A stretch of DNA of 35,860 nt, taken from positions 1-35,860 of the forward strand of contig JAFUVZ010000061.1 in assembly GCA_017471185.1 (NCBI GenBank). Direction: 5' to 3'. The notes below the pieces were generated by a model that did not search any database, had not been told where the DNA came from, and saw only the letters and a list, made by a program, of their open reading frames with translations. Position 1 is the stretch's first letter, and each line of letters begins with the position of its first letter. The DNA is from Bacteroidaceae bacterium. GTDB lineage: Bacteria; Bacteroidota; Bacteroidia; Bacteroidales; Bacteroidaceae. Positions 1 to 35,860 of the stretch are shown here, one piece after another. A program made the position numbers and the translations under genes.

Positions 1-376
1 CGTGTCCAGCATTGCCGGCTGTCAACAAAAGCAGTACGGCTTTTTCGCTTGTGTCTATCAAATCAGTAAGACGAACAAACAACCGTCTACTGATTCAGTT
101 AATGAAGAGAAAAAGTGTCTAGTGAAATCAGGAAAAGTCATATATTCAGTTCCTTTGCAAATATCTTCATTTTTTCCCTGCGTTTTTCCCTGTCCTCTTC
201 TTGTTTTCCCTGCGCCTCCTTCTTTTATGCGGATAGCAACAGGGAAAACAGAAAAAACGGCTTTACGGTATATTATATTTGCACCCGCAAACTCGCAGAG
301 GCAAGAATGGTGGTGAAACTTGTGAGGTGAAAACGGCTAGAAGGCATACTGAATTTGGTTGGCAAACAACGAAATT
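1..376. other. Left-edge non-coding region
   Basis: I see no convincing complete gene here. On the minus strand, a frame open to the window edge (about 1-85) encodes a peptide containing TSEKAVLLLLTAG. It has no ATG in its own frame; an ATG at 141 lies in another frame that stops near 58. It could be a decayed or frameshifted gene entering from the left. The region also holds the TTTTCCCTG repeat cluster (172-250) and a -7-like box, TATATTTG, at 274-281 without a clear -33 partner. Confidence 0.4.
172..250. repeat. TTTTCCCTG iteron-like cluster with inverted copy
   Basis: TTTTCCCTG occurs at 172-180, 184-192 and 204-212, and its reverse complement CAGGGAAAA at 240-248. The last pair extends to an 11-bp perfect inverted repeat (TGTTTTCCCTG at 202-212, CAGGGAAAACA at 240-250). 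Short repeats in both orientations plus a hairpin resemble the ends of the two VapE cassettes, but the motif differs. It may be the end, or remnant, of a third element lying left of the window (inference). Confidence 0.6.
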
Positions 377-377
377 G

Positions 378-488
378 AAAAAAGGTCTTCACTCTTCACA
401 GGCAGCACATAACACACAAATAAACAGTTAGTTAAGTGCGTGAAGAGGTGGTTCAGGTCTTCACAAGTCTTCACAACCCTTCACATCC
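378..488. repeat. Left terminal inverted repeat of VapE cassette 1
   Basis: From the outside inward: an A-run, TCTTCAC at 386 and 393 (7-bp spacing), a 40-bp unconserved spacer, a reversed copy GTGAAGA at 440-446, then TCTTCAC at 458 and 468 and CCTTCAC at 478, exactly 10 bp apart. The right end (1721-1829) repeats every element in mirror order with the same spacing. The outer 23 bp match at 22 positions. One-helical-turn spacing of the inner copies is typical of protein-binding iterons. Confidence 0.85.
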
Positions 489-544
489 GAGAAAGATTTA
501 CAACACGATATTATATTTATTAACCTTTTAATTTTTAATTACTT

Positions 545-1726
545 ATGAATGAAAAATCATTACAGGAAGTAATCTATGAAATAGAGAACTTCCTTGGCGA
601 GAACTACAGTTTTCGCCGTAACTTGCTCAGCGGCAAAACTGAAGTACAGGAGATTGGCGAGGGCAAAGAGCCTTCAGAATGGTGCATCCTGACAGAAGAG
701 GTATTCAACAGCATCTTGCTCAAGATGATGAAAGAGGATGTGGGAGGCAAATCACCAAAACAACACACCTTGGAGATTATCAATTCTGAGGCTACTGTTG
801 CGTATGACCCTATTAAGGAGTATCTAAAACACTTGCCCCAATGGGATGGGCGAAATCATGTGGCTGAGTTATTTAACCGCATCCCAGGATTGACTTCCGA
901 GCAGCTGTCTTGGTGCTGTACTTGGCTTCGCTCTGCTGTGGCTCATTGGATGGGCATTGATATGCTTCATGGCAATGAGGCTGTGCCTGTATTAATAGGT
1001 GCACAGGGATGTGGCAAAACAACATTCGCCACTCGCCTACTGCCTGTTGAGCTTCGTGCTTACTTCTTAGATCACATCAACTTCGGCAACAAGTTTGATA
1101 CGGATATGGCTCTGACGCATAACCTGTTGGTGAATATCGACGAGTTTGCCAATATGGGACCCAGTCAGCAAAGCAAGCTCAAGCAAACGCTTTCGAAAGT
1201 AAAAGTGAATGGGCGACCCATCTTTGGCAGAAGTCAGGATGACCGTCGACGATATGCCTCGTTCCTGGCAACTACCAACGATGAGCATCCGCTTTGCGAC
1301 ACCACAGGAAGTAGAAGATATATCTGCCTCCAGATTCCGAAAGGCAAGCTGATTGACAACACTGAAGCTATCAACTATGAGCAGCTTTACGCACAACTGC
1401 TCTATGAAATCAATGAGAAGCAAACACCTTATTGGTTCACCAATGATGAAGTGATTCGCATTCAGCAAGCCAACCTGCCTTTCTTCAAACAGGATGATTT
1501 GGAGGACATGATCAAAGGTTGCTTCAGAATACCGAATGATGAGGAAGAAGGCAAATGGATGCTCTGCAAACAGGTATATGAAAAATTGCAAGAAAGATAT
1601 CCATATTTTGTAGGCGACCAATCTATTAAAATCAAGATTGGCAATACGTTGAAGTTTATGGGATGTTCTTCGCAACATACTCGACAAGGGCAAATGTATC
1701 AGCTCATACCCAAAGAAGCAGCGTGA
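545..1726 (+). CDS. VapE/VirE-family P-loop ATPase of cassette 1
   Basis: A 393-residue protein of the VapE/VirE family (virulence-associated protein E, PF05272), P-loop ATPases found with primases in phages, islands and Bacteroidales accessory regions. A short N-terminal domain (about 1-95) precedes the ATPase core. Walker A is GAQGCGKT at 152-159, Walker B LLVNIDEF at 194-201, a TTN sensor-like motif lies at 243-245 and an arginine motif TGSRR at 254-258. There is no separate primase or DUF3987 domain, so this is a compact member. The start is the first ATG after the left terminal repeat, and the TGA stop (1724-1726) lies inside the first heptamer of the right repeat, so gene and repeat are tightly packed. 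A role in replicating or mobilising the cassette is inference. A paralogue is at 24697-25905. Confidence 0.85.
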   Translation: MNEKSLQEVIYEIENFLGENYSFRRNLLSGKTEVQEIGEGKEPSEWCILTEEVFNSILLKMMKEDVGGKSPKQHTLEIINSEATVAYDPIKEYLKHLPQWDGRNHVAELFNRIPGLTSEQLSWCCTWLRSAVAHWMGIDMLHGNEAVPVLIGAQGCGKTTFATRLLPVELRAYFLDHINFGNKFDTDMALTHNLLVNIDEFANMGPSQQSKLKQTLSKVKVNGRPIFGRSQDDRRRYASFLATTNDEHPLCDTTGSRRYICLQIPKGKLIDNTEAINYEQLYAQLLYEINEKQTPYWFTNDEVIRIQQANLPFFKQDDLEDMIKGCFRIPNDEEEGKWMLCKQVYEKLQERYPYFVGDQSIKIKIGNTLKFMGCSSQHTRQGQMYQLIPKEAA

Positions 1727-1829
1727 AGAGACGTGAAGAGTTGTGAAGAGGCAAACTGCCTCTTCACAGACTTATCAAAATGATTCTCAGGAATATAGAT
1801 ATGCTTTGTGAAGAGTGAAGACTTTTTTT
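1721..1829. repeat. Right terminal inverted repeat of VapE cassette 1
   Basis: Mirror of 378-488. GTGAAGA occurs at 1723, 1733 and 1743 with exact 10-bp spacing, a reversed TCTTCAC at 1761-1767, a 40-bp spacer, then GTGAAGA at 1808 and 1815 followed by a T-run. The inner edge overlaps the stop codon of the ATPase gene. The copy at 1743 and the reversed copy at 1761 can pair as a hairpin around GCAAACTGC. Confidence 0.85.
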
Positions 1830-2211
1830 GAAAGTGTGAAAATAATATACGATTTTGCTGCTCCGCTACCAAAATATTTTCCCTCACGAGGGAAAAATAA
1901 AAACCTAACGAGGGAGTAAACCATTGTTCGCTTCTGGCTAACTAGTCATGATTTACGGACTGACGTGCAGCCTGCTACGGGCTCACTCGAAAATTCTCAT
2001 GAAAATTTTGGGGTTTGCTTCCTTCAAACCTATTTGCTACTATCAAACCTAATGTTTGCTCCCTTCAATCCATGGGTTTAGCGGTAGTAAACCGATGGTT
2101 TACTACCGCTAAACCTACCGTCAGCTACCGCTAAGCAAACCATCAACTGACACTGGGCAGATTTGGCAGTGTAGTAGAAAATGCTTACCTTTACAACAAA
2201 ATAAAGAATGC
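1830..2211. other. Hairpin-rich spacer downstream of cassette 1
   Basis: No gene is seen in these 380 bases, but they are dense in short repeats: TTTTCCC/GGGAAAA around 1876-1896, several AAACCT and GTTTGCT words between 2010 and 2065, and a perfect 19-bp inverted repeat at 2075-2115. TCAGCTACCGC (2121-2131) and TACCGCTAAGCAAACC (2126-2141) recur in cassette 2, as GCGGTAGCTGA (24380-24390) and TACCGCTAAGCAAGCC (24359-24374). This suggests a conserved non-coding module that accompanies these ATPase genes. Confidence 0.6.
2075..2115. repeat. Perfect 19-bp inverted repeat with 3-nt loop
   Basis: GGTTTAGCGGTAGTAAACC (2075-2093) is followed after GAT by its exact reverse complement (2097-2115). 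No T-run follows, so a simple intrinsic terminator is unlikely. A third CTACCGCTAA at 2125-2134 could compete for pairing. It could be a cruciform or protein-binding site, or a structured 5' leader of the gene at 2212. Confidence 0.8.
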
Positions 2212-2892
2212 ATGAATACTGCCACAAAGCCAAGTTTCAATTACGAATCGTTCGACCGTCAGATGGAGGGGTTTCTCAGCATGAGTTATCTGATGATTGA
2301 CGAGTGGGACGAGTGTACATCGGAGGAGATGACTTCCGACCTGTATTCTCTCTGCATAAAAGGGGCTCGCCTATGCAACATGATAGACGCTGACTTGGCT
2401 TTGCAACAGCAGGACCTAACGCAAAGCCGTCATGGGAAGAACCAGGAATATTACCTACGTCTGAATGAAATCATGAGGCCGTTATCGGAACTGATATTCA
2501 AGGCAATGGACGAAATGAAGCAGCAGAAAACACTGAAAAGGCTCGGTGCTTCGGATGTACAGATGGATTTCTCACTGCTGATGCCCAAGTTGCAGGAGCT
2601 GCTGTCGCCAACTACAGAAGAGAATGTCCGTTCCAAAGAAGCATTCGCCTTATTGCCAATGCTTTTCAATGCCATCGAGAATGAACTGGGACTAATGCCC
2701 ATCAGTCAGATACCTTGGGAGTTGAGCGTTCTGAACCTGTTCAAGTATTTTGCCTCTATATGCCTGTTGCTCTTCCACTTTCAGAGTCTGGCAAAGATGA
2801 CCGACGAAGAGGTGAACAGCGAGGAAGCCGGGCGTATTCTCACAGGACTGGTACAGGGGTATGTGGACTCAGAGAAAGGCAAGAAGAGTTGA
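2212..2892 (+). CDS. Unrecognised 226-residue accessory protein
   Basis: I do not recognise this protein. It is acidic and looks mainly helical, with charged heptad-like stretches around residues 75-130 and one hydrophobic segment near 178-195 (FASICLLLF) that could be a buried helix or a weak membrane segment. There is no signal peptide and no catalytic motif that I can name. The start is the ATG after an A-rich stretch, usual in Bacteroidales, where Shine-Dalgarno sequences are weak. The next gene begins 17 bp after the stop and the GAGGAAG before it overlaps this stop, so the two are probably co-transcribed. Their place beside the VapE cassette suggests they belong to the accessory region. 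Confidence 0.75.
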   Translation: MNTATKPSFNYESFDRQMEGFLSMSYLMIDEWDECTSEEMTSDLYSLCIKGARLCNMIDADLALQQQDLTQSRHGKNQEYYLRLNEIMRPLSELIFKAMDEMKQQKTLKRLGASDVQMDFSLLMPKLQELLSPTTEENVRSKEAFALLPMLFNAIENELGLMPISQIPWELSVLNLFKYFASICLLLFHFQSLAKMTDEEVNSEEAGRILTGLVQGYVDSEKGKKS

Positions 2893-2909
2893 GGAAGTTT
2901 ATAGCCGTA

Positions 2910-3599
2910 ATGAAATATGAACACGACGGACAGTCGCTTTCTGCTACTGAGCTGATGGCTGAGCGTAGGCAACTGATTAAGCTGGTGCCCAGTGCTTTTC
3001 AGACTTGCTTCATGGAGAACATTGATGATATGAGCGCATTGGCCATGAGCATTGTTTCGATAAGGCCTTTGCCTAACGAGGATGATTTTGAGACCTTGCT
3101 CTCAGTCGTTGCCAAGTATCAGTGGATTTCAGAACGTCTGTATGAACACGACCACCCAGAGAGCATCAGTCCTGAGATTTTCAACGAGGTTTTCCATACC
3201 AGCAAAAACGGTAAGCCTGTGAACATGAAACGCCTTCGCAAGGTAATTGAGAAGATGATAGGTATGATAGACAAAAAGAACCACTGGTTCTGCATCTATA
3301 GCGTGCTGAAGTACCGCAACTATATCAAAGACCCCGTTGCCACGCATTTTGCCCAGCAGATGCAGCATCACGACTGGTTCCCCAACTTGCCTAAGCACTT
3401 GCGTTTCTCTGGTGAGACGCTAACTGAATACAACGGTTATCTGAACGACAATACCTATCCCACTTGGAACAAGGAAAGATATGAGATATTCCGCTTAGGC
3501 AAAGGCAAGAAGAAATGGTCGCCCACCTTATGGATGAAGTTTCAAAGGTTGTGCTACGAACTGGACGAATGTTTCGTTGATGATAAACTGGACAGATAA
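2910..3599 (+). CDS. Unrecognised 229-residue accessory protein
   Basis: The frame is open further upstream (from 2715), but that part overlaps the preceding gene entirely, so I chose the ATG at 2910, which has GAGGAAG about 13 bp before it. The protein is soluble, rich in Trp, His and Tyr in its second half (for example HHDWFPNLPKH and KKWSPTLWMKF), and has a basic stretch around KRLRKVIEKMIG. I know no family for it and see no catalytic signature. It follows the gene at 2212 closely and likely works with it. The basic, aromatic composition would fit nucleic-acid binding, but that is only a guess. Confidence 0.75.
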   Translation: MKYEHDGQSLSATELMAERRQLIKLVPSAFQTCFMENIDDMSALAMSIVSIRPLPNEDDFETLLSVVAKYQWISERLYEHDHPESISPEIFNEVFHTSKNGKPVNMKRLRKVIEKMIGMIDKKNHWFCIYSVLKYRNYIKDPVATHFAQQMQHHDWFPNLPKHLRFSGETLTEYNGYLNDNTYPTWNKERYEIFRLGKGKKKWSPTLWMKFQRLCYELDECFVDDKLDR

Positions 3600-3724
3600 T
3601 AGGAAAGACCACTCAAAGAGAACTATTCCTTGTAATACATACTATATCCAATTTATTTTATTAACTTCGCATAGTGGAGATATAAGAAGTAGGAGCTATT
3701 AGGAAATAAAAAACATAGTTTGGG

Positions 3725-5980
3725 ATGAGAATAAAGTCATTATTATTGATACTCGCCTCGATCATAGTATGCACAACCCTCAATGCACAGGAAGGCGAAA
3801 TGAGTAGCGAGAGGAAGAAAGTGGGTGTCGTACTGAGTGGCGGTGGCGCCAAAGGTATGGCGCACATTGGTGTGCTGAAGGTACTGGAAAAGGCAGGGAT
3901 ACCTATTGACATCATTACAGGCACATCAATGGGTAGCATCGTTGGCGGATTATACGCCATTGGTTATAACTCAAATGCTCTCGATTCAATTGTCAGGATG
4001 CAAGACTGGGGATATGTGATTTCAGATAAGGAGAACATGAGCAACCAGAGCATCAGCGACCGCAAGAAACAGAACACATATTTTATCTCGACAGGCCTGA
4101 CCATAGGTAAAAATGACATACACGCCGGAGGTATCATCAAAGGCAAGAACCTAGCAGAACTATTCCAACGCCTTTGTACGGGATATACTGACTCTCTGGA
4201 TTTCTCTAAAGACTTACGCATACCTTTCGCTTGTGTGGCTACTGACATCATTGACAACAGTGAGGTGGATTTCCACAGTGGCAGACTGCCACAGGCCATG
4301 CGTGCATCAATGTCCATTCCTGGAGCCTTCTCACCAGTCAGACTGGGTGATATGGTGCTGGTAGATGGAGGTCTGAAGAATAATTATCCTGCAGACATTG
4401 CCAAGAAGATGGGTGCCGATATCATCATTGGTGTAACTGTGCAATCCGACCCGAAAGTGGCTGAGGACCTGGAGAACACAATAAGCATCCTCAATCAAAT
4501 CATCGATGTAAATGTAAAAAACAAGGTGGAAGAGAACCTTGAGATTACCGACCTGCACCTGAAAGTCGATACAAGGGGATATAGCACCGCTAGTTTCTCC
4601 ACCACAGCAATCGATTCACTTATTCGTCGTGGAGAAGAAATGGCGATGAGCCACTGGGACGAAATCATCGCCTTGAAACAGCGCATTGGCATTGACGATT
4701 CTTTCCGCCCTGTCAAACACTATCCACTACACAGTGAGGTATTGACTGAAAAACAGCTTATTACTGGCTACACTTTTGAGAACATGACACCTCAGGATGA
4801 GCTTTTTATTCGCCAGAAATTCAGTCTAAACAGGAATGACAGCATGGATGCCAAACTGGAGCAGCAACTCACGACTACTATGCGTGTTGACCTGTTCTAT
4901 CAGACTGCAGAGTGCAGGTTGGTGCCAGAGGGTGACGGAGTGCATGTCATACTTTCGGCAGGTGAGCGCAAGACGGTACAGTTATATGCAGGTGCTCGTT
5001 TTGACACCGAAGAATATGCTGCCTTGCAGGTGGGCGCCGACATCCCGCTTAAAACGAAAATACCAATCAATACTGACATTACTGTGCGATTAGGCAAACG
5101 AATGATGACCCGTGCTGAAATTACCATTCACCCACGCAGTTTTACACGTCCTAAATTCAGCTATACATTCTTCCGCAACGATGTGGATGTCTATTTTAAC
5201 GGGAAGAGGGATTATAACATTCTCTACAATCAGTTCCAGGCCGAATTCCTGCCTATCAGCTTTAACTTGCGCAACTTTGACCTGCAAATGGGTATCCGAT
5301 GGGACTATATGCACTATCGGGACAAACTCGGATCGGAGACATCTAAGCAGGTGATGCTCAAAAACGAGCACTTTTTCAGTTATCATGCGAGCATCAACTA
5401 TAACAGCGAGGATAACTGGTACTTCCCCACGCGTGGCTCACTTTTCCAGGCAGAATTTACTTATCTAACCAATGACTTTGTTAATCTCAACGAATATGCG
5501 GCTGACGGAACAAAACTGGGTAAGAAACCAGCTATGGGTGAAGTGAAGGCCAACTGGCAAATGTCATTCCCTATAAACAACCATCTGACCATCCAACCTA
5601 TGCTCTATGGGCGCCTGCTCTTCGGACCAGTCGTTCCTGTAGTTTTCAGCAATACCATTGGAGGCAACTGGTTTGGTCATTATATTGAGCAGCAGATGCC
5701 TTTCGCCGGCATTGGACACATGGAATACATAGACAACCAGTTTATAGCTGCTCAAATACAGGCACAACAGCGCATAGGACAAAGCCATTATGTACAGTTG
5801 AGAGTGGCTGGGGGCCAGCAAGCGGATAAACTGGGCAATATTTTTGACAACCGCACTTTGATTGGTGGTCAGATTGCATACTACTATAATACTATGGCTG
5901 GTCCACTGGGGGCCACCTTCGGCTATAGCAACCATACCCAAAAAGCATATTTCTATGTGAATCTTGGGTTTGTGTTCTAA
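3725..5980 (+). CDS. Patatin-like phospholipase with C-terminal outer-membrane barrel
   Basis: A 751-residue protein with a signal peptide (about 1-21, ending LNAQ). The patatin lipase domain (about 33-230) has the glycine-rich oxyanion loop SGGGAKG at 38-44, the nucleophile serine in GTSMG at 66-70 (Ser68) and the catalytic aspartate in DGG at 214-216. The second half resembles an Omp85/surface-antigen barrel, with a POTRA-like segment around 340-410 and a terminal strand ending in phenylalanine (YFYVNLGFVF). The architecture resembles PlpD-type (type Vd) proteins, in which the barrel anchors or exports the lipase. Expected activity is hydrolysis of phospholipid acyl chains at the cell surface or periplasm. 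TAACTTCG at 3662-3669 may be its -7 box. It stands alone, convergent with the ilv operon. Confidence 0.9.
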   Translation: MRIKSLLLILASIIVCTTLNAQEGEMSSERKKVGVVLSGGGAKGMAHIGVLKVLEKAGIPIDIITGTSMGSIVGGLYAIGYNSNALDSIVRMQDWGYVISDKENMSNQSISDRKKQNTYFISTGLTIGKNDIHAGGIIKGKNLAELFQRLCTGYTDSLDFSKDLRIPFACVATDIIDNSEVDFHSGRLPQAMRASMSIPGAFSPVRLGDMVLVDGGLKNNYPADIAKKMGADIIIGVTVQSDPKVAEDLENTISILNQIIDVNVKNKVEENLEITDLHLKVDTRGYSTASFSTTAIDSLIRRGEEMAMSHWDEIIALKQRIGIDDSFRPVKHYPLHSEVLTEKQLITGYTFENMTPQDELFIRQKFSLNRNDSMDAKLEQQLTTTMRVDLFYQTAECRLVPEGDGVHVILSAGERKTVQLYAGARFDTEEYAALQVGADIPLKTKIPINTDITVRLGKRMMTRAEITIHPRSFTRPKFSYTFFRNDVDVYFNGKRDYNILYNQFQAEFLPISFNLRNFDLQMGIRWDYMHYRDKLGSETSKQVMLKNEHFFSYHASINYNSEDNWYFPTRGSLFQAEFTYLTNDFVNLNEYAADGTKLGKKPAMGEVKANWQMSFPINNHLTIQPMLYGRLLFGPVVPVVFSNTIGGNWFGHYIEQQMPFAGIGHMEYIDNQFIAAQIQAQQRIGQSHYVQLRVAGGQQADKLGNIFDNRTLIGGQIAYYYNTMAGPLGATFGYSNHTQKAYFYVNLGFVF

Positions 5981-6019
5981 AAGAACTGCAAAAAACACAG
6001 AGCGTTTTACGCAATAAAG

Positions 6020-6050
6020 AAAAAGGGGAGTCCTCGCAAGAAGACTCCCC
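6020..6050 (-). terminator. Intrinsic terminator of the ilv operon
   Basis: GGGGAGTC (6025-6032) and GACTCCCC (6043-6050) form an 8-bp stem. Read on the minus strand, the stem is followed by five T residues (6024-6020), so it terminates transcription leaving ilvC. No T-run follows on the plus strand, so it should not serve the patatin gene well. Confidence 0.85.
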
Positions 6051-6075
6051 TACTCTTATAGCAATCAAAAGCTGA

Positions 6076-7119
6076 TTAGTTGTTCTCAGGACGAAGCTGG
6101 CGAACCACCTCAGCTGTACGCCACATCTCTGAATCGTGCAGAGCAGCAAGTTCTTTTTCCAAACCAACACGGTAGTCTGGCTTAGAGTTAGCATCGATAG
6201 AAATCTGTGCCTCATGACCAGACTTAACAGATGCATAAAGTTTCTCAACCACAGGCTTGATGGCATCGTGGAACGGGCCCATCCAGTCCAGAGCACCACG
6301 CTGGGCGGTAGTAGAGCAGTTTGCATACATCCAGTCCATACCCTTTTGAGCGAAAAGAGGCATCAGTGACTGAGTCAGCTCCTCAACAGTCTCATTGAAA
6401 GCTTCAGAAGGTGAGTGTCCGTTCTCACGCAGCACCTCATACTGAGCCAGCAGCAGTCCCTGGATAGCACCCATCAATGAACCACGTTCACCAGTAAGGT
6501 CAGAAGTAGCCTCACGCTGGAAAGTAGTTTCAAACAGATAGCCAGAGCCGATACCGATACCTAATGCCAAAGTACGGTCAAGAGCCTTACCTGTAGCATC
6601 CTGATAAACCGCATAAGAAGAGTTCAAGCCACGACCTTCGAGGAACATGGTACGCAGTGAAGTACCAGAGCCCTTAGGAGCCACCATAATCACATCGATA
6701 TCCTTCTGAGGAACACAACCTGTACGGTCATTCCAAGTGATAGCAAAACCATGTGAGAAGTACAGTGCGTTACCTGGTTGCAGGCACTTCTTCAGAGTTG
6801 GCCATACAGACATCACGGCTGCATCAGAAAGGAGGCACATCACGATAGTACCCTTAGTAGCAGCCTCTTCAATAGAGAAAAGAGTCTCGCCAGGCACCCA
6901 ACCGTCAGCCTTAGCCTTCTCAAAAGTCTTACCCTGACGCTGGCCAACGATTACATTGAAGCCATTGTCACGCAGGTTACAAGCCTGTCCAGGACCCTGA
7001 ACGCCATAACCGATAACTGCAATCGTTTCATCCTTTAATACCTCACGAGCTTTCTCCAACGGAAACTCTTCGCGTGTCATTACTTCCTCAATGACACCAC
7101 CAAAATTCATTTTTGCCAT
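6076..7119 (-). CDS. ilvC: Ketol-acid reductoisomerase
   Basis: This enzyme converts 2-acetolactate or 2-aceto-2-hydroxybutyrate to the dihydroxy acid with NADPH and Mg2+, the second common step of valine and isoleucine synthesis. It has 347 residues, near the usual length of the short class. The Rossmann loop is GYGVQGPGQ (37-45). A GPGQ sequence replaces the GHAH of many bacterial enzymes and is closer to the plant-type loop. VGQRQGK (58-64) would bind the NADPH phosphate, and SHGF and KGSG are conserved landmarks. It is the last gene of the leftward ilv operon, 84 bp after the thioesterase gene, and is followed by an intrinsic terminator. Confidence 0.95.
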   Translation of the reverse strand: MAKMNFGGVIEEVMTREEFPLEKAREVLKDETIAVIGYGVQGPGQACNLRDNGFNVIVGQRQGKTFEKAKADGWVPGETLFSIEEAATKGTIVMCLLSDAAVMSVWPTLKKCLQPGNALYFSHGFAITWNDRTGCVPQKDIDVIMVAPKGSGTSLRTMFLEGRGLNSSYAVYQDATGKALDRTLALGIGIGSGYLFETTFQREATSDLTGERGSLMGAIQGLLLAQYEVLRENGHSPSEAFNETVEELTQSLMPLFAQKGMDWMYANCSTTAQRGALDWMGPFHDAIKPVVEKLYASVKSGHEAQISIDANSKPDYRVGLEKELAALHDSEMWRTAEVVRQLRPENN

Positions 7120-7133
7120 ATTTTAATTATTTT

Positions 7134-7163
7134 ATTGAACATTGAATATTGAACATTGAACAT
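7134..7163. repeat. Heptad tandem repeat (ATTGAAC)n before ilvC
   Basis: Four tandem 7-bp units, ATTGAAC, ATTGAAT, ATTGAAC and ATTGAAC, lie in the gap just upstream of the ilvC start. A similar tract precedes ilvB, and related ATTGANN heptads separate susC from susD. Confidence 0.8.
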
Positions 7164-7203
7164 AACTGTCCGGAGCTTCAACCCCAATGCCCGTTGTTAT
7201 TAA

Positions 7204-7953
7204 TTAATTCCTTTTAAAGATAACCTTGGAACGGCAAACTGTTTCTGCCGCATTCTTTTTCACCTCCACATCGAAATGGCCCTCGTCCACCTTATCCACA
7301 TAATACGCAAGTGAATCACCAGCCATCGTCTCTGCAACATACGCCATCTCAAACCTATGCAAACGCTTCTCCTTGAAAGTGTCTATAGGGAACAGGTCGA
7401 GTATATGCTCCATATAGCGTATGCTATTCACATGCCCATTAATATCCATATCACTATATCTGACAGGCATTTCTGCTACCGGTTCCTTGCTGGTCACCTT
7501 AATTCGAGATGGCTTCTCTATGGGGCAATCCTTATCACAGATGTAACCTGTAATGTCACCATTGTGCATCGCCATCAAGTCGATGGGCTTACGAGTCTCC
7601 ATATTAATCATTGCCCAAACAGAGCGGGCATACGCCACAGGCTTACCTTCTTTGTTCAACACGGCAAAGTTACGGTCAGTAAACAGACGGTAAACATTTT
7701 CCACCCATGTCTGGATGCTGAAGGGCTCATACTGATAAGGAAGGTCTGTCATCTCAATGGCAAGACGAGAGAGTACCCATGTGTAGTTCTCCTCATTCAG
7801 GTGGTCAATGCCGAAACCACGGTCATGGGCATGAAAACCAGCCACATTGAGCAAATGGTTACCCAATACTCCGATGGTCAGATGTCCAGTGAAATCCACA
7901 TGGAAGGGTTCTGCCACAAACTGATAAGTGCCAATCTTGTCTAACTCACTCAT
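7204..7953 (-). CDS. Acyl-ACP thioesterase (FatA/FatB-like, hotdog fold)
   Basis: A 249-residue protein of the acyl-[acyl-carrier-protein] thioesterase family (PF01643), with tandem hotdog domains. The first half contains GFGIDHLNEENYTWVLSR and the second holds the typical Asn/His region DMDINGHVNSIRYMEH. It should release fatty acids from acyl-ACP in the cytosol. Its ATG overlaps the ilvN stop by 4 bp (ATGA), so it is translationally coupled to branched-chain amino-acid genes. The same placement is, to my knowledge, common in Bacteroidales. A link to branched-chain acyl primers is possible but unproven. Confidence 0.9.
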   Translation of the reverse strand: MSELDKIGTYQFVAEPFHVDFTGHLTIGVLGNHLLNVAGFHAHDRGFGIDHLNEENYTWVLSRLAIEMTDLPYQYEPFSIQTWVENVYRLFTDRNFAVLNKEGKPVAYARSVWAMINMETRKPIDLMAMHNGDITGYICDKDCPIEKPSRIKVTSKEPVAEMPVRYSDMDINGHVNSIRYMEHILDLFPIDTFKEKRLHRFEMAYVAETMAGDSLAYYVDKVDEGHFDVEVKKNAAETVCRSKVIFKRN

Positions 7954-8510
7954 AAGCCGAACTTCTCATACTTAACCCTACGCTTATCGAGGTATTCATC
8001 AACTCTTTCAAAGCTACTCTTGGTTACGGCGACACGTCCTGTTCTCACAAACTGCAACACGCAGCCTAATTGCATCAACTGCTCATTCATGGCAGTCAGT
8101 TCAGAACTCATGCCATCGTGTACTACAATCGAATAGGTGGCAGTCACATCTACAATGCGCGCACCAAACCTGCGGATCACGCGTCCTACCTCACGGTTAG
8201 TCTCCAGCAAGTGAGTCTTGAGCTTATACAGTGCTATCTCGTGCTGGAACACCTCGTCATCAGTATAATACTGGGTTTGCACCACATCAATCTTCTTGCT
8301 GATTTGCTTCGCCACCTTCTCCATCGTATCGGGATCGGTCATTGCCGTGATGGTGTATTTGTGTACCCCGGGTATGGATGATGCCGATACATTCAGGCTC
8401 TCAATGTTTATCTGTCTTCTTGTGAAAACAGCCGTTACTTGATTGAGTACACCCGCCACGTTCTCAGAGTGCACGATTATCGTATATAGTTTCTGTTCCA
8501 TATCATTCAT
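7950..8510 (-). CDS. ilvN: Acetolactate synthase small (regulatory) subunit
   Basis: A 186-residue ACT-domain regulatory subunit of acetohydroxyacid synthase, which binds valine for feedback inhibition and activates the catalytic subunit. The ACT domain is at about 5-78 (LYTIIVHSENVAGVLNQV, then RRQINIESLNV) and the C-terminal domain covers about 80-175. The frame is open to 8546, but I chose the ATG at 8510 because GGAGG lies 9 bp before it and ilvB ends 1 bp upstream. Often also named ilvH. The spacing implies translational coupling on both sides. Confidence 0.92.
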   Translation of the reverse strand: MNDMEQKLYTIIVHSENVAGVLNQVTAVFTRRQINIESLNVSASSIPGVHKYTITAMTDPDTMEKVAKQISKKIDVVQTQYYTDDEVFQHEIALYKLKTHLLETNREVGRVIRRFGARIVDVTATYSIVVHDGMSSELTAMNEQLMQLGCVLQFVRTGRVAVTKSSFERVDEYLDKRRVKYEKFGL

Positions 8511-8511
8511 A

Positions 8512-10200
8512 TTATTCAGCCTCCAACATGATTTCACTGATCGCACTGCCAGGAGGGGTCATTGGCAGTACATTCTCCTCTTCAGCTACCACAGCCTCCA
8601 AGATAAACGGCCCGTCGGTGGCTATCATCTTCTCCACAAAAGCTTTTAAATCTTCACGCTTGCTAACCCTTGCAGCCTCAATGCCATAAGCCTCAGCTAT
8701 CTTCATATAATCCGGATTGAGCATGTGCGTAAATGAGTAACGCCGGTTGAAGAAAAGCTCCTGCCACTGACGTACGTTACCCAAGAAATGATTGTTGAGG
8801 ATAATGATCTTAACCGGTACTTTATGTTCCATCACCACACCCAGCTCCTGAATCGTCATCTGAGCACCACCATCACCCATAAATACACATACCGTACGGT
8901 CAGGGGCTCCATAGCAGGCTCCTATGGCAGCAGGCAATCCGAATCCCATTGTGCCCAATCCGCCAGAAGTAACCATACTGCGTTGCTTAGCCAACTTGAA
9001 ATAACGAGCTGAGGTCAGCTGATTCTGACCTACATCAGTTACCAGAACAGCCTCATGGCTGGTAGCTTCAGCCACCATATTAACCACCTCACCGTATGTC
9101 AGCGGTCCATCCTTTGGATGCAGCTCGTTGTTGATTACCTTATCAAACTCCAGCTTCTCGTAGGTCTTGAAACTGTCCACCCATTTCTCATGTTTGGCAG
9201 GTTTCAGTAAATCGCCCACTTGCTTCAGAGTTGTCTTGCAATCACCCAATACCGCCACATCTACCTTCACATTCTTGTTGATTTCAGCAGGGTCGATGTC
9301 AAAGTGAATAATCTTTGCCTGCTTCGCATAATTTGGCAAGAATCCAGTCACACGGTCGCTAAACCTCATGCCCACAGCTATCAGCACGTCGCACTTGTTA
9401 GTATTCACATTAGGGCCTATGTTTCCGTGCATACCCAGCATACCTTTATTCAAACGGTGGTCATAAGGAATTGCAGAGAGTCCCAACATGGTGGTTCCGC
9501 AAGGAATGTCAGCCTTCTCGATGAAGTCCTTCAACTCCTGCTGTGCATTGCCCAGTTCTACGCCTTGTCCAACCAGCATAAACGGCTTCTTGGCTTTGTT
9601 AATCAGGTCTGCAGCCTGTTCCACTGACACAGGATCTGTATCAGGTACTGGGTCATAACTGCGTATATACTCCACCTTTGCAGGCTTATAGTCTATCATC
9701 TGCGTCTGAGCACTCTTGGGGAAATCGAGCACCACAGGTCCAGGTCTTCCACTCTTAGCTATATAAAACGCACGTGCCACAGCCTCAGCTATATCATTGG
9801 CATCGCGTATCATATAGCTCCACTTGGAGATTGGTTGCGTCAAGCCTACCCAGTCAACCTCTTGGAAGGCATCTGTGCCTAATGCGCTCACTCCCACCTG
9901 ACCTGCTATCACCACGATAGGCGTACTGTCAATCATGGCGTCAGCAATGCCTGTTACCGTATTGGTAGCTCCGGGGCCGCTGGTCACCAGGCACACGCCC
10001 ACCTCGCCAGACACTCTGGCAAAGCCTTCAGCGGCATGCGCAGCACCCTGTTCGTGGCGAACCAACACGTGATTCAATTTATCCAAATGGTCATAAAGCG
10101 CATCATACACAGGCATGATGCTGCCTCCCGGATAGCCGAAAATCGTCTTTACTCCCTGATGCTCTAACGAAAGCATCAATGCTTCTGATCCAGATATCAT
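8512..10200 (-). CDS. ilvB: Acetolactate synthase large (catalytic) subunit
   Basis: A 562-residue ThDP-dependent enzyme that condenses pyruvate with pyruvate or 2-oxobutyrate, the committed step of valine, leucine and isoleucine synthesis. The N-terminal Pyr domain has FGYPGG (21-26) and the catalytic glutamate E50 in VRHEQGAAHAAEGF. The C-terminal PP domain carries the ThDP/Mg motif that starts MGDGG and ends with NN about 28 residues later. Length is normal for the family. It sits 91 bp after ilvD, a gap with ATTGAAC heptads, and 1 bp before ilvN. Confidence 0.96.
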   Translation of the reverse strand: MISGSEALMLSLEHQGVKTIFGYPGGSIMPVYDALYDHLDKLNHVLVRHEQGAAHAAEGFARVSGEVGVCLVTSGPGATNTVTGIADAMIDSTPIVVIAGQVGVSALGTDAFQEVDWVGLTQPISKWSYMIRDANDIAEAVARAFYIAKSGRPGPVVLDFPKSAQTQMIDYKPAKVEYIRSYDPVPDTDPVSVEQAADLINKAKKPFMLVGQGVELGNAQQELKDFIEKADIPCGTTMLGLSAIPYDHRLNKGMLGMHGNIGPNVNTNKCDVLIAVGMRFSDRVTGFLPNYAKQAKIIHFDIDPAEINKNVKVDVAVLGDCKTTLKQVGDLLKPAKHEKWVDSFKTYEKLEFDKVINNELHPKDGPLTYGEVVNMVAEATSHEAVLVTDVGQNQLTSARYFKLAKQRSMVTSGGLGTMGFGLPAAIGACYGAPDRTVCVFMGDGGAQMTIQELGVVMEHKVPVKIIILNNHFLGNVRQWQELFFNRRYSFTHMLNPDYMKIAEAYGIEAARVSKREDLKAFVEKMIATDGPFILEAVVAEEENVLPMTPPGSAISEIMLEAE

Positions 10201-10211
10201 ATTTTCTTTTT

Positions 10212-10239
10212 ATTGAACATTGAACATTGAACAATGAGC
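10212..10239. repeat. Heptad tandem repeat (ATTGAAC)n between ilvD and ilvB
   Basis: Three exact ATTGAAC units followed by one degenerate copy (AATGAGC), close upstream of the ilvB start. The unit and the position relative to a start codon are the same as in the tract before ilvC. Confidence 0.8.
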
Positions 10240-10291
10240 ATTATCCATGCGGACAAGTCACCGCCCAACCTCAATGATCAGGTTAATATTC

Positions 10292-12100
10292 TTAATTCTC
10301 AATTATTCTCACAGCTCCCTTGTCAGCTGAGCTAACCATTGAGGCATATGCCTGCAGGCTCTTAGGTACATAACGGTCGCGATTGACTGGCTGCATAGGC
10401 CTTGCGGCAAGCTCCTCATCACTCAACAGTACGTTAATGCTACGGTTAGGAATATCAATTTCAATGATGTCACCATCCTTTATCTTGCCGATATTGCCCC
10501 CGGCTGCAGCTTCTGGAGAAATGTGTCCGATGCTCAAACCAGACGTTCCACCACTGAATCGTCCATCAGTAATCAGTGCACAAGCCTTCCCCAAGTGGCG
10601 GCTCTTAATATAAGAGGTAGGATATAACATTTCCTGCATACCCGGCCCGCCCTTAGGACCCTCATTCGTAATCACCACCACATCGCCTGCTTTCACACGG
10701 CTCTCATCCAGGATTCCTTCGCAAGCTGCGTCTTGTGAGCAAAACACCCGTGCCGGGCCACTGAAGTGGAAGAGACTCTCATCTACTCCGGCAGTCTTGA
10801 TCACACATCCGTCTTGAGCGATATTACCTTTCAGGACAGCCAATCCTCCATCTTTGGTGTAGGCATGCTCAAGGTCACGGATACATCCGTTAGCACGGTC
10901 AGCATCAAACTCTTTATAATATGTCTCTTGTGACCCCAACACATTGCTGAATCTGTTGGCAGGAGCGCTCAGGTAAATCTTCTTCGCTTCCCAACCCACC
11001 TGTTCAGCCTCAATAGTATATTTCTTGATTTCTTCTTCCAGTGTCATACCATCCACACGCTTCAAAGAGGTATCCACCAGACCGCCTTTGGCCAGCTGCT
11101 GCATGATAGCCACGATGCCACCCGCACGGTTTACATCCTGCACATGATACTTGTTGGTGTTAGGGGCCACCTTACAGAGGCAAGGAACCTTGCGGCTAAG
11201 CATATCGATATCGTCCATTTTAAAATCTACGCCAGCCTCATGAGCAACAGCCAACAGATGAAGTACCGTATTGGTAGAGCCACCCATAGCGATATCAAGA
11301 CTCATCGCATTGAGGAACGCCTGCCTGGTAGCGATACTACGGGGCAGTACGCTCTCATCACCTTCGTCATAATACTTATAAGCGTTCTTCACAATCAATT
11401 GTGCAGCTTGCTCCATCAGGAGCTTACGGTTAACATGAGTCGCCAGCACTGTACCGTTGCCAGGCAAAGCCAATCCGATGGCCTCATTAAGGCAATTCAT
11501 GGAGTTAGCAGTAAACATACCTGAACAGCATCCGCAACCCGGACAACCCACTTGTTCCACTTCAGCCAGATCCTGGTCACTCACGCTCTTGTCAGCGCCA
11601 CGGACCATCAGGTCAATAAGATCTACATGCTCACCACGGAAATTACCAGCTTCCATCGGGCCTCCAGATACGAAGACAGCAGGGATATTCAACCTCATGG
11701 CAGCCATCAGCATACCCGGTGTTATCTTGTCACAATTGCTAATGCACACCATAGCGTCAGCCTTGTGGGCATTGACCATATATTCAACGCTATCAGCAAT
11801 GATATCTCTGGAAGGCAGTGAGTAAAGCATACCGTCATGTCCCATTGCGATACCGTCATCTATGGCGATTGTGTTAAACTCAGCGGCGAAGCATCCTAAT
11901 TTCTCTATCTCCTGCTTCACCAACTGCCCTGCTTCATGCAGATGAACATGCCCTGGCACAAACTGTGTAAAAGAGTTTACAACAGCTATGATAGGCTTGC
12001 CAAGCTGTTCACGTTTCATACCGTTAGCCACCCACAGGGCTCTGGCTCCTGCCATACGTCTGCCCTCTGTACTGAAAGAGCTTCTTAACTGATGTTTCAT
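10292..12100 (-). CDS. ilvD: Dihydroxy-acid dehydratase
   Basis: A 602-603-residue IlvD/Edd-family enzyme that dehydrates 2,3-dihydroxy-isovalerate and its homologue to the 2-oxo acids. Iron-sulfur cysteines are visible in SNCDKITPG and [19 protein letters not shown]. The frame runs open to 12163, but the extra residues would be encoded by the leader terminator hairpin, so I chose the ATG at 12100, which starts [20 protein letters not shown]. First structural gene of the ilv operon, downstream of the attenuator-like leader at 12115-12291. Confidence 0.95.
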
Positions 12101-12114
12101 ATTAACCACTTTAC

Positions 12115-12149
12115 TAAAAAAGCCTTTCCCACTCCAATGTGAGAAAGGC
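12115..12149 (-). terminator. Leader terminator (attenuator) of the ilv operon
   Basis: On the minus strand GCCTTTCTCAC (12149-12139) pairs with GTGGGAAAGGC (12132-12122), 11 bp with one G-U, followed by six T residues (12121-12116), only about 15 bp before the ilvD start. An intrinsic terminator between promoter and first gene implies regulated read-through. Confidence 0.85.
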
Positions 12150-12165
12150 CAGTCATAATTCATTG

Positions 12166-12291
12166 TTAACTATATCCTATTTTGCAGATGCAAACCGCCT
12201 TTCTCACGCCATCGGCACCAAGACCACGACGCTGACAATAACCAGTACTGATAGGCTGACGTTTGAAATAATCTGCAACATAACTAATCAT
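12166..12291 (-). CDS. Putative ilv leader peptide, 41 residues
   Basis: A short ORF beginning [12 protein letters not shown] and ending CKIGYS, between the operon promoter and the leader terminator. It starts about 10-15 nt after the likely transcription start and stops 17 nt before the terminator. Codons 29-32 (V-R-K-A) are written by the arm that can pair with the terminator's 5' side, so ribosome position would decide which structure forms. It contains Ile at 2, 14, 35 and 38, Val at 5, 29 and 33, and Leu at 24, without a run of them. Function as a leader peptide is inferred from position and structure. Translation further upstream from 12363 is possible but would begin before the promoter. 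Confidence 0.6.
12197..12207 (-). promoter_or_regulatory. Antiterminator arm of the ilv leader
   Basis: On the minus strand, GTGAGAAAGGC is the exact reverse complement of GCCTTTCTCAC, the 5' arm of the leader terminator (12149-12139). Pairing gives 11 Watson-Crick pairs, against 10 plus a G-U in the terminator, so the two structures are mutually exclusive and similar in strength. Confidence 0.75.
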
Positions 12292-12306
12292 TTTTTGTTT
12301 TGCATG

Positions 12307-12338
12307 CAAAGTAACTTCTTTTTTCTCTATCCGCCAAA
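12307..12338 (-). promoter_or_regulatory. Promoter of the ilv leader/operon
   Basis: On the minus strand, a -33 TTTG (12338-12335), 20 bp, then a -7 box TTACTTTG (12314-12307), one base off TAnnTTTG. Transcription would start near 12300, giving a very short 5' end before the leader-peptide ATG at 12291. Confidence 0.65.
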
Positions 12339-12384
12339 CAAATTGAAGAAAATATTGCCACAAAAGTAAACAAACATGTTTTTC

Positions 12385-12416
12385 TTGCGCATTACCAGTA
12401 AAAAGTTGTAACTTTA
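12385..12416 (+). promoter_or_regulatory. Promoter of nth
   Basis: TTG (12385-12387), 21 bp, then TAACTTTA (12409-12416), close to TAnnTTTG. It lies 22 bp before the nth start and diverges from the ilv promoter. Confidence 0.55.
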
Positions 12417-12438
12417 CCGCCTAAACTGTTTTTAAGAT

Positions 12439-13077
12439 ATGACTAAAAGAGAAAGATATGAAGGAGTAATCGGATGGTTTCGCGAGAACATGAAGATAGC
12501 TGAAACGGAACTGCACTATGAAAATCCGTTTCAATTGCTGATGGCAGTGATACTGAGCGCTCAATGTACAGACAAGCGAGTAAACCAGATTTCCCCTGCC
12601 TTGTTTGCGGCATACCCTACTCCTGAGGTGATGGCAGTGTCAACACCGGAAGCAGTGTATGAGTATGTCAAGAGCGTATCCTATCCAAACAGTAAAGCTA
12701 AACATCTGGTAGCGATGGCACAGATGCTGGTAAAAGACTTTGGGGGTGAAGTTCCCAGTGAAATGGATGACCTGCTGAAGTTGCCTGGCGTAGGCAGGAA
12801 AACGGCTAACGTGATGCAGAGCGTGGTATGGGGCAAGGCTACAATGGCTGTAGATACACATGTGTTCAGGGTGAGTCATAGGTTGGGACTGGTTAGCGAA
12901 AGCTGTAACACCCCGTTGAAAGTAGAGATGGACTTAGTGAAGCATATCGCCGATGAAGATATACCTAAGGCACACCATTGGCTACTGCTTCACGGCAGGT
13001 ATATTTGCCAATCGAGAACACCTCATTGTATAGAATGTGGATTGCAGACCTGGTGCAAACACTTTTCGGGAAAATGA
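12439..13077 (+). CDS. nth: Endonuclease III
   Basis: A 212-residue DNA glycosylase/AP lyase that removes oxidised pyrimidines in base excision repair. The helix-hairpin-helix LPGVGRKTANV carries the catalytic lysine, VDTHVFR carries the catalytic aspartate, and the C-terminal iron-sulfur loop has the exact C-x6-C-x2-C-x5-C spacing (CQSRTPHCIECGLQTWC). Length is normal. It diverges from the ilv operon and is followed by pgk after 70 bp, with a separate promoter between them. Confidence 0.96.
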   Translation: MTKRERYEGVIGWFRENMKIAETELHYENPFQLLMAVILSAQCTDKRVNQISPALFAAYPTPEVMAVSTPEAVYEYVKSVSYPNSKAKHLVAMAQMLVKDFGGEVPSEMDDLLKLPGVGRKTANVMQSVVWGKATMAVDTHVFRVSHRLGLVSESCNTPLKVEMDLVKHIADEDIPKAHHWLLLHGRYICQSRTPHCIECGLQTWCKHFSGK

Positions 13078-13101
13078 GATGGATAATCCAGAAATAATTA
13101 C

Positions 13102-13109
13102 TATCTTTG
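13102..13109 (+). promoter_or_regulatory. -7 box of the pgk promoter
   Basis: TATCTTTG matches TAnnTTTG and lies 38 bp before the pgk start. No good -33 TTTG is seen at the usual distance. Confidence 0.55.
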
Positions 13110-13147
13110 CCATTCGAAACTTATAAACTTTTTATATAAAAGAAACT

Positions 13148-14419
13148 ATGACAATTGATCAATTTAATTTTGCCGGCAAGAAGGCAATCGTTCGCGTGGA
13201 CTTCAATGTGCCACTCGATGAAAATGGTAATGTAACTGACAAGACCCGTATCATGGGTGCCCTGCCAACCTTGAAGAAGATCTTGGCAGACGGTGGTGCT
13301 GTAATCATGATGAGCCACATGGGCAAGCCAAAAGGCAAGGTGAACCCAAAGATGTCTCTGAGCCAGATCGTGAAGCCTGTTTCTGAGGCTCTGGGCGTAG
13401 AGGTTAAGTTTGCTCCAGATTGCGCTAACGCGACAGCTGAGGCTGAAGCACTGAAGCCAGGTGAGGCTCTGCTGCTGGAGAACCTGCGCTTCTATCCAGA
13501 AGAGGAAGGCAAGCCTGTAGGTGTTGAGAAGGGTACTCCTGAGTATGATGAGGCTAAGAAAGCCATGAAGAAGAGCCAGAAGGAATTCGCTAAGAAACTG
13601 GCTTCTTACGCTGACGCATACGTAATGGATGCATTCGGCACTGCTCACCGCAAGCACGCTTCTACAGCTGTAATCGATGAGTTCTTCGATGCTGACCACC
13701 GTATGTTAGGCTACCTGATGGAGAAGGAAGTTCAGGCCGTTGACAACGTGCTTTCTAACATCAAGCGTCCGTTCGTTGCTATCATGGGTGGATCAAAGGT
13801 TTCTTCTAAGATCGGCATCATTGAGAATCTGTTGGGTAAGGTTGACAAACTCATCCTCTGCGGTGGTATGACTTACACATTTGCCAAGGCTCACGACGGT
13901 GAGATCGGTAACTCTATCGTGGAGCTTGACAAGCTGGATGTTGCCCTCGGTGTTGAGGAACTGGCAAAGAAGAATGGCGTTGAGCTGGTACTTGGCTCTG
14001 ACTGTAATGCTACCAATGGCCTGGACTTCGGCACAATGACATTGAAGCCAGGTGCTGAAATCATCACCTGCCCTGCTAACAAGGTTCCAGCAGGCTTTGA
14101 GGGTGTAGATGCTGGTCCTGACAGCCAGGAAGATTTCCGCAAGGCTATCAAGGGCGCAAAGACTATTCTGTGGAATGGTCCTGCTGGCGTATTTGAGTGC
14201 GATGCTTTCACTGCAGGTAGCCGTGCTATTGGCGAGGCTATTGCAGAAGCGACAGCAGAAGGTGCTTTCTCACTGATTGGCGGTGGCGACTCTGTAGCAT
14301 GCGTCAACAAATTCGGCTTGGCCGACAAGGTCAGCTACATCTCTACAGGTGGTGGCGCTCTGCTGGAAGCTATTGAAGGCAAAGTTCTTCCAGGCGTAGC
14401 AGCTATCAAGGGTGAGTAA
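13148..14419 (+). CDS. pgk: Phosphoglycerate kinase
   Basis: A 423-residue glycolytic enzyme that transfers phosphate between 1,3-bisphosphoglycerate and ADP. The N-terminal substrate domain shows [19 protein letters not shown] and SHMGKPKG. The nucleotide domain has GGSKVSSK, the hinge WNGPAGVFE and the C-terminal GGGDSVACV. It is slightly longer than the typical ~395 residues, with an insertion around 115-140 ([20 protein letters not shown]). Codon choice is strongly biased compared with its neighbours, as expected for a highly expressed gene. A strong terminator follows. Confidence 0.97.
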
Positions 14420-14442
14420 CATATTTCCCGCCTAAATTCCAT

Positions 14443-14487
14443 GGGCAGCTCTCGTTATTTCCATCAATATCAGAGCTGCCCTTTTTT
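14443..14487 (+). terminator. Intrinsic terminator after pgk
   Basis: GGGCAGCTCT (14443-14452) and AGAGCTGCCC (14472-14481) form a perfect 10-bp stem followed by six T residues. Confidence 0.9.
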
Positions 14488-14514
14488 AACATCTACACCT
14501 ATATTTATATTATC

Positions 14515-15543
14515 ATGAAAAAAGCATTGACCTTTCTGCTGGTCTTCTGCACCATTGGCAGTTTCGCCCAAGAGAGAAAAGTCATCCATATCAATAATGT
14601 GATAAACACCGTTAAGGAACGACTCACGATTACAGGATTTCTGCAAGCAGGATATGATTATGAAGATGGAGCTGATGGGCAGAACTCTTTCAACTTAAAA
14701 AGAGCTGATATGGCACTGACTGCCAAGATTACTGAACATTGGAAAGCTATGTTTGCGTATGCGTTCGCAAATGGTTCTGTGCAGGAACTTTGGACGGAAT
14801 ATGAATTTATCCCCCAGCTAAGGTTGAAGGCTGGTCAGTTTAAAATCACTTTTGGCTTAGAAAACGGCATAACTCCCACTAAAGCAGAACTGATTGACGA
14901 CTATTCACAAGTCACATGCTATATGCTGGGTGTAAGAGGTAACCCATTGCAGGGCAATCACGCTGGACGTGACATTGGGATTGTACTGAACGGCGACTTG
15001 TTTAATAACTTGCTCCATTATGACCTGGCTCTGATGAATGGCCAGGGCATAAACCGCAAAGATGGAAACAAGCACAAAGACCTGGTGGCCAGGCTGAATG
15101 TCAATGCTACTGATTGGCTGACACTTAGTGGTTCTCTTTATAACGGAAAGAATCATGCGGTAGGCATCTCACGTTTTGTACCAGAGATTCAAGAAGGCGA
15201 AGATTATACAAACAACCGCTGGGGGATAGGTGCCAACATCTCTGTCAAAGAGCTGAACCTGCGTGCAGAATATGTGCATGGCAAGGAAGGCTCAGCCAAA
15301 AGTGAAGGCTACTATGCCTTGGCATATATACATGTGCATCCTAAAGTTGACTTGATCTTTTCATACGATTACCTGAACAGGAACAAAGACCTGGGAATGA
15401 AACAAACCAACTATATTGCCGGTGCCGACTGGTGGTTTTACCCAGGATGCCGTCTTCGTTTGAACTACACTCGGCAAGAAAGGAGTGCGGCAATGGGTAA
15501 TGACAGCAACTGGTTACAGGCACAGATACAGGTAGGATTCTAA
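14515..15543 (+). CDS. Phosphate-selective porin O/P-type outer-membrane protein
   Basis: A 342-residue outer-membrane barrel with a signal peptide (about 1-18, ending SFAQ). The N-terminal GFLQAGYDYEDG and the following FNLKRADMALTAKIT are typical of the OprO/OprP-like porin family (PF07396), as are alternating aromatic strands and the terminal phenylalanine (QAQIQVGF). It would form a channel in the outer membrane. The substrate cannot be told from sequence and the phosphate name is only the family label. A likely -7 box, TATATTTA, lies at 14500-14507, 8 bp before the start, after the pgk terminator. Confidence 0.85.
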   Translation: MKKALTFLLVFCTIGSFAQERKVIHINNVINTVKERLTITGFLQAGYDYEDGADGQNSFNLKRADMALTAKITEHWKAMFAYAFANGSVQELWTEYEFIPQLRLKAGQFKITFGLENGITPTKAELIDDYSQVTCYMLGVRGNPLQGNHAGRDIGIVLNGDLFNNLLHYDLALMNGQGINRKDGNKHKDLVARLNVNATDWLTLSGSLYNGKNHAVGISRFVPEIQEGEDYTNNRWGIGANISVKELNLRAEYVHGKEGSAKSEGYYALAYIHVHPKVDLIFSYDYLNRNKDLGMKQTNYIAGADWWFYPGCRLRLNYTRQERSAAMGNDSNWLQAQIQVGF

Positions 15544-15602
15544 AGCTACAAGTTATATGTTGAGAAATAGGGTGACTTTTTCTTTTATTAAGAGATAGAG
15601 AT

Positions 15603-17792
15603 ATGGATTTGAAGACCATTGATGAACAATTCAAACAGGCTGCAAGGCTATTAGACCAGAACAGGATGAAAGAGGCTTTGGCATTGCTGGAGCCGATGGC
15701 TCAGACATGTGGTGACTATCAACTTCTGGATGAGCTACACGCTGTGCAGACCTCATATCGTTACATGTTGCAATACATGGAGCAAGGCATGAATGACCCG
15801 GAACGCAAAACATTATACCACGACTTACTGGCTAAGTCTTACGTTTTGGCTGACCAGATTTATCTCGCTTCGCAGGAAGGCCTGTCGCAGAAATATTACT
15901 TTGCCCTCAGAAGACAATATAAATTACATTCACAGGACATCAGTATGGAAAAAGCCTTGGCCACCCTTGAGTCTTTTCAAGATAGCGTGAGCGTGAACCA
16001 ACTGTTAAGAGATGAAAAGAAACTGATAGAGGACCTGGAGATGCACGAAGCAGTATTGCATAATATGTTCATGACAACTTGGATTAACAGCCGGTGGAAC
16101 CATGCAGAAAAAGAATGTGCCTATAAGTATCTAAGTTCAGAATCCATAACATCCAATGACTTGTCTATTTTCGTGAGTGCTGTTACCATGAGCCTGCTCA
16201 ATTGTTTTGACGAAGCGAAAATGCTTTGGTTATTGGAGACTTTCTATCACAAAGACACTCAAGTGAAAATACGCGCCCAAGTAGGCTTCGTATTAGTTGT
16301 TCACAAGCACTACAAACGTATCGGTCTCTATCCTGGCATCATGGCAAGAATCAGTCTCATGCAAGATGAGCAGGCATCATTCGCCGATGACATCAATGAC
16401 ATTTTCATTCAGTTGTTACGCAGTCAGGACACTGAGCGCATCAACAAGACCATGAACGAAGAGATTGTTCCTGAAGTAATGAAGAAAGTGCAGGATATGC
16501 AACAAAGGAAGAACATCCTGGAAGACAGCGATGAAATGGACATGAATCCTGAATGGATGTTCGATTTAGGCTCCAAGCTCAACAACAAGATGCGTAAGAT
16601 TGGGGAACTCCAGATGGAAGGAGGCGATGTCAACATGGCTACTTTCTCACACATGAAGCGTTTCAAGTTCTTTGAAAGCATGAGCAACTGGTTCTATCCG
16701 TTTGAGCCTCTTCATTCTTCTGTGGTCAGAACACTTGGCATTAACCCTACTGGTAAAAGTAAGCTGGAGTTGAAGTTCTTACAAATAGGTATGTTTTGCA
16801 ATAGTGACAGCTATTCTTTGATATTCATGATGCAACAGATGGCAGAAGACCAGCGAAGAATTGTTCTTGAACAGATTTCATCTAACAATATTGAAGGGCT
16901 GATTCAAGAAGCCGGCAGCGACAAATTAAGTTCCTACACCACTTCCCCGATAGGAATCCGTAGGTTTTATATACAAGACCTCTATCGATTCTTTAAGTTG
17001 TTCCCCTTGAAGGGAGAGTTTACTGATCCTTTCTCAAGCAAGCTGGCTCTTTACATGAATCCTATATTAAGCCCTATTCTCCAAGAGCCCCACTTATTAC
17101 AGAAAGCTGCAGACTTCCAGTTTAAGGCAGAACGATACAACGAAGCAATTGAAACTTATGCCTTTATGATTTCCAAAGGAGCGAATGTCTCCGACATCTA
17201 TCAACGTGCGGGATTCTGCGAGCAGAAGCGAAGAAATTACGAACAGGCCATCAATTATTACGAGAAAGCAGACATCGCCAATACAGGCAACGCATGGACC
17301 CTACGTCATCTGGCAGCATGCTACCGCCATCAGTCCGAGTTTCAGAAAGCGCTGGATTGTTATGAGCAATTGTTGAAGAAAGAACCTGAAAATCTAACCT
17401 TCGTCTATGGCAAAGCCTGTTGCTTGATGGAGCGACTACAATATGAGGAAGCCTTGCAGTGTTTTTACCAGATAGATTTAACGGAAGACAACAACTTAAA
17501 AGCTTGGCGTGGCATTGCCTGGTGCTGCTTCATGACTGGTAAGATGAAACAAGCCCATAAATATTACGACCGTATCATCAATAGCAAACCGACAGCAACC
17601 GACTGGCTGAATGCCGGACATGCATCATGGTGCAGCGGTAATCTTTCCCAAGCATTAGAGCGTTATCGCAATGCAGCAAGTCTTTCCACATCGCCAGATG
17701 TTTTCCGTGAAAGCCTGTTTGGAGACAAAGAAATGCTGATGTCAAAGGGGATTTCCTCAACTGATTTCCTACTGATGATGGAACTGATATAA
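15603..17792 (+). CDS. Large tetratricopeptide-repeat protein
   Basis: A 729-residue protein without signal peptide. The C-terminal third (about 500-690) has successive TPR-like helices, for example AERYNEAIETYAFMISKG, RRNYEQAINYYEKADI and QSEFQKALDCYEQLLKKEP. The N-terminal two thirds are helical without clear repeats. It is probably a cytosolic scaffold for protein-protein contacts, and no partner is indicated. Its last 24 bp overlap the end of maf on the other strand. The start at 15603 follows an AAGAGATAGAG stretch. Confidence 0.85.
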   Translation: MDLKTIDEQFKQAARLLDQNRMKEALALLEPMAQTCGDYQLLDELHAVQTSYRYMLQYMEQGMNDPERKTLYHDLLAKSYVLADQIYLASQEGLSQKYYFALRRQYKLHSQDISMEKALATLESFQDSVSVNQLLRDEKKLIEDLEMHEAVLHNMFMTTWINSRWNHAEKECAYKYLSSESITSNDLSIFVSAVTMSLLNCFDEAKMLWLLETFYHKDTQVKIRAQVGFVLVVHKHYKRIGLYPGIMARISLMQDEQASFADDINDIFIQLLRSQDTERINKTMNEEIVPEVMKKVQDMQQRKNILEDSDEMDMNPEWMFDLGSKLNNKMRKIGELQMEGGDVNMATFSHMKRFKFFESMSNWFYPFEPLHSSVVRTLGINPTGKSKLELKFLQIGMFCNSDSYSLIFMMQQMAEDQRRIVLEQISSNNIEGLIQEAGSDKLSSYTTSPIGIRRFYIQDLYRFFKLFPLKGEFTDPFSSKLALYMNPILSPILQEPHLLQKAADFQFKAERYNEAIETYAFMISKGANVSDIYQRAGFCEQKRRNYEQAINYYEKADIANTGNAWTLRHLAACYRHQSEFQKALDCYEQLLKKEPENLTFVYGKACCLMERLQYEEALQCFYQIDLTEDNNLKAWRGIAWCCFMTGKMKQAHKYYDRIINSKPTATDWLNAGHASWCSGNLSQALERYRNAASLSTSPDVFRESLFGDKEMLMSKGISSTDFLLMMELI

Positions 17793-18353
17793 CTCTTTAT
17801 AAAGCCGCTGTACAGGAAGCCCCATCACATTGAAGTAGCTTCCTTCGATACGCTCAACGCCAATGTAGCCTATCCATTCCTGTACGCCATATGATCCTGC
17901 CTTGTCAAAAGGTTTATATCTATCCACATAATAGCTGATTTCGCTATCAGTCAATGCACAGAAAGTCACCTTAGTCTCAGCAAAGAAACTACGCTGTTTC
18001 TCTGTCGTTGTCAGGGTAACCCCAGTAAAAACCTCATGCGTATGACCTGAGAGCTTATGCAGCATATCGATGGCCTCTACCCTGTCATGAGGCTTACCCA
18101 GGACTTCGTCATTTAGCCATACAATGGTATCGGCTGTTATGATCAGTTCCCCAGGCTTCAACATCGCCACGTATGCATCAGCCTTCTCTTTTGATATATA
18201 AAGAGGTATCTCTCCACCTTTCAGTCCTACAGGATATGACTCATCAATATCTGGCAGAGTCCGGACTTCATAATCCAACCCCAATCCTGCCAGCAACTCT
18301 TTTCTGCGAGGGGAATTACTCGCCAATATGATTTGATATTGAAGATTTAACAT
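17769..18353 (-). CDS. maf: Maf-like nucleoside triphosphate pyrophosphatase
   Basis: A 194-residue Maf/Ham1-fold house-cleaning pyrophosphatase that hydrolyses non-canonical NTPs (dTTP/UTP class or m7GTP class). It starts with the family signature LASNSPRRKELL near residue 9 and has ITADTIVW and GSYGVQEWIGYIGVERIEGSYFNVMGLP. The frame is open to 18413, but upstream residues lie within kdsC, so I chose the ATG at 18353. It follows kdsC by 19 bp and ends overlapping the TPR gene tail-to-tail. Confidence 0.93.
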   Translation of the reverse strand: MLNLQYQIILASNSPRRKELLAGLGLDYEVRTLPDIDESYPVGLKGGEIPLYISKEKADAYVAMLKPGELIITADTIVWLNDEVLGKPHDRVEAIDMLHKLSGHTHEVFTGVTLTTTEKQRSFFAETKVTFCALTDSEISYYVDRYKPFDKAGSYGVQEWIGYIGVERIEGSYFNVMGLPVQRLYKELYQFHHQ

Positions 18354-18372
18354 TGAATTTAGGAATTTATGG

Positions 18373-18903
18373 TTACCAACCAAAGGCATCAGCATTATGC
18401 AGCCACATACCATTAGCCTTAAGATACTGCTCTACAATATCACGGCCTACCCCATAGCCTCCATTGGCATGTGATATATATTTCGCCACATCCTTTACCT
18501 CTGGAGCAGCATCAGCAGGACAACAAGGCAGACCACACACCTGCATGACCTCAATATCAGGTATGTCATCACCTACAAAAAGGATTTCCTCATCTTTGAG
18601 GTTATAACGCGCCTTAAACTCTTCGTAGCTGTTTATCTTCCTTGACGCTCCAAGCACGACATTCTCGGGCTTCAAACCCAGTTTTTCATAACGCAGCCTA
18701 ACAGCCTCAGATGTACCCCCAGATATAATACCCAGATTAACACCCAGTTGGGTAGCCCTATGCATAGCATATCCATCCTTGATGTTTACCGTACGCATAG
18801 GGACACCTTCGTCATTAATAGACACAACATTGGCACTCAGCACCCCGTCAATGTCAAACAGCAAAGCCTTAATCTTCGTCAGATCATAATTGATACAACC
18901 CAT
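18373..18903 (-). CDS. kdsC: 3-deoxy-D-manno-octulosonate 8-phosphate phosphatase
   Basis: A 176-residue HAD-superfamily C0-type phosphatase. The DxD nucleophile motif is FDIDGVL, and GISGG and [11 protein letters not shown] are motifs II and IV. The missing cap domain and the length match KdsC, which makes Kdo for lipopolysaccharide. It is co-transcribed with maf. TATATTTG on the minus strand (18938-18931) is a good -7 box 28 bp before the start. Confidence 0.9.
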
Positions 18904-18930
18904 CTTTATATTTTTTTATGATGATTCATG

Positions 18931-18938
18931 CAAATATA
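18931..18938 (-). promoter_or_regulatory. -7 box of the kdsC-maf promoter
   Basis: TATATTTG on the minus strand matches TAnnTTTG and lies 28 bp before the kdsC start. Confidence 0.55.
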
Positions 18939-18952
18939 CGAAATATTATTGA

Positions 18953-18960
18953 TAACTTTG
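18953..18960 (+). promoter_or_regulatory. -7 box upstream of the FemAB-like gene
   Basis: TAACTTTG matches TAnnTTTG. It ends 6 bp before the ATG at 18967, so the transcript would have almost no leader. Confidence 0.55.
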
Positions 18961-18966
18961 CTCCAA

Positions 18967-19971
18967 ATGGCATATAAACTGACATCATATTACCGTGGAA
19001 GCCATGTGCCCGACCTGCCAGGCAATGACACATTCCACTCCAACGCTTTATTTCATATCTTCGAAGGTACACCCGAATGTAATCCTGTATTGCTGACGGT
19101 AAGCGAAGACGGTAAGGTTTTGGGGAAAATGCTCGCTGTAGTTCAACGTATCATACGCATCATGCCATTTTATCACATACGCAGATGTGTGTCATACGGA
19201 ACGGGAGAATTCTTCTGTCCCAATGAGCAACGTGAGGAGATATTCCAGTTGCTTCTTACAGAAGTGACGAGATACGCAAACCGTATGGGCTGTTTTGTGA
19301 TTGAATTGAGAAACCTGCCCACACCTCTGAGTGGATTTGGAACCTTCAAGCTAAACGGCTATTTCGCAGTGAACTGGCTAAGGGTACGCAATAAATTTGA
19401 TAATGATAGTATGCCTGTGGAGCAGTCGTTCAGCAACTCACGAAGGAGGCAAGTACGCAAGGCCATAAAAAACGGAGCCGAGACATCCGTTGCACAAACC
19501 GCTGCCGAGATCAAAGAGTTTGCTCAGATGCTGAAGCTCAATTACCTGTCTAAACTCAGGAAACACCTTCCTGCCATGGAATTCTTCCAGCAAATTCAGA
19601 AAGCCAACATCAAACTTGATGACAAAGACTGGCAACGATTTAAGATATTCGTGGTGAAATTCCAACGGAAGATTATCGGTGGCTGCGTTTGCATCTTCTC
19701 AGGAGAAACGGCATTCGTATGGTTTTCTGGAGGCATGAACAAGACCTATATGTTGCAATATCCAGGCGTGATGGCCGTTTGGCAGGCATTGAAGGATGCC
19801 AAGGAAGCAGGTTACAAATACCTGGAGTTTATGGATGTGGGCATGCCTTTCCGTGAACACGGTTATAGAGAATTCGTCCTGCGTTTCGGGGGAGAACAAA
19901 TCAGTACTCGCCGCTGGTTCCTTTTCAATTGGAAATGGCTCAACAAGCTTTGCCACTGGTTCTACGATTAG
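18967..19971 (+). CDS. FemAB/GNAT-type acyltransferase
   Basis: A protein of about 334 residues with a double GNAT-like fold of the FemAB/PF13480 type. A first half with RCVSYGTGEFFCPNEQ is followed by a basic segment, FSNSRRRQVRKAIKNG, typical of FemAB-like proteins, then a second domain ending with FMDVGMPFREHGYREFVLRFGG. Relatives transfer acyl or aminoacyl groups to cell-wall or polysaccharide precursors, and the exact substrate is not evident. The frame also has an ATG at 18928, but the -7 box TAACTTTG at 18953-18960 lies downstream of it, so I prefer the ATG at 18967. It diverges from kdsC, a lipopolysaccharide gene. Confidence 0.8.
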   Translation: MAYKLTSYYRGSHVPDLPGNDTFHSNALFHIFEGTPECNPVLLTVSEDGKVLGKMLAVVQRIIRIMPFYHIRRCVSYGTGEFFCPNEQREEIFQLLLTEVTRYANRMGCFVIELRNLPTPLSGFGTFKLNGYFAVNWLRVRNKFDNDSMPVEQSFSNSRRRQVRKAIKNGAETSVAQTAAEIKEFAQMLKLNYLSKLRKHLPAMEFFQQIQKANIKLDDKDWQRFKIFVVKFQRKIIGGCVCIFSGETAFVWFSGGMNKTYMLQYPGVMAVWQALKDAKEAGYKYLEFMDVGMPFREHGYREFVLRFGGEQISTRRWFLFNWKWLNKLCHWFYD

Positions 19972-19991
19972 CCTCTCTACACCCTACTCCA

Positions 19992-21560
19992 TTAAAACTC
20001 TGAAGTAAAATGGAACTTGATATGCTTAAAGTCCTGCTGAGCCATCGACAACACATATGAGCTGTCAGCCAGATATACGTCCCTACCCTCACGGTCTTTA
20101 GCCATATACTGGTACTTACGCTTCATGAAGTCCTGCAGTTCAGCCTCATCATCGCTCTCTATCCAGCAAGCCTTAAACAAATGAACGGGCTCCCAACGGC
20201 AACTGGCATTATACTCGTTGAGTAATCTGTACTGGATTACCTCAAACTGCAATTGCCCAACTGTACCAATAATCTTGCGTCCGTTAAACTGATTGACAAA
20301 CAACTGAGCCACACCCTCATCCATCAGCTGGTCAATACCTTTGGCAAGCTGCTTCTGCTTCATAGGATCAGCGTTCTCAATATACTTGAACATCTCTGGA
20401 GAGAAGCTTGGCAATCCACGGAAATGCAGATGTTCACCTTCAGTCAGCGTGTCTCCGATTTTGAAAATGCCATTGTCTGGCAAACCTATGATGTCGCCAG
20501 CCCAAGCCTCATCCACCGTACTCTTGCGTTGTGCCATAAACTGCACAGGAGAGGTAAAGCGCATAGACTTGTCATGACGTACATGATAATATGGTGTGTT
20601 TCGGGTGAACTTACCTGAGCAAACCTTACAGAAGGCGATACAAGAACGGTGATTCGGATCAATATTGGCTGTAATCTTGAAGACAAAACCCGTAAACTTA
20701 GGTTCTTCTGGATTTACCTCACGTTCCGTAGCCATCACAGGACGGGGGCAAGGTGCTATCTCCACGAAACAATCAAGCAGTTCCTGCACGCCGAAATTGT
20801 TTAACGCAGAGCCAAAGAACACCGGAGCCAGCTTACCATCCAGATACTGCTGACGGTCAAAGTCTGGATAAACACCAGAGAGCAGCTCCAGGTCATTGCG
20901 CAGCTGTTCTGCCAATTTTTCACCAATATGCTTTTCCAATTCTTCCGTGTTGATATCCACCTCATATTTCTCTGTCACCACTTGCTTGGAAGGCTGGAAC
21001 AGATTGAGCTTCTGCTCATAGATATTATACACGCCCTTGAAACGCTGTCCCATATCAATCGGCCAAGACAATGGACGCACACTGATTTGCAACTGGTCCT
21101 CCAGTTCATCCAACAAGTCAAAAGGATCCTTACCCTCACGGTCCATCTTATTGACGAATATGATAACAGGCGTATTCCTCATGCGGCAAACCTCCATCAG
21201 CTTCAAGGTCTGCGCCTCTACACCCTTGGCTGCATCCACCACGATGATAACGCTGTCAACAGCAGTCAGCGTTCGATAAGTATCCTCTGCGAAGTCCTGG
21301 TGTCCGGGAGTATCAAGGATATTTATCTTATAGTCATGGTAGTCGAACTCCAGCACGGAAGTAGTGACAGAAATACCACGCTGTTTCTCAATGTCCATCC
21401 AGTCGGAAGTTGCAGTCTTGCGTATCTTATTGCTCTTCACGGCTCCAGCCACTTGAATCTGTCCGCCAAAGAGCAATAGTTTCTCTGTCAATGAAGTCTT
21501 ACCAGCATCTGGGTGCGCCACGATGGCGAATGTACGTCTTCTTGCTATCTCGTTGTTCAT
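19992..21560 (-). CDS. prfC: Peptide chain release factor 3
   Basis: A 522-residue translational GTPase that recycles RF1/RF2 from the ribosome. G1 is AHPDAGKT (15-22), G3 DTPGHQDF and G4 NKMD, with the RF3-specific GISVTTSV region and a C-terminal domain of usual length. It converges with the FemAB-like gene with only 20 bp between stops and no visible terminator. Its -7 box, TAACTTTG (minus strand 21594-21587), lies within the terminator hairpin of the upstream gene. Confidence 0.96.
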
Positions 21561-21571
21561 ATACGTCTAAT

Positions 21572-21617
21572 AAAAATTTGAGGTTGCAAAGTTAATAACT
21601 TTCTCCGCAACCTCAAA
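21572..21617 (-). terminator. Terminator of the DUF5009 gene overlapping the prfC promoter
   Basis: On the minus strand TTTGAGGTTGC (21617-21607) and GCAACCTCAAA (21587-21577) form a perfect 11-bp stem, followed by TTTTTATT. The 19-nt loop and the start of the 3' arm hold TAACTTTG (21594-21587), the likely -7 box of prfC, so termination and initiation share the same bases. Confidence 0.75.
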
Positions 21618-21628
21618 ATGATAAGCGT

Positions 21629-22747
21629 TTAAACCTTCAGGAATACCTTTTTCTTATATAAGAAATAAAGGAACAGCCAGCATACAGCCACATAACCCGC
21701 TGCGCTCAGGAACGGCTGGACAGATTCTGGCACCAACGCTATCAGGCCACCAAACAGCCTGTTTGCTGTATATTGGAAATTAATGAAATGCTGTGCCAGG
21801 TAGATGGTGATGGAATTCATACCTATCACCACGAAGAACAGAATCCATCCGCGATGGTTCTTCACATCAATGATGTAATAGAACAAAGCGAACATCAGCA
21901 CTGAATAGGCGCCAACCAGGCATACGAATGTGCTTGACCATACCATCTTATTGGAAGGATAGAAAGTGTTCCAAATCAAACCAACCACCAATAAGGCGAT
22001 ACCGGCATAGACCATATACAAGGTCTTTTTTGTAGGCGTCAATCCTTCTTTCTCATATTTTATCCACTCACCGGTAAACATGCCCAGTAATGCAGTAGCA
22101 ATGGCGGGGATTGTACTGAAGATGCCTTCAGGGTCATAATCGCCATAGTAGATTTTACCAGGCAACAATAAGCGGTCTATATAGCCAGCCAGACAACCTT
22201 CGCGCGTCAAAGGATCAGCACCCGGATGATCTGGAGCGCCCACGAAAGCGGATAAAAGCCAATAACCCACCAGTATCACCGCCACGATGCCTACACGGGT
22301 TTTCCACTTTGTATTCATGAAAATCAAGGCACCGAACATCCAAGCCAGACCGATTCGAGCCAACACACTGGCATAGCGTGCATGGACAAAATCCCAGCTC
22401 CCCAGGAAACCATTGTAAATGATACCCAACAGCACCAATGTGAGCCCACGACGAATGATTTTCTTATAAATCTGTCCTTCCGTCTTGCCCTGCAGACGCT
22501 GTTTCTCCAAGGAGAAAGGGAATGAGATACCTGCGATGAACAGGAACAGGGGGAAGATGGTGTCATGATGAGCCAGTCCGTCCCACTTCACGTGGTCCAT
22601 CTGTCCTGCCAGCCACTGGAAGAAATCATTGGGAAAGATTGTCGCCAGCGAAGCAATCAGCGTGGCGCCTCCCATGATGAAAAACATATCGAAGCCTCTG
22701 AGCGCATCAAGAGACTGCAGGCGTTGAGGCATTTTCTGCTTGTCCAT
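21629..22747 (-). CDS. DUF5009/NagX-like membrane acyltransferase
   Basis: A 372-residue polytopic membrane protein starting near SLDALRGFDMFFIMGG, the signature of the heparan-alpha-glucosaminide N-acetyltransferase-like group (DUF5009/DUF1624). It has about ten hydrophobic segments, a histidine-containing FHDT-like loop (LAHHDTIFPLFLFIAG) and a basic C-terminus. Members are thought to move acetyl groups across the membrane onto sugars. It diverges from a sugar transporter of the MFS type, which supports a role in amino-sugar or glycan use (inference). Confidence 0.8.
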   Translation of the reverse strand: MDKQKMPQRLQSLDALRGFDMFFIMGGATLIASLATIFPNDFFQWLAGQMDHVKWDGLAHHDTIFPLFLFIAGISFPFSLEKQRLQGKTEGQIYKKIIRRGLTLVLLGIIYNGFLGSWDFVHARYASVLARIGLAWMFGALIFMNTKWKTRVGIVAVILVGYWLLSAFVGAPDHPGADPLTREGCLAGYIDRLLLPGKIYYGDYDPEGIFSTIPAIATALLGMFTGEWIKYEKEGLTPTKKTLYMVYAGIALLVVGLIWNTFYPSNKMVWSSTFVCLVGAYSVLMFALFYYIIDVKNHRGWILFFVVIGMNSITIYLAQHFINFQYTANRLFGGLIALVPESVQPFLSAAGYVAVCWLFLYFLYKKKVFLKV

Positions 22748-22773
22748 GGTATAATATTTTTAAGGTTTTGATG

Positions 22774-22801
22774 CAAAGATAATAAAAAAACACTATCTTT
22801 G
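22774..22801. promoter_or_regulatory. Divergent -7 boxes for the DUF5009 and MFS genes
   Basis: TATCTTTG reads leftward at 22781-22774 and rightward at 22794-22801. The boxes face apart with 12 bp between them, so the two promoters probably share regulatory space. Confidence 0.6.
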
Positions 22802-22844
22802 TCTCATTATAACCTTAAAACTGAATATTAAAACTAAGAATACT

Positions 22845-24203
22845 ATGAAACAGATTCCTGACAAAAGCTTCTGGCAGCTTTGGAACATCAGCTTCGGCTT
22901 CTTTGGCGTACAGATTGCCTATGCCCTCCAGAGCGCCAATATCAGCCGCATTTTCTCCACTTTGGGCGCTGACCCGCATAACCTGAGTTATTTCTGGCTC
23001 CTGCCACCGTTGGCAGGCATCATTGTACAGCCTTTCGTGGGTGCCTGGAGTGACCGTACATGGACCCGCTGGGGGCGTCGCATACCTTATTTATTCTTAG
23101 GTTCACTGGTGGCAGTCATCGTGATGTGCCTCTTGCCTAACGCCGGCAGCTTCGGCATGGCCGTTGGCACAGCCATGATTTTCGGTCTGTTCTCACTGAT
23201 GTTCCTCGACACCAGCATCAACATGGCAATGCAACCGTTCAAGATGATGGTGGGCGACATGGTGAACAACAAGCAGAAAGGCCTGGCATACTCCATTCAG
23301 AGTTTCCTCTGCAATGCCGGTAGCCTGGTGGGCTATCTGTTCCCTTATATCTTCGCTTGGATTGGCATACAGAACACAGCAGCCCAGGGTGTGATTCCAG
23401 ATTCCGTTATCTATTCATTCTATATAGGAGCCGCTATCCTGATTCTGTGCGTGCTTTACACCACTTCGAAAGTAAAGGAATACCCACCTAAGGAATATGC
23501 AGAGTATCACGGCATTACCGAAGAATCTAAGAAAGAGAAGACCAACATGCTTCAACTGTTGGTCAAGGCTCCAAAGGCATTCTGGACAGTAGGTCTGGTA
23601 CAGTTCTTCTGCTGGTTCGCCTTCATGTTTATGTGGACCTACACCAACGGTTCCATCGCAGCCAATGTGTTTGACGCTCCTACCGTAACCAACGTGGTGG
23701 ATGGTGTACAGAAACTGGTGCTCGACACCACCAGTCCTCAGTATCAGGAAGCTGCCAACTGGGTAGGCGTCATCTTTGCCGTACAGGCCATAGGCTCTGT
23801 GCTGTGGGCTGTGGTCATCCCTATGTTCAAGAACCGCAAGCTGGTCTATGCATTGAGCCTCGTATTGGGTGGCATCGGCTTCATCTCCATCTATTTCGTG
23901 CATAACCAGTATGCCTTGTTCCTGAGCTTCCTGCTTATCGGATGTGCTTGGGCTGCTATGCTGGCCTTGCCGTTCACCATTCTGACCAATGCCCTGACCG
24001 GTGGCCACATGGGCACCTACTTAGGCTTGTTCAACGGAACTATCTGCGTGCCTCAGATTGTGGCAGCAGCCCTTGGTGGCAGCATCCTGAGCCTCATGAC
24101 CCCTGCAGGAGGTCTTTCTCCAGAGGTAAATATGATGGTGATAGCAGGCGTAATGCTGATTCTGGGTGCTTGTGCCGTATTTATCATCAAGGAGAAGGAA
24201 TAA
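22845..24203 (+). CDS. MFS sugar transporter (GPH/SLC45-like)
   Basis: A 452-residue inner-membrane transporter with twelve predicted helices. The N-terminal SFWQLWNISFGFFGVQIAYA and the loop GAWSDRTWTRWGRRIPYLF are typical of glycoside/disaccharide:cation symporters related to the maltose/sucrose branch. Expected role: proton-coupled uptake of a di- or oligosaccharide. It is divergent from the DUF5009 gene. Its TAA stop directly abuts the left inverted repeat of VapE cassette 2, whose hairpin and T-run may serve as its terminator. Confidence 0.9.
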   Translation: MKQIPDKSFWQLWNISFGFFGVQIAYALQSANISRIFSTLGADPHNLSYFWLLPPLAGIIVQPFVGAWSDRTWTRWGRRIPYLFLGSLVAVIVMCLLPNAGSFGMAVGTAMIFGLFSLMFLDTSINMAMQPFKMMVGDMVNNKQKGLAYSIQSFLCNAGSLVGYLFPYIFAWIGIQNTAAQGVIPDSVIYSFYIGAAILILCVLYTTSKVKEYPPKEYAEYHGITEESKKEKTNMLQLLVKAPKAFWTVGLVQFFCWFAFMFMWTYTNGSIAANVFDAPTVTNVVDGVQKLVLDTTSPQYQEAANWVGVIFAVQAIGSVLWAVVIPMFKNRKLVYALSLVLGGIGFISIYFVHNQYALFLSFLLIGCAWAAMLALPFTILTNALTGGHMGTYLGLFNGTICVPQIVAAALGGSILSLMTPAGGLSPEVNMMVIAGVMLILGACAVFIIKEKE

Positions 24204-24320
24204 AAAAACACAAGGATTCATATTTTTGCCTACACTCCTACACTACACTTCGGAAATGACTTTATACAGGGCGTTTCCGAAGTGTAGGCAAATGTGTAGT
24301 AGTGTAGGCAAATCTTTTTT
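24203..24320. repeat. Left terminal inverted repeat of VapE cassette 2
   Basis: Heptamers of the type [AC]CTACAC occur three times forward (24229, 24237, 24242) and three times reversed (24282, 24294, 24302). The repeat folds on itself: TTTGCCTACACT (24225-24236) pairs with AGTGTAGGCAAA (24301-24312), and ACACTTCGGAAA (24245-24256) with TTTCCGAAGTGT (24274-24285), around a 17-nt loop. A T-run at 24315-24320 could make it terminate MFS transcription. Confidence 0.88.
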
Positions 24321-24696
24321 CTTTTGTTACACCAGCGGGAAACTGATGCCTCGTTTAGTACCGCTAAGCAAGCCTTCAGGCGGTAGCTGATTCTTAAATT
24401 CTCTCGAGAATCTATGCGATTAGTTCAGGAAAGCAAGCCTCTTACTTGAAGTAATCAGGGCATTAGCTTCAAGTAATACATAAAGCATCGTTGGATAACC
24501 CTTCAGCCACCACCTCGTCATATCTTCGCAAACCGTTCTATACAGTAACGAGAGCCATTCTCATAAGCTTTGAGAACCGTCCTCGTTTTTTTGCAAAAAG
24601 GTCCAAAAAGGCGGAATAAGTTGGAAATAATTTGGAACTTTTAAGAATTTTTATTAACTTCGTGGGCATTTTTCACAAACATAAAAATTAACCATT
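24321..24696 (+). other. Structured leader of the cassette 2 ATPase gene
   Basis: A non-coding stretch with several inverted repeats: the palindromic ATTCTCTCGAGAAT (24398-24411), TTACTTGAAG/CTTCAAGTAA (24442-24451 and 24467-24476), and a terminator-like nested hairpin ACGAG/CTCGT (24548-24586) with an inner TTCTCA/TGAGAA and seven T residues. It also carries TACCGCTAAGCAAGCC and GCGGTAGCTGA, shared with the spacer behind cassette 1. A promoter follows at 24631-24662. Confidence 0.65.
24631..24662 (+). promoter_or_regulatory. Promoter of the cassette 2 ATPase gene
   Basis: TTTG (24631-24634), 20 bp, then TAACTTCG (24655-24662), a one-base variant of TAnnTTTG, 34 bp before the start. It lies just behind the terminator-like hairpin, which would insulate it from read-through. 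Confidence 0.65.
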
Positions 24697-25905
24697 ATGG
24701 AAGACTCCCAGAGAGTAAGGGTTATGACTCCCCAAAAGTCAAATGAGAAGTTGCTGGTGATCAACAAGACACAACAGAAAGCTGTGATGCTCCAACGCTA
24801 CATGAGGGAACACTATGTACTCAGGTTCAACAAACTGACTGGCAAGGTTGAGTTTGATGAAAGGATTTCAGCTGGACTTGGATTCAGGGTCATTGACGAG
24901 CGAAGGCTCAACACGATGGTGATGGATGCGAGACTATGCGGAATAGAGGTGAACGACAGGGACATGAGAAGATACATTCATTCGATGGATGTTCCTGATT
25001 TCAACCCTGTTGACAGCTATCTCCAAAGGGTAAGAGGCACATGGGACGGTATTGACCGAGTGGGCGACTTGGCCAGAAGAATCAAGACTGACAACACCTT
25101 TTGGCAGGAATGGTTCGCTATTTGGCTCAGAGGAGTGGTAGCTCAATGGCAGGGTAAGAGTCATCTGTATGGCAACAGCGTGGCACCTATTATAATAGGT
25201 AAGCAAGGATGGCACAAGTCAACTTTCTGCCGACAGCTCCTGCCTCCAGAACTGAGTTTCGGTTTTACCGACCAGCTCGACTTTGGCAGCAAGCATGACA
25301 TTGACCTGACTTTCAAGCATTATCTGCTGGTGAATGTGGATGAGTTTGACCAGCTGACCAAGAAGATGCAGAACGGTTATCTGAAGAACCTGATGCAACG
25401 CACTGACAGTAAAAGCCGTAAGCTGTTTACCGACGACGTGGTCGAGGCTCGTAGGTATGCCTCATTCATGGGCACGAGCAATGTGACCGACTTGCTGACT
25501 GACCCAACGGGCAGCAGGCGTTTCCTGTGCGTGGAACTGACGGCTCCTATTGATACACAGACTCCTATTGAACACGACCAGCTATATGCTCAGCTTTTGC
25601 AGGAACTGGAGGAAGGCAAGCCTTATTGGTTCAACGAGCAGGAAGTGGAGGCTATAATGGAGTCAAATCGCAGATTCATGCACACCGACTTGAGGGAACA
25701 GCTTTTCCATGAGTACTTCACAAGTCCGACTCAGGATGAAGAGGGCGAATGGATGTCTCCTACCGAGATTCTGCATAGCATCAGAGAAAGGCACGGTAAG
25801 CTGGACATGAGTGTGTCACACTTCGGTATCTACCTCCGTAACAAGACGGATTTACCTCGCCGACGAGTTTCATCCGGTATGCAATACAGGGTAAATGTAG
25901 CCTGA
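24697..25905 (+). CDS. VapE/VirE-family P-loop ATPase of cassette 2
   Basis: A 402-residue paralogue of the cassette 1 protein. An N-terminal domain (about 25-115, including YVLRFNKLTGKVEF) is followed by the ATPase core. Walker B is LLVNVDEF at 210-217 and the arginine motif TGSRR is at 271-275. Walker A reads GKQGWHKS at 168-175, with histidine (H173) where the consensus has glycine before the lysine; the lysine and serine are kept. Both proteins share NPVDSYL/DPIKEYL, the downstream WDG, and RRYASF. The stop directly abuts the right inverted repeat. Its own repeats probably serve as its binding sites (inference). Confidence 0.85.
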   Translation: MEDSQRVRVMTPQKSNEKLLVINKTQQKAVMLQRYMREHYVLRFNKLTGKVEFDERISAGLGFRVIDERRLNTMVMDARLCGIEVNDRDMRRYIHSMDVPDFNPVDSYLQRVRGTWDGIDRVGDLARRIKTDNTFWQEWFAIWLRGVVAQWQGKSHLYGNSVAPIIIGKQGWHKSTFCRQLLPPELSFGFTDQLDFGSKHDIDLTFKHYLLVNVDEFDQLTKKMQNGYLKNLMQRTDSKSRKLFTDDVVEARRYASFMGTSNVTDLLTDPTGSRRFLCVELTAPIDTQTPIEHDQLYAQLLQELEEGKPYWFNEQEVEAIMESNRRFMHTDLREQLFHEYFTSPTQDEEGEWMSPTEILHSIRERHGKLDMSVSHFGIYLRNKTDLPRRRVSSGMQYRVNVA

Positions 25906-26023
25906 GAAAAATATTTGCCTACACTACTACACCTTTGCATACACTTCGGAAACGCTTATCCACAGGGCGTTTCAGAAGTTTAGTGTAGGAGTGTAGGCAA
26001 AAATACGAATCCTTGCGTTTTTT
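25906..26023. repeat. Right terminal inverted repeat of VapE cassette 2
   Basis: Reverse complement of 24203-24320 over its full length. TTTGCCTACACT (25914-25925) can pair with AGTGTAGGCAAA (25990-26001) and ACACTTCGGAAA (25941-25952) with TTTCAGAAGTTT (25970-25981). The 17-nt loop (25953-25969) ends ACAGGGCG in the same plus-strand direction as in the left repeat, so the loop is not inverted with the arms. Confidence 0.88.
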
Positions 26024-26084
26024 CAAACAGTACATCAAAAGCCTCAAACTTTTTACGAACAATGACAGAATATCAGTAACCCAC

Positions 26085-26115
26085 TTGCGCAAATCAAAGA
26101 TTATTTATATCTTTG
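26085..26115 (+). promoter_or_regulatory. Promoter of the candidate structured RNA
   Basis: TTG (26085-26087), 20 bp, then TATCTTTG (26108-26115), a full match to TAnnTTTG. The predicted start is close to 26120, the first base of the first hairpin. Confidence 0.7.
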
Positions 26116-26119
26116 TTAC

Positions 26120-26346
26120 GTTGCTTAGGCAACACCATATTTATTATTAGGAAAGCGTTTAGCTATTCTTTGCTTGTGAATCTCGACAATTCGCCAATGG
26201 TAAGAATAGAAAAATACTCTCCTTAGTTGTGATATATATGTTCACCATATATATTCTCTAAGGTGTGAGCTATTTTCTTATCTACCATTCGAGGCTGTCG
26301 AGAGCCTACAAGCTGGATAAGTTAAGTTGGCTCACACTTTCTTTTT
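26120..26346 (+). ncRNA. Candidate structured RNA with complementary hairpin loops
   Basis: No ORF is present, but nested helices are dense. A 5' hairpin GTTGC/GCAAC (26120-26133). CTATTCTT/AAGAATAG (26163-26170, 26202-26209) enclosing TTG-TGAAT/ATTCGC-CAA with loop CTCGACA (26182-26188). CCTTAG/CTAAGG (26221-26263) enclosing ATATATATG/CATATATAT. GTGTGAGC/GCTCACAC (26263-26270, 26330-26337) enclosing TTATCTA/TGGATAA and AGGC/GCCT with loop TGTCGAGA (26296-26303). The loops CTCGACA and TGTCGAG are perfect complements, suggesting a kissing interaction. A U-rich tail ends it and a good promoter starts it. I do not recognise the family; 6S RNA was considered but is not supported. Confidence 0.65.
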
Positions 26347-26447
26347 GCAATTATACCATAGCTGAGAGTCATAGCAAAAGACAAACTTGATTAATAGCGA
26401 TAAGTTTCTGAATTACAAGGGAAAAAAACGAAGTCTTGGAAATGCCT

Positions 26448-26465
26448 TTACTTCGTAGTAAAAGG
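26448..26465. repeat. Inverted repeat left of the recombinase gene
   Basis: TTACTTCGTAGTAAAAGG is the exact reverse complement of 27528-27545 and is itself nearly palindromic. GGAATTGACAT follows at 26469-26479; a similar GGGAATTAATTGACAT follows the right copy, here in direct orientation. Confidence 0.8.
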
Positions 26466-26573
26466 AGCGGAATTGACATCACAAACTTAGTTGTTTTCAA
26501 ACAAACTAACAAATATTTATAGGTTTTTTTTCATTTCCGCCTCATTTTTTAGAAACAGTATTGCTAAACTAAT

Positions 26574-27518
26574 ATGATAATTACTATGGAGAATCAGGAA
26601 AGAAACGTAAAAGTTATGCTGAATAAGATGCGCTTGCTTCATCAGGAGAATGGCAAATGGGGTACTGCTGCCTTATATCATTCTGTCATTAGTGCTATAG
26701 ATGGTTTTATGGGATGCAGGGATATTTATTTCGATGACATTACTCCATCTTGGCTGAAATCGTTCGAGAACTATTTGCTTTCTACAGGAAAGTCGTGGAA
26801 TACTGTTTCTACCTATATGAGGATACTCCGTGCCTCATATAATCAAGCTGTAATACTAAATATTACACCTTTCAAACCCTATATATTTAATAAGGTGTAT
26901 TTGGGAGTGGTAGCAGATAGAGGTAATGCCTTAGAGGCAAGCGAAATGGGGGAACTTGTCAAAATGAGCATGAGCAAGAGCTCAATACTGACACCTAAGC
27001 AGCTAATTTCCTTAAAATATTTCGTATTGATGTTTATGCTCAAGGGATTGCCATACGTTGATATAGCATATTTAAAGAAAAGAGAGTTGAAGGATGACAT
27101 AATTTCATATAGACGAAGGAAAACAGGCAGGCATTTAATAACAAAGCTTGACGAACCAGCTATGAAGTTAATGCAGGACTTAATCAGCCAAGACAACACA
27201 TCACCTTATCTGTTCCCTATTTTACACCATCCTGATGGATCGGAAGAAGCATATAAAGAATATCAAGCATCTTTAAAACAGCTCAATTCGCATCTTCAAA
27301 CTATCGGCAAGCGATTAGACTTAAGCCATAAACTATCTTCATATACAGCTCGTCACACTTGGGCAACGATGGCATTCCTGTGTAATGTCAATCCTGCCGT
27401 CATCTCCCAATCTATGGGGCATTCATCCATAAAGGTCACTGAAACCTATCTGAAGCCTTTCCAACAAGAAATCATCAATGAAGCTAACAGGCAAGTCATG
27501 AATTATGTCATGAAATGA
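26574..27518 (+). CDS. Tyrosine recombinase (Bacteroidales integrase/invertase type)
   Basis: A 314-residue phage-integrase-family protein with an N-terminal SAM-like core-binding domain (about 12-105) and a catalytic domain (about 120-310). Visible active-site positions are K183 in the RRRKTGR beta-hairpin, R260 and H261 in TARHTWAT, H283 in MGHSS and Y292 as nucleophile. The first catalytic arginine, normally in an RGxxFVDMAYL context in this group, is replaced by lysine (K157, MLKGLPYVDIAYL), which may weaken it. An 18-bp inverted repeat brackets the gene, as for enzymes that invert or move their own locus. It could act on cassette 2, on its own repeats or on sites near the SusC gene. A second ATG lies 12 bp in (26586). 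Confidence 0.9.
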   Translation: MIITMENQERNVKVMLNKMRLLHQENGKWGTAALYHSVISAIDGFMGCRDIYFDDITPSWLKSFENYLLSTGKSWNTVSTYMRILRASYNQAVILNITPFKPYIFNKVYLGVVADRGNALEASEMGELVKMSMSKSSILTPKQLISLKYFVLMFMLKGLPYVDIAYLKKRELKDDIISYRRRKTGRHLITKLDEPAMKLMQDLISQDNTSPYLFPILHHPDGSEEAYKEYQASLKQLNSHLQTIGKRLDLSHKLSSYTARHTWATMAFLCNVNPAVISQSMGHSSIKVTETYLKPFQQEIINEANRQVMNYVMK

Positions 27519-27527
27519 AAGAAAACT

Positions 27528-27545
27528 CCTTTTACTACGAAGTAA
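27528..27545. repeat. Inverted repeat right of the recombinase gene
   Basis: CCTTTTACTACGAAGTAA, the exact reverse complement of 26448-26465, 9 bp after the recombinase stop. Confidence 0.8.
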
Positions 27546-27570
27546 GGGAATTAATTGACATAATAGGCTG

Positions 27571-27608
27571 AATGCTAATGATTTTTTAGCATTAAACAAT
27601 ATTTTTTC
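27571..27608 (+). terminator. Hairpin after the recombinase gene
   Basis: AATGCTAA (27571-27578) and TTAGCATT (27586-27593) form an 8-bp stem, and a T-run follows a few bases later. It probably ends recombinase transcription. The tail is not immediate, so termination may be partial. Confidence 0.55.
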
Positions 27609-27654
27609 ACCTCTATTTAGCCATAGGTGAGGAATTATTGTGAAATGGATTATT

Positions 27655-27788
27655 GACTTGAAACAATTTTTAATGTCAAGGGGGACGCAACATGTGAATG
27701 CAGCCAACCCGAGTAATAATAGATATTTTTAAAAGGAAAAAATTAAGTTAATGTAAAAGTGGGCAACCACATGTGAATGCAGTTGCCC
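27655..27788 (+). promoter_or_regulatory. Leader of the SusC gene with repeated hairpin loop
   Basis: CATGTGAATGCAG occurs twice in direct orientation (27691-27703, 27770-27782). The second copy forms the loop of a hairpin GGGCAAC/GTTGCCC (27761-27767, 27782-27788) that ends 53 bp before the susC start. The first is flanked by weakly complementary G and C runs. Two hairpins presenting the same loop suggest an RNA- or protein-binding leader. No clear promoter box could be set. Confidence 0.5.
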
Positions 27789-27841
27789 TTATGTTGGAAA
27801 GAGTTAAAGAATTTATATATTAACCTTTAAACAAAATTATT

Positions 27842-30800
27842 ATGAATGACATTACTTTTTGGAAAAGGACCTTCCTTTGCGGAGCTTCTCTGTTCCTGAT
27901 CGCCGCAAGCCCTGCGCTGGCTTCAGGCGTGGACGCGATGTCAACTGAAGGCGTAGCCGCTGTCCAGCAGAACGGACGCACGGTTACCGTTACAGTTAAC
28001 GACGCAATGGGTCCTGTGATTGGTGCCAACGTTCTCGTAGCTGGCACTACTATTGGTTCAATCACTGATATTGACGGTAACGCAGTTATCCAAGGCGTAC
28101 CAAACAATGCTGTGATTGTTATTTCGTACATCGGTTACATCACCCAGGAAGTCCAGTTGCAAAATGGACAGACTTCTGTAACTGTTACATTAAAAGAAGA
28201 CTCCGAAACTTTGGAAGAAGTCGTAGTTGTAGGTTATGGTACTCAGGCTAAGAAGGATATTACCGGTTCTGTGGCTGTTGTAAGCCGTGATGCTATTGCA
28301 GAGCAGCCTGTGGCAACCTTTGCTGAGGCATTGCAAGGCCGTGCGTCTGGTGTGTTTGTATCTTCATCAGGTGCTCCTGGTGCTGGTACTACCATTCGTA
28401 TCCGTGGTGTCGGTTCTGTGAACGGTTCTGACCCTCTGATTATCGTTGATGGTGTGCAGGGTGTTGACGTGAACTCTGTGAATCCTAACGACATTGACTC
28501 TTTTCAGGTATTGAAAGATGCGGCTGCAACTGCTATCTACGGTGCACGTGCTGCAAACGGTGTCATCATCATCACCACCAAGCAGGGTAACAAGGAAGGT
28601 AAGGTACGCGTATCTTACTCTGGTTACGTTTCAGCATCAACTATGGCAAATGATGGTTTCCACATGCTGGGCGCATGGGACTATATGAAGGCCGTTGAGC
28701 AGAGTCAATGGAACCAGCACAATATCCTTGGCGTTCCCAAAGAGGATCTAAATCACCAGCAGTTTGGATCTATCAAGGACGGTGAACTGCAAATGCCTTA
28801 TATGATTGTCCCTTCAGGAATGAGCAAAGAGCAAGCTATGGCTCGTTGGGGATCTTACGACGGAATAGTAGCTGATTACCAGAGAAATGGAGCTAACTCA
28901 TACGCTCTGTCTGCTTACTATTATAATAAGGAGATTTTGGGTATGTCTGATGAAGAGGCGAAAAAGGGTACCGACTGGTATGATATGATTGTCCGCACAG
29001 GTGTTTCTCACAACCATGAGTTGTCTGTAATGGGTGGTGGAGAAAGAGGCCAGTATTCAATGTCTTTAGCTTATCAGAACCGCCAGGGTCCTGTTAAGAA
29101 CTCTGAGTTTGAGCGCTACTCACTGCGTGTGAATACATCATTCAACCCAAGCAAGCATTTCACGATTGGTCAGAACACCAACGCCGCTTTGATGTTGATG
29201 ACTGGCGAGCGTGGTGGACAGGCCGACGGCAACGCTTTCGGTTCAACATACACCATGAACGCATGGGTACCTCCTTATACAGTTGGTGGTCACTGGGCAG
29301 GTTCTCAGGGTAATGGTGGTCGTAACTTCTCTGCTCTTCAGAGCATCGAGGCTTCTAAAGAGAACTGGAACCGTAACTTCCGTCTGCAATCTTCATTCTT
29401 TGCTGAATTAAAAGATCCATGGATTAAGGGTCTGACCTTGCGTTCTCAGTTCGCTGTTAACTTGAACGGCGGTTGGGGGCTGTCTTTCTCTCCAATCACC
29501 ATAGCTGGTGACAAGGAAGGTCAAGCTCGCAACAGACTTGATGAAAATGCAAACTGGAGCTTCGGCTGGCAATGGACCAATACTGTTTCTTACAAGTTTA
29601 ACATTGCTGACAAACATGATTTTACAGTTTTGGCTGGTACTGAAACACTGAAACAGGGTCTTGGACGCAACATCAGTGCATATCGTTATGACTATGTGTT
29701 TGAGAATGATCCTAACACATGGACTATTGACAACGGTGGCACATCAACAGTAGGTAACGGTGGCGGTATGGGTTCAAAGACTACCATGTTCGGTCTCTTC
29801 GGACGTCTGGACTATTCATACATGGGCAAATACCTGGTAACAGCAACTATCCGTCGTGATGCCTCATCTAAGTTCTCAAGCTCTAACCGTTGGGGTACTT
29901 TCCCATCAGTATCATTAGGCTGGCGCATTTCAGATGAGAAGTTCATGGAAAAGGCGCATGCAACCTGGCTGGATGACTTGAAGATCCGTGCCGGTTACGG
30001 TACAACTGGTAACTCAAATATCGGTGCTTATAACTATGCGTTCCAATATGGTAACGCTACACGTTATCTCTATGGCATCACAGGTGGTAACTCTGGAGCG
30101 AACACTGGTTATGGTGCAACTTCACTGGGTGACTACAACGCAAAGTGGGAAACCATCAAGATGTTCAATGTAGGTTATGACCTGACAGCGTTTAACAACA
30201 AGCTGACTTCAAGCTTCGATTTCTATATCAAGAAGACTTCTGACATGTTGGTATCTGCTTCTTGGACAGCTATGGCTGGTGCAGGCTCTAAACCAAATGT
30301 AAATATCGGTGACATGAAGAATACCGGTATCGACTTCTCTATCGGTTGGAGAGACAAGATAGGTCAGGTCTCTTACAACATCAGTGCCAACGCTTCTTGG
30401 TACAAGAACAAGGTTGTTAAGCTGGGTGCTTCTGACTTGCTTTATTCTTCACGTATCACTGATATCACTATCACCACTGAAGGTCAACCAGTCGGTATGT
30501 TCTACGGCTACCAGCTTGACGGCATTTACCAGTCAAAAGATGATGTCATCAACTATCCTGCATTACCTTATGGTGTAAACGACAAGGTTACTTTGACAGG
30601 TCGTGGTGTTCCAGGTGATGATGACTATATTGCAGAAAAGGCTACCTCATGGATTGGTCATTACAAGTTTAAGGACGTTAGTGGCCCAGAGGGAAAACCT
30701 GATGGTAAGATTGATTCAAATGACCAGACTATCATCGGTAATCCTCACCCAGATCTCACTGGTGGTTTCAACCTCGGTTTGCAGTGGAAGAATTTTGATC

Positions 30801-31258
30801 TGAGCACTTATCTGTATTTCTCACTCGGCAACGACCTGTACAAGCACTATGAGTACTATACTCTCTATGGTCAGCTGGGTAACGCATATAGCGAAGAACG
30901 CATTGCAAAGGCATGGAGTCCTGAAAAAACAAACGGTACACTGCCAATCTGGATGCTCGGCACCACTGCTCCTGAAGCAAGTGTTTCACATTCAGGTTAT
31001 ATCGCAAACGGATCTTATCTGCGTATGCAGACCTTGACATTAGGTTATTCTCTACCAAAGAAATGGGTTAGCAAGCTGACATTATCTCGTATCCGTGTGT
31101 ATGCACAGCTCTCTAACTTGTTCACCATCACTGGTTACAAAGGTCTCGATCCTGAAGTAAACAGCTTTGGCTTGAGCGGTGACCGTACCAAGGGTGTTGA
31201 CTACGGTAGCTATGGTATGCCACGTCAGTACTTGTTCGGTGTAAACATCGATTTCTAA
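27842..31258 (+). CDS. susC: SusC/RagA-family TonB-dependent outer-membrane transporter
   Basis: A 1138-residue SusC-like receptor. Order: signal peptide (about 1-27), carboxypeptidase-regulatory-like domain (about 45-120), TonB-box region EEVVVVGYGTQAKKDITGS (about 130), plug with PLIIVDGVQG and IYGARAANGVIIITTKQG, then a barrel of about 22 strands ending YLFGVNIDF. It imports glycan fragments or other large ligands with its SusD partner, powered by TonB. No glycoside hydrolase or sensor gene is in the window, so the substrate is unknown. It lies just downstream of a tyrosine recombinase, a neighbourhood known for phase-variable SusC/SusD loci in Bacteroides. The gene symbol is the family name only. 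Confidence 0.95.
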   Translation: MNDITFWKRTFLCGASLFLIAASPALASGVDAMSTEGVAAVQQNGRTVTVTVNDAMGPVIGANVLVAGTTIGSITDIDGNAVIQGVPNNAVIVISYIGYITQEVQLQNGQTSVTVTLKEDSETLEEVVVVGYGTQAKKDITGSVAVVSRDAIAEQPVATFAEALQGRASGVFVSSSGAPGAGTTIRIRGVGSVNGSDPLIIVDGVQGVDVNSVNPNDIDSFQVLKDAAATAIYGARAANGVIIITTKQGNKEGKVRVSYSGYVSASTMANDGFHMLGAWDYMKAVEQSQWNQHNILGVPKEDLNHQQFGSIKDGELQMPYMIVPSGMSKEQAMARWGSYDGIVADYQRNGANSYALSAYYYNKEILGMSDEEAKKGTDWYDMIVRTGVSHNHELSVMGGGERGQYSMSLAYQNRQGPVKNSEFERYSLRVNTSFNPSKHFTIGQNTNAALMLMTGERGGQADGNAFGSTYTMNAWVPPYTVGGHWAGSQGNGGRNFSALQSIEASKENWNRNFRLQSSFFAELKDPWIKGLTLRSQFAVNLNGGWGLSFSPITIAGDKEGQARNRLDENANWSFGWQWTNTVSYKFNIADKHDFTVLAGTETLKQGLGRNISAYRYDYVFENDPNTWTIDNGGTSTVGNGGGMGSKTTMFGLFGRLDYSYMGKYLVTATIRRDASSKFSSSNRWGTFPSVSLGWRISDEKFMEKAHATWLDDLKIRAGYGTTGNSNIGAYNYAFQYGNATRYLYGITGGNSGANTGYGATSLGDYNAKWETIKMFNVGYDLTAFNNKLTSSFDFYIKKTSDMLVSASWTAMAGAGSKPNVNIGDMKNTGIDFSIGWRDKIGQVSYNISANASWYKNKVVKLGASDLLYSSRITDITITTEGQPVGMFYGYQLDGIYQSKDDVINYPALPYGVNDKVTLTGRGVPGDDDYIAEKATSWIGHYKFKDVSGPEGKPDGKIDSNDQTIIGNPHPDLTGGFNLGLQWKNFDLSTYLYFSLGNDLYKHYEYYTLYGQLGNAYSEERIAKAWSPEKTNGTLPIWMLGTTAPEASVSHSGYIANGSYLRMQTLTLGYSLPKKWVSKLTLSRIRVYAQLSNLFTITGYKGLDPEVNSFGLSGDRTKGVDYGSYGMPRQYLFGVNIDF

Positions 31259-31260
31259 TT

Positions 31261-31298
31261 AATTGATAATTGACAATTGATAATTGACAATTAATAAT
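31261..31298. repeat. Heptad tandem repeat between susC and susD
   Basis: Alternating AATTGAT and AATTGAC units (31261-31288) followed by AATTAAT. The same 7-bp period and ATTGA core occur in the ilv operon gaps. Confidence 0.8.
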
Positions 31299-31319
31299 AT
31301 AATAATAAAAAAGACTAAT

Positions 31320-33173
31320 ATGAAAAAAGCAATAATATATTCAGCGATGGCTCTTGCCACTACATTTGGCATGAGCAGTTGCGGCGATGACTTCCTGCTT
31401 ATCGACCCAGCCGGTTCGGTATCAGAAGGTACGCTGACCACTGAGAGCGGTATTGACATGGTGCTGACTGGTGCTTATTCATCCTTCAACAGCATGACCC
31501 AGACTGCGTGGATGGGCTATGGTTCTCTTTTCAACTTCGTATATGGTGACGTGGTAGGCGGTGATGCAAACAAGGGATCCACGGCAGGTGACCAACCTGA
31601 CTGGACTCAGTTAGAGACCTTCACATTCTCAGCTTCAAACGGCTATATTGCTGGTAAGTGGAGTTCTGTCTATGAGGCTGTTAAACGTGCTAATAACGTG
31701 CTTAAGATGGCCGAGGACATGGGGGATGCTCTTCCTAACAAATCTACTATCGAGGCTCAGGCTAAGTTCATCAAGGCCGTTTGGATGTTTGAAGGCATCA
31801 AGATGTTCGGTTCTGCTATCCCTTATGTTTCATTAGAGGACTACAAGGCATCTACAGACCCACAGGTTGGTAATGTGGACGAGAGTGGCAACTATATCTA
31901 TATCTGGGACAAGGTTGAGGCAGACTTAAAGGATGCCATTGCCGGTTTACCAGCTACATGGACAGGCAACGGCTATGGTCAGGGACAGTATGGCCGTGCC
32001 ACATCTTGGATGGCAAAGGCAGTACTGGCAAAGTTCTATATGTACTGGGCTTCTCCATACAATGGGAACATGAACTCTAACCCAGCCAAGATGGCCGAGG
32101 CTAAGTCATTGCTGAAGGACATTATCGACAATGGTGTAGATGCTAAAGGAACCAAGTATAAGTTGATTGACAACTATGGTGACCTTTACACAGCCGGTTC
32201 AGAAGATTGCGACTGGGGTGGTGAAGGCGTATTTGATGTACAGCTTACTATCTCTGGTACTCAGACAGACACCAATGCGATTGCATCTAACCCTGCTATC
32301 GGTCAGGCTGGTGCATCAGGCTTAGGTGGATGGGGCTTCTACCAACCATCATACGATTTTGCCAACAGCTTTATTGTTGATGGTAATGGTCTGCCTCTCT
32401 CAACAGCAGCTTATCGTGCTCAGCCACGCCTGACAGTTTTGGTTGCAACTGCAGAAGGTGATGTACCACAGACAGACCTGAACGTTGCTGTAGATCCTCG
32501 TATCGATTTCTGTATGGGTCGTTTCAATGTACCTTTCCTGGATTATGGTACTCCTACAACCCTTAATGGCTGGGTACGTGACCCGACTAACGGTGGTTTG
32601 TACATGAACAAGAAGAACCTGCCTTATATCAGCGACCGTGGTTCTACATCAGTTTCTACAGCCCCTGCTTCTTCTGCAAAAAACTATCACGTGATTCGTT
32701 ATGCTGACATCCTGTTGCTGTATGCAGAATGTCTGATTAAAGACGGTGATCTGTCAGGCGCAATGCAGTACATCAACCAGGTACGCAAACGTGCAGCAAA
32801 CGATTTTATCAAGGCTGATGCAACCACCAAGGGCGCTTATACTTTAGATGACAAGGTAAACGGCAAGACCGTGGCTGGTGCAGCTGGAAACTATCGTGTT
32901 GGTCTCTACACTTCATTTGCAAATGCTGATGAAGCAACCGCTGCTCTGCGTGCTGAACGCCGTACTGAATTAGGCATGGAGGGACACCGCTGGTTCGACC
33001 TCGCACGTTGGGGTGTGGCAGCAGATGTGTTGAATGACTATGTAGTATATGAGGGAGGCTTCTTCCCCAACAAGTATAGCAACTATGGTAAAAACTGGGT
33101 AATGTTCCCTATCCCTCACAACCAAATTGTTACAGCAATGGGACGCATCGTTCAGAATGCAGACTGGAAATAG
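31320..33173 (+). CDS. susD: SusD/RagB-family surface lipoprotein
   Basis: A 617-residue substrate-binding lipoprotein that caps the SusC channel. The lipobox is MSSC (Cys about residue 21) followed by GDD, and TPR-like helices carry the SusD fold. The conserved C-terminal region RRTELGMEGHRWFDLARWG is clear. The frame opens at 31284, but the signal peptide starts at MKKAIIYSAMALA, so the ATG at 31320 is the start. It follows susC by 61 bp, a gap filled by heptad repeats. The gene symbol is the family name only. Confidence 0.95.
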   Translation: MKKAIIYSAMALATTFGMSSCGDDFLLIDPAGSVSEGTLTTESGIDMVLTGAYSSFNSMTQTAWMGYGSLFNFVYGDVVGGDANKGSTAGDQPDWTQLETFTFSASNGYIAGKWSSVYEAVKRANNVLKMAEDMGDALPNKSTIEAQAKFIKAVWMFEGIKMFGSAIPYVSLEDYKASTDPQVGNVDESGNYIYIWDKVEADLKDAIAGLPATWTGNGYGQGQYGRATSWMAKAVLAKFYMYWASPYNGNMNSNPAKMAEAKSLLKDIIDNGVDAKGTKYKLIDNYGDLYTAGSEDCDWGGEGVFDVQLTISGTQTDTNAIASNPAIGQAGASGLGGWGFYQPSYDFANSFIVDGNGLPLSTAAYRAQPRLTVLVATAEGDVPQTDLNVAVDPRIDFCMGRFNVPFLDYGTPTTLNGWVRDPTNGGLYMNKKNLPYISDRGSTSVSTAPASSAKNYHVIRYADILLLYAECLIKDGDLSGAMQYINQVRKRAANDFIKADATTKGAYTLDDKVNGKTVAGAAGNYRVGLYTSFANADEATAALRAERRTELGMEGHRWFDLARWGVAADVLNDYVVYEGGFFPNKYSNYGKNWVMFPIPHNQIVTAMGRIVQNADWK

Positions 33174-33219
33174 GCCATTTGCAAGCTTCATAGAGGTTAA
33201 TTATAGACCGATGTTTTGA

Positions 33220-33242
33220 GGGGCGAGCCTTCGGGCTCCCCC
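33220..33242 (+). terminator. GC-rich UUCG hairpin after susD
   Basis: GGGGCGAGCC and GGCTCCCCC form a stem closed by a TTCG tetraloop, 46 bp after the susD stop. No T-run follows, so it may stabilise the mRNA 3' end or separate susCD expression from the next gene rather than end all transcription. Confidence 0.6.
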
Positions 33243-33281
33243 TCATTACTATTCAATTACGCCCCAAAACATACATTTTTC

Positions 33282-35030
33282 ATGAAGTCAAAATACTTAT
33301 TATGGTTGGCAATAACATTGCTGGGAGGATTCATTTATGCTGTCTTTATTGAGCAGACACAGGAACCTTTACTGATGTATCGCGAACAACAGCAGATCTT
33401 CCTGATGGATGAAGATTATATATCAAGTATCTTAGAACAGCATGGTGGTTTCGCAATACTCTCGGCTCAAGTTCTTCAGCAGTTCTTCTTCCTGTCATGG
33501 GTAGGAGCTATCCTAACTTCTATTATAATTATTTCGACTGGTGTATTCTTCGGATTAGTATTGTACCGCATTAATAAATACTGCAAGAATGCATGGATGC
33601 CTTTGGTCATGATTCCTCCTTTTTTTCAAGGCTTGTATCTGCTTGACATGAATTATCACTATGAAGGCGTGATTGCTCTATTGTTGTTTTCTATCTCTTT
33701 ATATCTGTATGTAACACTTACACAAAAAACAAATATTCTTTTTAGGACAATAACTGGTGTTGCATTTACTATACTTATTTATATGTACGTAGGCAGCATA
33801 GCAACGTTATTTGCTATCAGTACCTTAACATACGACATATTGATATCACCCAGCGAGGGTTGGAAGACGTCAGTGTACTTGGTTATAACTCTTTTGGCAG
33901 CGTTTATAACTGTCAATAACGGGTGGACAGTGAGTTATGATTATGCTCTATGGACGAAAGGTTATTACGACTATCATGTAGAACAACGACTATGGCATTC
34001 ATGGTCTTGGGTTTCAGTTCCTCTCATCATGTTAGTGGTTAAAGCATCAGACATAATAAAACTAAAGCAATGGGCTCAATCAATTATATGTTTGGGACTG
34101 ATTATGGCTGAAAGCTTCCTGTTTTACCATCTGTCTGAGACTACGGTAAATAAGGACTTCCGCACCTTGGCAGAACTAATGAACAGCATCAACAGGGAAG
34201 ATTGGGATGGGATAATTAACAACAGAAATCTGAATTACCAGAATTACCTGCACCTGAACTGTATAAACCTGGCACTGTCACACCAAGGACGGATGATGAC
34301 AGACCTTTTCAAGTATCCGCAGAAGGGGTCGCAAAGCCTCATGGTTCCCTATCAAGCATACAATGATATCAATGTGCTTTTCAGTCACATCTACTATCAG
34401 GCAGGTATCGTGAGTGAAGCCATGTGCCTGTCGTTCGGCACAATGATTGCCACTCCTAACGGAAACCCTTCGATGCTGAAACAGCTGATCAAAGAAAGAC
34501 TGATATATGGCGATTATGAAGTAGCGGAGAAATATATATCCAGGCTGGAAAAAACAATTGCTTATAGTGAGTGGGCAAGCTCCATGAGAAAATTCCTATA
34601 TAATGATGACGCCATTCTAAAAGATGCTGAGCTGGGGATGAAAAGAAAATGCCTTCCTAATATGGATACAGAGTTCGTAGTCTTAGACGGCATTATGGCC
34701 GACCTAATGAAAGTTTCAAAAACAGGAGGTAAAGAAGCAATTGAATATGCCTTTGCGATAAATATGCTTGACAAGAACATGCTGGGTGTAAAATATCTGG
34801 TGGAAGAAAAGTTGCTGGAGGATTTGCCCGAACTTGCTCAGCAGGCAATAACCGTCTATGCCGAGCATGATGAGGATTATTGCAGAAGTCATGGTGTAAG
34901 TGAGGAAACCTTCAATCGCTTTATGTTATTCAAACAAACAGTGATTAATGCAAGGAGAACTAATGCCAATCTGCAGGCTACACTTGCTTCATTCAAAGGA
35001 ACATTCTGGTATTATTATTTATTCGGATAA
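33282..35030 (+). CDS. DUF6057-like integral membrane protein
   Basis: A 582-residue protein. The N-terminal half (about 1-300) has about nine hydrophobic helices, for example LLWLAITLLGGFIYAVF and VLQQFFFLSWVGAILTSI. The C-terminal half is soluble and helical (about 315-582), with TPR-like character. I assign it to the DUF6057 group by overall pattern; the function is unknown. The frame is open from 33216, but the signal-like MKSKYLLWLAI begins at 33282, after the hairpin. The next gene starts 9 bp after its stop, so the two are co-transcribed. Confidence 0.7.
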   Translation: MKSKYLLWLAITLLGGFIYAVFIEQTQEPLLMYREQQQIFLMDEDYISSILEQHGGFAILSAQVLQQFFFLSWVGAILTSIIIISTGVFFGLVLYRINKYCKNAWMPLVMIPPFFQGLYLLDMNYHYEGVIALLLFSISLYLYVTLTQKTNILFRTITGVAFTILIYMYVGSIATLFAISTLTYDILISPSEGWKTSVYLVITLLAAFITVNNGWTVSYDYALWTKGYYDYHVEQRLWHSWSWVSVPLIMLVVKASDIIKLKQWAQSIICLGLIMAESFLFYHLSETTVNKDFRTLAELMNSINREDWDGIINNRNLNYQNYLHLNCINLALSHQGRMMTDLFKYPQKGSQSLMVPYQAYNDINVLFSHIYYQAGIVSEAMCLSFGTMIATPNGNPSMLKQLIKERLIYGDYEVAEKYISRLEKTIAYSEWASSMRKFLYNDDAILKDAELGMKRKCLPNMDTEFVVLDGIMADLMKVSKTGGKEAIEYAFAINMLDKNMLGVKYLVEEKLLEDLPELAQQAITVYAEHDEDYCRSHGVSEETFNRFMLFKQTVINARRTNANLQATLASFKGTFWYYYLFG

Positions 35031-35039
35031 CTATCAGCC

Positions 35040-35860
35040 ATGAAAACAAACAACATATATATTATAATACTCATATTCAGCTTGTTCTCATCATGCCAGC
35101 AAACTGAAATCAATATCATATCACACACTGATGAATATGCAGAGATATTCCCTGATTATAACGGAGTGACGATTCCTGTAAACATAGCCCCGTTAAACTT
35201 CACTGTAATGGAAGAGGAAGGGGAATATGCCTTGAGCATCTCCGGCAAAGGTAAACGGGAAACATTCATGGCTGAGGACAGAAACTTTAACATACCCATC
35301 GGCAAGTGGCATAGTATATTGGAAAAAAATGCAGATAATGACATCATTCTGACCATTTCAAGATATACTGATAAAGGATGGGTGGCATATAAGGATATGA
35401 GCATTCATGTTTGTGCAGAGAAGATTGAACCATATCTGACATACAGGCTGATTCCACCATATGAACAATGGAACAGAATGGGCCTATACCAACGCCATTT
35501 AGAGAGTTTTGATCAAACGCCTCTGTTTGAAAACAAAATGACAGACTACGGATGTGTGAACTGTCATACATTCAACCAACGTAATGCAGGACAAATGTTA
35601 TTCCATAGTCGTGTAAAAGGAGCAGGCACGGCATACATACAAGAAGGAATCGTCAGTAAGTTGAACACAAGGACGGAAGAAACACATGGAAACATGCAAT
35701 ATGCTTATTGGCATCCATTGGGAAGATATGTTGTGGCTTCTGTAAATTCTACATGGGAAAACTATTATTATCATGCGCAAGACCGTGTGGAGGTTTATGA
35801 TTCTGAGTCTGACATATATGTGTACGATATGGTAAAAAAGGAAGTGTTCTCTAATGAAAC
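35040..35860 (+). CDS. Lipoprotein with CxxCH haem motif and propeller-like repeats (partial)
   Basis: The gene continues beyond the window; 273 codons are seen. A lipoprotein signal (LFSSC, Cys about residue 19) leads into a beta-rich domain (about 30-160), then CVNCH at 172-176, a single c-type haem-binding motif. HPLGRYVVASVN and the later VYDSESDIYVYDM resemble the start of TolB/PD40-type propeller blades. It probably sits on the membrane facing the periplasm and may bind haem covalently. It is paired with the DUF6057-like membrane protein 9 bp upstream, so the two may form one complex. Function unknown. Confidence 0.75.
   Translation, partial: MKTNNIYIIILIFSLFSSCQQTEINIISHTDEYAEIFPDYNGVTIPVNIAPLNFTVMEEEGEYALSISGKGKRETFMAEDRNFNIPIGKWHSILEKNADNDIILTISRYTDKGWVAYKDMSIHVCAEKIEPYLTYRLIPPYEQWNRMGLYQRHLESFDQTPLFENKMTDYGCVNCHTFNQRNAGQMLFHSRVKGAGTAYIQEGIVSKLNTRTEETHGNMQYAYWHPLGRYVVASVNSTWENYYYHAQDRVEVYDSESDIYVYDMVKKEVFSNE

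Follow-up and report, generated by a model that had tools for sequence, protein, structure and literature searches.

Single-gene helicase cassettes with private iteron words at their ends in gut and rumen Bacteroidales

Many gut and rumen Bacteroidales have one-gene helicase cassettes with a private iteron word at their ends. Two of these lie in the window (the whole stretch of DNA that was analysed, 35,860 nucleotides) and, as the original prediction held, they have a common architecture and different iterons, TCTTCAC in cassette A and CCTACAC in cassette B, which is borne out by shuffles and by 131 control genes. We read each such cassette as a self-specific initiator helicase with origin-like ends of its own, spreading as a selfish repeat, and put the probability of this reading at roughly 55%.

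Results

Anatomy of the two cassettes

In each cassette a helicase gene for about 400 aa lies inside inverted repeats of roughly 110 bp. Cassette A and its surroundings comprise the following features:
375..1832, + strand: cassette A, a single gene inside inverted iteron ends (repeat detection, local alignment, iteron scan)
386..484, + strand: left end of A, TCTTCAC iterons at 386, 393, (−)440, 458, 468 and 478, the last one mismatched (iteron scan)
545..1726, + strand: gene A, 393 aa, VapE-like SF3-type ATPase with C-terminal DUF3874 (ORF list, Pfam)
1490..1708, + strand: C-terminal domain of gene A, residues 316–388, proposed iteron reader (Pfam, Mantel and column tests)
1619–1621, 1676–1678 and 1682–1684, + strand: candidate reader residues 359, 378 and 380 of A
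1723..1821, − strand: right end of A, iterons at (−)1723, (−)1733, (−)1743, 1761, (−)1808 and (−)1815 (iteron scan)
1833..2211, no strand: right flank of A, of which the inner 330 bp group with palindrome flank type c1 of the sister genome (clustering)

The inverted arms of cassette A (375–400 and 1807–1832) are 92% identical, and the longer local alignment of 375–484 with 1723–1832 scores 30.5, compared to at most 13 in 20 shuffles. TCTTCAC occurs in 11 exact copies, five left and six right, whereas in 40 shuffles no 7-mer occurred more than 4 times. In the left end a spacer of about 40 bp separates the outer iteron pair from the remaining iterons. The expected A-run directly outside the iterons is present in cassette A as A6 at 378–383 and T7 at 1823–1829, and an extra one-mismatch match to TCTTCAC at 1667 lies inside gene A.

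Cassette B is built from the following features:
24203..26023, + strand: cassette B, one-gene (repeat detection, local alignment, iteron scan)
24229..24308, + strand: left end of B, CCTACAC iterons at 24229, 24237, (−)24282, (−)24294 (one mismatch) and (−)24302 (iteron scan)
24697..25905, + strand: gene B, 402 aa, VapE-like ATPase with DUF3874 (ORF list, Pfam)
25918..25997, − strand: right end of B, iterons at 25918, 25926 and 25938 (the latter two with one mismatch each), (−)25983 and (−)25991 (iteron scan)

Its left repeat begins at the stop codon of an upstream transporter gene (ORF end 24203). The inverted arms (24203–24256 with 25970–26023, and 24271–24319 with 25907–25955) show 93–94% identity, the end-to-end local alignment scores 75 (shuffles at most 14), and CCTACAC is found in 7 exact copies (4 + 3) against a shuffle maximum of 4 to 5. 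Allowing one mismatch, the "about six" motifs per end that had been predicted are indeed six at each end of A, but slightly fewer, five, at each end of B. Both strands are represented among the iteron positions of A and B, in agreement with the mixed orientation foreseen, and each ATPase gene ends at or in its right repeat: the stop codon of gene A (ORF end 1726) falls within the first right iteron, and the ORF of gene B ends at 25905, with the repeat starting at 25907. No clean empty site for B was found, as ten relatives (L100–L109) have the transporter gene without the cassette and without similar DNA behind it, so that no insertion boundary of B is readable from them. A tyrosine recombinase at 26574–27518 lies outside cassette B, within inverted repeats of its own.

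Protein family and gene content

Both products match PF05272 and PF12990/DUF3874 in Pfam, with 103.2 and 63.5 bits for A and 106.9 and 40.7 bits for B (cut-offs 25 and 28.3); their remaining Pfam matches are DUF5906, a weak AAA and unrelated families. No transposase of the DDE, serine, tyrosine or Y1/HUH type, no HUH nuclease and no integrase was found by Pfam in either cassette. Each holds one family-matched gene, without integrase, att sites or accessory genes. PHROG matches of the family are to DNA helicase/primase. The solved structure nearest by sequence is the VapE-like 7pds ("similar to D. nodosus vapE"; profile match, E = 7.8e-19), and the glycine that normally precedes the P-loop lysine is missing in the B-type and long proteins inspected. 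Long relatives of about 700 aa carry a PrimPol domain (PF08800 + PF05272 + PF12990).

There is a family, as had been anticipated, and it is large. VapE/DUF3874 proteins were found in 121 of 158 genomes of a genus-level set, and the wider search listed at least 460 relatives. Outside the family, DUF3874 was seen in 2 of 148 phylum-sample genomes, one being the window's own and the other a weak match. A viral origin was considered and rejected, the best viral-contig match having only 31% identity and phage and plasmid records all staying below 60%.

Prevalence and geometry of the ends

Such terminal ends were present at 51 of 80 A-like relatives from named genomes, compared to 4 of 131 control genes (other long ORFs) in the same repeat test. 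The iteron test was passed by 14 of the 131 controls and, if used alone, would therefore have a false-positive rate of about 11%. That most homologues might lack terminal repeats, the outcome which the original prediction had set against itself, does not apply to the A-like relatives but does describe a first, mixed set, where terminal repeats were seen at just 54 of 127 distinct genes, a low figure that is partly due to short flanks. Among 83 non-redundant loci with confident iterons, terminal repeats were found at 66. For this analysis 17 duplicate or truncated loci as well as broken or short proteins were excluded (123 of 148 kept), a 93% identity filter left 83 of 122 rows for the Mantel tests, and two loci (L010, L072) that at first gave an artefact word were re-seeded by hand.

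The closest relatives are mostly metagenome assemblies, which might suggest chance or an assembly artefact. We regard this as next to negligible, since it is refuted for both window cassettes by the shuffles and the control genes, and the same ends are present in finished genomes (L278, complete chromosome NZ_CP091794; G041, one contig).

Over the ends analysed (131/132), the median was 5 iterons, with a median spacer of 41 bp (IQR 38–44) whose AT content exceeded that of the whole element in 101 of 131 ends. Same-strand iteron spacings peaked at 7 and 10–12 bp. The common geometry is thus an outer iteron pair, an AT-rich spacer of about 41 bp and inverted, helical-turn-spaced inner iterons, and the word itself varies from element to element. 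The iterons could instead be autoregulatory transcription sites and the palindromes described below dispersed operators; by eye, several A-type left ends sit between a TTTG-containing sequence, which we take to be promoter-like, and the start codon. We hold this to be very improbable, because the mirror two-ended geometry with its AT-rich spacer and the ATPase/primase protein family both fit origin melting better than repression.

Co-variation of the iteron word with the C-terminal domain

Protein and end motif co-diverge, as predicted, in partial Mantel tests. The N-terminal domain, which had been proposed as the reader, carries no such signal; the signal is in the C-terminal DUF3874. Within the A clade (n = 54), with the other regions held constant, the motif correlated with the C-terminal domain (r = 0.281, P = 0.001) and neither with the N-terminal region (r = −0.049, P = 0.74) nor with the ATPase core (r = −0.044, P = 0.75). 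Over all loci (n = 83) the values were r = 0.144, P = 0.002 for the C-terminal domain and r = −0.085, P = 0.98 for the N-terminal region; here the ATPase core also retained a partial signal (r = 0.158, P = 0.004). The 29 non-A loci gave r = 0.193, P = 0.004 for the C-terminal domain. An unframed column scan (P ≤ 0.01) did not single out this domain (25/77 C-terminal, 40/190 ATPase and 13/66 N-terminal columns), but it is confounded by deep clades and not decisive.

A residue code was derived from 25 non-redundant of 46 framed rows, the 7-mer frame fitting only 46 of 83 A-clade rows. In these 25 proteins column 378 ranked first of 260 for iteron base 4, where T goes with H16 E1 R1, A with R5 and C with E2. 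For base 7 and residue 380, C goes with R8 K6 N5 H1 and T with M2 T2 S1, with zero exceptions. Outside the A clade the rule holds only in part: H at 378 predicts T in 9 of 11 cases and R predicts A in only 3 of 12, and at 380 a basic or polar residue goes with C in 13 of 17 and M/T/S with T in 2 of 4. In one genome (G119) two helicases, L019 and L074, are almost the same; they differ at 5 positions over about 280 residues and at 12 of the last 35, and their iteron blocks are ACTTCAC and CCTTCAC. Together, these comparisons suggest that the protein tail reads the iteron word, and each ATPase appears, as had been supposed, to read its own ends.

Gene-less palindromes and cassette movement

Gene-less palindromes, which are two matching ends joined, occur in genomes that hold the given helicase. 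Palindrome and helicase word agree exactly in G053, G062, G070, G101 and G119. In G053, with an A protein 99% identical, 12 palindromes of 153–306 bp with TCTTCAC ends were read; their iterons are intact and matching and their spacers differ. Palindromes of the window's own genome (G000) mostly show TCTTCAT, one base off the word of A. All 14 CCTTCAC palindromes read are without an open frame longer than 63 aa. The sequence CCTTCACCCTTCAC had at least five matches in six genomes, including all five searched that have a known CCTTCAC helicase (G062, G063, G070, G101, G119), and at most three in each of the other 151; the most CCTTCAC matches (14) were in G100, which has no known matching helicase. 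TCTTCACTCTTCAY matched one or more times in 73 of 157 genomes, including G104 (9) and G136 (6), both without a known matching helicase.

Exchange of cassettes is visible at shared sites: L064 and L067 have a common flank (86–100% identical) and different cassettes, and for L064 and L065 the reverse is true. The cassettes of L008 and L064 lie at different sites, and left as well as right their similarity breaks off no more than a few bases from the repeats. Visual inspection of 19 elements revealed no target-site duplication, and none was seen at the single filled/empty pair. This pair (L353/L378) is the only orthologous one for a palindrome, and its filled block measures 745 bp, compared to 249 bp for the palindrome. 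In the empty-site search with the 12 G053 palindromes, three had both flanks on one G000 contig; one counterpart is short (L353/L378), one is longer in G000, and in one the flank pair is about 10.6 kb apart.

The palindromes are accompanied by two further flank modules, c1 and c2, and all 10 with both flanks clustered have c1 on one side and c2 on the other. Together with the 745-bp block, these modules make it possible that a larger unit is mobile and that another agent moves it. The palindromes would then ride in intergenic islands mobilised by a transposase or recombinase elsewhere, the helicase merely binding, and the c1-type right flank of A in the window would fit this. However, the flank modules vary in kind and extent among copies, c1 and c2 were not seen beside two tested palindromes of the window genome, and the boundaries of L008 and L064 lie close to the repeats. 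We therefore consider such composite repeats improbable.

Alternatively, the cassettes could be domesticated Rep-ori units, chromosomal remnants of a PICI- or plasmid-like replicon kept for a host function (e.g. phage-triggered local over-replication or a decoy), with the palindromes as old, immobile origin copies. In several A-like relatives the iteron block is one-sided, which suffices for an origin and not for a two-ended transposon, and one cassette (CTGTCAC) is found at a common site in many species, in two of which it has decayed. Candidate empty sites for the latter were rejected, both species carrying deletion scars and not an untouched site. A close functional parallel is SaPI Rep, described as a self-loading initiator-type helicase that recognises its own short iterons, in the origin beside its gene, by its C-terminal domain (PMC7581432). 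On the other hand, the G053 palindromes look recently spread, as does the cassette exchange at a common site, and in PADLOC gene A matches just AriA, weakly (E = 7e-4), while the long forms have PrimPol/RT-associated matches. Domestication thus seems unlikely, though it deserves consideration.

Discussion

Our best reading is that the cassettes work like SaPI Rep-ori and REPIN-RAYT and are members of neither, since Pfam reveals neither a transposase nor an HUH nuclease or integrase in them. With SaPI/PICI Rep and SCCmec Cch2 they would have in common an initiator-type helicase with cognate iterons beside its gene, and with SaPI Rep the C-terminal domain as iteron reader, here a statistical assignment. 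Unlike SaPI/PICI, they duplicate the iteron unit as inverted ends around one gene, lack integrase, capsid-interference and other island genes, and have gene-less end pairs scattered over genomes. RAYTs are single-strand (Y1/HUH-type) transposases. In REPIN-RAYT systems, too, a gene is flanked by the same repeats and gene-less short palindromic doublets carry its word, but Pfam found no Y1/HUH-type domain in A or B, and REPINs are hairpins of 20–40 bp, compared to the iteron arrays of 140–310 bp here. Insertion sequences and MITEs likewise have terminal inverted repeats, one gene and gene-less derivatives, and differ in having a transposase, which was not found in the cassettes, and perhaps in target duplication, of which none was seen here. 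Finally, the relatives of about 700 aa belong to the BT4734/BF3469-type primase-helicases of Bacteroidales, a name that occurs in plasmid records; some have the same kind of ends, whereas in the window forms the PrimPol half has been lost. The accessible portions of the open-access literature searched do not describe cognate iteron ends for these proteins.

The sequences themselves document the anatomy, the variety of words, their co-variation with the C-terminal domain and the occurrence of gene-less palindromes where the matching helicase is present. Against the favoured reading stand the target-site duplication that was looked for and not seen, the 745-bp filled block and the flank modules, the deletion scars at the CTGTCAC site, the TCTTCAT palindromes of G000, the word matches in G100, G104 and G136, the partial residue code outside the A clade, the unframed column scan and the missing P-loop glycine. 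For the self-specific initiator helicases favoured above, we infer a course of binding, unwinding, replication and transfer in which the helicase causes the spread. The sole cassette protein, a helicase of the initiator type (VapE/SF3 ATPase; longer relatives also have a fused primase-polymerase domain), would bind the 7–9 bp iteron by its DUF3874 domain. Each terminal repeat would act as a complete origin-like unit, its outer pair and inner set flanking the spacer. Loaded on its own ends, the helicase would open the spacer and drive local DNA synthesis, which together with host enzymes could copy the cassette, or gene-less end pairs, to new places. A change in C-terminal specificity would be followed by a change of the iterons of that lineage, leaving each lineage with a private word.

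Tentatively, and at somewhat less than even odds, the cassettes may represent a class of mobile element that has a replicative initiator helicase as its only protein, without nuclease, transposase or recombinase. The helicase would open and copy the DNA at its own iterons and in this way spread cassette and gene-less end pairs. Drift of the private word, which about three C-terminal residues would read, would diversify the class into thousands of Bacteroidales lineages that do not respond to one another. If so, a family annotated only as VapE/DUF3874 would be a set of self-specific initiator-origin pairs, and its hundreds of natural protein-motif pairs would offer a readable, testable DNA-recognition code and a source of orthogonal origin and helicase parts. 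It would also provide a route for the spread of repeats without a transposase and account for iteron palindromes now read as anonymous intergenic repeats.

Architecture of the cassettes

The original prediction of two cassettes with a shared architecture was borne out, each consisting of one VapE-type gene between inverted ends with a private iteron and A/T runs outside.

375-1832, cassette A (iteron TCTTCAC; gene A, 393 aa)
24203-26023, cassette B (iteron CCTACAC; gene B, 402 aa)
26574-27518, tyrosine recombinase gene, enclosed by 27-bp inverted repeats of its own (26441-26467/27526-27552, 93%)

Proteins A and B share about 32% identity. The P-loop of A-type proteins is canonical, GCGK[ST]; a different residue precedes the P-loop lysine in B-type proteins and in the B-side long proteins (GWHKS, GFRKS, GTRKS). 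The left repeat of cassette B starts where a transporter gene ends, at its stop codon. Adjoining cassette A, two genes at 2212-3599, which gave no Pfam match, occupy the same place in the sister genome G053 and in G065. Palindrome-like repeats distinct from the iterons lie in leaders near the cassettes (2104-2145 and 24359-24378, TACCGCTAA type) and in leaders of long forms (AGTTTCA type, L179 3100-3290). The A protein has four matches in the genome of the window, namely both cassettes and two longer forms; a contig edge with a 72-aa DUF3874 tail (L329, G000:C17:6300-7068), where repeats of another word, ACTACCAT/ATGGTAG, stand at the contig end, is possibly a fifth helicase element.

The 66 non-redundant elements with repeats have 132 ends, and 131 of these were analysed. 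Two orders were commonest: an outer pair, a spacer, one inverted iteron and then direct iterons for the A type, and an outer pair, a spacer and inverted iterons only for the B type. Over these 131 ends the spacer was AT-rich and 41 bp long (IQR 38-44), and spacings between iterons on the same strand peaked at 7 and 10-12 bp. Given this order, the AT-rich spacer and the spacings, each end resembles a whole iteron origin and the cassette, judged by its sequence, a gene flanked by a pair of inverted origins. In SaPI origins the iterons are reported to adjoin the rep gene (PMC7581432). Median element length was about 1.6 kb with a short protein and about 3.0 kb with a long one.

Extent of the family

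Within the genus-level group, 121 of 158 genomes had a match to the A protein (E<=0.001). Among the matches listed, 30 places were at least 52% identical to A, the rest being mostly open frames of about 700 aa. Four of these long forms were scanned and combine BT4734-like_N (PrimPol-like), VapE and DUF3874, the last falling under its cut-off in L079. A scan of named genomes yielded at least 594 pattern matches and at least 460 relatives, the best 80 of which were kept (Bacteroidales, Prevotella, Segatella, Xylanibacter, Mediterranea and similar records). That most homologues bear terminal repeats held for these best 80 of at least 460 relatives, where one automatic test found repeats in 51 and confident iterons in 60, but not for the first, mixed set, with repeats in 60 of 148 rows, or in 54 of 127 genes when each is counted once. 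A few of these positives are weak and lack iterons (L058, L138 and L166, for example), and flanks were short at many loci of this set. The two sets share 24 genes; among the 56 best relatives new to the first set, 40 had repeats. Other long open frames, taken as controls, passed the repeat test in 4 and the iteron test in 14 of 131 cases. One of the four is the tyrosine recombinase of the window with its own inverted repeats; 26441-27552 is possibly an invertible or mobile unit.

Plasmid and phage records (H1-H30) also encode related helicases, with 29-45% identity among the best; the plasmids are from Bacteroides and Phocaeicola, the phage records faecal and unannotated. At L289 a helicase element shares the fetched locus with a 260-aa open frame, which we take from its motif to resemble a REP-associated transposase.

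The words found include TCTTCAC, ACTTCAC, ACTTCAT, CCTTCAC, CTTTCAC, CCTACAC, ACTCCAC, ACCTACC, CTTACAAC, CTTCCGC, CTGTCAC, CTATCACC and TCTGCAAC, among others. L008 and L064, at unrelated sites, share a word; conversely, single sites carry different words (L064/L067; L066/L068; L017/L019). The word therefore belongs to the cassette and not to the place.

Iteron similarity follows the C-terminal domain

Protein and word were expected to co-diverge, with the N-terminal domain as the candidate reader. Partial Mantel tests, run on 83 loci after removal of redundancy (54 in the A clade and 29 outside it), upheld the first expectation and spoke against the second.

Partial Mantel correlation of protein regions with word similarity
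Region; A clade; others
C-terminal domain; 0.281 (P=0.001); 0.193 (P=0.004)
N-terminal region; -0.049 (P=0.74); 0.038 (P=0.27)
ATPase core; -0.044 (P=0.75); 0.043 (P=0.31)

Over all 83 loci the ATPase core gave a signal of 0.158 (P=0.004) alongside 0.144 (P=0.002) for the C-terminal domain. A previous run on 54 loci had the same outcome.

Among 25 non-redundant framed proteins, residue 378 ranked top of 260 columns for base 4 of the word. Base 7 was split without exception by residue 380, with columns 344 and 93 reaching higher z; for base 1, residue 359 came fourth by z (A: H6 Q1; C: M4 I2 L1 T1; T: mixed). Kinship in these reader statistics was controlled by the Mantel controls only. Three sets of A-like proteins combine R378 with base A (L067; L241 and L242; L235 and L237). 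Outside the A clade the H378 rule holds (T in 9/11), the R378 rule fails (A in 3/12) and the residue 380 rule holds partly (13/17 and 2/4). A natural experiment is provided by L019 and L074 in genome G119. Over about 280 residues their proteins show 5 differences, the final 35 residues add another 12, and every full iteron copy of the block switches from ACTTCAC to CCTTCAC. Residues 359, 378 and 380 all fall within DUF3874 (318-387), the pattern of which resembles a winged helix-turn-helix.

Gene-less copies and movement

Searching the genome of the window with cassette A returned matches to the ends alone, present without the helicase gene as single ends or as complete ends paired tail to tail, with iterons mixing TCTTCAC and TCTTCAT. 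The pattern TCTTCACTCTTCAY occurred 15 + 15 times in G053, which encodes a 99% identical A protein (reversed control pattern, 0), followed by G000 (5+6), G104 (6+3), G101 (4+2) and G136 (2+4), and at least once in 73 of 157 genomes. All 12 G053 loci inspected were palindromes, 153-306 bp long, with conserved iterons and differing spacers. CCTTCACCCTTCAC was found in 21 of 157 genomes, six of them with at least five matches (G062 6, G063 11, G070 5, G100 14, G101 8, G119 13), counts that take in the cassettes' own ends. Each of the five searched genomes known to encode a CCTTCAC helicase is among these six; G100, with its 14 matches, has no known matching helicase. For CCTTCAC, 14 palindromes were inspected across five genomes (five in G119, four in G100, three in G101 and one each in G062 and G070), and none held an open frame longer than 63 aa. 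The block 5' of L010, a one-sided A-like gene, is such a palindrome (L357).

Cassette exchange at one site, similarity between sites that stops at the cassette boundaries and the scattered palindromes count for movement. Against it, or unclear, are the one usable filled/empty pair (a 745-bp block versus 37 bp), decay scars at another site and the intergenic flank modules c1 and c2, two families that formed a pair around all 10 of the clustered palindromes (L342-L355); the right flank of cassette A in the window belongs to c1. No target duplication was seen.

Proposed mechanism

We propose, with a probability of roughly 0.55, a self-specific initiator helicase that acts on its own origin-like ends and spreads as a selfish repeat. 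The C-terminal domain would recognise the iteron, the helicase would open the origin-like ends and the element would be transferred to new places. The reader step is the best supported, on sequence comparison; origin opening is suggested by the protein family and the parallel with SaPI Rep, and transfer is conjecture. Rep-iteron systems are a known parallel to one half of this mechanism and REPIN-RAYT to the other, and their combination was not found in the literature searched. In a bolder and more tentative reading, the elements may represent a transposase-free class of mobile element.
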